Part shown: positions 1 to 64,000 of the stretch, one piece after another | Numbering within the stretch: the first letter of the stretch is position 1 | How the letters are laid out: every line of letters starts with the position of its first letter | DNA from: Diplolepis rosae | Taxonomy: Eukaryota > Arthropoda > Insecta > Hymenoptera > Diplolepididae | Direction: 5' to 3' | NCBI GenBank assembly: GCA_030998225.1 | Contig: JAPYXD010000744.1 | Location: forward strand, 806,001-870,000 | DNA length: 64,000 bases | Translations under genes and position numbers: made by a program | The notes under the pieces: generated by a model | Database searches by the model: none | What the model saw: only the letters and a program-made list of their open reading frames with translations | Told to the model about the DNA's origin: nothing

Positions 1-217
1 CTACATATTTTTTCCAATTCGTGTTGTTGCTTACTGGACTTCTTCATTTTGAATTGCGAGCAATGAGATAAGTTTTTGAGTTTCATTATTATCCTTTTTT
101 TAACTATCTTCTACATTTTTATCTTTTACGAAAATTTGGATATAATATAATTTAATAATACAAAAAACTATATCGAGAATATTTATTATTCTTTGCGGAT
201 ATGTTCATTTGCTTTAA

Positions 218-569
218 GGGGGCGTTTCTCATAATACGTCACACAGTTTATGGGGGTGGGGGGGTCTGCAAATTGTGCCGTGGTGTGACATGTTGGGAGG
301 GGGGTCTGCCCTCTGCGTTACGTCACACATTAAATGTGTACCCACGAAATTTGAAAAAAAGTTCAGAAAAGATTATCTACAATAATAATTAATAGCTTCT
401 TTTTTCACTGGATTTTGTACGCGTTAACGAAGAATGTTTTATAAAATTAAGAGGTTGACGTGACATCGAAAGGGGGGGGGGAGTTAAAGTTTGAGACCAT
501 GTGTGACATGGGGGTCGGGGGGGGGGGAGAATAGCTAAAAATCGCGTGACGAATTATGTGAACGCCCCC
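218..569. mobile_element. PIF/Harbinger-like MITE
   Basis: Terminal inverted repeats of about 25 bp begin GGGGGCGTT on the left and end AACGCCCCC on the right, and both run into an imperfect CATAATACGTCAC block. The element is flanked by the trinucleotide TAA on both sides (215-217 and 570-572). A 3-bp TAA duplication with GGG-starting ends is the pattern of PIF/Harbinger elements. The interior has several runs of seven or more G and no convincing coding sequence, so the element is non-autonomous. Confidence 0.75.
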
Positions 570-702
570 TAAGTAGCAATTGCTTCTCGAATATTGCGTC
601 CCCCATGGATCTTCTTCTTGGGCGCAAAATCATGCCTGCATAACTAAATAGTAAAATAAAACCAGTGTTTCGAAAAATGGCTGCCTGCGCGAGCAGCGCG
701 TG

Positions 703-835
703 TTGGCTTCCCGCTAGAGAAATTCTGCCATCAGCTGTAAACTGGCGCGCGATTCAATATCGAATTAAATTAATTCGATATTAAATCGCGTGCCAAATTT
801 TGACCAATGGCAGCATTTCTCCGGTGGGGAGCCAA
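703..835. repeat. Small palindromic element
   Basis: Two arms of about 66 bp fold on each other. TTGGCT at 703 pairs with AGCCAA at 830-835, and the centre is an imperfect palindrome around ATCGAATTAAATTAATTCGAT. It is probably a short MITE; no target duplication could be set with certainty. Confidence 0.6.
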
Positions 836-1559
836 TATGTGCTTTTATTTGTCCAGGGCAGAACCAAAAAAAAAACTAGAAAATAGTATTTTAAGTTGAA
901 AATAGGTTGAAAACCTATTTAAAATGGAAAATGCAAAATGGTTTTCTTCTTCCTATTTAAAATACAAAATGGAAAATGGCATTTTGCATTTCAAATAGGT
1001 ATTTGAAATGGATTCATTTGAAATATTTACCCAGCTCTGGATATAATTTATGTACTTTCTTCGTAGATTATCTTCAAAAATTAGATCTTAGGTAAAAAAA
1101 GATAATTTTGCTTACAAACATAGAAAAATTATTATTGAAGAGATAATTTCAAAGAAAAAACTTCATTTACATTTATTTATCGAAATTTTCATACCAAAGA
1201 TGTTACCTATTACAAAAATGTTCAAACCCTTCATTTTTGAAACTTGTATTTCATCTTGAATGATATCTTATTATAAAATATTCTCTACATAATTTAAAGA
1301 AAAAATACTGAAATCGATATTTTGTTTCGAATCTTTAAGCATTTATTGACTTTAAATTTCATTAAAAAATTATTTTTCAAGTATTTAAATCATCTTAAAA
1401 TTTCACAAAATCTTTTAGATACTTATTTCAGATCAATATTTTTCAAAGTATATCGAAAAAAAGTGTAATTTTCTTAATGTTATATTCCGTAATTTTGAAT
1501 TCTGTGTCTATTTCGCGCCTCCTTTGCATGAAGTCGAGAAAAATACAATTTCTGATTTT
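836..1559. other. AT-rich non-coding stretch
   Basis: No gene is visible. Positions 890-1015 hold a loose palindromic patchwork of AAAATGCAAAATGG-type words and their complements. The rest is plain AT-rich sequence. Confidence 0.6.
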
Positions 1560-1571
1560 AACTCGACACAG

Positions 1572-4473
1572 GGGAGTTCCATTTGTGCTGTGTATGAGAG
1601 AGGTCGTTTGCTGATTTGCTCCTTAACTCGCGTGTGAAGTCTTCCACGCGACCAGCTCGTACCTACAGTCTTGTTCCTTTGTGATTACTTAATTAACTGA
1701 TAGTGATTTGTGGCTCGATATGTGCCTAGTGGTTGTTGGATAAAGCCTACGCTAATCTGATCTAACTGGCGTGCTTTCTACAGGTTTTACGTAGCCGCCA
1801 TACTCGTCTCTCTGAGATCTATGAGGACATCACTTGGAGTTTTGGAAGGCCTAATATTGTCCAGTTGAACTGGTGGTGACCGTCTATTTAGAGTCCCGCT
1901 TATTTTGGGGAGCTGATTGATCTGCTAGTTGGGACATATTTTTTTGGAGGCTCCTGCTGGATTATAATACGAAGCGTGGCTTGATCACGTGCGTAGTTCA
2001 TTTTGGCGCCAACTTACCTGCAAAGGTCATCTCTATTTACATCAGATCGAACCCTGTGTAGACTCACTGTATTAACGGTCTGTCTCAAATTTGACATTAA
2101 TTCTTGCTTGCGCTGCCTGCTTTCCATTCTAAAACATTATTCTCCTTCCTTTCTTGTTTTCTTTTCTATTTTTCCTTGATTCATGCTTATCTAAATTCTG
2201 GGTTCTTTCTCCTGGCTGTTTACCGTAAGCTTCCAATTTATTTAACTAATTTATTATTTATTATACATGCTTTGTCTCACAGCTCAGCTGCGTCTTGCAT
2301 ACAATTATAGCTTTACGTTTTACGTGTTTACTCTCTCTACTTTTGGGAGTAGGGATCATTACGGCTATTAGTGGTTGCTGATACGGGCTGCTCTTTCCGA
2401 CCTGACGATCGGTTATTGTTGCTGCTTGTTGTACTGTCTCTTTAATCTTGTACTGGGCGCCATGTCACAGCCGGAGGGCTCTCATTCTCGGATAGGGGTG
2501 GGGGTCGTGTCGCGACGAGGTGCATGCCGTCGACGCGGGTGGGGTTACCTACCACAAAGGGGAGCTGGATGTCCTGGGGTCGGAATTGAGAGGGTCGGTA
2601 GCCAGTTTGGAGGGGTACTGGACGCGGCTCGAGCTTTTCATATACAGCAGGTTACGGGAACTGACTCCAGGAAACGCGACAGATCCTCACCTCCTTCTAG
2701 TCCTCTGGCGAGCTGTATGAAGAGGACGAAACTCTGTCCCCTGATTCTCCCACCTCGGTGGGCTCTGGTGCCCTTCTTCCGCACCATGTTTCTCACAACT
2801 CCATGCATTTACTGTCTGAGGCTGTCACTGAGGAGTCCGATCTTTTATGGTCTAGGGAAGGGGATCTTACAGACCAGCTGTTCCCTGAATCTGCTGTTGC
2901 TCCATTTATTGTTCTCATGGAGAGCACCATTCCCGGGAGGAACCTGGGTAAATACGATTTTATTGCGCTTGCGGATCTTATAGACGAGGTCATTGTGGAG
3001 GAGCGAGTTATCCGACGAAATGGTCTGAACCAGTGCAAAATTATTTGCAATGCCAGAGAGGACGCGAACTCGCTTATCCTTTCTGTTGATCTTAAAATGG
3101 CAGGTTACAAGCTGTTCATTCCGTCTTCCCTCCTCAGGAAAAAGGCCTTTATTAGGGATGTGGATCCGAAATATTCCCCGAAGGAGATTATCGACCGCCT
3201 GGATCAGAGTTCTAAAGATATCATCACCTCGGCTCGGCGTAGGACAAACAAGGATGGTTCCCTCACGGATACTATAGAATTTACTTTGGCTACCCGCGAG
3301 ATACCCCGTTTCGTCTTCGTGAGGGGATTTGAGTGCGCGCTGACCCCTGTTATCCCAGCTCCGCGTAGATGCTTCAAATGCCAACGGTTTAGGCATGTCG
3401 TGGATCAGTGCCGCTCATCCAAGGCCACCTGCGAGTACTGTTCAAGTCACCATCGTACGGAGACTTGTCCGAATGGCCTACGTTCGGCCCATTGCTCCAA
3501 CTGTTTTGGGGACCACATCGCTTCCTCTAGGGACTGTTCAATGTATAAATACGAATTTGAGATCATGAGGCATTGTTTTTGGAACAACTGTAGTTTCAGG
3601 GAAGCCGAGGTCAATTTGACTGTGCGCGGCATTAGCAGGCCGCAGGTAGTTTCGGGGGTCGGATCTGGAAGATCGCACCCGTCACATCTGGCGGCTGATG
3701 TTGATGTCGATGCCGATGTCTCGCACTTGGACTCTTTGGTTTCTACGGGTTCAGGCGTGCCATCAATTGTTACTGCTGCAAAGTCCCTACTTAGTTTTAG
3801 TCGCTCCTACGATTCTCAGTTGGACAAAATAATCAATAACTCGGCTTTACAGGTCTACGAGTCGTCGGCACTGCCGCCTCCTGCGTCGGACACTGGGGGT
3901 GTAGTGAACTAGCTCCGGAGGTCACCTTAGTTCGTAGCACGTATTCGTTAGTTCTTATTTAATCTTAGGTTAATCTTAATTTAGTTCCGCTTTCTCTGGT
4001 GTACATGGTGTTTGGGCCTAGATTGAAGTTGTAAATATTTTTTGTTCAACTTTGCTAATGCTCTTTGCCTGATATGGGCTGACCACTGGCCTTAATTTAC
4101 TTAATTAACTTTGTATACATTTGTAATATGTGGCTGAGTATGTGAGACTACCCTAGTTCGAATCATAAGTTGTTGTATGATACCGCAAGGGCTTGCGGCA
4201 CATGGCTTGTTAATTTGGCCCTCCTGGACGGTCCCCTCCTTCCTACCTGTGGGCTTGCGCGGGCCGTCTACGTGGGATCTTGCAGTTGCTTAGTGTGGTC
4301 TACATATAACCATGTTACTTGGATACTCGTTACGATTGATATCTGTCTCTGCTTCTATCGCTTGATTGCTCTATGGCTATGAACCGATCTCTAACGTCTA
4401 CTCATTTACATTATGTTGAGTTATGGCTATTTGCAGATTTGCAAGACGCCACAAACAAAAGAAGAAGAAGAAG
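1572..4473 (+). mobile_element. ORF1-only LINE (non-autonomous I/Jockey-type)
   Basis: The insertion is bounded by a perfect 12-bp target-site duplication, AACTCGACACAG, at 1560-1571 and 4474-4485. It ends in a (GAA)n tail at 4458-4473, as expected for target-primed reverse transcription. It has about 890 bp of 5' sequence before the first plausible start, one gag-like ORF1, and about 530 bp of 3' sequence. No reverse transcriptase or endonuclease is present in any frame after ORF1. The same 3' terminus (ATGGCTATTTGCAG, then GCCACAA, then GAAGAAG) recurs in the tiny copy at 12993-13049, so this 3' end is recognised by an active reverse transcriptase. The structure is analogous to HAL1-type half-LINEs. 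Confidence 0.82.
2758..3912 (+). CDS. LINE ORF1 gag-like RNA-binding protein
   Basis: This is a nucleic-acid-binding ORF1 protein of an I/Jockey/R1-type LINE. Residues about 85-195 look like the RRM-like region that precedes the zinc knuckles in this family. Three CCHC knuckles follow at about 205-218 (CX2CX4HX4C), 225-237 (CX2CX3HX4C) and 246-260 (CX2CX3HX6C). The C-terminal 110 residues are low in recognisable structure. The frame is open from 2701; position 2758 is a GTG, not an ATG. A Ser/Pro/Arg-rich stretch that looks like the natural N-terminus lies in another frame from an ATG at 2462 to about 2710. The native ORF1 was therefore probably about 480 residues, now broken by a one-base-scale frameshift near 2700-2715. 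No ORF2 follows. Confidence 0.82.
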   Translation: MGSGALLPHHVSHNSMHLLSEAVTEESDLLWSREGDLTDQLFPESAVAPFIVLMESTIPGRNLGKYDFIALADLIDEVIVEERVIRRNGLNQCKIICNAREDANSLILSVDLKMAGYKLFIPSSLLRKKAFIRDVDPKYSPKEIIDRLDQSSKDIITSARRRTNKDGSLTDTIEFTLATREIPRFVFVRGFECALTPVIPAPRRCFKCQRFRHVVDQCRSSKATCEYCSSHHRTETCPNGLRSAHCSNCFGDHIASSRDCSMYKYEFEIMRHCFWNNCSFREAEVNLTVRGISRPQVVSGVGSGRSHPSHLAADVDVDADVSHLDSLVSTGSGVPSIVTAAKSLLSFSRSYDSQLDKIINNSALQVYESSALPPPASDTGGVVN

Positions 4474-4485
4474 AACTCGACACAG

Positions 4486-4848
4486 ACAGCGTGAAATCGA
4501 AGCGAGTTAGTGGGGATACACTGACATGACGCGCTTCATTGTGTGTGCTCCCACATATTATTGTAGCAGTGCGGACCTTTAATTATAGTTCGAAAAAGCC
4601 ACAGAAAAAGCTTTACGCAATTGGGGGCGCTGCAAAAGTGATAAACAGTAGCTCTGTTTTACCCTTCAAGTAGTAGCATGAACCTTTCATTTTAGTTCCC
4701 AAGAGCATTTCGCAATAGGGCGCGCTGCGGAAAATCACTCGAAATTAAATAAATTACTTTAGCAATCTCCCAACTCATCTCTGCATGTGTCAAAGATATT
4801 ATAAACCTAGATGCGGTACAGGGCGTCAGAGTGGGTGAACGATATATA
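4486..4848. other. Unassigned intervening sequence
   Basis: No gene is seen. Two degenerate copies of a motif around GCAATNGGGGCGCTGC lie near 4618 and 4712. This is probably the older sequence that the neighbouring elements inserted into. Confidence 0.5.
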
Positions 4849-5740
4849 CAGGGTGGGCACGAGTGGGTTGCAGAATAGAGAATATAATTGGGTTAGTATA
4901 CGAAATACCGCCCAACATGCACTTTCGCTATTCGAAAAGATCTTTTTCAGGCGTTTTTTTTTTTAAGTTCGCGCCAGCTCGAAAGAGGTCGTGCATGTCT
5001 TGCGCATGTCTGTTCGCTTTTTACTAGGCCGGTAATAGTGAAACCTGTCCGTATTTAATTTTAAATATGGTGCAGGTTAGGTTTTCAAATGTCAGTTTTG
5101 AAAAAATAGTAAAAATATTAAAATTAAAAGTGTCATGTTTTAAAAATATTGTCGAAAGTGCGGCAGAATTTTAAACAACAGTGAGTGAATTTATTATTCA
5201 GACACACAAGTGTAAATAGTTAAAAATTGGAATCAAGTGTGACAGCAAGAAGCTCACCTTTGTAGTGTGTGATAAAAAATATAAATTTTAAACAAATAAA
5301 GAGCTTTGTTGCTCTAAAATAATGATAAATGAGAACAGGAATAATTTATGGCATGGAGAATGGTGAGATTTTAAATCTCTATGATAAAAAATATTGAATT
5401 TTTTTTTAATGTAAAATTTTCAATCACAATAATATGTTTTAAATTATCAGAAAAATATCTACTCACTTCAAATGAAGTTAAAAAAAAATTTAAAAATTTT
5501 TAATTTGACGGGAAATTCAGATAAGTGTTTTTTATTTCACTTTCAATGATATTCTTGAAAAGAGACGTTTACTTTGTGAAATGTTTTTTTTCTTTTTCAG
5601 AAAGAGCCAAAAATGAAGCAAGAGGGAAAAATAAAGGATTCAAGAACTACTAAAAGTACATAAATAATAATGTAATAATACTTTGAAATATCTTAAAGCT
5701 AAACTTTATAATTTATCATTCTGAACAAAATATCAAAACA

Positions 5741-7125
5741 CTAACTGATGTTTATGTAATCAAATCCTCGATAGCCATTGATTATTGTAAAACTTGTTCC
5801 CGGGACTAGAATAAAGGTTTCAAAATTCTGCAAACTGGCTCAGAAGTCTTAATTCTCGTACTCTATCAGTCCTCATAGTAAATAGTTCTGAAAAGTCATT
5901 TTTTCAAAACTTCAATACTCATAGCTGCCGTTCTAGAGTGGCCAAGTTCCAAATAAACACAAAATATCACATAAATCCTTGACTGTAAGTAAAATAATTG
6001 CTCTAAATTCTTCTAATTTGGTTCCAAAGTAGCTATTCCTGTCTCTCATCAGTTCCTAACGCTATACTTAATAATTTGTCATTTAAAAAAAATGTCAAAA
6101 ACCCTCACTGATGTTTTTGTAATCAAATCCTCGATAACCAACGATTATTGTAAAAATTGTTCCCGGGACTACAATTAAAGTTTTGAAATTCTGTACAGTG
6201 TCTCAGAAGTCTTAATTCTCGTACTCTAACAGTCCTCGTAGTAAATTAGTCTGAAAAATCATTTTTTCAAAACTTCAATACTCATAGCTGCCGTCTAGAG
6301 TGGCCTAGTTCCAAATACACACAAAATATCACATAAATCCTTGACTAAAATTAAAATAATTGCTCTAAATTCTTCTAATTTGGTTCTAAAGTAGCTATTC
6401 CTGTCTCTCATCAGTTCCTAAAGCTATACTTTACAATTTGTCATTTAAAAAAAATTATGACAATGCCCACCTAGGATTTGATTACAAAAACATCAGTGAG
6501 GGTATTTGAAATTTTTTTTAAATGACAAATTATTAAGTATAGATCCAGGAACTGATGAGAGACAGGAATAGCTACTTGAGAACCTAATTAGAAGAATTTA
6601 GAGCAATTATTTTAATTTCAGTCAAGGATTTATGTGATATTTTGTGTGTATTTGGAACTTGGCCACTCCAGAACGGCAGCTATGAGTATTGAAGTTTTGT
6701 AAAAATAATTTTTTACAACTTTTTAGTTTAAGAACTAACAGAGTACATGAGCGTAGACTCCTGAGCCAGTTTGCAGAATTTTGAAACTTTTATTCTAGTC
6801 CCGGGAAGAATTTTTACAATAATCGTTGGTTATCGAGGATTTGATTACATAAACATCAGTCAGGGTTTTTGAAATTTTTTTAAAATGACAAATTATAAAA
6901 TATAGCTTTAGGAACTTATGAGAGACAGGAATAGCTACTTGAGAACCAAATCAGAAGAATTAAGAGCAATTATTTTAATTACAGTCAAGGATTTATGTGA
7001 TATTTTGTGTGTATTTGGAACTAGGCCACTCTAGAACGGCAGCTATGAGTATTGAAGTTTTGAAAAAATGATTTTTCAGAACAATTTACTACGAGGACTG
7101 ATAGAATATGAGAATTAAGACTTCC
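5741..7125. repeat. Head-to-head array of ~360-bp units
   Basis: A unit of about 360 bp is recognised by AATCAAATCCTCGATA near its start and TTGTTCCCGGGACTA shortly after. It occurs in direct order at about 5741-6105 and 6106-6465, then inverted at about 6466-6850 and 6851-7125. A further diverged inverted copy lies at about 8320-8735. The array forms the inner part of the fold-back arms. Confidence 0.75.
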
Positions 7126-8320
7126 CCGATAGCAAAAGATTGAGCTCAACATTTCGTCAATTGAAATGAGAGACTTATATGTATCGATGATTGATACTTA
7201 TTTGTGTTTATTCACGAAAAAGATTTGTTGAGTATTTCCAGTGTACTATTCATTGTGCATTTACGTGTGATTAACGCGTTAAAATGTCATGCCGGAATAA
7301 CACAGAAATATGGGGTCACATCTTGTCGTGTTTTTTTCGCAATCACGTATTGAATACGATTCTGCCACGAATGAGCATTCAGTCAGTCATTAAAGACGCC
7401 GCAGACGTCTGTCAATAAGGGCAACATCACAGTGTCATGCGTTGGAGTGCGTGAACTCGTATAGGATGTTTCAATCATTACAGAGTTAACAGTGATTCGA
7501 GATTTACTTTTATATTACTTTATAACTGTGAATAGAAAATTTTATCTCTGCGCATCACATTAAAAATACAGAATTCGAAATTCGTAAAAAAAATTTGTAA
7601 GGTTTACGTAATATTTATACGCATGAACTCTTCGAAAATATTATCGATGGCTGAAAATTGCGGAATACATTTTTGGGATTACAGAAAGAATACCTCTATT
7701 TCGTTGAATGTTAGGTTTTATTATATCACGTGCCAAGTGTTATTCGGATAAATTGCTTTTATTTTGTAATATTATTCTACTTCTTTTGGTTTTTACAACA
7801 TTTTTCTGTGTTCCGATCATTTTCATCAGAAAATCGTCAACCCGAGAATTTTTTTTTGTTTCTTTCGTGATGTCAGTGAGGCACTTGAAGTTCGCTTCTT
7901 TATTACCAAAAAAAAAAAAAAACGAAGATTAGGATTTTGCTTTAATGTTAATAATTTTTATGTAAGCAGTACTCAATGTTAATTTTCAGATTCGCTAAGT
8001 AGCCTGAAAATAAATTTGCATTAGTGTGATCAACTTTTTGGCCAAATATATTCTATACCAACCCAACAAATATTCCCACATGTTATTTTAAAGTCATGAG
8101 TAGTGACACATTTATTTGAGCATCATATGCTGTGTCGCCTTATAATGGCGTCGTGCAAAAAAGCAGCCTAAGTGCGTCTTTCAGAATGCTACATTTGATG
8201 CATACACTGTGCTGCTGTAATGGAGAGGTAGTAAGGGAATGGAAGGTCTCAATACGAATGATCTGTTATGCTGCAGATTTTGCTCTGTCAGTAGGCTCAT
8301 TTTGAATGCATGGATAATTT
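7126..8320. other. Unique core of the fold-back element
   Basis: This is the loop of the fold-back between the two inverted arrays. I see no conserved coding sequence. The longest open stretch, near 7708-7932, is a hydrophobic translation of AT-rich DNA ending in an A-run and is not credible as a gene. Confidence 0.5.
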
Positions 8321-9930
8321 TTTGGATAAACTTTAATTGTAGTCCCGGAAACAATTTTTACAATAATCATTGGCTATCGGTGATTTGACTTCAAAAACAC
8401 CATTTAATGTTTCAAAATTTTTTTTAAATCACAAATTATACAGTTTAGCTGTGGGAACTGATAAGAGACAGTGATAGCTACTTATGAACTGAATTGAAAG
8501 AATTTATAGATATTATTTTGGTTACAGTCAAAAGTTTAGGTAATGTTTTGTGTGTATTTAGAACTTGGCCATTCTAGACCGGCCGCTATGAGTATTGAAG
8601 ATTTCTAAAAATAATTTTTTACAACTTTTTAGTATAAGACCTAACAGAATACATGAACGTAGACTGCTGAGCCAGTTTGCAGAATTTTGAAACCTTTATT
8701 CTAGTCCCGGGAACAAGTTTTACAATAATCAATGGCTATCGAGGATTTGATTACATAAACATCAGTTAGTGTTTTGATATTTTGTTCAGAATGATAAATT
8801 ATAAAGTTTAGCTTTAAGATATTTCAAAGTATTATTACATTATTATTTATGTACTTTTAGTAGTTCTTGAATCCTTTATTTTTCCCTCTTGCTTCATTTT
8901 TGGCTCTTTCTGAAAAAGAAAAAAAACATTTCACAAAGTAAACGTCTCTTTTCAAGAATATCATTGAAAGTGAAATAAAAAACACTTATCTGAATTTCCC
9001 GTCAAATTAAAAATTTTTAATTTTTTTTTTAACTTCATTTGAAGTGAGTAGATATTTTTCTGATAATTTAAAACATATTATTGTGATTGAAAATTTTACA
9101 TTAAAAAAAAATTCAATATTTTTTATCATAGAGATTTAAAATCTCACCATTCTCCATGCCATAAATTATTCCTGTTCTCATTTATCATTCTTTTAGAGCA
9201 ACAAAGCTCTTTATTTGTTTAAAATTTATATTTTTTATAACACACTACAAAGGTGAGCTTCTTGCTGTCACACTTGATTCCAATTTTCGACAATATTTTT
9301 AAAACATGACACTTTTAATTTTAATATTTTTACTATTTTTTCTAAACTGACATTTGAAAACCTAACCTGTACCATATTTAAAATTAAATACGGACAGGTT
9401 TCACTATTACCGACCTAGAAAAAAGCGAACAGACATGCGCAAGACATGCACGACCTCTTTCGAGCTGGCGCGAATTTAAAAAAAAACGCCTGAAAAAGAT
9501 CTTTTCGAATAGCGAAAGTGCATGTTGGGCGGTATTTCGTATACTAAACTACTCCCAATTATATTTCCTATTCTGCAACCCACTCATGCCTACTCTGTAT
9601 AGCTAACCACTTTTTCCGCCATATCGAAGTGCTGCCCTCATCGTACTACTAAGCCAAATTAAACCCAGCAAAGAAACGTCGAAAACGTTTGGATAAAGCA
9701 GAGCCAAAAATTCTTTTCAAAGACGTTTAAGGTTAGGAATGTCAAATTTGACAGCTTGACAACATAATGTACACAAAAGTTATGGCATAATGATTAATGA
9801 AGAATTACAATCACGAATAAAAAAAAATTTCTTAATAAGTGTAGAACTTTTAAATTATATTAAATTAATAATTAAGATGCAAAATATTTTAAAAGTGAAT
9901 TTTTAATAGTAGATTGTCTACCAAGGGCGG

Positions 9931-10013
9931 CATGGTGGCGATTGTGACGAGTGCGAAGTATACTCGCCCGAGCGTAGCGAGGGCGGTATTCACACGAGTC
10001 ACATCACCACCAT
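9931..10013. repeat. Short imperfect palindrome
   Basis: CATGGTGGCGATTGTGAC at the left end pairs imperfectly with GTCACATCACCACCATG at the right, around a GC-rich centre that includes GAGGGCGGTATTCA. The centre resembles the 31-bp repeats just downstream, so the two may belong to one larger element. Confidence 0.5.
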
Positions 10014-10035
10014 GTCGCTCGAGGTACACACGACG

Positions 10036-10276
10036 TTTTGTGTCCAAATTGGTGGAAAAAGTTGCGTTGCGTGCGAGCGCGTAGTTAGCCGCAAGCAGTC
10101 AAGTTTCGGGTGGTATGAACATTTTGCCCGTTTATGCGGGCGGTATGAACATTTTCGCCCCTTGAAGCGGGCGGTATGAACATTTCGCCCGATTCTGACG
10201 CCAGGGCACAATTGACTGCATGCCGCTCTACGCGCAAGCATGCAATGCGACTTTTTCCGCTCGTTTGGACACAAAA
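10036..10276. mobile_element. Small MITE with internal 31-bp tandem repeats
   Basis: Arms 10036-10102 and 10212-10276 are inverted copies of about 65 bp, starting TTTTGTGTCCAAA. The loop (10103-10211) carries three tandem copies of a unit of about 31 bp containing GGCGGTATGAACATTT, each framed by GGGC and GCCC, so each unit can form its own small hairpin. Any open frame across it is a by-product of the repeats. Confidence 0.7.
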
Positions 10277-10354
10277 GTATTTTAATTGAAGATATGTGTT
10301 GTTGTTGATAATTTGCTTTAGGGTCCAAAGTAAATAAAATCTTAGATTTACGTA

Positions 10355-10904
10355 GTGATAGAAGTTTTGGTTCTGATCGAAGCCCTCATCAGATTTATTT
10401 TTGAAATAAAAAATGCAAAATAAAAAGTTATTAACTTGGGATTTCTTTAATGGAAATTTTTGAAAATCAACATTAGAGAAAAAAACTTGTAAAAAGCTGC
10501 CTAAAATTGTCATTAAGTCCTTTCATCGATATGAAACCAAATAATTATATCCTGAAACATTATTTTCAATTTGAAGAATTTGAATTCTTTATGTGGAAAA
10601 AATACGCTTTCGACTGTGCTGGTATTTGAACCCAAGTCTCAGTGGAAAAATTTCGAACTCAACCTATTAATTTTAAATTATTTTCAATTATTTTATACCA
10701 GAGAAACATTTTGAAAAATTGTTGAATTCTGTCAACCTCTTCTTTCGAAACAATGTCAAGTGTCTTATTGTCTCGCATGTAAAACTATGTTGATTTTTAA
10801 AAATTTCCAACAAAGAAATCTTAAGTTAACAACTTTTTATTATGCATTTTTTATTTGAAAAATAAATCTCTGATGAGGGCTGCGATTAGAACCGAAACAC
10901 ATTT
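10355..10904. repeat. Inverted repeat with hammerhead-like core
   Basis: Arms of about 115 bp (10355-10470 and 10787-10904) are inverted copies separated by about 316 bp. The right arm, read on the plus strand, has CTGATGAG at 10870-10877 and CGAAAC at 10893-10898, the two conserved core strands of a hammerhead ribozyme. The left arm has the same first strand but CAAAAC in place of CGAAAC. The helix between the strands is weak, and I see no convincing helix I or III. Confidence 0.6.
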
Positions 10905-11211
10905 TGAAAAACTAAATAATCTTTTTCTTTTTTATACATATTCAATTATATGAATAGGTAATGTCACGTCCCGCGACTCTACCACCTAGAGTAATAAACA
11001 AATTAAGGGACCAATGAAGGGATCAAGGCAACATTACCACGTCCTTGATTATATCAACTCAACAGCAAGATCTAACAAGAAATAAGAAGATCGTTAAAAT
11101 CGAAAGGCAGATTTAAATGGATATATTTGGCTGTGACATTAACGCCAAGTAATAAATTTCATCGGAACGTGACTCATCGGTGAAGGCAACTCATTCGACC
11201 TTAAGCTTCAA

Positions 11212-11316
11212 CCTAAGTAAATATGGCGGTTCAGCCTTCAATTGGGCACACGACTTTGCGGACTTTCCCATTGGCATTGTGCATCCAGTGTATTATAAAG
11301 ATCAGTGCAGTAGACA
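11212..11316. repeat. Isolated end of the hAT-like fold-back family
   Basis: About 105 bp match the terminal sequence of the fold-back element at 29629-31644 (its right end, about 31543-31644). The match includes AATATGGCGGTT-type sequence and the terminus ending GATCAGTG. The other end is missing here, so this is a fragment. Confidence 0.6.
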
Positions 11317-11486
11317 CACTACGCTGCCCGCGCAACCATTCTCACGTACGTACTACTGTTGGCGTTGGGTACGTAACGTTCGCGTGTCAAATCTGGACAC
11401 TGCACAGTTGGGAAAAGCGAGGTGTGACTGTGTGAACCGACGTGGGCGACATAGGTATGAAAGCACGTTTAGTGGGCACATCGAAC

Positions 11487-12925
11487 GTAGTGATGCAATA
11501 TCGAAAGGAAAATATCAATATTTGCAATATCGATATATCAGGAAGGTAAATATCGATATCACTGATATATCGGCGAAATTTTCCGATATATCGATATAAT
11601 ATTGATATTAAAGTTTTTTTTTTTAATTTTAAATAATAATTCAGGTACTTCATTCAATGTAAAAGTAAAACAAATAATTTTCTTTAATTTAATGTAGGTA
11701 AAACGACTGCTGTAACAGTGTTCTTATATCGTGGATCAAATTCACCCCCTCTATTTTACAATTTTATCGAAAAAAATAATAATTTGTCGAACATAATTTG
11801 GAAAAATTTTGTAATTATATTACTTTTTTAAGTTGTTCTTTAACTATATTATAAAATTTTCCAAAATTATTCTTGTTCAATAATATGGTAAAGTGGAGGA
11901 GGTAATTTTCATCCACGATCTGTAAGCACTGATATGCAGTAATCTTTTTTTATTTATCAAGATACAAAAAATTAAGAAGTTAGCTTAATTAACTATTTTA
12001 CATGTTCAATATTGTTATTGACAAAATTTATGAGAACTGATACAACAAATTTTAAAAATGCATGAAACAAAAATAGAATACTGTATTTTTAATGTCCTGG
12101 AAGTTAGAACCGCAAACATAATATTTTCAGAAAATAAAAGTTGTGCTCAGTTGTGTTAGAGTTGTGCTGATTTGTGCCGCAAACGATTTTTTGAAAAATC
12201 AAAAATTACGGCCGTAAATTTTGAAGAACTTTTCTTTTGCTAGAACCGCAAGTTTGCCGTAACATAAAACTGACAGTTCTGCTAGGTACTCTCAAGTGCA
12301 CCCAATTTTGTGCTGCTAGCAGAAATTTCGCAACTTTGCCTGCTTTTCGAAAAAAACAAAGAAACAAAAAAATTTTGAATTTACAGAAATAAATGTTTTT
12401 CTACGTTTTTACAGGTCAATAAAATTGTTATTGAGTAACAGATACAAATTTCATTGCTTTGCTGTAATTCCGAACCCCTCCTAATTTTAAAAATATTTTT
12501 AAAAAATTCGGAATCAAAAAATCAGATATTTATAAAAAAATAATTTCAGGAATTGGAAACTTGTGCCAAGTTGTGCGATTTTTAAGAAGATGTTAACAAC
12601 AATTCTTACTTTTGCTAACAATCAAAAGAACAATTGCGAGCAAGCAACCGGCTCGGGCGATCGCGTGACGTGTGTACATGTAGATTTTATTAGTCTTTGT
12701 TCTGTCACTGATTTCTTTGATAAAGTGTGCTGCAATGTGAAAACAATTTTTTTTTATTTCCTGTCGGCAACGGATTCCACTATTTCCACTTAAACGTTAA
12801 ATATAGATCAGGAAAAATATCGGTTTTGGGGAAAATATCGATATTCCATATCGAATATCGGTATGGAGAATATCGATATATCAAGAGGAAAATATCGATA
12901 TTTCGATATCGATATTGCATCACTA
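11487..12925. mobile_element. Non-autonomous hAT-like element
   Basis: The terminal inverted repeats read TAGTGATGCAATATCGA and are followed on both sides by clusters of TATCGATA words. The element is flanked by CATCGAAC at 11479-11486 and 12926-12933, an 8-bp duplication as expected for hAT; the left end has one extra G before TAGTG. The 1.4-kb interior has no transposase-like ORF. It contains several TTGTGCTNAGTTGTG-like words near 12130-12180 and 12300. Confidence 0.75.
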
Positions 12926-12992
12926 CATCGAACACTCGCTCCGCGCTTGGGAAGGTATTAACTGCAAACTTCCGATAGAAATGGATCTATTT

Positions 12993-13049
12993 TACTTTGA
13001 TATGGCTATTTGCAGAACTGCAAGCTGCCACAACCAAGAAGAAGAAGAA
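12993..13049 (+). mobile_element. Severely 5'-truncated LINE copy (3' end only)
   Basis: This 57-bp insertion contains only the 3' terminus of the LINE at 1572-4473, including ATGGCTATTTGCAG, GCCACAA and a GAAGAAGAAG tail. It is flanked by the duplication GATCTATTT at 12984-12992 and 13050-13058. Extreme 5' truncation with a TSD is typical of target-primed reverse transcription. Confidence 0.72.
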
Positions 13050-13088
13050 GATCTATTTCATGTTACATTAGTTTAGTCTCCTTATGTC

Positions 13089-13258
13089 TTATGGTGCATT
13101 TATACCTCTGTCTGCCTGACCGGTGCGGACAGAAAATACATAAGAGTAAATGAAACAGACAGTGTAAAATTGGATAAAAAGAAAACGTCTGTCTTTTTTG
13201 CTCTTATGTATTTTCTGTCCGCACCGGTCAGGCAAACAGAGATGTAAATGTACCATAA
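13089..13258. mobile_element. 170-bp palindromic MITE
   Basis: Arms of about 60 bp fold together. The left arm contains CCTGACCGGTGCGGACAG and the right arm contains its complement. The spacer is about 50 bp. There is no coding capacity. Confidence 0.7.
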
Positions 13259-13269
13259 GAATGAGAAAG

Positions 13270-13273
13270 GATA
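13270..13273. repeat. First GATA of the retroelement array
   Basis: This GATA is the left border of solo LTR D. The same tetranucleotide recurs at each later boundary: 14887-14890 (D/A), 34950-34953 (A/B), 50531-50534 (B/C) and 59944-59947 (right border of C). Each is directly followed or preceded by a TGTNACG or CGTNACA-type LTR end (CATCACA for D), so each is the 4-bp target duplication of the flanking elements. Confidence 0.8.
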
Positions 13274-14886
13274 TGTCACGTCCGTGGTTGACAGGCGCGC
13301 GCTGACGCTGCCTAATTGGCGAACGCGAGAACTCACTTTGTTTAAAAAATTCCGCGGGTACTTGCCTTTGGTCGCCTATGAGGATAGGTTTTCGGGCTTT
13401 ACAGAAAATATATTATAAAAAATTAATACACTCTTAATTCGTTATTGAATTAATGTCTTTGGACATTTATTTAAATGAATAAACACACTTTAATGGATAC
13501 AATTAAACGGGAACTCAACGTATTATTTTATAAGATTATTATAAAAGTTTTCAGTGACCGGCGCTAATTTCTTCTACGAGAAGAAGAAAGTTATCATACT
13601 GTAAACTGAATACCAACTACTGACTTAGCCAAAAAGTGGAGGCGCGATTTCGGAACCTCAAGATTGAAATCCCCTCTCTATAAAGAATAAAAATTAGAAA
13701 TGAAAAAGTTGGGGATGGTCCTTAACCAATGAGGGTGTTTTACAGTGACTTAGTATGCATGATTTTTATAGTCTGTCTGCCAATGAAAATCTCGTTGAGT
13801 TCGTGACATTTCTATGTTCTCACAGACCCCACATGGTCCATTTCACTAACCCTCTGGCCCAACGTTCCGAGAACTCGCATCCATGTGCACTTGAGAAAGG
13901 TCGTAAAAGTGCAGTTTTCTTGATTGATCTACGATTTCTAGGTTTCTAGTCTATAGATCTTGAACTGTGTTTAGACTTTTATTAAAATATTAAATCAAAC
14001 ATAACGAGTTTCTACAAGTTCTCTTGTTTTGGAGTTCTTGGTCCAAAGTTGTTACCAAAATATTTTATGGTCAAATAGTATACGTATTGCTCTTATGCTC
14101 TGAAAGAGGCCTTTGAATTTCTTTAAGAGAATAAAGAAATGCATTCAAAATTCTAATTTCACATCAAACTTTATGTTGTTTCAGATAATAAAATAGTGTT
14201 CTGGTTTTTAGGGATTTTCAGAATTGGAATAATTATTATTTCTCAAATTGGTTCAAAGAGTTCTGTTTAATATCAAAATAGGTTTATTATTTAGAATCGA
14301 CTGTTTTTAAGTGTTCTCAAAATATAACCTTCTTGGAGAAAAGCTTGATTGAAGTAGTATTAATAAATTGGTTTTATATGAATTGGAGTCCTATTTGTTT
14401 TATAATTTATCATTGAATAAAAGTCTACAGTTTCAAGATCTGGTTTCAATCCCTTTTCCACTAAAATCTAAATTAGTTTATAAAAAGTACATGATTTGTA
14501 GAGAATATTTCTTGTAGACCTGTTTAATAAATCTTAAATTAATTTCTTATTCTTAATTTGTATAAAGAATTTAGTAAAATAAATTCTTTTATAAGTACAT
14601 GATTTGTAGCGGGCATTTCTTGAAGATCTGAAAAGTAAATATTAAAATAATAGCATAACATATTCTAAAAGCGAATATATTTCTCTTTTCTCTCAAGCAG
14701 GAATTTAATCTAACCTTCTCTGCATATGAAATAAGATTTCGAGTAATTAAACAATTATACAATAAGAGTTGTGATTAAAGTTCACCCGTTATTAATTGAA
14801 GGGAACAAAGAGTTCTGCATTACCAACCGTTAGGTTTAAGGTAGTTCGCGAATTCACAGATGAGCGCACCAGGTGCGATCATCACA
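13274..14886 (-). mobile_element. Solo LTR D (Gypsy-type)
   Basis: The sequence begins TGTCACGTCC and ends GATCATCACA. It is flanked by GATA on both sides, with no internal coding region. The end words match the scheme of the LTRs of A, B and C in the same orientation, so I call it a solo LTR on the minus strand. At 1613 bp it is longer than the others and may contain small insertions. No second LTR copy is present to prove the call. Confidence 0.62.
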
Positions 14887-14890
14887 GATA

Positions 14891-15509
14891 TGTAACGCGC
14901 AGGTCAAATATCGCGCGCGAAACAGTTAAAATTCAAACACTTATTTAAATTTAATGGACCGAACTTCGTTTCAAAACAAAGAACTAGGAAGTCCAACTCT
15001 CGCGAATGAACCGACTTCTCTTTTTAGTTTTAATCTTAAAGTGGAAACAATAATATTTATTATCGTACTTTAAATAAAACACAATTATTTAGATGTCTAT
15101 GAATTTCTTCTCCACTTAAGGACTTTTCTATGAAAAGTCTCTAAGAAGAGAAAGTTTTTCAATAATTTTTACAGGGTTCTGGATTCAAGATGTTCTTAAG
15201 AAAAACTAAGGAATTTATATTTTCTTTTGTATATCCAGTAAGTTTCGACTCATACCTAAATCTAAAATATCCTATGCAAGTAAAATGTAAGATTTGAGAA
15301 AAATGAATATAAGAATATAAATGAATATATGATACATGTAAGATAAATTTAGGAAATACATTTAAACATAATAGGTATGTATTTGGGACGAGATCATCAT
15401 TCTTCAAAATTTAAAATTGTCGATTTGCCAATATCGCTAGCCAATTCTCTCCCTATTCTATTCCAAACTCGTATAAAATGAGCAGCGGAAGGATTCTGCG
15501 CTCGTTACA
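14891..15509 (-). repeat. 3' LTR of element A
   Basis: It begins TGTAACGCGCAGG and ends CGCTCGTTACA. Compared with the 5' LTR (33780-34949) it lacks a 504-bp block (present there at 33980-34483) and about 70 bp just before TATAAAA near the end. It also has a small duplication near 15300-15320. It matches well elsewhere. Confidence 0.88.
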
Positions 15510-15558
15510 CTTCTCCCCTTAAAAGAAAAGTCGCTTTCATAAAGCGGCTTTTTCAAAT
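15510..15558 (-). promoter_or_regulatory. Polypurine tract and adjacent hairpin of A
   Basis: Read on the minus strand, a purine run AAGGGGAGAAG abuts the 3' LTR. It is preceded by a hairpin whose arms are AAAGTCGCTTT and AAAGCGGCTTT with a CAT loop (plus-strand words). The same arrangement is found in B, C and E. Confidence 0.7.
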
Positions 15559-16051
15559 CTCGAGATGTTATACGGGTTTATTCTAAACGACAAAGTGTGT
15601 GTCAAGTGAACCTGCCAAACATCTGTAAGGGTCGGCTATACACCTGCTCTACTTCCATACCTAACGCAGGTAGGTCCCTTTAAACTTGGCCTGCTATAGT
15701 AACACGGTTCCTTCGACTTTCTTAGCTTTCTAGTAGGTTATTAGTTTGTTACTTAAGCCTATTTTACTTTCTATACTTTCCTGAAACATAACATACTAAT
15801 TATTCGATTACTTTTCTATCTATGTTAAAATCATTATTTGACTAAATTCGTATCCTAATGAATGGTTATAACACGTATAGTAAATCGAGTTGGGTTAAAA
15901 TAATACTTTGCTTATTTTATTCGGTTCCTAGACTCGATAAATGTATAGGTATATTAATTTACTTCATATTTCCAATATTCGCTCGTTTACTTATCGGTGT
16001 TAATATTAATGAATCTGTCGATATATATATATAAAATAACATATACATATA

Positions 16052-16135
<84 letters not shown>

Positions 16136-16247
16136 AAATAACATATATATATATATATGTATGTATATGTTATTTTATCCTAATTTTATTCAAACATTTG
16201 CAATATATATACTATTATTATTTCCAGGATTATTTTGTATGTATATT
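15559..16247 (-). other. 3' untranslated region of A
   Basis: This is non-coding sequence between the polypurine tract and the insertion point of LTR G. The last four bases (TATT, 16244-16247) are the left copy of the target duplication of G. No gene is seen. Confidence 0.6.
16017..16170. repeat. AT/ACAT microsatellite
   Basis: About 150 bp of (TA)n are interrupted by CATA and AAAATAACATA words. Tyr/Ile-rich open frames on both strands here are artefacts of the repeat. Confidence 0.85.
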
Positions 16248-17092
16248 TGTAACATCCCTACTTTACCCCTGGTTGCCAGACGCTTCAGTCAGCCAGGGTT
16301 CGGTAGGAGTAGGGGAGTAGGGTATGTAATAAACGAAACGGATTTTAAATATTAAAATACATATATATAATTTATTTAGATAAAGAACTAATACAAATGC
16401 AAATAAGAAAAATGCAATAATTTATGAAATAATTTAGTTTTAACGGTGTGTATGTGTAAATGTGGATAACAAAAATATCAAATGGTGTGCCGGTGTCAGT
16501 TTCTGAGTTTACTGTGTACGTGTTTTGTGTGTGTGCGTGTGTGTGGTGTGATTGTCGTGGATGCGTCGTTGGACCGGTTTTGCGTAGCACAATCTTATTT
16601 TCCTGTAAGTAAAACACACACGGTCGTAGGCGTTAAGAATCGGCGATTTACAATTTGATTGTCGTAGCCCGATTCGCCTCGGGGGGCGCGCTCACCTCGA
16701 TCTCTCATCCGGTAGTTCGTTTCGTCGGTCACGGTCAAGTCTCGGTCGTTTTAGGGAGGGGCGCCCTCAGCGGTATCTGAGCGTTGGCGCCCCACCCTCG
16801 GTGCCTCGGCCATGGCGGTATCCAGAGGGCCAAGAGTACTGATGGGTCGGTGGGTCGGTAATTCCCCAGTTTGAGCCCGGTCACCGGTATTTGATGGGTC
16901 CCAATCCTGGGCGGGGCCTCGGCCATGGCAGGATCCAGAGGGCCAAGGGTACTAGTGTGTCGGTTGGTCGATATGTTTGTCCGGGGAGAAGGTTAGGTTC
17001 ACGTGGCCCCGGTGAGAACCGGGCAAGACGTGAATCAGGGGTGCCTGATGTCACGCACGGCCTCCTCGCCCGGGATGTCTGTGCGAGGGTCA

Positions 17093-17521
17093 GTCAGGGG
17101 AACCTGACGCTGAGCCCTCCCACATGTCGAAAACCGGCCATGGGGGAACCCATCGGTCGGTGTTCGGCTCGGCATTTCCGGGTGAACGGTAGGTGTCGAC
17201 CTGGCCAGCCTGAGTAGCACCCAGTCAGGGGAACCTGACGCTGGGTGCCAGCTCTCACCGAGAGTCGACCATGGGGGAACCCATCGATCGACGCTCGATG
17301 TGGCCGGAACAGGAGGATCGTTGTGGGGGAGGTTTCGGCGTCACGTCTCTGTCGGTCGCCACCTGGCTTTGCCTGGAGCAACACCCAGTCAGGGGAACCT
17401 GACGCTGGGTGTCCGCTCCCACCGAGAGTCGACCATGGGGGAACCCATCGATCGATGCTCGGTCCGGCTTCACCAGGTGTCGTGGTCGGGGTCGGAGATA
17501 CCCTCCTATGGGGGAACCCAT
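17093..17521. repeat. GC-rich array of GGAA-loop hairpins
   Basis: Two perfect hairpins alternate: GTCAGGGGAACCTGAC at 17093, 17224 and 17388, and ATGGGGGAACCCAT at 17140, 17271, 17434 and 17508. Spacings are 131 then 163-164 bp, so they sit in tandem units of about 131-164 bp. On the plus strand every loop is GGAA, a GNRA-type tetraloop. The block is strongly GC-rich inside AT-rich DNA. Long open frames on both strands here come from base composition and repeats and do not match known proteins by eye. Confidence 0.78.
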
Positions 17522-17877
17522 CAGGAGAGGCATCTCCATGCCGTCCGTCTAGAGCGCCGCTCCAGTGTGACCCAGATCGTCGCTCCAGCTAAACCAGGCC
17601 GTGCAAACCTAATGGAAAGGTGGTGGACCGTTAGCAACTAGCGCCGCGTACAGCACTGCGCATGAACTACCATTATGTGTGCACGTGTTAGTGCATATAC
17701 ATGCATACGTAGGTTCTTTAAATGTGTTACAAAGAATATATTCAAATAAAATTAAAAGGAAATTGAAGATTTAGCGCAAAATTGTGAAAATTTAATTCAA
17801 GAGTGAGAAGTTATGTTGATATCAACTCACTCTTTAATTACATTTACACAATTTTGCCTTAAATCATGGTTTTCTCG

Positions 17878-18070
17878 TCATAAATAAAAATCAAAAATAT
17901 CTGTAATTTGTATTTTTATTTTCAGAAAATATAGTTGCTTAGCACATTTTGCGTTGATTTTTGTACTACAAGATAATCGAACACTTTGTGGGGTCGAGAT
18001 AGCTCTTTTCGGTGTTGTGTGAAAGTCTTCTCCAAATACATTCTTGCTGCTTCCTGCTTCTGGGATATCT
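17878..18070 (-). pseudogene. Possible second exon of the THAP gene
   Basis: On the minus strand an open frame of about 60 codons follows a possible acceptor (AATCAG at about 18070) and ends at a TGA at 17878-17880. Its first half is Ser/Thr/Pro-rich and basic, like the linker that follows THAP domains. The last part is Lys/Ile-rich and may already be intron read-through. The mariner-like element at 18340-19351 would lie in the intron between this exon and the THAP exon. It is supported only by position, frame and composition. Confidence 0.33.
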
Positions 18071-18339
18071 TCTGATTATTTTTTCTGGAATCTAGATTAA
18101 AAGCATTTAATTTATATGAATATTTGAAATTTATTTCGTAGGTATTTCATAAAATAAATAAAAATAAATTTTATAAAATAAAACTCCAGTCACATGTTTT
18201 GCGAAATTGTGGTGGGAATTTCTGACGTTGTGGAATTTGTATTGGTAATTCTCAGCTTTTTTTTCATAAATAATCCTTTGTAATTTTATACTATATATGT
18301 ACTTGCATCTATATCTTCAGTAACATTTAGACAGAAGTA

Positions 18340-19351
18340 CACTGCCGGTCGAAATTATTCGTTCACTTGTTGTTTCAGCTATTCCTAAAGTGTCTTAATT
18401 TTTATAATAATAAGTTGAAATTTTTTTCCCTATCATAAAATAAAAGTTAATAAAATTCTGCAAATAACAAATAAAACAAAATAAAAAATAATAAAATAAA
18501 CTAAATAACAAAATTGAAGAAATTTTTTTTTTCACAGAAAAATTTCTTCAATTTATATTGGAGAATACGATTTAGTTTTAAATAACGTTGGATTAATTCT
18601 AAATCAGAGGTTGATAAGGTCGATATAGTAGAGTTCCGTTGTCACGTACAGTGATACACTCTTCTAATGATCGACATAATCGACTAAAATGATTTGGAAA
18701 AATCAGAAAAAATAACAAAATGTTAATTTTATAAAAAAATATTTCAAAAAACTTGAAATTTCAATCATTCTGAAAAATATTAACAACTCTGAAATTAATT
18801 AAGATTTTTAAAAGTTTTTTGTCTCATTTAAATGGTAGGTTTTCATAGTATTTTGCTAACTAATCAAGATATTTTCAGATTTTTTTCCTGGATTCTACCC
18901 GGCGTCAAAAATGACACAAAAAGGTCATAAAATTTTAAAAATGTGTAGCTACTTACAAGAAATTTTTAAAAACCAATGTGTATCATATTTTAATAAAATT
19001 TATAGATTACTTTCTTCATTTGAAAACTTTCGACATGTTTGTACTATGTTTGACCCCAGGGTAGAATCCGAAAGAAAAATTCTAAAAATATCTTTTTACG
19101 TTAACAAAATACTATAAAGAGTAACCTTCAAAATGAGACCAGAAACGTTTAAAGGTCTTAATTAATTTCAGTGTTATTAATATTTATTCAAAAAGATAGA
19201 AATTTGACGTTTTTTGCAATATATTCTTATAAAATTATCATTTTGCCTTCAACTTGGGCTCAGTAGATGCAAAATTTAAATAATTATAAAAATTAAGACA
19301 CTTTAAGAATAGCTAACACAGCAGGTGAATAAATAATTTTGACCGGTAGTG
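18340..19351. mobile_element. Mariner/Tc1-like non-autonomous element M1
   Basis: Inverted ends of about 70 bp (CACTGCCGGTCGAAATTATT on the left; inverted right end CACTACCGGTCAAAATTATT) are flanked by TA at 18338-18339 and 19352-19353. An inner inverted pair contains GATTCTACCC at about 18890 and GGGTAGAATC at about 19060. There is no D,D-type transposase, and the only open stretch (18911-19117) is AT-rich and unconvincing. The element lies within the THAP locus intron. Confidence 0.78.
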
Positions 19352-19651
19352 TATATACTACTCTTTTAGTTTGGTATCTCAAAATTACGTGCTAGAATTT
19401 TATTGTCATTCCTAAGGAAGTTTTAGATACTTCATCGAAGTTTCTTGTACTATTTTATGTAAATTTTCTTACGATTTTTACATTTTTTCACATTTTCAAA
19501 GTTTACTTCGAAATAGGGCTCATATATGTAATATTTTATTTATTGCACTTAAAATTTTAGAAATAAAGATCACTAATGAGGACTCTGCTCAGAGTCGAAA
19601 AGTTTGAAATTATATACAATATCGTATGAAATTAAAAATATTGTTACTTAC

Positions 19652-20024
19652 GTGTGCAAACTGCACGCTACTTTCTTCAAAGTCTCGTGTGCCTTCTGCA
19701 GGTTTTTCTATTTTGGGAATAAAAATTTCGAAGTCTGATGGGGAAGAAACACTCGCCGGTTTAATGTTCACATCACTTCCACTCGACACATCACTACACG
19801 ACGGTAAATTTAACGTTGGAAAAATGTCGATGACAAATAAAAAATTGTCTTTCTAGTACTTCGAGATATCCTAACCTCGACAAGTAGGGATTTGAACATG
19901 CTCCTATCCACCGTTTTCCGGCATTTTCTTTCTTCGGAAACCGATGAATTGACACATTGTTCTTCCGACCCCTTGTGGAGGTACACCCACTCACAGCACA
20001 CTGAATTTCGTACATCGAATTCAT
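19652..20024 (-). pseudogene. THAP zinc-finger exon (broken)
   Basis: The minus-strand start at 20024 encodes a THAP-type C2CH DNA-binding domain. A Cys pair (C9 and C14) is followed by FP, a conserved Trp at residue 39, then CXXH and HF at the end of the finger, with Phe and Val/Lys after it. Such domains occur in P-element transposases and in domesticated THAP proteins. The frame stops at 19797, but a second frame from about 19815 to 19652 continues as a Ser/Pro/Glu-rich linker. It ends at a good splice donor (GTAAGT on the minus strand, intron from 19651). One small indel therefore seems to separate domain and linker. The upstream sequence to about 20130 is GC-richer and could be its promoter. 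No catalytic transposase region is visible. Confidence 0.68.
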
Positions 20025-20396
20025 TTTAAATGATTATAAAGCGCGATCGCGTACGAATTGTTGATACATGTATACAACAATGGCGGAACTCATACGAAGC
20101 CATTCCCTTTGCTGCACTCCGCCCGCTTCCGACTACTAGCGCCGCGTACACCACCGCACATGAACTATCCTACGGGGACACCCAATACATTAGAGGTCGA
20201 CCTGCCCTGAGCTGAACTGCCGCGTCTCGGTGTTCCGACCCTCCTTATATACCGTTCGCGAAGGGTGGGGGTAGCTGCGCGCGCGGCTCGGCGGCCGGTG
20301 GGGGTACTCACGTGAGTCGCGCTGGTGGGAGCACCCCTCCGAACGCCGCGGGAGGGGTGCGGTGGCGTAGCACGCGTATACGATTCGTTACATATT

Positions 20397-20637
20397 TATC
20401 ATCATTGCTATTGTCTTTATTTTTATTTATGTGTTCATTATTATCTTTATGATCACTACTTTTATTGGTCTGTTTGTTTATATTTTTATTTGTTTTTTTA
20501 TTATTGTTGCTGTCGTTATTACTATTATTATTAATTATTTTTATAATGTCTCCTATATTACTACATTTTATTTTGAATATCGAATGTGATAGTTAGTAGA
20601 CTTTATCTCTGTAATCGTTTTAGCAATTTTTTGAAAT
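20397..20637 (-). other. 3' untranslated region of A, right part
   Basis: TTTATTATTG-rich sequence lies between LTR G and the end of the integrase frame of A. No gene is seen. Confidence 0.55.
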
Positions 20638-21123
20638 TTAAACTAGCTTATTGAATATGTTTCGAGTTTTCGAGATGAGAAATTTGTAAAATTTTTGTTT
20701 TTGTTTTTGTTTTGTTTTTGTTTTGCTTCGGTGAGTTAAAATATATCGTAAAAAGGCATGTTTAACTCTATTGACATGCACAATTTTTCTGACTGTTGGA
20801 GTCATTTGCAATTCAATGTTTAATTCATCGATTACTTTAGTAATTTTAAAAGGTCCTAGATAGTGATCTTCGAATTTATTATCTCTAACATCACTTAAGA
20901 CATAAACGTATTGATTTATTTCGAAAACTCGTTCATTAATTTTTCTATCATAGTGCTTTTTGCAGCGTCTTTTAGCAGCCTCCAAACGAACAAAAGCAAG
21001 TGACTCGGTTTCTACTATTCTATTCAGAATTCTAGGTACCTCCTCGTCTGCAAATTCTGTAGGAAATCGAACCTTCCTTCCGAAAACTATTTCGTGAGGA
21101 GTCATGCCGGTTGATTCGTGCAC
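20638..21123 (-). pseudogene. Element A integrase, C-terminal part
   Basis: This frame corresponds to the end of the integrase core and the C-terminal module. It begins with HESTGMTPHE, the region after the catalytic Glu in B and E, then a basic helical stretch. A GPF-type motif (residues 91-93, YLGPFKI) follows, typical of the Gypsy GPY/F module. The tail is Lys/Gln-rich. It is disconnected from the core by a frameshift near 21110. B and E carry the same segment in an intact integrase frame. Confidence 0.82.
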
Positions 21124-21347
21124 CGAAGTATTAAAAGAGAAAAGTGCGTACGGAAGCCATTGGTCCCAGTTACTTCGCTCGCAATAATTACGAAAGTGTG
21201 GTGACTTCGTTCTAAAGCTCCTAGTGATTGAGGATGATACGCACTAGAACGATACTGACGAATTTTAAATAATGCCGCAAAACTATTCATAATTTGACTC
21301 ATAAATTTGTGAACCTTGATCGGTTTGTATGGCTTCCGGACATCCAA
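21102..21347 (-). pseudogene. Element A integrase core fragment
   Basis: It contains the segment with HPQSLGALERSHH, which includes the catalytic Glu, and the preceding helix. The first catalytic Asp and the HHCC zinc finger are missing. The neighbouring frame near 21340 still shows the TDQGSQ region around the second Asp. Frameshifts at both ends prevent translation as one protein. Confidence 0.75.
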
Positions 21348-21745
21348 AAATACAAATAAGGTTTTCTTTTCCTATTAATGCTCGCATTTTTCCCTCCCTT
21401 ATCGCCAGGCCATAGCCGACACTGATGGTAGATGCCATTCGTTCCACCCTTACAACCCTTGCCTAACTTCGACTCTCGATCGTTGAGTTGAATGACCTTG
21501 GGTGTGACGCAAGAGCATGACCCGAAATTCACATTACCACATTTGTCTGACTCGACCTGATAGGGTAACTTTTGATCAGAAATGGGCTGGGGTGATAAGC
21601 TTCGAGTTTGACATTCATCCTCACTAGTAAGGATTTTCTCATTTTCAATTAATTCGTTAACCAACCTGTTCTCATTCATCCCATTATTTGTATCAAAGTC
21701 TCCACAATTTTCATCATTCGAGCATTTATTTACACTTACAATCAC
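21299..21745 (-). pseudogene. Element A pol linker with internal deletion
   Basis: This is an acidic, Asn/Glu/Ser-rich stretch corresponding to the linker between RNase H and integrase in B, C and E. Unlike them it runs directly into frameshifted integrase-core sequence. The extra macro-like domain, the HHCC finger and the start of the core have been lost by deletion. Confidence 0.62.
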
Positions 21746-22026
21746 ACTATCAAAATCTCCATTCTCGCAGTAGTACTAAAAACTCTCTCTATGGGATACT
21801 CAGGATAAAGAACATTGCTTCCACTGAAACAAACACTTTCAGAATTTTCCTTAGTTTTGTTTTCATCATTCACTTCCCCTGATCGCCTTTTATTTTTAGA
21901 ATCATTCAACTCCATAGGATTACGAGACAGTGCATCCGCATTAGCATTCACCTTACCTGGTTTAAATGTAATTTTATAATCGTACCCTTGCAATTTTATT
22001 TTCCAGCGAGCTAAGCGAGAACCCAT
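21742..22026 (-). pseudogene. Element A RNase H C-terminal end
   Basis: It starts at MGSRLARWK, then GYDYKITFKPGK and NANADALSRNP, the conserved C-terminal end of Gypsy RNase H just before the linker. It is in frame with the larger RT/RNase H fragment but separated from it by an in-frame stop near 22050. Confidence 0.85.
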
Positions 22027-22050
22027 TGTGGGATCTTTTAATTGGTCTAG

Positions 22051-22908
22051 TCAGATTAGAGAACGATGATCTGGAATTAAAGAAAACTTTTGCCCGTACA
22101 CGTAAAGTCTGAAATGTTTTAATGCAAATATAATCGCTAGGAGTTCCTTTTCTGTCGTATTATAATTTATTTCCGCTTGGCTAAGTGTACGAGAGGCAAA
22201 CGCGATTGGCAAGTCTTCCCCGATAGCGCCCTGACTGAGAATCGCACCTAAAGCATAGTCGGATGCGTCAGTTGTAATTATGAAAGGTTTTGTAAAGTCT
22301 GGGTACTGTAAGATAGGCTTTGAACAAAGAATGTTTTTTAATTTGTTGAAAGCCATCTGTGCGGTTGCAGTCCAAGTAAATGGTACATTTTTCATTAAAA
22401 GTACAGTCATAGGCTTCGCGATAGACGCAAAATCAGGTATAAACCGGCGATAATATCCAGCTAAGCCTAAAAACTGTTTAACGTTTTTTCGGCCTTTTGG
22501 ACAAGGAAATTTGCTAACGGCTTCTATCTTTTTCGGATCTGGTTTCACTCCTACTTCAGAAATCACGTGTCCTAAATACCCTATTTCTTTACATGAAAAT
22601 CTACATTTATCTGGTTGAAGCACAAGCCCTGCTGTTTTTAAACGCCCTAAAAGATTCTCTAATTTTTCGTTATGCTCTTTCAATGATTTCGCGTAGATGA
22701 CTATATCATCCATGTATACGAACATTTCTATACCTTGTAAACCAGTAAGCACGCGATCCATAAGTCTTTGGAACGTTGCAGGCACGTTCTGTAATCCAAA
22801 AGGCATTCGATTGAATTGGTAGTGACCAAAGGGTGTAGAGAAGGCCGTTTTATGCCTATCAGCAGGCTCGACTTCAATCTGATGAAAACCAGAAGCAAGA
22901 TCGAGCAC
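22051..22908 (-). pseudogene. Element A reverse transcriptase/RNase H fragment
   Basis: This covers RT from LDLASGFHQ to the end and most of RNase H. The RT catalytic YMDD is at residues 64-67, FLGLAGYYRRF follows, and the RNase H first Asp lies in TTDASD. The frame stops where B has a Trp codon after DHRPLI (here DHRSLI then TGA). It begins just after a stop (TAA at about 22917) that replaces a Tyr codon. Upstream RT sequence continues in the same frame to about 23090. The copy therefore carries at least two nonsense mutations. Confidence 0.88.
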
Positions 22909-23399
22909 TGTGAATTATTTGGCGCCCCCCAGCTGATCTAAAATGTCCGTGATATTAGGCAGCGGGTAAGCATCTCCAACGGTCTTCTCATTGAGGGCAC
23001 GATAGTCTATGACCATCCTCCATCTTTTATTCCCCTTGGAGTCAGATTTTTTTGGAACCACCCAGACCGGATAATTGTATGGTGAATTTGAAGTGGATAT
23101 GGCATTGTAACCCTTTAAATTTGTTGTTTCTGTATTAATTACTTCTTTATGTATAAGAGGGTACCGATAATTTGATTTATGTACTGGATTATTGTTGATA
23201 GTAGTTGTTGTCGATAGTTGGTATCAGAGGTAAGTAACCCTCGTTAATGTTAGTATTCGTTACTGGTAATGTTACTAACTCTTTCGTTCTCGCTTTCAGA
23301 TATAGGGTTGTACGTTTAGGTGGGGTAGTAAACGGAAACTTACCTAACGCATGTTTTATTGTTTTTGTTTTTAAATCAATTATCGCATCAGCTAAGAAA
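22909..23399 (-). pseudogene. Element A protease end and RT start, deleted
   Basis: Read on the minus strand from 23399, the region continues the protease and spacer (FLADAIIDLK, then KARTKELVTL and NEGYLPLIPT). It jumps, after a deletion of about 100-150 codons relative to B, to the segment before the RT. It ends with the RT N-terminal motifs (VWVVPKK, WRMVIDYRALNE, YPLPNITDILDQL). The reading frame is broken more than once. Confidence 0.7.
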
Positions 23400-23580
23400 C
23401 CCAGATAACAATCGTGCGAGGCACGTTACCCGCACGGCATGCGAGAAACACTGTGCGTGCGTGGTGCGGTACATATGCGTCGCTTTTTGTGGCAGACACG
23501 CACGTGCGAGGCATATGTGTCGCATAATGTGAGAGGCACACTATGTGCCAGCGTGCGAGGCATATGTCTCGCACTTTGTA
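23400..23580. repeat. Subterminal GTGCGAGGCA repeats
   Basis: GTGCGAGGCA occurs at least three times (about 23413, 23504, 23546), with related palindromic variants such as CATATGTCTCGCAC between them. The region is GC-richer than its surroundings and mirrors the TGCGTGCG-rich right end of the same element. Such subterminal arrays usually bind the transposase. Confidence 0.55.
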
Positions 23581-23639
23581 ATAAGCATCTGTTTATTTGT
23601 ATATGAAATATTATTGATATAAGCCCTTTTTACATTCTC

Positions 23640-24640
23640 ATCATATTAGAAGGTATTGGTTTTATGTGAAAAATGACTTTCAAAATTTTCATCAAATCTT
23701 TACGTTTTGCGACCCCCTGAGTCAGAAAAAAGGGTTTTTACGAAAGTGTCTGTCTGTCTGTCTGTAGTAGGTCGTGTGCGGCATGACTCTCGATAGAATT
23801 ATCAGATTGAATTGAACTTTGGCAAACTTTATCGGAGCCGAAAAAGTAAGGACAAGTTCGTTAACCAGCCACATCCAATCAAAATTGAGGGATTGAGCAC
23901 TACTTTTGTGTTTTTGAAAATAACTTTTTAAAAGAATAAAAAATTTCAATACTGGTTTTTGATAGTACTCATAAATCTCTACAAATTATCCTGATAATAT
24001 TTTCTGATAAAATCAAAATTAGAAATGTTACAGAATATTAAAACTTGAAAAAAGTTAATATCAAAATTCCATTTTCCAGTTAAATTATACCAGATACGAA
24101 AAAACGTTATGATACAATATTATTTTCTACATAAAGACCTACAAATTTGAATTGCAACATTTTTTCATAAGATGCATATTTTTCTTTTTAATTTAAAAAA
24201 AACTATTGAAAATCCAAAATTCAATTTTTTAACAATAATATGTGAAATACAAAAAAAAACGTAAGAATACAAAGTTGTTCGTTTCAAAAAGATCTACAAA
24301 TTTTGTCTCACACAGTTTCTGAAAAAACATATATTTTTCGTTTCAATTACAAAAAATACGATTAAAATTCAAGAATTCCATTTTTTAGACAAAATATATG
24401 AGATACATAAAAAACGTTTAGATGAAAAATTATTTGCCTGAATGAGGTCTACACATTCTTATTAAGAAATTTCTCGACAGGATGTATATTTTATGTTTTG
24501 ATTTTTAATATTGAAAAAATTCGCTTTTTTTCACCAAAATATGTGATATACGAAATAAGCGTTGTTCTGCAAAATCTTTTCTTTAAATAAAGTCTACGAT
24601 TGTTTTTCCTTTTTGAGATATTTAGAGAAAATGAATAAAT
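23640..24640. repeat. Dispersed repeat with ~150-bp tandem units
   Basis: About four degenerate units are marked by GATACGAAAAAACGTT-like words near 24094, 24243, 24393 and 24544, a period of about 150 bp. The preceding part (23690-23900) has TGTCTGTCTGTCTGT and a block shared with 61860-62100. The same family is seen again at 61630-62320. Confidence 0.65.
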
Positions 24641-25186
24641 TACTTTAATCATGTAATTTATTAAAAAGTTACTGAAATATATACAGAAAATCGAGCGCGA
24701 AGCATGAGTGTCATGATGAGAATGGGTTCCTTAAGGCCGATAGAGCCTTAAGTAAATTGAATTTCCTGTTTCACTTAAACTGAAAAAGAAATTTAGTGAA
24801 TTTGAGATTTTTTTATAATAAAAATGTTAATTTGTGTTAATTTATAAATAATATTTCATTTATTTTATTTATTTAATTTTACTAATAATTAAATAATTAA
24901 TGTTAATAATTTCCTGCAGAAAAAAGGAAATATGAAAAATTCCTGGAATATAAATTTAAATTTTGTAAGTATATTTTTAATTTACTAATATCGACAGACT
25001 TATTTAAATATCGAATGTTCACAAGTTAGACTTTTTTTAATTAAAGTTTAAGTTACTTTTACTATTTTAAAAATGTTTTTCAATTTATTTCATCTCACTG
25101 TAATATTCCCGCGTGATCACATGGTTGGAATAAACTTCAACATGGCGTTTCTTTATGTTGGTTAGGCTATGTGCATGGTGCATTCA
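24641..25186. other. AT-rich part of the 4.65-kb element
   Basis: No gene is seen. GATGAGAATGGGTTCCTTAA at about 24715 has a relative at about 61643, so this is part of the same repeat family. Confidence 0.5.
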
Positions 25187-25822
25187 GTGAGTCAGTGCGA
25201 ATTCAGTGTGCGTTAAATTCATTAGACAGATAAACTTATAAATAAAAGGAAATCTGACAGGTAAGGTAATTAATATTTATTCTAATAGTTTGTTAATAGT
25301 CTGACACGTGATTTTTCTTATTTTAAAAGTGCAAGCCACAATGCCAAAGTTGACCACGCGTTGAGCGGCATCACTAACATAACCTTATTTTCAAGCATGC
25401 GGCTCGTCCAGGCTCGTCAGTCGGCTTCGAATGATACAAAATTTAATTTTTAAATTGGACGAAAAATAAAAAGTTGCTTGTAACACATACAAAATACTAA
25501 ACTAGTTACAGTCTAAAATTTTAAGTTTTAAACTTTATTATTATTAAAGTGCTCCATTTTATTTTAAGAGTCAGCCGTGAAGTGTACAAATTTCCATGGT
25601 CCATCCAACAAAGGAATTTTTATAAATCACATGTTGGAGGTTTTGAGTCATACAAAACAAAGACATAGAAAGTCTCAGCGAAAAAGTCTTCCAGAGGAAA
25701 AAAATGGAACCTTGGAAAAGAACATTAAGCAACAAATTATAGAACTGGAAGCACAACGTGATGATAGAAGCACGGACGAGGAGTCTCAGTCTGAGGAAGA
25801 TTTCGCAGATGACGAATCGTAA
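25187..25822 (+). other. Exon-like pair captured in the transposon
   Basis: A GC-richer stretch near 25187-25259 ends at a good donor (CTGACAG then GTAAGG). A terminal-exon-like frame runs from about 25568, after the acceptor-like TTTTATTTTAAG, to a stop at 25820-25822. The encoded end is about 85 residues, Lys/Arg/Gln-rich in the middle and strongly acidic at the end (Asp/Glu/Ser). I recognise no family. It could be a captured host exon or the remnant of an element-encoded gene; the exon boundaries are inferred only from splice-like motifs. Confidence 0.33.
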
Positions 25823-25935
25823 TTCTTCCATTACTATTTATATAGCATTTTTACAATACCAAATATTCGTTCTTCGTAATTTTAATATGATAGTTAAAAA
25901 GTTTTTATACGTTGAGTCTTCTTAGAGAAGATATA

Positions 25936-27267
25936 CAGTACCGATCAGAATTGTGGGACCACCTGTTTTTGGATAATTGCTTAAATTATCCTAATTTGAA
26001 TTATGTAAGTGACAAAATTTATTCTTTTAATTAAATTCAAAGCTATAAAAATTCTTTATAAAATGAGCCCAGCATGAATTCGTTTTTGAACATTAAAGTG
26101 AATGGCCTTTCCGGTTTTGTAAAGTTGTTTTATTTTTAAAAGTACGTCAACGTTTCGACCGATTTTTCGGTCCTTATCAAGACGTGGATGACATATTTAG
26201 TATTTTACTTCCATTCATATTGTTTGATGATTGGTTAAATTTAAAAAAATCCAAGTTTAAAGGCATAAAAATATGTAGTAAAATTATCATCATAGCATAT
26301 TAGTATTTTTATGCCTTTAAACTTGGATTTTTTTAAATTTAACCAATCATCAAACAATATGAATGGAAGTAAAATACTAAATATGTCATCCACGTCTTGA
26401 TAAGGACCGAAAAATCGGTCGAAACGTTGACGTACTTTTAAAAATAAAACAACTTTACAAAACCGGAAAGGCCATTCACTTTAATGTTCAAATTATAATA
26501 CCGGTAACAACATATCTACAAATGAATTCGTTTTGTTAAATTTTGAAGAAGTTGTTGCAGAAATAATCAAAATTTCAATGCTTTCTTAAATTACAAATAA
26601 ATTTCGAAATAATTAACATTTTTTAATATTCTTGGAATAATTTTGAAGCTAAATTTCTACAAAATCGAAGCAAATTCTCAGAATTAATTTATAAGTTTTC
26701 TCTTACATACTGCTCGAGATTAAAGTTCAAATATAAAAGTTGGAAGAATTCCAATATTTTTTTTGCCGAGAAAAACATCTTTATAAAATATATGAAACAT
26801 ATAATCATGAATTTTGTATTGAATTTCCTTCAAATATATATTCATATGATGATGATTCATATGATCTTTATTATAATTTACCTACAGATTAAATGTTTTC
26901 GAAATTTCCCTACTTTTTTGTTACAGTTTCAACTCTTTTTATTATACAAGAAAAAAATTAAACATTTATAATGACAATTTATTGCGATACTGTAGAATCT
27001 TAGCTTTGAAATGAACCTAAGAACATTTAAAATTGTTGATTGTTTCGAAAGTTATTTAAAATTTAAGAAAACATTGAAATTTTGACTTTTTTTGCAGTAA
27101 CTTCTTCAAAATTTAACGAAACGACTTCATTCCAGACTAATTTTAAAGATAATTTTGATGGCTTTCACATTATTAAGAGTACAAATTTCATCACTCACAA
27201 AATTGGAATTAAGATAATTTAATCAATCATCGAAAAACAGGTGGTCCCACAATTCTGACCGGTAGTT
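25936..27267. mobile_element. Mariner/Tc1-like non-autonomous element M2
   Basis: Inverted ends of about 80 bp carry CAGAATTGTGGGACCACCTG on the left and its complement on the right. They are flanked by TA at 25934-25935 and 27268-27269. A 435-bp palindromic element has inserted inside. Without that, the element is under 0.9 kb and encodes no transposase. Its terminal CCGGTCAGAATT scheme is shared with M1. Confidence 0.8.
26087..26521. mobile_element. 435-bp near-perfect palindrome with 13-bp TSD
   Basis: The arms 26087-26273 and 26304-26490 are 187 bp each and, by eye, close to identical inverted copies around a 30-bp loop. A 31-bp tail (26491-26521) follows only the right arm. The duplication ATGAATTCGTTTT flanks the unit at 26074-26086 and 26522-26534. 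A long target duplication plus a one-sided tail suggests a retro-type insertion rather than cut-and-paste. Each arm carries a hammerhead-like motif: TTGATAAG at 26397-26404, a 6-bp stem GACCGA/TCGGTC, then GAAACG. Two core bases differ from the ribozyme consensus. A Penelope-like origin is possible. Confidence 0.78.
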
Positions 27268-27269
27268 TA

Positions 27270-27590
27270 ACTCTTTATAATTAGCATAAGAAAGTCTACT
27301 ATTTTCTTACTACCAGGTAATGTTCTTGTTCCTCGTGATTTAAATGACTTACTTTTCGTTCAGACTACTTAAAAAGTTAATTACTATATTAATATAAAAA
27401 AGTGTACTATTTTTCTTAGTACCAAAAATGATCTCGTTCCTTTTTATTGAAATAGAAGTTTAACACTTATCTTTTGTTGAGACGTCTCAGAAAAGATTTA
27501 TCTCAAATGTATGACCAATAATATAAGAAAAAGTATTATTTTCGTAGCACCAAAAATTGTCCTCGTTCTTCGTAACTTAAATATTAAATT
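27270..27590. repeat. Degenerate ~115-bp tandem repeats
   Basis: Units are marked by ACCAAAAATNNTCTCGTTC-like words near 27311, 27420 and 27549. An earlier copy near 25857, on the other side of M2, shows that M2 inserted into the array. The region has no coding content. Confidence 0.55.
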
Positions 27591-28048
27591 AATTAGTTGA
27601 GTTTGAAATTTTTGTCACTGCCTACATTATCGGAGGATCACTAGTCGCGTGTCAGATAGGATACGTTGTCGACAGGTGTCCTCGTAGGCAATTTCAAACT
27701 CTTATATCGCAAATAATGCAAATAAATTTAATATTTAAAAATATTAAATATTCAAGTTATTTTTTCTTGAGAGTTCTTAGAAAAAAAAAAAATTATGTAT
27801 ATATATAAAATATTGCTTTTCAAATTTAAATATAATGTTTGCAAGTACATTATGTATTTTTATTTCTTATTATAATTAATATTTTGGAAATAATTTTAAA
27901 TTATACGAGACGCATAAAGCTCGCTTTTCACCGTCACGAATGCGAACTTCACAACGTGCCGGCGATATGCGTTGCATATGATGACGCATCTGCGTGGCGT
28001 GGTGAACGCACGCGTGCAGCATAATCCGCACCCGTGCGTGCGTGCGGG
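27591..28048. other. Right end of the 4.65-kb element
   Basis: AT-rich sequence gives way to a GC-richer terminus with TGCGTGCG words. A small inverted pair (GAGTTTGAAATT near 27600 and AATTTCAAACTC near 27692) brackets a GC-rich patch. No gene is seen. Confidence 0.5.
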
Positions 28049-28050
28049 AA

Positions 28051-28352
28051 GGCATCCCTAACATCCCATCGCATTTTATTGGAAAGTTATCTGGGACTAC
28101 TTGAAAAGGACAAGACACTCCGTTTACTTCGAGATACACTTCTCCAACTGTTTTTACACCTTCCTCTACAATGCCAAATAAATGATATTTAATTTGAGAA
28201 TTAATTTGCGTACTTTTATTAACATTTTTACGTTTAATCAAATTCAGTTCCGCACCTGTGTCTACTACAAATATTCCTTCATTATTATTTATATGTTTAC
28301 TATTTAATTTAATGTTAGGTGATTGAGCCTTTCCTTCAGTATTGATGCTCAA
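28051..28352 (-). pseudogene. Element A protease fragment
   Basis: The minus-strand frame encodes the start of the pol protease: VVDTGAELNLI with the catalytic Asp intact, the flap region, and the FPIKCDGMLGMP segment. At 28048 the frame runs out of A into the 4.65-kb element. Any further translation (to 27876) is transposon sequence. The rest of the protease is found at 23399. Confidence 0.85.
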
Positions 28353-28414
28353 GACGACCCGTCGGATGGGTACTTCGTCTGGAAAAAGTTCGCCGTCGCA
28401 CCACTCCGACGAAC

Positions 28415-29620
28415 TTATTTCTCGTTTAAATTTTTCTGTTTATCTTGGCGACCGTGTGTGACTTTACTGAGACGTTTAAAACATTCCTCGTAACTATGTC
28501 CTGGAATTTTGCAGTAGCCACAAGTTACTCTACCTTTTTCCTTTTCGTTACTTCCTTCTGTACAGTCCCGAGCATAATGACCTGGTTTTTTACAATTAAA
28601 ACATTCCCCTGACCTACTTCTAGATTTGTTGCAATCACGTGCGAAGTGTCCAGATTGTTTACAGATGTGGCAACTTTTTCCTGTGCTATTCAATATACGC
28701 GCGTATCCTAATGCGAAGTGCCCGGTTTCGCCGCATTTGTGACACGTGACTTCGCATTGGGCATTTAAATTTGTTCTCTCACTATACCTGTCACTACCAC
28801 TTCCTATGCCTCTTCCTCTGACGTTAGACGCTCTACCTGCACCTACTTCGAACTTCCTAATTCGTACGTTTGCATTATAAGGTCGGAATCAATTAGAGAC
28901 GTTGCCATAAATTTTATTTTGAAACGATTTTTCCGTGCATCCTTTCGCTTCGCTTTCCGACGAGATTTCTTTTCGATTTAAACCGCTTTCAAATCCTACT
29001 TCCCACTCTACTGCTTTCGCTAAACTTATTGAATCCTGAAGTGATTTCGGTCTGTCTACCCTAACTCGCCAAATTAAATCCCTTTTGAGGCCAATTATAA
29101 AATTATCATTAGCCGTATCGCGTGCAGATTTAATTAAATATTGGGCTGTTCCTTTAGGATTTTTGTCCTCAATTAATTCCATAAGGTTTGCAAGAATCTG
29201 GCTAACTGTCGACCCGTATTGCTGTACAGTCTCGTCAACGCGTTGCGCAACTGTGGCAAGCGCACTGTTAAGTTGACTGAGGCTCCGATGCTCAATAAAA
29301 GTTTCTTTTAAATGCCTTAGTAGGTCTTCTAAACTATTCAAATCGCGATCCTGCAGAGAATTGAAAGCATTTCCTACTACTCTCGATCTTATCATGAGAA
29401 ACAAATACCGACGGTCCTTAGCTGCGATTGAATCTCGCGCGAATAAACAGTCGTTTATAAATCGACCAACAGGCATATTTTCTCCATCGAAACTTTTCGG
29501 AATAAATTCCAAAGCGGCCCGAAAAGGTATTGGATTTTCCGGTTCTTCATCGGAAGGAGAAAACATTCCTGAACTAGTCGCGCCTACAGAACCGCAATCG
29601 GCGCTATTTGACGCGTGAGC
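28415..29620 (-). pseudogene. Element A gag, central and C-terminal part
   Basis: This is a Gypsy gag polyprotein. From the hAT-like insertion it continues the capsid domain (PIPFRAALEFIPKSFDG, then long helical regions) to 28889, where a TAA replaces a residue before FRPY. The same frame then continues through a basic linker and four zinc knuckles, the first with its last Cys changed to Tyr, followed by three intact CCHC motifs. It ends at 28415. The four-knuckle layout matches gag of B and C. Apart from the stop codon and the 2-kb insertion the frame is conserved. Confidence 0.85.
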
Positions 29621-29628
29621 GGAAATAC

Positions 29629-31644
29629 CACTGATCTCTATAATACACTGGATGCACATTCAACGCAAAGTCGTGTGCCCAATTGAAGGGCTGAGCCGCC
29701 ATATTTACTTAGGTTGATTACAAAGAATGTTGCGGTAAATTCAAATTTAGTAAAAAGGGAAAAGTGTAAATATTAAAGAAACAATATGAAATCCATGCTT
29801 TTTCACCGGTATTGGTATTGATAGTATACATAATATTAAACTAATGAAATTAAATTTATTAAATAATACAAAAATATAACTCGGTAATATTTATTATTAT
29901 GGTATATAATGTTGCATATATTTAAATAGGCATATGTATTTATTTCTTAACTATAATTAAATATAAATTTATTATAAATTTATCAAATATAGATTACAGA
30001 ATTCAACAAGTAAACGAACCTTGGAGTAGTGTAAAAATTATCTCACGTTCTGAACGTGAACTATTAATAATAGTCACATATCATAACTATTTTTAGTATA
30101 AATTAATTCGCGTTTCATAATTCAACCCTTATGTACCTGTACATAAACGGTTTTAAAAACTGAAAAAAAGCTGTGACTAGTGACTAGTATGTTACTAAAT
30201 AATAGAATCCAATTCTATAAAGAGCTAAGTAATAAAATAGAAGATTATCACTAAATAATACAAAACATCAGGTACAAAAGTACTTCACAAGCAGCAAATC
30301 ACTTAATTAAAAAACACCAGAATATCACAAACAAGAAGTTTTAAATGTCAAACTAAAGTAGTGACTAATTCAACACCTTAATTATTAAACTACATGCAAA
30401 AGTAATAAATAAACAATTCTTAAAAGAAAAAAATCAATAATAATTACAATAATAAATAAATAATAAAAAAAATAATAAATAAAATCATTTTTTTCTTTTA
30501 AGAATTGTTTATTTATTACTTTTGCATGTAGTTGAAAAATTAAGGTGTTGAATTAGTCACTACTTTAGTTTGGAATTTAAAACTTCTTGTTTGTGATACA
30601 CTGGTGATTTTTAATTAAGTGATTTGCTGCTTGTGAAGTACTTTCGTACCTGATGTTTTGTACTATTTAGTGATAATCATCTATATTATTACTTAGGAAT
30701 TAGACTTATTAGACTTTATAGAATTGGATTCTATTATTTAGTAACATACTAGTCACAGCATCTACATACATAATTTTCATGTAATATCTGTATTCAGTAA
30801 TAATTATATTTTAGTGTTTGTTTCTTTTCCAATTATATTATTTTCTGATAAATTAAAATGTTGGTAAACGACCAAAATACAATAGTTTATAAGTTTTGTA
30901 ATATTTAAAATTATTTCTATTACTTCTTTCAGTTGGAGGAACTTATTACTCCTGAGAAATTCAAACGTATGATGAAATACGCTAACTTCTTTCAGTTGGA
31001 GCAACTTATTACTCCTGAGAAATTTAAACGTATGATGAAATACGCCAACAAGATCGAGTAATTCAACATTTTTTAAAACAGAAGGGGATGGAGCTTTTTT
31101 TCAGTTTTTAAAACCGTTTTTGTACAGGTACATAAGGGTTGAATTATGAAACGCGAATGAATTAATACTAAAAATAGTTATTATATGTGACTATTATTAA
31201 TAGTTCACGTTCAGAACGTGAGATAATTTTTACACTACTCCAAGGTACGTTTACTTGTTGAATTCTGTAATCTATATTTGATAAATTTATAATAAATTTA
31301 TATTTAATTATAGTTAAGAAATAAATACATATGCCTTTTTAAATTTATACAACATTATATACCATAATAATAAATATCACCGAGTTATATTTTAGTATTA
31401 TTCAATAAATTTCATTTCATTAGTTTAATTATGTATACTATCAATACTAATACCGGTAAAAAAGCATGCATTTCATATTGTTTCTTTAATATTTACACTT
31501 TTCCCTTTTTACTAAATTTGATTTTACCGCAACATTCTTTGTAATCAACCTAAGTAAATATGGCGGTTTAGCCTTCAATTGGGCACACGACTTTGCGGAC
31601 TTTCCCATTGGCATTGTGCATCCAGTGTATTATAGAGATCAGTG
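29629..31644. mobile_element. 2-kb hAT-like fold-back element in gag of A
   Basis: Perfect terminal inverted repeats of about 31 bp start CACTGATCTCTATAATACAC. The 8-bp duplication GGAAATAC lies at 29621-29628 and 31645-31652. Almost the whole element is palindromic: outer arms about 29629-30180 and 31085-31644, inner arms about 30175-30440 and 30490-30769. Only about 315 bp (30770-31084) are unpaired. No transposase is encoded. The duplication length fits hAT or P-type elements. A fragment of the same family lies at 11212-11316. Confidence 0.85.
30933..31061 (+). other. Captured exon with internal 63-bp duplication
   Basis: The only unpaired part of the fold-back holds two near-identical 63-bp tandem units (30922-30984 and 30985-31047, about three differences). 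Each starts with ACTTCTTTCAG, a good splice acceptor. From 30933 the sequence is an open frame of 42 codons ending at TAA (31059-31061), with ITPEKFKRMMKYAN encoded twice and NKIE at the end. It has no start codon of its own, so if used it would be a terminal exon. I do not recognise the family. Third-position differences between the units (TTC/TTT, GCT/GCC) suggest selection or recent duplication of coding sequence. Confidence 0.4.
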
Positions 31645-31652
31645 GGAAATAC

Positions 31653-31980
31653 GTTCAACAGGGGTTTCGTAAGGAAGTGCGGATCGACTAAGCGCGCATT
31701 CTGTCTCTAAATTCGAATTTTCGCGCAGATCCTCTACGTTCCTTGTGTCTAAAATATTCACAGTTTGTCGGCTAGGTCCTGGTCCAGCTGTAAAACTACT
31801 CATATTTCGCTCTGAATTAATGTCAGTGGTTGTTTCTACAATATAGTTTCCTGCTTTTGTAGAAGATCGTCCTCTACGAGCGCCACGAATACTTTTACCT
31901 TTTCGCGTACTAGCAGTAGTAGTTTCACGAGCACTGCTAGTAATTCTTTTTGTCATCGAACCGCGATTTTGGTTACGCAT
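31653..31980 (-). pseudogene. Element A gag, N-terminal part
   Basis: The minus-strand frame starts at the ATG at 31980. This start is preferred over an upstream ATG at 32010 because the protein then begins MRNQNRGSMTKR, like the basic starts of gag in B and C. The 110 residues are Arg/Ser/Thr-rich and disordered in look. The frame is cut by the hAT-like fold-back. The continuing residues on the other side (AHASNSADC) restart the same gag frame, so before the insertion this was one protein. Confidence 0.8.
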
Positions 31981-32694
31981 TTTCAGAATGGATATAAAAA
32001 CTTTATACAAATATAATTTGAGAGATTGTCACACGACACTTAATAAAATTGGCAAAAATCGACTTACTTTGTGAAGTTCTTGAAGAATGACTGATCTCTG
32101 AAACGAAAAACAAACAAAATTTATAGTTATAATAAAACTTATTTGCTATTAATACTAGTTTCACACACGCGTATCATTCTCTTCAGGATTGTTGAATGGA
32201 GTCCCAGCGGTAGGTTTTCTGCAAGGATTCTCTGCTCTCGTTGTTGCTCCTTGATCGAGTTGATGTTCCGTAAAAGCCGCAGTGATCTAGGGGGAAAGAC
32301 TACGTGGACCCTTCAAATCACTGACTACGATTATAGACCTTACGATTATACCCTCAGCCTCTTGGTTTAAAAAAACCACGTCAAAAAAAACCTTTGAGGA
32401 AGAAATCGTGGCCATGTAAATTGTCCTCTTCTTTTGCCTTCCTACTTTTTTTCTCTTGAGGACCTTCGTTTCTAACGCTACTCAGTTCACGTTATACTAA
32501 GAAGGCGGTACTCGAAAAGTAGTACTTTGGCAGCTGCACCCTGGTCCTCCTGGTTCCTGATCCACCTGATTCTCGATGAGCAGAGTATCCTTTTACAATC
32601 TACACTTAAACACTGATAAATCCGTATCTTGATTAACGTGAAGCAATGCTGTAGTTCAATCTGTCACAAATTCAAATTCACCCGCGACGAATTT
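31981..32694 (-). other. 5' leader of element A
   Basis: This untranslated sequence lies between the primer-binding site and gag. It contains TACTCGAAAAGTAGTAC at about 32510, similar to a TACTCGAGAGAAAAGGG word in the leader of C. No gene is seen. Confidence 0.55.
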
Positions 32695-32695
32695 G

Positions 32696-32715
32696 TGGAA
32701 ATCCCACTTCTGACA
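32696..32715 (-). promoter_or_regulatory. tRNA-Leu primer-binding site of A, split by LTR F
   Basis: On the minus strand this reads TGTCAGAAGTGGGATT, complementary to the 3' part of tRNA-Leu; the remaining bases (GACACCA on the plus strand) lie at 33762-33768. LTR F has inserted between them with a GACA duplication. Confidence 0.75.
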
Positions 32716-33761
32716 TGTAACGAGCGACGCTAATTCGCTCGTATTTACGCAAGATGGCAACACCTCTCGAGTTAAGTTTGCGGGAAATTATAAATTTAGT
32801 TACTCCTATCTTTAATCATTTTATTCATTTAATTAATATTTTAATACTAATAAAGATTTATTGTTGGACTTCTGGTGCAAGATATAGAATAGTTTTCAAT
32901 TCACGTTTTGTCCTGGATCAGCTATCTAAAGAAAGGTTATAAAAGTAATTAAATTAGAGATAGAGTTACTAACTCTTGAAAGTTAAACTGAGTTTTCTCA
33001 CGTTTTTTAAATATTTAGTTTATAGTTAAAAGGAGTCGGTGTGACGAGAGGGCTTCAGAGAACCCTGTATGCGCACGTTAGAGTATAAGGACCTTTGTAA
33101 GTCTATTATAAATATTTTGTGCAATAGTTCTAAGTTTACATTAGAGGCAAGTCCGGATATTAGGTTCGAAATAAGCGGCATGTAATAAAAAGCGCTAAGA
33201 AATGAAATCATTATCCATAATTTATCCGAATAGTTTACAGATCTGTCACACTAGGGCTGATAGCGGCGAGACGTAGACCTAAATGTTTAGGTGACATTAA
33301 ATACGAAACGCGAGTTTCGAATAAAGGGTGAGATATGAAGCATTAAGTATTTTTCCTAGAACATATTAGTATACATGAGTACAGGAAGCGAGTCTACCCT
33401 TTTTTCGAATCTGAAACCTTCTGGCCAGCGAGCCTCAATAAGGTATGAGTGGGAGAGCATGTGAGCGCGTAGTTTTGTAAATCGTGTGTGAGTTCAACAA
33501 TCTCAATCCTGATCTCAGTCTTGATTTTACTCGTCTGAGTTGATAATCTCGCCGTCTTGAACTCAGACGTAACTTTGTCAATCCGGACTTAGCCGATTTT
33601 TATTGAATATAAATAATATTGATTAAAGTCAATTTTGAACGAGCCGATAGTTTTCTTTATTTAAAAACATTCATATCTCCCGGTTTATTTCAATAATTTG
33701 ACCGACGCGAACCCACCTATCAACTCCTATCTCTGCTGTCGCACCTGCGCGGCACGTAACA
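32716..33761. mobile_element. Solo LTR F in the PBS of A
   Basis: It begins TGTAACGAGCGACG and ends GGCACGTAACA, with GACA on both sides (32712-32715 and 33762-33765). At 1046 bp with TG...CA ends and no coding region, it reads as a solo LTR. Its end GTAACA, rather than the GTTACA seen in A and C, matches the LTR of E and suggests the same subgroup. Confidence 0.72.
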
Positions 33762-33779
33762 GACACCAAAAAGTTTTCC

Positions 33780-34949
33780 TGTAACGCGCATGTCAAATAT
33801 CGCGCGCGAAACAGTTAAAATTCAAACACTTATTTAAATTTAATGGACCGAACTTCGTTTTACAACAAAGGACTAGGAAGTCCAACTCTCGCGAATGAAC
33901 CGACTTCTCTTTTTGTTTTAATCTTAAAGTGGAAACAATAATATTTATTATCGTACTTTAAATAAAACACAATTATTTACATAGAAATAAAATATAAACT
34001 AAATTTATTAAATATCCTGTAACCACAAGTATTAATTATTAACTAATTCGTTTTAATCTTTTGATCTGCTCGAGCGAAATCGAAAGTGAATAAGACACGA
34101 GCTTCTTGTTCACTGTCAAGACCGAGTCTGTTTTTCTGCTTTCGAAAAAGCACTTATTCGTTTCCTTGCTGTTAAGTCGGCGCGCGCAAGACCCAGGATC
34201 CTTGCCTGTTGGTCCATCCTTCCATGCGCGCGAGAACATCTGTTTTTCGTTACTTTCATACCCACTAGTAAAAACTCAGTGAATACACAAAAGAATAGCG
34301 CGACTACGTACTTGAACCGGGCCCATCTTGACATTCCATAAAAATTCAGACCCTTCGTAGGCGATCGAAGAGGTTAACCCTGAACACGTGTTACGGCTTA
34401 TGTAAACAAATCTCTGCTGCAGTTTTCTGCATGTCGTAAACGCGTCCCTTCCCACGGTTAAAGTGCTTACAAAAATGTATGGTATGTCTATGAATTTCTT
34501 CTCCACTTAAGGACTTTTCTATGAAAAGTCTCTAAGAAGAGAAAGTTTTTCAATAATTTTTACAGAGCTCTGGATTCAAGATGTTCTTAAGAAAAACTAA
34601 GGAATTTATATTTTCTTTTGTATATCCAGTAAGTTTCGATTCATACCTAAATCTAAAATATCCTATGCAAGTAAAATGTAAGATTTGAGAAAAATGAATA
34701 TATGATACATGTAAGATAAATTTAGGAAATACATTTAAACATAACAGGTATGTATTTGGGACGAGATCATCATTCTTCAAAATTTATAATTGTCGATTTG
34801 CCAATATCGCTAGCCAATTCTCTCGCTATTCTATTCCAAACTCGTATGAGTTAGTTTATGCGCGTTTGAATTAAACCGCGCGTTTCCGAATTAATCGTCC
34901 GCGCTCTAGCGTATAAAACGAGCAGCGGAAGGATTCTGCGCTCGTTACA
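33780..34949 (-). repeat. 5' LTR of element A
   Basis: It begins TGTAACGCGCATG and ends CGCTCGTTACA, just before GATA. It contains a 504-bp block (33980-34483) missing from the 3' LTR. Either that copy suffered a deletion or this one an insertion; other LTRs of the array are 1.0-1.2 kb, which favours a deletion in the 3' copy. Confidence 0.88.
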
Positions 34950-34953
34950 GATA

Positions 34954-36107
34954 TGTAACGCGCCGAGTCACTTTTAGCGGGAACTTTTGAATTTCAATAA
35001 TAATAATTTCCAATTGTGAAGACTGGGTGTGAGCTCACCACATCAAAGAGTGGAAACTCACCTTGTCGGAGTGAAATTAATTCGTTGAAATAAGTTTTAC
35101 TTATTTAAAAAGAAAATGAAATCCAAGGTATATTAAATTAATTACACTTAATTAATTTATTGTACACAACAGCTCAAACTACTATATTTATTTAATTCAA
35201 ATATATTATAAACATTAATAACTTTATATTCTTATTAAGATTACAAAGATGATAAGTAACAAAAAAACTCTAAGTCCTTTTCTTTACTTATAGTTTAAAA
35301 CGATCTCGCGCGCGGATCAATCGATCAAGTGGTCCAGATCAATCTGAATCTCTCGCGATGAAGTCTCCTAGGCTTCACCGTCACATGTGTAATTGCGCAC
35401 CCTTTCTGCGTCCTCTCACTAATTAGGTCAAGTGCGACCAGCCAATCAAACTTATTTTTTATCCCTACTTATTAGCATAATTCCTAGATTACTTTCCCTA
35501 CTACTAGATTCCTAGAGCGCACGTGTTTTTCTACATCAAAGTATGCCGCATGAGCTTCATATCACGTCTCACGCATTTCGAATTCGCTAGAAATCCAACT
35601 CGTTAAAATTGATAAGTTGCACAGGAAAATATCCTGTCAAATATAAAACTTGATATGTTTAATTTATTGAACGTTAGTCGCGACAACCAGTCGCCTGGTT
35701 CATTCTTAAATAAACAATTATATGAAACCTTAGGACCTTAGATTAAGTTGGATTTCTACGATGCAAATAATAATTTTTAAGAAGTCTTTGAAGAAAGCCT
35801 ACTACTAACAAAAATAATTACTTCTTAGAAAACTCATAATAATTAAATGAAAGGCTAATCACACTCTTCCCAATCAGCATAATAACTCTCATCCAATGTA
35901 CATAATTATAAACAAGAATGTTATTCATGTCGAGTCACTCTTAAGTCTAGCCAATCTCTTAAAACAAATTTCTTTACTTTATTATTAAAATAAAATAAAA
36001 CAATATTATTTTATTTTAATTTACTTAACCTTTTGATTCTAAGCATAATTTGAAAATTCCCTCCAGTTTAAACGCGCGCTCTGGTGACGAAATCAGCAAT
36101 CGTCACA
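34954..36107 (-). repeat. 3' LTR of element B
   Basis: It begins TGTAACGCGCCGAG and ends AATCGTCACA. It is co-linear with the 5' LTR except for 342 bp (35523-35864) absent there. The deletion junction in the other copy has a 2-base AC microhomology. Confidence 0.92.
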
Positions 36108-36150
36108 CTCCTCCCCTTAGAAAAAGGTCGCTTCCATAGAACGGCCTTTT
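36108..36150 (-). promoter_or_regulatory. Polypurine tract and adjacent hairpin of B
   Basis: On the minus strand CTAAGGGGAGGAG abuts the LTR. A hairpin with arms AAAAGGTCGCTTC and GAACGGCCTTTT (plus-strand words) lies next to it. Confidence 0.72.
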
Positions 36151-37116
36151 CCAAACTTAAGATTTGTTTTATGTTTCGTCTACTGTGGAAATGTCAACAT
36201 AACCTCATATCCAATTAATGAACGTTGGTGACATGCAAAAAAAAATCTTGATATCCTTTTGGTAAGTATTCAGTTCCAAATATTATTCATCTATTCTTTG
36301 GACCCTTCATTTTGAATTCATTTATTGTACCTATTTTTAATATATTTAAAGCTTACACCTTATCTCTCTATATACCTAGTAAACGTAACAGATGAATTGA
36401 CACAAAAATTTACATTATTACTTTTACATTTATTTATTTATTTTTTAAAATTTTTATTATTTTTATTTTATTTTATTTATATATATATATTTTGTTGAAT
36501 TAATATTATATTAAATTTCAAGAGTGTTGCTCGAGATCCGATGTTTTATCCTCCAAAATCATGACATGTAGTTCTCAGCTAATTACAAGCAAATTAAAAA
36601 CTATTAAAATAATAATTTTATTTATATGGAATAAATATACATAGCTATCAGTGTCCCATGGTACAGGGTATCCACCCAGGAGGAAAAAGAACACTGTTTT
36701 CTAATTATTTATTTTCATTAATTCTTTTTTAAAACTCAATTAAATTTTAACTTTACAAAAATCATTCATAAAATATTCTTAATTATAAATATTCATCTAT
36801 ATTGTCTCAATTAACCTGTTACTTTACAGTGACATAACTTCTAAAAGGTAATGAACGTGCACTCTTTCACAACTGAAATAAATCCACAAGTGACGTCCGC
36901 ACACATGGATGCAATGTCATCCACCCTGACCTACGACACTCAACTGCTCAATACTATTAAGACTAAGTATTCATTTTGCTTTTTACTCACATCTGTGATT
37001 ATTATATTTATATATAAATGGAAAACACGTTCATACTTAAATTACTGAAATATTTAACACTTTACGTAAAACGAAAATAAGCGTGTCTTACGCGATTCAT
37101 ATGTACTACCTTAATT
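36151..37116 (-). other. 3' untranslated region of B
   Basis: About 1 kb of AT-rich sequence lies between the integrase stop and the polypurine tract. No gene is seen; an open frame at 36851-37048 has no recognisable content. Confidence 0.6.
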
Positions 37117-38001
37117 TCAGTTGGAGAATTGTACTTCTAAATTTACTCCATTCAAAATTTTATTAATCTTATAAGGACCCTCATAATAGTCATCAAGTTT
37201 ATTATTGCGATTTTCAATTAAAATCATTACATGCTCTCCTACTTGAAAATTTTTGTCATTCAGTTTAAGATCGTAATATTTTTTACAGCGTTGCTTTGCA
37301 GCTTCGAGTCTGGCTGCACACGTAGATTCGATCTCTGTGATTCGATTCAATAATTCATCGACCATTTCTATATACGTCAAGGGTACATTTTCATCAGCGA
37401 ACTCTGAAGGAAAACGAACTTTGCGTCCGAAAACAGCCTCATGTGGGGTAATTCCTGTTGATTCATGGACCGAAGTGTTAAAGGAAAACATGGCATAAGG
37501 CAACCATTGGTCCCATGTAACTTTAGTGCTATAATGACGTAAGTACTCTACGAAAGTATGATGACTTCTTTCTAACGCGCCTAATGATTGAGGATGATAT
37601 GCACTTGAGTAATATTGTTTAATTTTGAATAATACTGCAAAGCTATTCATAAGTCGACTAGTGAACTGACTACCCTGATCGGTTTGAATAATTTCAGGAC
37701 AACCAAAGACGCAAATTATATTTTCTGCTATGGCTACAGCTACATGTGGAGCGTCTGTCTTTGATAATGGAATAGCACCGGAGTATTTGGTAAGACAGTC
37801 TTGCCATGTAAGAATATGTGTATTCCCGGATTCTGTACGTGTTAAAGGTCCTACTAAATCAATTTGAATCTTTTCAAGAACTCTTTTTGGAGTATCTGTA
37901 ATTTTCAAAGGTAATTTAATCGCTTGTCTTTTTAACTTTTTCTTTGGCACGAATCGCATGAACGAACATACTCGCGTATATCTTCTCGCATCCCTTTCCA
38001 A
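37117..38001 (-). CDS. Element B integrase core and C-terminus
   Basis: This Gypsy integrase joins the element cDNA to chromosomal DNA. The DDE triad is visible as D48 (in QIDLVG), D108 (in QTDQGS) and E144 (in ALERSHH), with 35 residues between the second and third. A GPY-type module follows at about residues 275-277 (YEGPYKI). The first 20 residues are probably not native. The HHCC zinc finger belongs to the preceding frame (37932-41660), and the two frames overlap by 70 bases. An A-run at about 37940 marks a single-base frame difference, either a mutation or an assembly error. In E the finger and core are in one frame, which shows the native arrangement. Confidence 0.87.
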   Translation of the reverse strand: MERDARRYTRVCSFMRFVPKKKLKRQAIKLPLKITDTPKRVLEKIQIDLVGPLTRTESGNTHILTWQDCLTKYSGAIPLSKTDAPHVAVAIAENIICVFGCPEIIQTDQGSQFTSRLMNSFAVLFKIKQYYSSAYHPQSLGALERSHHTFVEYLRHYSTKVTWDQWLPYAMFSFNTSVHESTGITPHEAVFGRKVRFPSEFADENVPLTYIEMVDELLNRITEIESTCAARLEAAKQRCKKYYDLKLNDKNFQVGEHVMILIENRNNKLDDYYEGPYKINKILNGVNLEVQFSN

Positions 38002-41000
38002 TGGAAACGTTCACGAACGCGTTCATGTGTCTTACTTTCACCTTTATGCCCGGCCATTGTCGAATCATGGCATTCTTGAATAATTCTCAATCTGTCTTTC
38101 TCGTTTGGAGTTATTACTTCACCATTGCAAATACATATCTCAAATCCACCATTATTGAAATAAGTCCTAATTATTTGTTCAATTACATTCCAAGGCACGC
38201 TGTCTAACCCGTTACCTTTTCTTGATACGCTTATGCTTTTTAGATTCATAGATTCCATAGCTTCTCGCAATGTAGATATAGCTAATTCTATATTTTTCGC
38301 ATATACTTTAGGATCATAAGTTTCCTTTACAAAAAGATTAAAAATAAATCGTTTATTTTCTTTTACAGATGTTACCAGCCCCAATTCAGGATTTGTTTCA
38401 CGGATATCAGACAATTTTATCAAGGAATTGTCCATAAGTTCACGACCTACCGGCGTTGTTAAGACACCGTCGCAAGAAACAAAATTCATCAGGTGATCGT
38501 TTCTCAAATATAATTTATCATTACTAGACTTAAATAAGGTTTTGAGAATAATATTTCCTTTTTTTTGTTTTGCGCTCAGGACGGACTTCGCAACAACGGA
38601 CTCGCAGTCTTCGATTCGGATTCTTTTTACTGCAGGTTCACATTCCACTGGAAAATCTCTACTCTTTACCAAATTTCCCCAAGTTCCCTTTAAACTCGTC
38701 ATTTCTGTGTCGTCAATGTCATCGCTATCAAGACTCTCGCTGATAGCGCCGTAAAACTCTGCCTCTTGTCTACCGTGCCTACAATAGACGACAGAGTGCG
38801 ATGCACTGACTTGTTCACCGTGCCTACAATGAACAGAGCTCAGTGCACCACCGCATCCCAGCGGTTCCTCTATGTGGTTGGCCATTCCACGTTCATCTCT
38901 CTCCATACTGTCTGCTAGGGGTAGGATCCGTCCCCCCGCCGTCGACTCTCGTGATAGACCTAAGGATCTCGAGGAAGCAATCGCCCTGTCTGGCTCCGTG
39001 ATCCCGTGATTGATCCGGTCTACCGAATCCTCTCTCTCTCTCTTTTCAAGAAGGTGGGAGACATCATTTCTGACTGCCTCCGCATCCCTTAACACAACCC
39101 TGCGCTGCCCAGCGCATTTCTCTCTGTCAAGGTCCAATCTTCGCACAAGTTCTCCACCCTCCCGATGAGAAGGCTGGACATCTGTGTTACAGGATGACGC
39201 GGCCCTACCCTTCCTTGGCGCCTCGGATGGCAATGACACCCGCCTCCCATAACCAGTGTCGTCATGACAATCTCCATCAACGAGGTTAGTGCATTCCTTT
39301 TGTTTTCGAAAAGGTAGATTTTGACCTTGATCGGGTCGTGGTAAGAGACTCACAGTCCCGTCACTCTCAGTCTCGTCACTCTCTTCACAATCTATACTAG
39401 TTTTCCTTCCAAATTCATTACTCAAATTTGTGAAAACTCTTTCAACCGAATACTCATGAATACAAGTATCATTGTAAACATTCAATTCGTCTGTCTTAGT
39501 TAAATCAACTTCTTTACTACTTGAATTGTCTATTGGATTTCTAGAAAGCGCGTCTGCGTTGGCATTCACCCGTCCTGGCTTATAGACTACTTCATAATCA
39601 TACTCTTGGAGTTTGATTTTCCACCTAGCTAATCTAGAACCCACTGTAGGATCTTTCAAATTTAACAACCAAATTAAAGGTCGATGGTCTGTTACCAGTG
39701 TAAATCTTTGACCATAAATATAAGGGCGAAACTGTTTTATTGCAAAAATTATAGCTAACAATTCCTTTTCGGTGGTCGTATAGTTAAGTTCTGCATTATT
39801 CAAAGTACATGAAGCATAAGATATTGGTAAATCTTGTCCTATGGGCCCTTGACTCAAAATGGCACCGAGAGCAAAGTTACTACTATCTGTTGTTACTACA
39901 AATGGCTTAGAAAAATCTGGGTATTGTAACAAAGGTCCTGAACATAAAATTTCCTTCATTCTATCGAAAGCTAATTGTGCTTCATCCGTCCAATGAAATT
40001 TAATATTCTTTTTTAACAATTTTGTTAATGGTTTGGCTATTAATGCGAATTCGGGAATAAAGCGTCTATAATAACCTGCTAAACCCAGGAACTGTTTAAT
40101 ATTTTTACGGTTTGTAGGTCTCGGAAATTTTTCAACTGCTTCTACCTTCTTGGAATCAGGTTTAACCCCCTTTTCAGTTATTACGTGACCTAAGTAACCT
40201 ATTTCTTTACAAAGAAATCGACATTTTTCAGGCTGTAGAACTAAGCCAGCTGTCTTGAGACGACCCAGCAACTTTTCGAGCTTTTCCTGGTGCTCTTTCA
40301 GGGATTTAGCATAAATAACTATGTCGTCCATATAAACGAACAATTCTACACCCTGTAATCCTGAAAGAACCCTATCCATGACCCTCTGAAAACTTGCGGG
40401 TGCATTCTTTAACCCGAACGGCATTCTGACAAACTCAAAATGGCCAAAAGGTGTTGAAAAAGCTGTTTTGTGCCTATCTTTAAACTCAACCTCAATCTGA
40501 TGGAATCCGGAAGCCAGATCCAGTACCGTGAAGTACTTTGCTCCACCCAACTGGTCCAATATATCAGTAATATTAGGCAGTGGGTAAGCGTCGCCCACAG
40601 TTTTCTCGTTAAGCAAACGGTAATCAATTACCATTCGCCAACGTCTATTTCCCTGTGCATCTGGCTTCTTAGGAACCACCCATACTGGGGAGTTATAAGG
40701 GGAGTCTGAATTTTGAATCCTTCCGTCGTCATAAAGAGATTTACATTCTTGACCTACAAATTCTGAATGAATTTTAGGCAATCTATGATTTTGCTTTTTT
40801 ATTGGATTATCATTAATCGTATTTATGCTATGTTTTAGAACATTTGTGCTACCTAGCTTATCACCTTTTAAGAAAAACTGATAAGGAAATTTACTTGTGA
40901 TTTTAAATAAACTCTTTTTTTCTTCCAAATTCAAATTTGTCAAATCAAGTGTAGCTATTAATTCATTATGCCTATTCGCTGTCAAACTTACTGAGCGTGT

Positions 41001-41660
41001 ATTACCATGAGCCTTTTTTTCGGTTCTTGGAGATGGTTCAACAAGTTTAAATTCTTCTACCTCCACCGGTGGTATTGATATTTCAATATCCTGAGTGGAC
41101 GTATTTATACAATAAACCTGAATATTTCCATCCCTTATTGCGACTAAACTTTCTCCTAAGTATACGCCAGACCCTGTAGGGATTTTTGACAAGTAACCTA
41201 TATTTAAATCTGTTGTTTTTGCTGCAATAGTAACTAACTGCTTAGTTCTAGCTTTTAATTTTAATGTTACTCCTTTCCTTTTATTAGATATAGGAAAATT
41301 ACCTAACTGACTTTGAATTTTATTTTCTTTAAGGTTTATTACAGAATCAGATAAAAAGGGCATCCCTACCATTCCGTCGAACTCTATTGGAAAAGTGTGA
41401 GGAACCACTTGAAAAGGAACTGCTTCGCCATTCATTATTATTTTAGTCTGTCCTTGTGTTTTTACACCATGTTCATTAATACCGAATAAAATATATTTAA
41501 TTTCAGAATCAATTGGAATATTCGTTTTAATTATATTTTTCTTAATTAAGTTGAGTTCCGCTCCTGTATCAATAATAAATTTACCAGTTTCGTTCTTGAA
41601 ATCTATACTTTTCAGTTTCACACTTGGTGAAGCTTTTTTGTTTTCTGACTTAATATTCAA
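37932..41660 (-). CDS. Element B pol: protease, RT, RNase H, macro-like domain, HHCC
   Basis: This is a 1242-residue polyprotein. The retropepsin site DTGA is at 31-34. RT spans about 315-490, with YMDD at 443-446. RNase H spans about 585-705 (D592, E633, D658), ending NADALSRNP. A linker of about 330 residues (712-1045), rich in Arg, Glu, Asp and Ser, leads to an extra globular domain at about 1050-1180. That domain shows the macro-domain pattern: NFVSCDG, then GLVTSVK and RFIFNLFVKE strands, a long helix, then SRKGNGLD with Asp at 1153 followed by PW, and a final helix and strand. The HHCC integrase finger ends the frame (H1198, H1205, C1235, C1238). Pol lies in the -1 frame relative to gag, so frameshifting is needed. 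The role of the macro-like domain is inferred to be binding or removal of ADP-ribose. Confidence 0.9.
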   Translation of the reverse strand: MNIKSENKKASPSVKLKSIDFKNETGKFIIDTGAELNLIKKNIIKTNIPIDSEIKYILFGINEHGVKTQGQTKIIMNGEAVPFQVVPHTFPIEFDGMVGMPFLSDSVINLKENKIQSQLGNFPISNKRKGVTLKLKARTKQLVTIAAKTTDLNIGYLSKIPTGSGVYLGESLVAIRDGNIQVYCINTSTQDIEISIPPVEVEEFKLVEPSPRTEKKAHGNTRSVSLTANRHNELIATLDLTNLNLEEKKSLFKITSKFPYQFFLKGDKLGSTNVLKHSINTINDNPIKKQNHRLPKIHSEFVGQECKSLYDDGRIQNSDSPYNSPVWVVPKKPDAQGNRRWRMVIDYRLLNEKTVGDAYPLPNITDILDQLGGAKYFTVLDLASGFHQIEVEFKDRHKTAFSTPFGHFEFVRMPFGLKNAPASFQRVMDRVLSGLQGVELFVYMDDIVIYAKSLKEHQEKLEKLLGRLKTAGLVLQPEKCRFLCKEIGYLGHVITEKGVKPDSKKVEAVEKFPRPTNRKNIKQFLGLAGYYRRFIPEFALIAKPLTKLLKKNIKFHWTDEAQLAFDRMKEILCSGPLLQYPDFSKPFVVTTDSSNFALGAILSQGPIGQDLPISYASCTLNNAELNYTTTEKELLAIIFAIKQFRPYIYGQRFTLVTDHRPLIWLLNLKDPTVGSRLARWKIKLQEYDYEVVYKPGRVNANADALSRNPIDNSSSKEVDLTKTDELNVYNDTCIHEYSVERVFTNLSNEFGRKTSIDCEESDETESDGTVSLLPRPDQGQNLPFRKQKECTNLVDGDCHDDTGYGRRVSLPSEAPRKGRAASSCNTDVQPSHREGGELVRRLDLDREKCAGQRRVVLRDAEAVRNDVSHLLEKREREDSVDRINHGITEPDRAIASSRSLGLSRESTAGGRILPLADSMERDERGMANHIEEPLGCGGALSSVHCRHGEQVSASHSVVYCRHGRQEAEFYGAISESLDSDDIDDTEMTSLKGTWGNLVKSRDFPVECEPAVKRIRIEDCESVVAKSVLSAKQKKGNIILKTLFKSSNDKLYLRNDHLMNFVSCDGVLTTPVGRELMDNSLIKLSDIRETNPELGLVTSVKENKRFIFNLFVKETYDPKVYAKNIELAISTLREAMESMNLKSISVSRKGNGLDSVPWNVIEQIIRTYFNNGGFEICICNGEVITPNEKDRLRIIQECHDSTMAGHKGESKTHERVRERFHWKGMREDIREYVRSCDSCQRKS

Positions 41661-43183
41661 AATAAATCGTTTAAGTGGTGCTCCTTGAAGAAAAAGCTCA
41701 TCATCGCACCATCTTGATTAACTAACCACTCGTTTAAAGTAGTATTCTTTTGAGCACGCGATTCTTCTTCTTTTCTGTGACGTTTTCTACACCCTTCAAC
41801 TAAGTGCCCGCTTATTTTACAAAAATTACAGAACATTTTTGTATTGCACTTTGTTTCACGGCAATTTCGAGCTAAATGTCCAGACTTTTGACAATTATAA
41901 CAAATTGGTACTTCTTTATTCTCATCCGGACATTCCCTAGCTAAATGGCCCGGCTTTTTGCAAGCATAACAAATAATATTATCATTGCTAATCACGCGTA
42001 AACAACCCTTTGCTAAATGACCTATTTCACCACAACGCTCGCAATCTCCTACCAATCCTGATTTTTTCGAATTTCCACTATCACGGTTATCCTTATTTTT
42101 TACGTTTCGTTTTCCGTGATCTCGTTCATAATTTATGTTTTTACCTCGATGATTCACACTATTGACCTTTTCACCCCCAATTTTTCGTGCTCTCGCACTT
42201 GCGTGGTAAGGTCGGAATCTGTCCTGATGATTCCCTAATTTTTTTGATAAATGATCCTGATGTTTTTGATCTACTACGGTACTTTCCACATCTTTTCTAT
42301 TTAATCCGATTTCAAATTCGACTTCCCACTCCGCAGCCCTAGCGAAATTAATTGCTTCCTGTAAGGTATTTGGTCTCCCTACTTCAACTCGAACAACCAA
42401 ATCACGTTTCAAACCTATCACAATATTCTCACAGGCCGTATCCCGAACCGATTTAATCATAATTTTCCTTGCTTCTTGAGAATTCTTTTCTTCGATCAGC
42501 TCAATAAGACATGTTAGAATTTTTCCCACTCTAGTCCCGTATTCTAACACATTTTCATGTTCTCGCTGCGCAACAGTAGCCAAAGCAGTATTCAATTGAG
42601 AAATGCTTCTATGTTCAGTAAATACATCTTTTAAATGTTTAAGTAAATCTTCTAATGAATGGATATCCCGATCCTGAATGGAATCATATGCATTACCTAT
42701 TATTCTTGTCCGAACCATAAGAAATAAACTATGTCGAAGCTTAGAAGAAATTGAATTCCTTGCATAAAGACAATCATTTATAAACCTTCTCACAGGCATA
42801 TTTCGTCCATCAAAGAATTTAGGCAAAAATTCAAGAGCAGCTTTAAAAGGAATCGGATCGTCAGGCTCAACCGGTGTCAGGTAAATGCCTGAACTAGTTG
42901 CGCTAGAAGATATACTATCGTTTCTGCTTCCGCGGATTTCAGTCAAATGTAACGCAGGAATTTCATGTGAGCTTCCAGCTCGCTCAAAGTCGAACGAATT
43001 ATTTGCACCTGTTAAATTATTATCATTATTTTGCAAAGTCTCTACCGGTAATGTATTTTCAATATTTCTAGACATTGTTGATTCGTTCATATTTACTGTA
43101 ATTTCTCTTTCGGAAGATCGATTTACGATACTACCATGACCTCTGCTCGATGATTTTCCACGAGTCGACCTAGTACGCCTCAT
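41657..43183 (-). CDS. Element B gag polyprotein
   Basis: This 508-residue Gypsy gag forms the particle shell and binds the RNA. A basic, Ser/Arg-rich N-terminus is followed by a capsid-type helical domain from about 100 to 290 (starting IPFKAALEFLPKFFDG). A basic linker leads to four CCHC zinc knuckles at about 381-394, 405-418, 428-441 and 452-465. The fourth has the sequence CNFCKISGH. The start MRRTRSTRGK is the first ATG of the frame and lies next to the AT-rich junction with E. Its stop overlaps the first pol ATG by four bases, but pol is probably reached by -1 slippage upstream. The frame is intact. Confidence 0.9.
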   Translation of the reverse strand: MRRTRSTRGKSSSRGHGSIVNRSSEREITVNMNESTMSRNIENTLPVETLQNNDNNLTGANNSFDFERAGSSHEIPALHLTEIRGSRNDSISSSATSSGIYLTPVEPDDPIPFKAALEFLPKFFDGRNMPVRRFINDCLYARNSISSKLRHSLFLMVRTRIIGNAYDSIQDRDIHSLEDLLKHLKDVFTEHRSISQLNTALATVAQREHENVLEYGTRVGKILTCLIELIEEKNSQEARKIMIKSVRDTACENIVIGLKRDLVVRVEVGRPNTLQEAINFARAAEWEVEFEIGLNRKDVESTVVDQKHQDHLSKKLGNHQDRFRPYHASARARKIGGEKVNSVNHRGKNINYERDHGKRNVKNKDNRDSGNSKKSGLVGDCERCGEIGHLAKGCLRVISNDNIICYACKKPGHLARECPDENKEVPICYNCQKSGHLARNCRETKCNTKMFCNFCKISGHLVEGCRKRHRKEEESRAQKNTTLNEWLVNQDGAMMSFFFKEHHLNDLF

Positions 43184-43214
43184 TTTTATTAGTTTGTCTA
43201 ACTTTACTTATTTC

Positions 43215-43267
<53 letters not shown>

Positions 43268-43372
43268 ATTATTATTTTGAAGAGATAATCTTAAACTAAA
43301 ATATACTTTATTTTATTATATATATATTTTTTTTTCATTTAAAATAATTTTATAACTAAAGAGATTGGCATT
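43184..43372. other. Junction of B and E across an (AT)n run
   Basis: B reads out of gag into about 30 bp of leader, then an (AT)n microsatellite (about 43217-43265). E begins at or shortly after it. The leader of B and the 5' LTR, PBS and leader of E, which should lie here, are missing. Confidence 0.65.
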
Positions 43373-44449
43373 TTGACAATAAGAGTAAATCGACTTACAG
43401 TCGAATTCCGTAAAAATGATTACCTGTCAACGGGATCAAGGTCACCTGCCATTCCTTCTACGATCCCATCTTCTATAATGAAGATGGGAGAGTGTTTAAA
43501 ACTGGCCAGAGACCTGATTCCGGAGTTTGACGGAGCTAACCTGTCCGTGGCAATGTTTGCTGGTCAGTGCAGAGCCGCCGCAGCTCTTCTAGAACCACAT
43601 GAAATAGCATACCTCGTCATAATTATTAGAAATAGAGTAACGGGGCCCGCGCGAAAGCACATCCAAGATCGGATAGGAATTAGTCTCGATGAAATATTAC
43701 GAATTCTACAAAACGTGTACATGCCTCGCGAGGATATTAGCCAGCTCGCTCAAGAACTGGCGAATATCAACAGAAAACCTGGCGAATCGATTGCCGACTA
43801 CGGTACTAGAGTTTGTGTAATTTTGAATAAAATAATTTCTAAAGTCATGGAAAAAAACCCCGTCGAAAAGGGGAGACAAAGGTGCGAGGAATATACTGAA
43901 AACGCAATTAAGAATTTTATACGCGGACTCGATAGGGATACACTCACCTTTATTAAAAACAAATCACCGCCGACCTTGGATGTCGCTATCGAACTGGCCG
44001 CGGAGGCAGACTTAGAGAATTCAAGCTGGAACCGGGTCCACAATAAAGAACATACCTCTCATGCGCCCGAAATTAACAGAAAACGGACAATCGCCCATAT
44101 AAGAGACAAAAAAGACGAAGACAAAACATCCAGACTGTCTTCTCTACAATGTTTCAACTGTAAGGAAACGGGTCATTTTAAACGCGATTGCCCTCAGCCA
44201 CATGCGGGGAGATCTACGAAATATTTCACGTACTGTAACTATAAAAATCATTCTTTCGAAGAATGTCGCCTCAAGAAGAGGCATGATAGAGAGCGACAGG
44301 GCATAAAAAAACCGCGACTTACCAGTAGAGGGGATTTAAACTCGAAAGGGGATCACCAGAAAGGGGCGCCGGTGACCTCATTCCAAGGCCCCAAAAACGC
44401 GTCTTCATATGCCTCGGGAAGCCGAAAAATCGATTTGGCAATCCCGTAA
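43373..44449 (+). CDS. Element E gag (N-terminus incomplete)
   Basis: This is a Gypsy gag of up to 358 residues. The frame is open from 43373 (a TTG); the first ATG is at 43478 (MKMGECLKLARD). The native start may have been lost in the 5' deletion. A helical capsid-type domain covers about residues 45-220, with DLIPEFDGANL matching the FIPKSFDG region of B and C. One CCHC knuckle (CFNCKETGHFKRDC) lies at about 259-272. A second, degenerate one (CNYKNHSFEEC) has lost part of the pattern. B and C have four knuckles. The stop is at 44447-44449, and protease follows in the -1 frame. Confidence 0.82.
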   Translation: MTIRVNRLTVEFRKNDYLSTGSRSPAIPSTIPSSIMKMGECLKLARDLIPEFDGANLSVAMFAGQCRAAAALLEPHEIAYLVIIIRNRVTGPARKHIQDRIGISLDEILRILQNVYMPREDISQLAQELANINRKPGESIADYGTRVCVILNKIISKVMEKNPVEKGRQRCEEYTENAIKNFIRGLDRDTLTFIKNKSPPTLDVAIELAAEADLENSSWNRVHNKEHTSHAPEINRKRTIAHIRDKKDEDKTSRLSSLQCFNCKETGHFKRDCPQPHAGRSTKYFTYCNYKNHSFEECRLKKRHDRERQGIKKPRLTSRGDLNSKGDHQKGAPVTSFQGPKNASSYASGSRKIDLAIP

Positions 44450-44451
44450 TA

Positions 44452-44707
44452 AATCTGCAGAATCAATCCTTTCACTCTAACTCCGCGACTTTTATGATCG
44501 ATACAGGCTGCGAGCTCAATTTAATAAAAGAAAATGCAGTAAATTCTCACGTATGGGTAAACACTAAAAAAAATATACGATTTAGTCGGGATAGGGAGAG
44601 GAATAATAAAAACTATAGGAGAAATAAAGATAATTTTTAAGCACAACGAATCCGCATTTCAAATCATACCTAATAATTTTCCAATCTCTCAAAATGGAAT
44701 TCTTGGA
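44452..44707 (+). pseudogene. Element E protease, frameshifted
   Basis: The retropepsin start (MIDTGCELNLI, catalytic Asp codon at 44500) is read in frame 1. After an 8-base A-run (about 44566-44573) the flap region continues in frame 2, joining the RT frame. A single-base indel in the A-run therefore splits the protease. The expected pol frame, judged from the -1 offset after gag and from the integrase frame, is frame 1. Confidence 0.78.
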
Positions 44708-47125
44708 GTGAATTTTCTACAAAATCATAATGCAACCCTATCATTCGCGGATATATCGCTTAACATAGGTACAAACGAATCTTCTAACTCCATCCCCACA
44801 AAAATTAAATTACCCGCTAGGCAAAAGGTGCTCGTTCAAATCCCCATTAAAAACACCCATTTAAAAGAAGGATATATCGAGAAAATTAATGCCGGCCCAG
44901 GAATCTTCATGGGCATGTCTCTTGTAAAGAAAATCGGAACAACAGCAAAGTGCTATGCTATAAACACAACAAGTGAAGATATAGAACTGACACTGCCCCC
45001 TGTTGATCTGGAAGACTTCACGGTCGTCTCACCTGCCGCACGATCAGGTGCGTACCCCCCACTCTCCACCGAGGGTCAAAAGGAGCGCGCCACTCGCTTT
45101 GCAAAACTCCTCAAGATCCTAGACCTCAAGGATTTGAATGAGGAGGAAAATGATAATATCTTATCAATCTTAGGCGATTATCTTTTCCAATTTCATCTAC
45201 CGGGCGATAAATTAGGGTCAACCAACCTTGTATCTCACGAAATTGTCATGACGGATAAAAAACCAATAAACCAGAGACAATATCGCAATCCCGAAATCCT
45301 CAAAGGCGAAATTAAAAAACAGGTCGAATTATTGCTTCAAAATGGTATTGTCCAACCCTCTAACTCCCCCTACAATTCACCCTTGTGGATTGTCCCCAAG
45401 AAACCAGACGCCCAGGGCAATAAAAAATGCAGGATGGTCATCGACTACCGTGCATTGAATGAACGAACGGTCGGCGACGCTTACCCACTGCCAAATATAA
45501 CCGACATTCTCGATCAGCTCGGTGGCGCTCGTTACTTTTCTGTCCTCGATCTAGCCTCTGGGTTTCATCAAATACCCATGCATCCCAACTCTGTGGCGAA
45601 AACTGCTTTCACCACTCCCTTTTCACACTTAGAATTCACGAGAATGCCGTTTGGACTCAAGAACGCACCTGCCACGTTTCAGAGGCTAATGGACAGAGTC
45701 TTGACCGGCCTTCAGGGGGTGGAACTCTTTGTTTACATGGACGATATTGTCGTCTATGGCTGCTCCCTTGAAGACCACGCCCAGAAATTAAGAGCACTCT
45801 TATGTCGTTTAAAGGGGGCCGGACTTTCCCTCCAACCCGAAAAGTGCCAATTCTTAAGAAAAGAAATCACCTACTTAGGTCACGTGATTTCTGAAACGGG
45901 AGTAAAACCCGACCCCAGGAAAATTGAAGCTGTGAAAGGCTTCCCAATTCCGAAATCACGCAAAAATATAAAACAATTTCTGGGATTAACCGGGTACTAC
46001 CGACGATTTATACCAGAATTTGCAAAAATAGCAAAGTCCCTCAGCCAACTTCTAAAAAAAGAAGTACCATTCACATGGTCCACTGAACAGCAAATCGCTT
46101 TTGAGACACTTCGCGATAAAATATGTTCCCAACCTATTCTCCAATACCCGGATTTTAATAAACCATTTATTGTAACAACCGACGCTTCCAATTTCGCTCT
46201 AGGTGCGGTTTTGAGCCAAGGAATCATCGGCCAAGACTTACCTATTGCATACGGATCGCGAACACTAAATAAACCAGAAACCAACTACTCGACGACAGAG
46301 AAAGAACTTCTGGCTATTGTATGGGCCGTCCAACATTTCCGACCATACTTATATGGCAGGAAGGATTTGAAGGACCCAGTATCACGACTGGCTCGATGGA
46401 AGATTAAATTAAGCGAATACGACTACGAAATCGTATATAAACCTGGTAGAGTCAATTGTAATGCCGACGCTTTATCTAGGAACCCCTGCAGCGCGGAAAT
46501 ACACTGTGTTTATGGCGAGACCACCCCTCCCCTGACTCCTGACGATCCGGTCGTGGCCCCCGGAAACCATGCACCGTGCGACAGGATGTTTGGGGTGGGA
46601 GGATCTCGCTGTTTAAACGAACGGAATTTGAAAAATTCTGTGGAACAAGTCTTTGTGAGTTATGGGACCCCCGAGATCGCAGAGTATGAAGAAACCTCGA
46701 ATGTCCTTAAGGACTCGAGTACCGAAGACGCAACCCGTGAATCCGACGGAATCTCGGATGGTTTCGCAATGGCTCGTAAGTCGGTGAGTGACGAAGAGCC
46801 GCCTCTCCAGGTACAGCATCCACCTGTCTCGAAAGAGAGGATGACTGCTGGAGAGGAAAGACAGGGACCCCGTATCAGCTCATTCATCACCACAACGAGT
46901 GATGCCCGAGCTGTGGGGAGAGGCATTGGATCCCCAAATTCAACAAAATCATGTTTTAGAGAAGTGATTGAAGGCGGGAAGTCCCCCTTGGGTGGAGCAC
47001 CAGAAAATAGTGCCGCCTTATCGCATAGCGAAACCGACTCTGTTTGTCACAAGACAAAACAAATAAGAGCTGCCTGCAGGAAAGGGATGAAACGTCAATG
47101 TCGAGCAATATTTTTATCACAGTAG
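44708..47125 (+). CDS. Element E reverse transcriptase/RNase H
   Basis: This 805-residue frame covers the end of protease, RT and RNase H of a Gypsy element. RT motifs include PYNSPLWIVPKK at about 221-232, MVIDYRALNE, and YMDD at 343-346. FLGLTGYYRRF starts near residue 424. RNase H has D492 and E533, but about 17 residues that include the TDHRPL motif (third catalytic position in B at 658) are missing between YLYG and LKDP. RNase H is therefore probably dead. NADALSRNP ends the domain. A linker rich in Pro, Glu and Arg follows to the stop. The macro-like/integrase region comes in another frame with an 82-base overlap. Confidence 0.87.
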   Translation: MNFLQNHNATLSFADISLNIGTNESSNSIPTKIKLPARQKVLVQIPIKNTHLKEGYIEKINAGPGIFMGMSLVKKIGTTAKCYAINTTSEDIELTLPPVDLEDFTVVSPAARSGAYPPLSTEGQKERATRFAKLLKILDLKDLNEEENDNILSILGDYLFQFHLPGDKLGSTNLVSHEIVMTDKKPINQRQYRNPEILKGEIKKQVELLLQNGIVQPSNSPYNSPLWIVPKKPDAQGNKKCRMVIDYRALNERTVGDAYPLPNITDILDQLGGARYFSVLDLASGFHQIPMHPNSVAKTAFTTPFSHLEFTRMPFGLKNAPATFQRLMDRVLTGLQGVELFVYMDDIVVYGCSLEDHAQKLRALLCRLKGAGLSLQPEKCQFLRKEITYLGHVISETGVKPDPRKIEAVKGFPIPKSRKNIKQFLGLTGYYRRFIPEFAKIAKSLSQLLKKEVPFTWSTEQQIAFETLRDKICSQPILQYPDFNKPFIVTTDASNFALGAVLSQGIIGQDLPIAYGSRTLNKPETNYSTTEKELLAIVWAVQHFRPYLYGRKDLKDPVSRLARWKIKLSEYDYEIVYKPGRVNCNADALSRNPCSAEIHCVYGETTPPLTPDDPVVAPGNHAPCDRMFGVGGSRCLNERNLKNSVEQVFVSYGTPEIAEYEETSNVLKDSSTEDATRESDGISDGFAMARKSVSDEEPPLQVQHPPVSKERMTAGEERQGPRISSFITTTSDARAVGRGIGSPNSTKSCFREVIEGGKSPLGGAPENSAALSHSETDSVCHKTKQIRAACRKGMKRQCRAIFLSQ

Positions 47126-48621
47126 ATTCTTGTATAATCTACAGTAAAGATAAGATTTCAATGGGAAAATCTCATATAATTAACTTTGTTTCAGGGGATG
47201 GCATTTTAAATTCACCTACTAATCAAGAATTAATTAGTAGTAAAATACTTGATGCAAATCTACTACAAGAACAAAATCTTCCATTGGGCCAAGTGATAGT
47301 CTTAGCCAATAACGGAAGATACATCTTTAATTTAGTCGTCAGACCACAAACCAATGATAAACCATTTTTGAATGTTCTCTCGGGGGCGTTTCTTCGACTC
47401 AGAGAATCAATGAGCATTCTAAATATTCAATCTGCAAAAGTTAGCCGAGTGGGAAACGATTTCGATCAAATTAATTGGACCTCAATCGAACAAATAATTC
47501 GCCAACACTTCGCTGGCACAGGCCTAAAAATATGTGTTTGTTCCTCTGAAATTATCATTCCCCCCAAAGAGCAACAGGAAAAAATCATAAAAGAAAATCA
47601 TGAGTCGACCGTTGCTGGCCATAAGGGTGTTTCAAAGACCTACTGGCGAATTCGCGAAAACTATTACTGGAACAGCCTCAAAAGAGATGTAGAGAATTTC
47701 GTGAGGCTCTGTCGGAAGTGCCAAGAAAATAAATTGGTGAGAGTTAAGACTCGTCAGCCAATGAAAATTACTGACACACCGACACAGCCTTTCGAAAAGG
47801 TTCAAATCGATATCGTTGGACCCCTCCCAGAAACACCCTCTGGTAATAAGTACATCCTAACAATACAAGACAACTTTTCGAAATATTCCGATGCAATAGC
47901 CTTACCCTCCTTCAATTCAGTCTCCATAGCTCATGCTCTGGCCGAAGAATTCATCTCTCGGTACGGCTGCCCAAAAGTAATACACACCGACCAAGGTAGC
48001 AACTTTACATCAAACATAATGAAAACCTTTTGCAAAATATTTAAAATAGAAAATATAACCTCCACCGCTTTTCACCCTCAATCCCTTGGATCTCTTGAAA
48101 GAAGTCATCACAGCTTAATAGAATATCTCAAAACATTCGGTAATAAACAGAACTGGGACCAATGGCTTAGGTACGCGATACTCTCATATAACACCTCCAC
48201 CCATGAATCCACCGGCTATGCACCTTATACCCTAGTATTCGGGAAAGAAGCACGAATCCCTAGCAACATTCAGGAACAAGAAGCCCCTCGAACATATGTT
48301 CAATACATGTCCGAATTATTCCGCAAAATTAGTGATATCCAAGCCAATGCAGTAGAAAATCTAATTTTAGCAAAAAATCGATCAAAGCGATATTACGACC
48401 AAAAAATAAATCCAAAGAATTTTAAAGTAGGTGATTATGTCTACCTCTTGAAAGAACCAAGAATTTCTAAATTCGACCCTCAATATAAAGGGCCCTTCAG
48501 AATTAAATGCCTCCTCGGTAACTCTAACGCGGAAATCATAATAAACGACCTCAAAACAAAAATCGTCCATCTAGACAAATTAAAGCTTGCCACCATTCCC
48601 GTAACCCTTCCGGAAAACTAG
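47044..48621 (+). CDS. Element E macro-like domain fused to integrase
   Basis: This 525-residue frame carries two enzymes. Residues about 38-167 are the macro-like domain: HIINFVSGDGILN, the strands GQVIVLANNGRYIFNLVVR, then KVSRVGNDFDQINW with Asp at 141, and a final helix and strand. Where B has Lys after the third strand (FVKE), E has Arg. The integrase follows: an HHCC finger (H186, H193, C223, C226), the DDE triad D256, D316 and E352, and a GPF module at about 497-499 (YKGPFRI). The two parts are joined by about 15 residues (IIPPKEQQEK), which shows that the extra domain is a native part of pol. The start at 47044 is arbitrary. Confidence 0.9.
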   Translation: MSQDKTNKSCLQERDETSMSSNIFITVDSCIIYSKDKISMGKSHIINFVSGDGILNSPTNQELISSKILDANLLQEQNLPLGQVIVLANNGRYIFNLVVRPQTNDKPFLNVLSGAFLRLRESMSILNIQSAKVSRVGNDFDQINWTSIEQIIRQHFAGTGLKICVCSSEIIIPPKEQQEKIIKENHESTVAGHKGVSKTYWRIRENYYWNSLKRDVENFVRLCRKCQENKLVRVKTRQPMKITDTPTQPFEKVQIDIVGPLPETPSGNKYILTIQDNFSKYSDAIALPSFNSVSIAHALAEEFISRYGCPKVIHTDQGSNFTSNIMKTFCKIFKIENITSTAFHPQSLGSLERSHHSLIEYLKTFGNKQNWDQWLRYAILSYNTSTHESTGYAPYTLVFGKEARIPSNIQEQEAPRTYVQYMSELFRKISDIQANAVENLILAKNRSKRYYDQKINPKNFKVGDYVYLLKEPRISKFDPQYKGPFRIKCLLGNSNAEIIINDLKTKIVHLDKLKLATIPVTLPEN

Positions 48622-48747
48622 AGCAATATAATTAAGCGTACTATACCCATAGATTCGGCTGGTAAATTTTAATAATTAATAATAACTCATAAGAAAAAGT
48701 GGCTTTTCAAACAAAAAGCAACTTTTTCTTCCTTATAAGGGGAAAGG
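48622..48747 (+). promoter_or_regulatory. 3' region of E: hairpin and polypurine tract
   Basis: A hairpin at 48692-48730 (arms AGAAAAAGTGGCTTTT and AAAAAGCAACTTTTTCTT) precedes the polypurine tract TAAGGGGAAAGG, which abuts the LTR at 48748. It is the counterpart of the hairpins in A, B and C. Confidence 0.72.
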
Positions 48748-49701
48748 TGTAACATATAGAATATTGAACACGACACCTACCGTCTGTATCTAGACCTAAT
48801 TGACTAGAGGCGCGCTCATTTAATCTGAACATCCATAAAAACTCTATTCCAAACATTTAGAAACTCAAAGATTTAAAACGTGCAATGTTTCGTTAGATGT
48901 TAGAATTACTTCTCATATCCGTCCCCTCGCTTCAGAAAACTTTCTAACATATTGTATTGACTGGAAACAGATTTCGCATTATAAATATTCTTCGTTTTAT
49001 ACAACGTACCGAGACGACGACAAATTCTATTACCATAAAAATGTATTTCCCACGATCAAACGCCGACATCCCTAAAATTGTAAGCCTCGTAAATCAAAAT
49101 AAGTTTATGTTAATGTTAAGGCACTAAGCCCCTTGGAGGGAAACGGCAAAAAATCAGACGACGGCAATCAAGAAGAGTGACCGTAAAGTGTTCGGTTCTT
49201 AGGTTTCCAGATGCTTGTAAAAATCTTTTGTTTCGCGAAGCGCTGGCATTGCTGGAGAGCTCAAGGGTACAAGCCCAAATATTGGACTGGGAACGGGGAA
49301 AGGTTTTCCCGTTGTATACCAGATTTCTCTAAGGTACTTGGTGGGGGAACGCTTCCCGAAGACTGAGCGGGGGCGAATTCTGAACGATTGCAAAATAGAC
49401 TAGGTAGTCCTGTTCTGATGCTTCACGAGAAAGCAATATTGAGAACAGATAAGTTAATAACTAGTATTCGGAAATGTGAATTATACTGGGACTTTACGAT
49501 AAGGTGTTCGGAAATAAATGTACTCCGCGAAACTAATAAAGTGTTTATTTGTGAGTGCACCATATCCGATTTGAATTCCATCCTCTTTTCCCACCATTCA
49601 TAGCCTCCCATCTCGCGGAATCAGACGCAATTTCGATTGCGGGATTGCCGCTTTAGTGCTCCCACCTACCGGATTCCATCGCTACAGACTGGGATGTAAC
49701 A
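48748..49701 (+). repeat. 3' LTR of element E
   Basis: It begins TGTAACATATAG after the polypurine tract and ends GGGATGTAACA. The start and end share the direct word TGTAACA instead of being inverted copies. ATAAATGTAC at about 49515 could belong to a polyadenylation signal. No second copy is left in the window. Confidence 0.78.
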
Positions 49702-49718
49702 CTGACACCAAAATTTTC
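49702..49718 (-). promoter_or_regulatory. Remnant of the tRNA-Leu PBS of B
   Basis: On the minus strand the sequence next to the 5' LTR reads GAAAATTTTGGTGTCAG. TGGTGTCAG matches the first nine bases of a tRNA-Leu primer-binding site, after which E begins. Confidence 0.72.
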
Positions 49719-50530
49719 TGTAACGCGCCGAGTCACTTTTAGCGGGAACTTTTGAATTTCAATAATAATAATTTCCAATTGTGAAGACTGGGTGTGAGCT
49801 CACCACATCAAAGAGTGGAAACTCACCTTGTCGGAGTGAAATTAATTCGTTGAAATAAGTTTTACTTATTTAAAAAGAAAATGAAATCCAAGGTATATTA
49901 AATTAATTACACTTAATTAATTTATTGTACACAACAGCTCAAACTACTATATTTATTTAATTCAAATATATTATAAACATTAATAACTTTATATTCTTAT
50001 TAAGATTACAAAGATGATAAGTAACAAAAAAACTCTAAGTCCTTTTCTTTACTTATAGTTTAAAACGATCTCGCGCGCGGATCAATCGATCAAGTGGTCC
50101 AGATCAATCTGAATCTCTCGCGATGAAGTCTCCTAGGCTTCACCGTCACATGTGTAATTGCGCACCCTTTCTGCGTCCTCTCACTAATTAGGTCAAGTGC
50201 GACCAGCCAATCAAACTTATTTTTTATCCCTACTTATTAGCATAATTCCTAGATTACTTTCCCTACTACTAGATTCCTAGAGCGCACTCTTCCCAATCAG
50301 CATAATAACTCTCATCCAATGTACATAATTATAAACAAGAATGTTATTCATGTCGAGTCACTCTTAAGTCTAGCCAATCTCTTAAAACAAATTTCTTTAC
50401 TTTATTATTAAAATAAAATAAAACAATATTATTTTATTTTAATTTACTTAACCTTTTGATTCTAAGCATAATTTGAAAATTCCCTCCAGTTTAAACGCGC
50501 GCTCTGGTGACGAAATCAGCAATCGTCACA
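49719..50530 (-). repeat. 5' LTR of element B
   Basis: The 812 bp are co-linear with the 3' LTR but carry a 342-bp deletion at the AC dinucleotide 50286-50287. It ends TCGTCACA, followed by GATA. Confidence 0.92.
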
Positions 50531-50534
50531 GATA

Positions 50535-51584
50535 TGTCACGCGCCGAATCAGTTTAAGCGCGAACTGTCGGTAAATTTAAATTTGTAATACACAAATTTA
50601 AATCCGGATATAAGTTCTCCACGTTAAAGAGTGGAAACTCACCTCACCACGAGCAAAGTGTATTTCAACGAACACAATAAAAGTGCATAAATACAAAAAC
50701 TATAATATTGTGAAAGGAATGGGAAAAGAAACGGAGACCGATTTTAATTCAATTTGAACGGTATTTAAACTTCGATTTATTTAACTGTTGTACACAGTGA
50801 CTGACTCCTTTACGGTGCTCGGATGTCAGTCGCTCAAACATTAATGAATTTTCTCTGACCATGATGCTTAACCCCTGCTTGTCTAGGCGCGCGGGTAGTT
50901 TTTCGTACGAGTTGATCTTCGTCGCTGTTCGGATGTTTTCGGAGGCGATCTCTTGATTCCCAGATAAAATGAGGCCCCTTTTCCTTCCGACTGCTGGCGG
51001 AAGGTATCGAAGCGAAAAAACCCCGAACTCGGGTTTTGAACGGTCGAGAGGCCCTGAGCCACATGGTCGACAGGCGAAGGCAATAAAGTTTAATAAAGGG
51101 CTTAACAGTAAAATACATTTCTCTTTTACTGTCAGGGACAGTTATTGAGTATCCTATAATCGCGTTTTAAGACGGCTTGAGAAACTCGCATTTACTTTAT
51201 GTATATAAAACACAACTTGCTTTAATGTTAAGGTTTTCTTTCTAAGTTCCAGGTTTTACAATTTTTGAACATCTGTTGCTTATTGCTATCCACTTTTGTG
51301 ACACATCTGCGATTCTATGTTCGTTATAAATCTAGGTACAAATAGATATAGAAAGGTCGTCATTGTTATAAAATTATCATGCTTCATTCGAATTCAATAT
51401 ACGTTTCTTAATGTCGAATCGCTCTTATTCTATGCCAATCTCATTACATAATATTCTAAATAATTAATTTCTAGGGTGTTTCTAAACTATCTTGTCTACC
51501 TTTGTTGTTTGATTTTTAATCTTGCTTTGAACATTTCGCGCGCGGATCGAGACGCCTCTAGCGTCGAAATCGGCTATCGTTACA
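50535..51584 (-). repeat. 3' LTR of element C
   Basis: It begins TGTCACGCGCCGAATC and ends CTATCGTTACA. It has the same length as the 5' copy with about ten substitutions. An open frame of about 94 codons on the minus strand (50834-51118) is present in both LTRs only because they are near-identical. Confidence 0.94.
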
Positions 51585-51630
51585 CCTCTCCCCTTAGAAA
51601 AAAGGTCGCTTCTTGGGAACGGCCTTTTTT
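51585..51630 (-). promoter_or_regulatory. Polypurine tract and adjacent hairpin of C
   Basis: On the minus strand CTAAGGGGAGAGG abuts the LTR. A hairpin with AAAAAAGGTCGCTTC and GAACGGCCTTTTTT arms lies beside it. Confidence 0.72.
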
Positions 51631-52144
51631 AACTTTATTTACGATTATGCCGATTTGACATAAACATTCATTTGTAGATAATATCATCAGATGTTTAGTG
51701 CAAGTGTACATTTAATTAATACTCAATCGTCCATATGAAGTAATGTGGAGATAGGGCATTACTGTGGTAAGTATTTATCTGTTTATTGTAACCAAATAGT
51801 GTAATATCGATAATTATTTCTATTAAGATTCACACTTTCATACTCCAAAATCAAGACGTGATTAAAAGGTTAAGCTGGTCAAAATATACAAGCTCTTAAA
51901 TCTATGTGTTATGATCATATTTTTATATTCTAATAAGGTTTATTTTTTGTTCAATATTTCTTATAACTGAATTGATGATGTGTGGTACCAACTGTACTAA
52001 TTTTCTAATTTGATGGGCCTATTACTATCTGATCTTAATATGAATACTTGTATACACGTATACTTTTTCCCTTTGTGTTCCCTATGGTTTAGGTGCATAA
52101 GTGATGTCTACAAGTTTGATCGAAATTCGGAGGCGAGTGGGGTA
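51631..52144 (-). other. 3' untranslated region of C
   Basis: This is AT-rich sequence between the truncated pol and the polypurine tract. I looked for integrase motifs (HHCC, DDE, GPY/F) and found none. Confidence 0.65.
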
Positions 52145-55100
52145 TCAGCCGATGAGAAAGCTATCGGATTTTACATTCTTGGACTCTATCGTATCTAGCC
52201 CGTTTCCGATCCTTGATACGCTAAACGTTTTTAAACTCATTGTTTCGACGGCTTCTCGTAGGGTCGACACGGCTAGTTCTATATTTTTGGCAAATTGTTT
52301 AGCGTCGTAAGTTTCTTTGACAAATAGATTGAAAATTAATCGTTTTTTATCTTTTACAGATGTGACTAATCCAATCTGAGCGTTTTCTTCACGGATATCG
52401 GACGGCTTGATCGACAAATTATCTATCAATTCACGACCCACTAGAGTGCTTAACACGCCGTCGCAGGACACAAAATTTATCAAGTTTTCGTTACGGAGAA
52501 ATAGTTTGTCGTTACTAAACGTGAACAAAGGGGTAAGTATACAATTTCCTTCTTTATTTCTTGCGCTCAGAATGGGTATCGCTTCTACAGATCCGCAATC
52601 CTCGGTTTGTTTGCATTTGGTTGACACCGGGCAGTCACGTGCAACTTTTGAATCTTTTATTACTTGCCCCCAAACTCCCAACATTATATTATTATTCTCC
52701 CTCACGCAATTTTCATTACAGCTTTCTTCGGGCCGATTCGTAGTGGGTTTAGTAGTCTCTCTCTGTGGTTGATCATTCCACGCACTCTCTCTCTCTAAGT
52801 CTCTTGGAGGGGGATCCTCCCTCCCGTCACTGACCCGTCCGGCACAGTCCTGAGTCTCGAGGATATGAGGTTCAGTAACTGGTACCTCAATCCTGTCACT
52901 GACCTTCTCTACCAGTTTCTCTCTCTTTCTTCCTGGCAGAGTCCGGTGGTAGATATCAGTTTTGACTATCTTCACCCCTCTTGCCATCTTAGCCTTCTTG
53001 CTCGCTACCACCTCAAGGTCCAACCCAAGTGCCACCTCATGCTCTCGCGGTAGAGAAGGCTGAGTACCCGGATTCCGTAGGACGCGGCCTGCGCGCCCCG
53101 TACAACCAGCACTGTCATGGCCTAGCCCTTCCACGATTGCCGCAGCACCTTCAAGGGTTCGCAAACCTTGAGAGGTCTTTTGCCTTTGAGAGAGACCTAC
53201 TTGCCCTTCCGGTAAGGTTCTCGTCAGAACACAACTCTCTACCAGAGTTCCGGACTCTACTTCTTCCTCACTTGATTCTTCATCGGTCCCGAAGTTGCTC
53301 TCTGTTTCACTGCAAAATCCATTCCCTGTAAATGGAAAAACTTTTTCTATAGGGTACTCGTGAAATATTGTATCACTAGTGGAGAACACGTTCGCAGTTA
53401 GCGGGTCGCTTTGATCCGTAACTGGCGTGCTCTCACTTTCATCCGCTCCTACTGAATTTGACACTAACACCGGATTCCTGGAGAGCGCATCTGCATTAGC
53501 GTTTACCCTTCCTGGCTTGTATACTATCTCGTAGTCGTATTCCTGAAGTTTGATTTTCCATCTCGCTAGTCTAGATCCAACCGTAGGATCCTTTAAATTG
53601 CATAACCATATTAGTGGACGATGGTCTGTCACTAATTTAAACTTTTGACCGTAAATATAGGGACGAAACTGTTTAACTGCAAAAATGATCGCGTACAATT
53701 CTTTCTCGGTAGTGGTATAATTTAACTCCGCTTTTCCTAAAGTTGCGGATGTATAGGAAATCGGTAGGTCTTCCCCTATTGTTCCCTGACTTAATACGGC
53801 TCCTGCCGCGTAATTGGAAGCATCCGTTGTGATAATAAAGGATTGTTTAAAATTTGGATACTGTAATACCGGTTCAGAACATAGAATTTCTTTGAGTGTG
53901 TCGAACGCCTTTTGAGTTTCTTTAGTCCAAATAAACTGTGATTTTTTCTGTAATAAGTGGGTTAGTGGTTTGGCTATTGGTGAGAAGTTTGGTATGAAGC
54001 GCCTGTAATATCCGGCTAGACCTAAGAATTGTTTGACATTTTTACGACCTGTTGGCTTCGGAAATTTGTTAACAGCTTCTAATTTTTTAGGGTCTGGACT
54101 TACGCCTTCTTCGGATATTTTATGCCCTAGATAACCTATTTCCTTACATAAAAATCGGCACTTTTCCGGTTGTAAGACTAAGCCAGCAGTTTTTAAACGG
54201 CCGAGCAACCTTTCTAACTTCTGGTTATGCTCTTTCAAGGACTTAGCGTATATGACAATATCGTCCATATAGACAAAAAGTTCGATGCCTTGTAATCCCG
54301 AAAGAACTCTATCCATCAGTCTCTGAAAAGTAGCTGGGGCGTTTTTCAGACCGAATGGCATCCTTGTGAACTCGTAATGTCCAAAAGGTGTTGAGAATGC
54401 TGTTTTGTGTCGATCTTTGTGCTCGACTTCGATTTGGTGGAAGCCGGCAGCAAGATCTAGTATCGTGAAATATTTCGAACCCCCTAATTGGTCTAGTATG
54501 TCGGTTATGTTAGGGAGGGGATACGCGTCTCTTACAGTTTTCTCATTAAGCAGACGGTAATCGATCACCATCCGCCATCGCCGATTTCCTTGAGAGTCTG
54601 CCTTTTTCGGTACGACCCACACAGGTGAATTATACGGAGAATCGGATTCCTGTATTCTACCTTCTTCTAACAAAGCCTTCTCCTCCCCTTTTACAAATTC
54701 GCGTTGAATCATAGGTAATCTATGATTCGGTTTCCTAACTGGTTCTTCATTAATAGTATTAATAGTGTGTTTCACAATATTTGTGCATCCTAATCTGTCT
54801 CCGCTAATAAAAAACTGATAAGTAAATTTTTCAATAGTGTTGAGTAATTGTGTTTTTTCTTCGGAATTTAGATTCGTTAGATTTAATTCGGACACTAGTT
54901 TTTCGAATCGATCGCTATGTGGACTGAAAGGGTTTCCACTATTCGCGGCCTTTTTCTCTGTTCTAGGTGCAGGTTCGCCTAATTTAAATTCCTTTATTTC
55001 TACTGGCGGTACGGTTAACTCTACGTCACAGGTAGTGGTATTAATACAGTATACTTTGATTCTTCCGTTCGCGACCGATACTAAAGATTCACCCAAATAC

Positions 55101-55729
55101 ACTCCTGGTCCTGTAGGGATTAATGGCAAATATCCTTCTTTTAACTCGGGGTTCTTTACAGGTATAGTAATTAGTTGCTTTGTTCGGGCTTTTAATTTTA
55201 TATCTACACTCTTTTTTGCGTCTAATATCGAGAATGTACCTAGCTGATTCTGTATTTGTTTTGATTGCAGGTTTATTACTGAGTTGGATAGAAATGGCAT
55301 ACCCAACATACCATCTGATTCGACGGGAAAGCTATTGGAAACTATCTGAAAAGGAATCGCAGAATTGTTTATTCTTATCTGAACTTGTCCACGAGTACGA
55401 ACGCCTTTTTCATTGATACCCAATATATCGTATTTTATCCGACTATCGATGGGAGTATTTGTTTTTATACGTTTTTGTTCAATAAGATTTAATTCTGCCC
55501 CGGTGTTTATTATTAATCTTCCGCTACCATTTTTTAAGTCCTTGCTATTTATATCTATGCTAGGCGAATGTTTTTTATCCGCAGCTGTAAAATTCATGAT
55601 GACGCGTTTAAGAGGTGCGATTCCGTTAAAAAGCTCGTCGTTGCACCATACAGATGAGCTTGTTATTCGTTTAAATGAATTTTTTTTGAAGCGCGTGATT
55701 CTTCTTCCTTTTTCATACGTTTCCTGCAT
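52145..55729 (-). CDS. Element C pol, truncated in the macro-like domain
   Basis: This 1194-residue frame is in the -1 frame relative to gag and overlaps it by 67 bases. The protease site reads INTGAEL: residue 75 is Asn (codon AAC) where B, A and E have Asp, which should abolish proteolysis. RT has YMDD at 487-490. RNase H keeps D636, E677 and D702. The charged linker (about 750-1060) is followed by the first part of the macro-like domain (NFVSCDG, GLVTSVK, IFNLFVKE, SRIGNGLD). The frame then diverges after LDTIES and stops. The HHCC finger and integrase are absent. Pol could still copy RNA, but maturation and integration would need another element. Confidence 0.9.
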   Translation of the reverse strand: MQETYEKGRRITRFKKNSFKRITSSSVWCNDELFNGIAPLKRVIMNFTAADKKHSPSIDINSKDLKNGSGRLIINTGAELNLIEQKRIKTNTPIDSRIKYDILGINEKGVRTRGQVQIRINNSAIPFQIVSNSFPVESDGMLGMPFLSNSVINLQSKQIQNQLGTFSILDAKKSVDIKLKARTKQLITIPVKNPELKEGYLPLIPTGPGVYLGESLVSVANGRIKVYCINTTTCDVELTVPPVEIKEFKLGEPAPRTEKKAANSGNPFSPHSDRFEKLVSELNLTNLNSEEKTQLLNTIEKFTYQFFISGDRLGCTNIVKHTINTINEEPVRKPNHRLPMIQREFVKGEEKALLEEGRIQESDSPYNSPVWVVPKKADSQGNRRWRMVIDYRLLNEKTVRDAYPLPNITDILDQLGGSKYFTILDLAAGFHQIEVEHKDRHKTAFSTPFGHYEFTRMPFGLKNAPATFQRLMDRVLSGLQGIELFVYMDDIVIYAKSLKEHNQKLERLLGRLKTAGLVLQPEKCRFLCKEIGYLGHKISEEGVSPDPKKLEAVNKFPKPTGRKNVKQFLGLAGYYRRFIPNFSPIAKPLTHLLQKKSQFIWTKETQKAFDTLKEILCSEPVLQYPNFKQSFIITTDASNYAAGAVLSQGTIGEDLPISYTSATLGKAELNYTTTEKELYAIIFAVKQFRPYIYGQKFKLVTDHRPLIWLCNLKDPTVGSRLARWKIKLQEYDYEIVYKPGRVNANADALSRNPVLVSNSVGADESESTPVTDQSDPLTANVFSTSDTIFHEYPIEKVFPFTGNGFCSETESNFGTDEESSEEEVESGTLVESCVLTRTLPEGQVGLSQRQKTSQGLRTLEGAAAIVEGLGHDSAGCTGRAGRVLRNPGTQPSLPREHEVALGLDLEVVASKKAKMARGVKIVKTDIYHRTLPGRKREKLVEKVSDRIEVPVTEPHILETQDCAGRVSDGREDPPPRDLERESAWNDQPQRETTKPTTNRPEESCNENCVRENNNIMLGVWGQVIKDSKVARDCPVSTKCKQTEDCGSVEAIPILSARNKEGNCILTPLFTFSNDKLFLRNENLINFVSCDGVLSTLVGRELIDNLSIKPSDIREENAQIGLVTSVKDKKRLIFNLFVKETYDAKQFAKNIELAVSTLREAVETMSLKTFSVSRIGNGLDTIESKNVKSDSFLIG

Positions 55730-57159
55730 TCGTCATACGCGTGACCCCCCTTTTTACAATAACTGCATTCGTTTTTTCCTGTTCTAATGTGTCGCTTTAC
55801 AGTGCAATGTCTAGCAATATGCCCGGGTTTTTGACAGTTATAACATATAGGACTGTCAGATTTCGAGTGTGGGCATTCTCTCGCAAAATGTCCCGGTTTC
55901 CTACAAGCGTGGCAGATAATTTGTTCCTTTGCAGTCGTGCGTAAGCAACCTATAACTAAGTGGCCCTCTTCACCACATCCTTCACAAGCTCTGTTTATCA
56001 ACGGAATTTGTGAGTTATAATTATTAACGCCACGGTATCGATCCCTATCTCTATTATTGATATGATTGGACGTTTCGCTTGCAACTTGTCGAATTCTAGC
56101 TCCAGCGTGGTACGGACGAAATCTATTTTGTGGTCGAGTGTGATTTCCGAATTTATTTCCTATTTCTTTTGATGGCACGTCCTGAGATAATTTTCCTAAA
56201 TCTTTACGATCAAGAGTAGATTCACGTTCGATTTCCCACTCGGCAGTTCGACCTAAATTTATTGCTTCTTGTAATGTACCCGGATGCCCACCCCTGACTC
56301 TAACGGCTAACTCTCTTTTTAATCCCATTATAAAGTTATCTAAGGCGGTGTCGCGAGCAGACTTTATTAACGCCCTGGCATAATCTACAGAGTTCGTTTC
56401 CTCTACTAATTCGATTATATTTGTTAAAATTTCGCCTACTCTAGTTCCGTAGTCTAGAACCCTTTCACTTTCACGTTGTGCTACGTTCGCAAGCGTGTTA
56501 TTCAGCTGGGAGAGATTACGAGTTTCGGTAAACGTGATCTTAAGATGACGCAATAGATCCTCTAAGGAATGGATATCGCGATCCTGCAAAGTTGCGTAAG
56601 CTCTACCTTCTATTCTGGTCCGAATCATTAAGAATAGGTATTGTCGATCCTTAGCGGCAATCGAGTTTCGAGCGTATATACAGTCGTTGATAAATCGCGA
56701 GACTGGCAAATTATATCCGTCAAACGACTTCGGAATAAATTCGAGGGCTGCTCTAAATGGAATCGGATTCTCTGGCTCGTGTGGGGGTAGAGAAAACAGT
56801 CCTGATATACTGGTCGCGCCTGTTGATATGCTGCCCTCTCTACTCATATGCACTGGCGCTAAATGTAGTGCGGGGCTCTCTCGCGAGGTACTAGCTTCCG
56901 GAAGGTACATATTAGCGTGATTTTCTGAACTAAAACGAGTCGAGATTTCTTCGTTTCCTTCTGAGGCCCTCGGGATTTGCGTATTATCGGGCGATCGTAC
57001 GCGATTTGCAAGGGATCTGCCTATGACTCTACTACGTGATGTTGCAACTGGTGGATTTACTTCTACGATTTGTGAATTGGTTTCTGCTGCTCCACTGTTA
57101 ACCTTCCTTTTTGACCTTGTAGACACCCTCGCAGGCCTACCACGGGGTACTTTCGGCAT
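55663..57159 (-). CDS. Element C gag polyprotein
   Basis: This 498-residue gag is intact. It has a basic Arg/Ser-rich N-terminus, then a capsid-type domain from about 122 to 310 (NPIPFRAALEFIPKSFDG). The linker shared with B (NRFRPYHAGAR) leads to four CCHC knuckles at about 392-405, 416-429, 439-452 and 465-478. Its last codons contain a run of eight A (55680-55687 on the plus strand as T). Slippage by one base there moves ribosomes into pol a few codons before the gag stop. The start MPKVPRGRPAR is the first ATG after the leader. Confidence 0.92.
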   Translation of the reverse strand: MPKVPRGRPARVSTRSKRKVNSGAAETNSQIVEVNPPVATSRSRVIGRSLANRVRSPDNTQIPRASEGNEEISTRFSSENHANMYLPEASTSRESPALHLAPVHMSREGSISTGATSISGLFSLPPHEPENPIPFRAALEFIPKSFDGYNLPVSRFINDCIYARNSIAAKDRQYLFLMIRTRIEGRAYATLQDRDIHSLEDLLRHLKITFTETRNLSQLNNTLANVAQRESERVLDYGTRVGEILTNIIELVEETNSVDYARALIKSARDTALDNFIMGLKRELAVRVRGGHPGTLQEAINLGRTAEWEIERESTLDRKDLGKLSQDVPSKEIGNKFGNHTRPQNRFRPYHAGARIRQVASETSNHINNRDRDRYRGVNNYNSQIPLINRACEGCGEEGHLVIGCLRTTAKEQIICHACRKPGHFARECPHSKSDSPICYNCQKPGHIARHCTVKRHIRTGKNECSYCKKGGHAYDECRKRMKKEEESRASKKIHLNE

Positions 57160-58858
57160 TTTATAATTGGATTTAAATAAATAAAAATGAGGGTTATGAG
57201 AGCAAGAAAATTAAATTGGATTTGAATAAAGGAATAAGAATTATAAAGAAGGAAAATTTAAAGCGAACTATCTTATTTCGATAATGAACTCGTAAAAAGT
57301 GTGTTCAAGGTTAATACAATTCCCTTCCCACTTTTAACTTTATCCCATTAACACGTTATGTATAAAATTATTCAAACGTTTTCATTTATAAACATCTTCT
57401 GCTTCCCATACTTATATCGGAGAAAGTTTAAATATTGGATTTGGAGTAAATATATATTTGTTTTCTATCAAGTTCACGCTCGGAAGGTAGAGAAAGTGGG
57501 CAAAGTGAGAACTTATCAATTTTTAGAACGCTTTAAAGGAAAGTTTAAAGAATTTTGGGAAGTTTTGAGTTTTCACTTTTACAAAAACAATGTGGATTTT
57601 ACGACTTGCATATAATAATCCGTTACAGTCTTTTATCGTCTACCCTACAAAAGATCTAACAACCCCCCTTAATTGATTAAAACTACTTCCCTACTAGAGA
57701 AAAACTCTATTCGTCTTCTATCTATAATAGATTGATTGATAACTGTACACAGTTCGCGAGCATAAATTATCAAACGAAATTTCTGAACATAAAGTCCTAA
57801 ACGTAAATTTCTAAACATACATTTCTAAACCTAAATTTCTAGGAATAAATTTCTAAACATAAATTCTTAACACTAACTTCTAAAGATAGATTCCCAAACA
57901 TAAATTTCTAAGATAAATTCCCAAATATGAGTTTCTAACATAAATTTCTAAGCATACATTTTCAAACATGAATTTCGAATATAAATTTTCAAATTTGAAT
58001 TTCGAACATAGATTTTCGCCCTTCAAAGGTAGAGCTTTTGAGATTGGCAATTATTTAGAGCGAAACGACTTACGTTAGAAGGTCTGGAAGACGGACTGAC
58101 ATGCTTTACCACTCAATCACTTTCACTATTGGTATACTCTGCTTTTTGTTTTTCACTCTTTGCTACACTTTAAGCATGTCAATCTCTTCGGATAAGTGTC
58201 CTTTGCAGTCGTTCGTCCCTCTCTTCAGGATATCCTCGGGTATAGTCCCTCGATGGACCTGACAACGTTGGTAACACTCCTTTTTTTTTCTTGAGGGTGG
58301 TGGGGCCCACGTTGCTTCACAACCCCGGTTTTTTACCGGCTGAAATCACATAGGAAACCCACAAAAACCTAGGTGATGGTTGCGGTCGTTCTTATATGTG
58401 CGTTTGATTCACACTTCCTCTAACATCTCCTTTCCTTTCTCCTTTTCCGACCCGTTTCACGACCCTACTTAATTCAGCCCGCTACTAAGGATAGTACTCG
58501 AGAGAAAAGGGTTATCAGCAGCTTCCACTATGTTTCCGAGTCCTCAGTTCCTCCTGCGATGTCCGATGATCCTTAAGGTGGTCCTATATGGTTCTCTTAA
58601 AAACAAATCTTCGTTTCTGCTTTTTGAGCGACCGATGAGTTGTTTGAAATAAGCGTTCTTTTTCGTCGTCGACTACGCAAGTCATGAGCACTTTTATTCT
58701 TTTATATATATATATATATATATTTTTTTTTTAATCAGGAATTAATCATGAAATGTCTCACTGTTTTTTGCAAGTTTCACTGTAATTCACTACACATGTA
58801 TCCGTTTTTAGTTTCAAAGTTTTTACTTGTTTGTTGATTCACTCGCGGCGAGTTTGTG
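57160..58858 (-). other. Long 5' leader of element C
   Basis: About 1.7 kb of untranslated sequence lies between gag and the PBS. It includes a 17-bp-type minisatellite (57780-58018), a GGTGGTGGGGCCCAC patch at about 58295 and an (AT)n run near 58705. No gene is seen; the open frame at 57358-57615 is on the opposite strand and unrecognised. Confidence 0.65.
57780..58018. repeat. Minisatellite, unit about 17 bp
   Basis: About 14 degenerate copies of CTAAACATAAATTT-like units lie in tandem, grading from CTAAACATAAATTT to CAAACATGAATTTCGAA at the right. It sits in the leader of C. Confidence 0.75.
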
Positions 58859-58878
58859 GAATCCCACTTCTGACACCA
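58859..58878 (-). promoter_or_regulatory. tRNA-Leu primer-binding site of C
   Basis: The minus strand reads TGGTGTCAGAAGTGGGATTC, complementary over 20 bases to the 3' end of a tRNA-Leu of the type ending CTGACACCA. It is 15 bases from the LTR. The same site, split by insertions, is seen in A and B. Confidence 0.82.
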
Positions 58879-58893
58879 AAAAAAAAACTGTTC

Positions 58894-59943
58894 TGTCACG
58901 CGCCGAATCAGTTTAAGCGCGAACTGTCGGTAAATTTAAATTTGTAATACACAAATTTAAATCCGGATATAAGTTCTCCACGTTAAAGAGTGGAAACTTA
59001 CCTCACCACAAGCAAAGTATATTTCAATGAACACAATAAAAGTGCATAAATACAAAAACTATAATATTGTGAAAGGAATGGGAAAAGAAACGGAGACCGA
59101 TTTTAATTCAATTTGAACGGTACTTAAACTTCGATTTATTTAACTGTTGTACACAGTGACTGACTCCTTTACGGTGCTCGGATGTCAGTCGCTCAAACAT
59201 TAATGAATTTTCTCTGACCATGATGCTTAACCCCTGCTTGTCTAGGCGCGCGGGTAGTTTTTCGTACGAGTTGATCTTCGTCGCTGTTCGGATGTTTTCG
59301 GAGGCGATCTCTTAATTCCCAGATAAAATGAGGCCCCTTTTCCTTCCGACTGCTGGCGGAAGGTATCGAAGCGAAAAAACCCCGAACTCGGGTTTTGAAC
59401 GGTTGAGAGGCCCTGAGCCACATGGTCGACAGGCGAAGGCAATAAAGTTTAATAAAGGGCTTAACAGTAAAATACATTTCTCTTTTACTGTCAGGGACAG
59501 TTATTGAGTATCCTATAATCGCGTTTTAAGACGGGTTGAGAAACTCGCATTTACTTTATGTATATAAAACACAAATTGCTTTAATGTTAAGGTTTTCTTT
59601 CTAAGTTCCAGGTTTTACAATTTTTGAACATCTGTTGCTTATTGCTATCCACTTTTGTGACACATCTGCGATTCTATGTTCGTTATAAATCTAGGTACAA
59701 ATAGATATAGAAAGGTCGTCATTGTTATAAAATTATCATGCTTCATTCGAATTCAATATACGTTTCTTAATGTCGAATCGCTCTTATTCTATGCCAATCT
59801 CATTACATAATATTCTAAATAATTAGTTTCTAGGGTGTTTCTAAACTATCTTGTCTACCTTTGTTGTTTGATTTTTAATCTTGCTTTGAACATTTCGCGC
59901 GCGGATCGAGACGCCTCTAGCGTCGAAATCGGCTATCGTTACA
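58894..59943 (-). repeat. 5' LTR of element C
   Basis: It begins TGTCACGCGCCGAATC and ends CTATCGTTACA, followed by the last GATA of the array. See the 3' copy for the comparison. Confidence 0.94.
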
Positions 59944-59947
59944 GATA

Positions 59948-61629
59948 GACGTTGGTGGCGCCATCCATTCTTATGACATTATAACCATTATAACATTAAC
60001 GTTTCCGAACTTGCTACTTTCCCACATACACACTGATAAATTACTTCAACAATGGTGTTATTGTGAACCCACGTGAACCCTGTGAACAACTGTGCGTCAA
60101 GTGTTATTCTGTCAAAAAAAAGAAACAAAGTGATAGCTAGACATCTGGCAGTCAAACAATTGACGCATGTTGTTAAAAATCAAGTTTATCCATTATTAAT
60201 TTTAAAAAATGTAAACAATCTATGATTCTTAACGTCACGACACTGAGACCAACGATTTTAAGTGCCTCTTTATAAATCACATACGCGTTCCTTTGTTTAT
60301 AAAATATCAGTTTTAGTGAATAAATACTTTGGACTACAAGATTATATTTCACATCAAACAAGGTACAGTAGTTAGTGCTTATACTTATAGATTAAATTAC
60401 TTATTTTCGAATGGGTTATGTACATTTTATATTTTCAAAATATATACATGCTAAGGTTTACTTTAGAGTTAATTTGTTGGTCTTGAAACAAAGAGGAAAT
60501 TTAAAATGTAGTAACAATTGATCCTTTATTGTTTTGTCAATGTATTCCTACTGTACTATATTTTCTTCAATACTATAACAACATACATTTCATTTTACAA
60601 TCTCTTTTTATTGTAACTATTTTTATTCATACATAATATTTAATATCTGAATCTCATCTAACATTCAAATAAACCAGTTTACTGTTAATCCAGTAACCAT
60701 TTCACTAAATTGATGTTCTCAGTTTTAAGAATCTTATATTTTTCATTACATAGATGCTTATAAAAACTTCGTAATATTACATTTTAAAACAATTTTCATT
60801 ACTATAATTTTCAAAGACTTCCATATATACTTTCGGAATATATAAATAAAATCCTAGAGAAGACATGGTAACACGTCAAAACGTGTTGATGAATTAATAA
60901 AGGAACAATGCCTTAACTTAAAAGTTTTATAATATAGGTCACAAAACTCAAAGGTAATAAAGTTTTTAGTTCTCAAAAACCATCATTATTTTTTGTTATT
61001 ATTAATTTATTAAATTAGAAACCATTTTATTTGTTCAACTCTACAACCATTATCGTTCCGGAGTTCAAGGGTTATGAAAAGAATCCTCATTCCTATCAAA
61101 TCAATCATATGATCAACACAAACTAATATTTTAGTATTCACCAATTTTCAATTACGTTATTTTTTGGAAGTTCTTGAATCTATAAATTGACAATGCATCA
61201 AATATTGTTGGATACTATATTTTTAAATTAATTTCAAGCTCTTTAAATTTTAAATAGAAGACTAACACCTGATATGACTGAAATCCGATATATGCCTGTT
61301 TGCTCTGTTAATGTCAATTGTTAACAAAGAAGGGCAATAAATTTCGGAGTTTAACAAGAAACAACTCCAATGCATCCCTTAAATCTAAAGAAACCTGTAA
61401 AAAATAAACCAAGCTCGAAACTTGTCTGCTCTTTTCACGTTATAATTTCACTTGGTTCAAGAAAACCTCAAAAATAAACCAAGTCAAAAAGCTGTTTGTT
61501 TTTTCACTGAATAATTTTATTTGGATAAGCGAAGCAGATAAAACAAGTCAATCCTCGAACTCGTCAGGAAACCATTCGTTTTCCACCCTTAAACATTTAG
61601 AAATTCCTAAAAATAAATCAAACGATAAG
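59948..61629. other. Flanking AT-rich sequence
   Basis: This is right-hand chromosomal flank of the array. The first 200 bp (GACGTTGGTGGCGCC onward) are less AT-rich. No conserved coding sequence is visible on either strand. Confidence 0.5.
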
Positions 61630-62320
61630 TAGGAATATTTGGATGAGAATGTGATTTCTTAAGATCTGTAGAACCTTAAATAAATCAATTTCCTTACCAT
61701 ATTTAAACTATAAAAAAAATACATATATACATTCAAGTTTCGACAAAGCTACATATTCAATTCCGTTTAGCTGTTGGGTCAGTTTTTACATTCTCATCAC
61801 ATATTCACATCCCAGTTTCCTGTTCATAATTTAAAGGGTAAAATTTTACATCTTCTTTTTTTAAACAAATGTCGACGCATCATGACCCACTGAAATCGAA
61901 AAAAAAGAGTTTTTTTCATTCCGTCTGTTTCTTTCATCGTTGTCTGTTGGCACGATAACTTTCGAAAGAATTATTAGATTGAAATACGCTTTGGATACAC
62001 TTTTTAGGAGCCCAGAAAGAAAGGACGAGTTCATTAACCATCCATATTCGACCACAATTTCTGACAGTGTTAATAAAGCTCTACCTTAAAAAAGTTACAG
62101 TATTGTAAAATGTTATAATGCAAAATTGTCAACTCGAAAAAGATCTACAAATTCTATTCCAACTTTTTTCTTATAAGATGCATATTTTTTGTTTTAATTT
62201 TAAAAATTTCATTGAAAATCAGTACTCCTTATTTCAGCTAAATTATGCAAGATACGAAAATTTACTTGAAGGGGACCGGACAAATTTTTCTTACTGTCTT
62301 TTGTTTTCTAGAAAATTATG
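61630..62320. repeat. Copy of the dispersed repeat of 23640-24780
   Basis: Shared blocks include GACGAGTTCATTAACCA at about 62021 (GACAAGTTCGTTAACCA at 23851), AAGATGCATATTTTT and the CAAGATACGAAAA word of the 150-bp units. It is diverged and has no coding content. Confidence 0.6.
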
Positions 62321-62336
62321 TTAATCTAAAAGTGTA

Positions 62337-62587
62337 CACGGAAAAAATAGTTTAATAAACTTTATAGAACTGTTCAAGAGTTGAGGATATAGGCATTTAC
62401 GGAACAGAATTCTGGAGAAGTTACAGAACTTTTCAAAATAAAACGCGGAACTTTCAATAATTTTTCCTGAATGTTCTACATTTTATTTTGAAAAGTTTGT
62501 AATTTTTCCAGACCTCTGTGCCGTAAATTCCTGTATCCCCAACTCTTGAACAGTTCTATAAAATTTACTGAACTATTTTTTTCCGTG
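62337..62587. mobile_element. 251-bp palindromic MITE, TA target
   Basis: Arms of about 120 bp begin CACGGAAAAAA and are inverted copies, with GAACTGTTCAAGAGTTG as a conserved word in both. TA flanks the element at 62335-62336 and 62588-62589. It is non-coding. Confidence 0.78.
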
Positions 62588-62589
62588 TA

Positions 62590-64000
62590 TCTAAGAAGCG
62601 AGAGTGACCACTTATTCAGTAATATTTACCTATGTACGCAATGTTACCAGGTTTGTAGTATTTTTCTCGTTCACTCTCCCAAGATTCATGACAGTTCCTG
62701 TAAGAGTGACTGAGAAAAACGACCCTAATCTAGCAGCACTGTATCAACGTCCGTTTTTATCTTCTCTACTATTACCTAAGTTTTAAAAACAAAATTTTAT
62801 ATATTTTGGACACATTTGTGTAGAAACATGATATCCATAAAATTTTCTTTTTTCCGAAGTAACACATGCCCTTGAATTTCCTTGAGGAAAAATTGGATGG
62901 ACAATAGAAAAAAAATGCAATCAAACTTACTAGTTACGTAGTTCCTTTTTTTCATTTATAATTTTATTTTTCCGATTTTTTTTTTTAGTGAAAGTGTGAA
63001 AAATTTTATCTTAAATAAAATGCGTGATCAAAAGTTTAATTCAGATAAAAATAATAGATTTTCTATTGGTAAAATCATATCATCCAAAAACAACTGAAAA
63101 CTTCTAAAATTTGTCTATAGATTCCAACAATGGAAAATCTAGTTTTTATCCGATTCGAACTTTTCATGGCTCATTTTATTCAAGAAATTTTTGTTCATAC
63201 TTTAACAAAAATCTCGATAAAATAAAATTATAAATTAATAAAACTGAGAAAATAGTCTCTTCGACTAACTTATTTTCTGAATATCTGTCCAATTTTATTC
63301 TTCCTTAAAATACTCAAGGTATAAGCAATAGAGATGTTGCTGTTCCTCACGTCTTACGTATCTTATCTTAAACTGATTAATCTTTTCCCAGATAAGTAGT
63401 TACGTGTCGATGGTCATTCTATTGATGGGAATCTTTATTCGTTATTGCTGGAAAAATAGAATAATTACAGATGTTATAGATCTATTAAACTAAATATTAA
63501 ACCTTAATTATATATTGAAGTCTGATTCGACTTTGTATCTTTAAAGTGTTATATGATTTTTATCCAATGTCAGATATGATTGCAGATCTCCTAAAAATGA
63601 TTATAATAGATTGAATGTTAATTGAGCATCTTCGCAATTTTAAGTCTCTTGGAGAAATCGGAAGATAATTATGTTATTTATCTGTAAATTATTTTGAAAG
63701 ATAATTTTGATTGATTTCATTCAATCAATAATACACAACTTATTTTTAATATTAACAATTAGCTGAGATAAAACTCTTATTTATTGGAAAACACTATTTT
63801 CAAGATTGGAAGTTCCACTTTTCTTATTTTGGTATTTCGAACATACAATATTTTCTAAAAATAGAGCATTATTAACCTTGAAATAAAACCAATCACATAT
63901 ATTTTTTTCATAATTTAAAGGGTAAATTTTTATAGATGCTCGTCACTGATGGTCATTACTCCCGCCATTCGTGTATTACGAAATGAGAGAAATAAAGGAG
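62590..64000. other. AT-rich sequence to the window end
   Basis: No gene or complete element is recognised. CATAATTTAAAGGGTAAA near 63908 repeats a word at about 61828, so the dispersed repeat family continues here. Confidence 0.5.

What the first reader, a model, noticed from the sequence alone, without database searches (positions are those of the whole stretch)
13270..59947. Four Gypsy-type units stacked end to end, each boundary exactly one GATA
Solo LTR D, element A, element B and element C follow one another in the same orientation. The only sequence between neighbouring LTR ends is GATA (14887, 34950, 50531), and GATA also flanks the outer ends (13270, 59944). A, B and C have clearly different LTRs, so unequal recombination of one element cannot make this. 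The simplest reading is repeated integration into the target duplication of an earlier element, with the same 4 bp and orientation each time. This implies a sequence-directed integrase or one attracted to LTR ends (TNACA-GATA-TGTNACG).
Basis: partly seen in the sequence, partly recalled or inferred. Interest (0 to 1): 0.92.

Follow-up and report, generated by a model that had tools for sequence, protein, structure and literature searches.

The report
Retrotransposons stacking at an insulator-like motif
A family of jumping genes in this animal-like genome inserts at one exact distance from a short DNA word resembling the binding site of the insulator protein CTCF, and because each insertion leaves that word intact, copies can pile up end to end at the same spot.

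Summary
In detail: four related LTR units (A, B and C are minus-sense Ty3/Gypsy elements, D a solo LTR) are separated and flanked by exactly one GATA.

GATA is not the target. LTR-4bp-LTR junctions recur genome-wide with locus-specific 4-mers (77 sites; reversed-pattern control 14). With a free spacer, 4 bp is found in 13 of 19 places from U3 tips and 8 of 15 from U5 tips.

Insertion sites share a 10-bp word, YAGAKGGCGC, in one orientation, ending 10 bp before the duplication. It is the best-scoring place in 22 of 24 collapsed sites (leave-one-out, P about 2e-35), and in phase in 7 of 31 further single flanks against 0-2 at other offsets. The window has it at 59958-59967, beside C. It fits the printed CTCF consensus CCASYAGRKGGCRS.

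The word lies outside the duplication, so insertion regenerates the target; this explains stacks with one 4-mer. LTR tips do not score in phase.

Pol also carries a TARG1-type macro domain before integrase, a possible tether to ADP-ribosylated CTCF. That step, and CTCF itself, are inferred. Against: B looks younger than C.

The parts
13270..13273 (.). GATA, left outer TSD copy
13274..14886 (.). Unit D, solo LTR (TGTCACG...ATCATCACA); orientation not determined
14887..14890 (.). GATA between D and A
14891..34949 (-). Element A; LTRs 14891-15509 and 33780-34949, 12 substitutions in 600 aligned columns; pol and gag in short ORFs
34950..34953 (.). GATA between A and B
34954..50530 (-). Element B; LTRs 34954-36107 and 49719-50530, 0 substitutions in 812 columns, one 342-column gap
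37117..43207 (-). B coding region: gag ORF 41657-43207 (zinc knuckles), pol ORF 37932-41717 (RT, RNase H, macro-like domain, H2C2), integrase core ORF 37117-38010
43343..48760 (+). Opposite-strand Gypsy relic N inside B: gag, RT/RNase H and integrase ORFs, PPT and LTR start near 48748; no 5' LTR seen
50531..50534 (.). GATA between B and C
50535..59943 (-). Element C; LTRs 50535-51584 and 58894-59943, 10 substitutions in 1050 columns; PBS TGGTGTCAGAAGTGGGATTC (tRNA-Leu, recalled)
59944..59947 (.). GATA, right outer TSD copy
59958..59967 (-). Phased target word TGGATGGCGC (read on minus strand), ending 10 bp from the TSD; CTCF-like

Best explanation
The window holds one target that was used four times by related LTR elements (A-C are Ty3/Gypsy) whose integration is position-specific. 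SHOWN: sampled insertion sites of this LTR group carry the word YAGAKGGCGC in one orientation, with its 3' end 10 bp from a 4-bp duplication whose own sequence is free. The word lies outside the duplicated bases, so after each insertion the same word still faces a fresh copy of the same 4 bp. INFERRED: later elements therefore integrate again at that place, which gives stacks of different family members separated by one and the same 4-mer (GATA here). INFERRED: the word is read by a host zinc-finger protein, most likely CTCF, which holds the intasome at a fixed distance, as TFIIIB does for yeast Ty3. SPECULATIVE: contact is made through the TARG1-type macro domain between RNase H and integrase, possibly by binding ADP-ribosylated CTCF.
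For: Junctions recur with locus-specific 4-mers: 77 sites against 14 for the control; with free spacers, exactly 4 in 13 of 19 and 8 of 15 places (recount). Stacks whose two outer ends also carry the same 4-mer: L003 CATT, L008 TGGC, L012 GAGA and the window GATA; in 4 of these 4 the word is in phase on exactly one outer flank. Leave-one-out: 22 of 24 collapsed sites peak at the fixed place, P about 2e-35; over all 32 sites, 30 have it on one side, 0 on both, 2 on neither (matrix not left-out). The rule was seen by eye in L036-L085; of collapsed sites read afterwards, 8 of 9 obey it. Hold-out single flanks: 7 of 31 in phase, at most 2 at any of 40 other offsets. LTR tips of the window are not in phase. 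The word fits CCASYAGRKGGCRS (printed human consensus, PMC6746451). Macro domain: profile E 1.6e-10 to human TARG1; TARG1 chains lead Foldseek.
Against: If only the word-side GATA were used, C (next to the word) should be the youngest unit; by LTR divergence B (0/812) looks younger than C (10/1050; Fisher P 0.0066). That needs LTR gene conversion in B, or occasional use of an inner GATA; neither is shown. Two of 24 sites (L044, L101) do not peak in phase. Of 7 stacks with only one presumed outer flank seen, 3 show the word on that flank and 4 do not. Independence is imperfect: L055/L074 are two sites in one host repeat, L085/L099 look related, and of the 7 hold-out hits L079 and L106 lie in host sequence related to training sites. 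CTCF binding in this organism is not shown, and the consensus used is human. The macro-domain model is weak (mean pLDDT 58.6). Empty targets and a second LTR subfamily could not be searched (service busy).
Confidence: 0.82

Rival explanations
1. The integrase is drawn to LTR tips (or to tip-4bp-tip junctions) and inserts next to any resident relative.
For: 13 of 143 U3 ends abut another LTR at 4 bp; B appears younger than C although it lies between A and C; one insertion 4 bp beyond a tip has the tip's CGGC in phase (L094/L129).
Against: Insertions without an LTR neighbour carry the phased word; the window's tips score -11.5 to +0.6 in phase; the spacer of 8 expected from a tip's CGGC occurs in 1 of 15 places, spacer 4 in 8 of 15.
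Confidence: 0.15
2. The integrase prefers GATA itself as target.
For: Five GATAs in this stack.
Against: 24 collapsed sites show 23 different 4-mers, GATA once; other junctions have TTTT, GTGG, AGCA, CTAG, CATT, TGGC.
Confidence: 0.01
3. The 4 bp are not target duplications but spacer bases of two-LTR circles, or the stack is made by unequal recombination or segmental duplication.
For: Tandem LTR structures made in one insertion are described in plants (PMC11899658, passages).
Against: Bases next to the LTRs on the PBS and PPT sides (GG/GA/GA and AG/AG/GG for A/B/C) would not give GATA or locus-specific 4-mers; A, B and C have different LTRs; the same 4-mer is also at both outer ends.
Confidence: 0.02
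4. The word is read by the element's own integrase, or by another host zinc-finger protein, not by CTCF.
For: No binding data exist here; the fixed phase would also fit direct DNA reading by the intasome.
Against: A 10-base fit to a printed CTCF consensus and one fixed orientation relative to the cut; the Pfam scan of Pol showed only usual retroelement domains.
Confidence: 0.4
5. Assembly artefact.
For: Repeats are prone to misjoins; junctions were not checked in reads.
Against: The 4-bp spacer recurs on many contigs when the spacer is left free: 11 of 17 sites, 8 of 15 places.
Confidence: 0.02

Closest known systems
Ty3 of Saccharomyces cerevisiae
   Same: Ty3/Gypsy element that integrates in a window of 2-3 bp next to a host DNA-bound complex, TFIIIB (PMC8632968, abstract and passages); that the tRNA gene stays a target afterwards is recalled.
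   Different: Ty3 makes 5-bp duplications at Pol III genes and is positioned by an integrase chromodomain (same passages); here 4-bp duplications, a CTCF-like word, and a macro domain upstream of integrase.
Plant tandem LTR retrotransposon structures (TLI)
   Same: Tandem LTR elements at one site, flanked by a TSD (PMC11899658, passages).
   Different: There LTRs and internal regions alternate without inner TSDs and the array is read as one insertion.
Nested plant LTR retrotransposons
   Same: Non-random insertion into older relatives (PMC6911290, passages).
   Different: LTRs are reported there as not commonly targeted and the motifs as weak; the passages seen show no fixed-distance word.
TARG1/OARD1 macro domain (human C6orf130)
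   Same: Profile match E 1.6e-10 over 94 positions; B and C keep the residues aligned with TARG1 K84 and D125 (numbering and catalytic role recalled).
   Different: Built into a Gypsy Pol between RNase H and integrase; the glycine-rich loop (recalled for TARG1) is changed; N has R in place of K.

Membership tests
Ty3/Gypsy (Metaviridae) LTR retrotransposon | Order RT - RNase H - integrase, with zinc-knuckle Gag | tested here: met
   (elements A-C; A in pieces; in C the integrase itself was not scanned)
Ty3/Gypsy (Metaviridae) LTR retrotransposon | LTRs TG...CA, PBS, PPT, short TSD | tested here: met
   4-bp TSD
Named Gypsy clade (such as mdg3 or Mag) | Position in an RT tree with named members | not tested
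   protein database switched off; tRNA-Leu PBS is only a recalled hint
Position-specific LTR retrotransposon (works like Ty3) | Fixed base-pair distance to a host sequence | tested here: met
   22 of 24 collapsed sites; hold-out 7 of 31 against 0-2
Position-specific LTR retrotransposon (works like Ty3) | Tether between integrase and a host DNA-bound protein | not testable with these tools
   needs binding assays
CTCF-directed integration | Target word fits the CTCF consensus | tested here: met
   YAGAKGGCGC against YAGRKGGCRS of the human consensus CCASYAGRKGGCRS
CTCF-directed integration | CTCF occupies the sites | not testable with these tools
   no ChIP data for this genome
TARG1-type macro domain | Sequence and fold similarity | tested here: met
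   E 1.6e-10; TARG1 top ranks, but E 0.018 at best on a weak model; Pfam gave no macro hit
TARG1-type macro domain | Binding of ADP-ribose | not testable with these tools
   two positions recalled as catalytic are kept in B and C; loop changed
GATA-specific integrase | GATA enriched among TSDs | tested here: not met
   1 of 24 collapsed sites

The most novel reading that the evidence does not exclude
An animal Gypsy lineage has captured a TARG1-type macro domain next to its integrase and uses it to dock on ADP-ribosylated CTCF at insulator sites. It cuts 10 bp downstream of the CTCF core and thereby turns insulators into self-renewing landing pads on which retrotransposons stack.
Probability: 0.25. 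Interest if true: 0.96.

Novelty: new variant of a known kind. Interest (0 to 1): 0.86.

Why it matters
Base-pair-precise targeting by an LTR retrotransposon is the hallmark of Ty3 at Pol III genes (PMC8632968). A comparable system at CTCF-like sites in what looks like an animal genome would link retrotransposon integration to insulators and 3D genome structure, give a natural tether for study, and explain how clean tandem LTR stacks arise without recombination. The macro domain beside the integrase offers a concrete, testable tether. It also yields a practical rule: a stack with one repeated 4-mer marks a regenerating target, so order and age of insertions can be read from it.

Tried and rejected
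GATA specificity: rejected by the TSD list. LTR-tip attraction as the main rule: rejected by phase scores and the rarity of spacer 8. Two-LTR-circle spacer: rejected from the bases beside PBS and PPT. RNA-gene target such as a tRNA: no Rfam match at gathering score and no tRNA in the window. I first thought C's LTR differences were clustered in 300 bases, which would have removed the age conflict; one search shows they are spread, so the conflict stands (my notebook entry still says clustered). I thought the LTR itself carried a perfect CTCF site; by eye it is one base short, so I dropped it. A relative of the B integrase in IMG/VR: 5 pattern matches, none confirmed. Papers: searches; for prior reports of CTCF-directed or macro-domain Gypsy integration I judged from the listings (one search listed 12 of 114) and from passages of two hits; none seen. 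This covers only the open library, and most of these papers were not opened.
Full report
1. Observation. D is a solo LTR whose orientation was not determined. A, B and C are Ty3/Gypsy elements with LTR pairs found by self-comparison, PPT AGGGGAGRRG and PBS TGGTGTC in minus-sense order, and gag and pol domains by Pfam. LTR divergence: A 12/600, B 0/812, C 10/1050.

2. It recurs. The window lies in an unnamed 757.7-Mb assembly of 428 contigs. The tip-4bp-tip pattern CGTNACANNNNTGTNACG has 77 sites, each seen from both strands; the pattern read backwards has 14. Only the first places are printed there. The 4-mer differs between loci but repeats inside clusters: AGCA/TGCT at four junctions on C305, TTTT twice on C316, GTGG twice on C211. 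This pattern fixes the spacer, so the spacer was then left free. With B/C-type U3 tips and a spacer of 0-30, 19 places were found (17 sites, two of them head-to-head and seen from both strands); the spacer is 4 in 13 of 19, and 12, 5, 3, 11, 10 and 0 once each (control 0). From U5 tips it is 4 in 8 of 15 places (two are this window), 8 in one, and 2, 11, 11, 13, 22, 23 in the rest (recounted; control 1). There are 143 such U3 ends in all (control 1).

3. What the sites share. I read the outer side of 90 of the 143 U3 ends (30 loci, 20, 20, 20); 21 are internal 3' LTRs and 4 are stack-like. By eye, L036-L085 showed a word at a fixed distance. One search then fetched 20 opposite flanks, 15 of them chosen because the known flank had no such word; 11 of the 20 gave an LTR end with a matching TSD (up to one mismatch) and 9 did not. 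This choice raises the count of U5-side words but cannot move the phase. 33 sites with both flanks were compiled, among them this window and two stacks; L050 was dropped (its right flank is internal), L071's left flank was replaced by the outer flank of its stack, and 8 sites in host repeats already represented were collapsed, leaving 24. With a leave-one-out weight matrix the best place over about 97 positions per site is the fixed one in 22 of 24. Misses: L044 and L101. The window site scores 13.6 bits with its own sequence left out. The word is on the U5 side in 18 and on the U3 side in 4 of the 22. Over all 32 sites, 30 have it on one side, none on both, 2 on neither. In 31 collapsed single flanks outside the matrix, 7 score 5 bits or more in phase; the other 40 offsets sum to 8, at most 2 each. 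Two of the 7 (L079, L106) lie in host sequence related to training sites L105 and L075, and among the 24 L055/L074 sit in one host repeat and L085/L099 look related, so the P value overstates independence.

4. Why stacks form. The word is outside the duplicated bases, so each insertion leaves 4-mer plus word as before. Of stacks with both outer ends in view (L003, L008, L012, window), 4 of 4 have the word in phase on exactly one side. Of 7 stacks with one presumed outer flank in view, 3 have it there (L007, L011, L023) and 4 do not (L009, L019, L025, L027), as one would expect of a one-sided mark but also no proof. The same host targets are hit on different contigs by elements with different U3 variants, for example CCAC followed by TTTTGTGAAATTCTC (one base changed in L037 and in L051) in L037, L051, L056, L059 and L097. 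In the window the word is right of C at 59958-59967.

5. What does not fit. B should be older than C if only the word-side copy is used, yet B's LTRs are identical (Fisher P 0.0066). Gene conversion in B or rare use of an inner GATA are possible; neither is shown. Insertion L094/L129, 4 bp beyond an LTR tip with the tip's CGGC in phase, suggests a tip can serve as the word now and then.

6. Reader of the word. The matrix consensus YAGAKGGCGC fits YAGRKGGCRS of the human CTCF consensus CCASYAGRKGGCRS, printed in a figure legend of PMC6746451 (passages seen). That insect CTCF shares this core is recalled. The cut is on the 3' side of the core in the 22 sites. Poly(ADP-ribosyl)ation is reported to mark insulator-bound CTCF (review PMC9442299, passage seen). 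In B 498 residues lie between the Pfam matches to RNase H and H2C2; in C the ORF runs on for 463 residues after RNase H; in N the stretch spans two ORFs. Its last 150 residues match human TARG1: single sequence E 0.0036, three-row profile E 1.6e-10. Pfam did not find it. A model from three rows has mean pLDDT 58.6 and pTM 0.60; Foldseek's top four are TARG1 chains, E 0.018-0.025, none below 0.001. The docking idea is therefore a hypothesis.

7. Comparison. It works like Ty3 (fixed distance to a DNA-bound host factor; PMC8632968, abstract and passages) and belongs to Ty3/Gypsy, but its clade was not placed because the protein database was off. The plant tandem structures of PMC11899658 differ (no inner TSD; passages). 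I saw no report of CTCF-phased integration in the listings, or of a macro domain in Gypsy Pol.

Noticed in passing
window 37932-41717 (minus), 52145-55732 (minus), 47029-48621 (plus): TARG1-type macro domain between RNase H and integrase in the Pol of B, C and N; preceded by a long poorly conserved stretch.
   Followed up: partly
window 43343-48760: Opposite-strand Gypsy relic N lies inside B, divergent from B's gag across an AT repeat, with PPT and LTR start but no visible 5' LTR, although B's own LTRs are identical.
   Followed up: no
window 35523-35864: 342 bases present in B's left LTR and absent from the right one, with CAC at both edges; no other copy in the window.
   Followed up: partly
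window about 13080-13262: MITE-like inverted repeat directly left of the stack (by eye); a related end sequence flanks insertion L099 on another contig.
   Followed up: no
G000 C305:204790-261667 (L021-L024): Four AGCA junctions within 57 kb and an AGCA outer end with the phased word: probably a longer stack than this window's, with units in both orientations; not read through.
   Followed up: partly
L037, L051, L056, L059, L097; L075-L077, L106, L114; L047, L069, L078, L091; L042, L055; L052, L074: Recurrent host targets hit on different contigs, some in both orientations; nature of these host repeats unknown.
   Followed up: partly
L044, L101: Two insertions whose best motif match is not at the working phase.
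   Followed up: no
window 4845-9601: Large inverted repeat of about 1.3 kb (88% identical) with inner direct and inverted copies.
   Followed up: no
window 29628-31645: Inverted repeat of about 550 bases (94% identical) inside element A; a 100-base piece next to it also occurs at 11208-11307.
   Followed up: no
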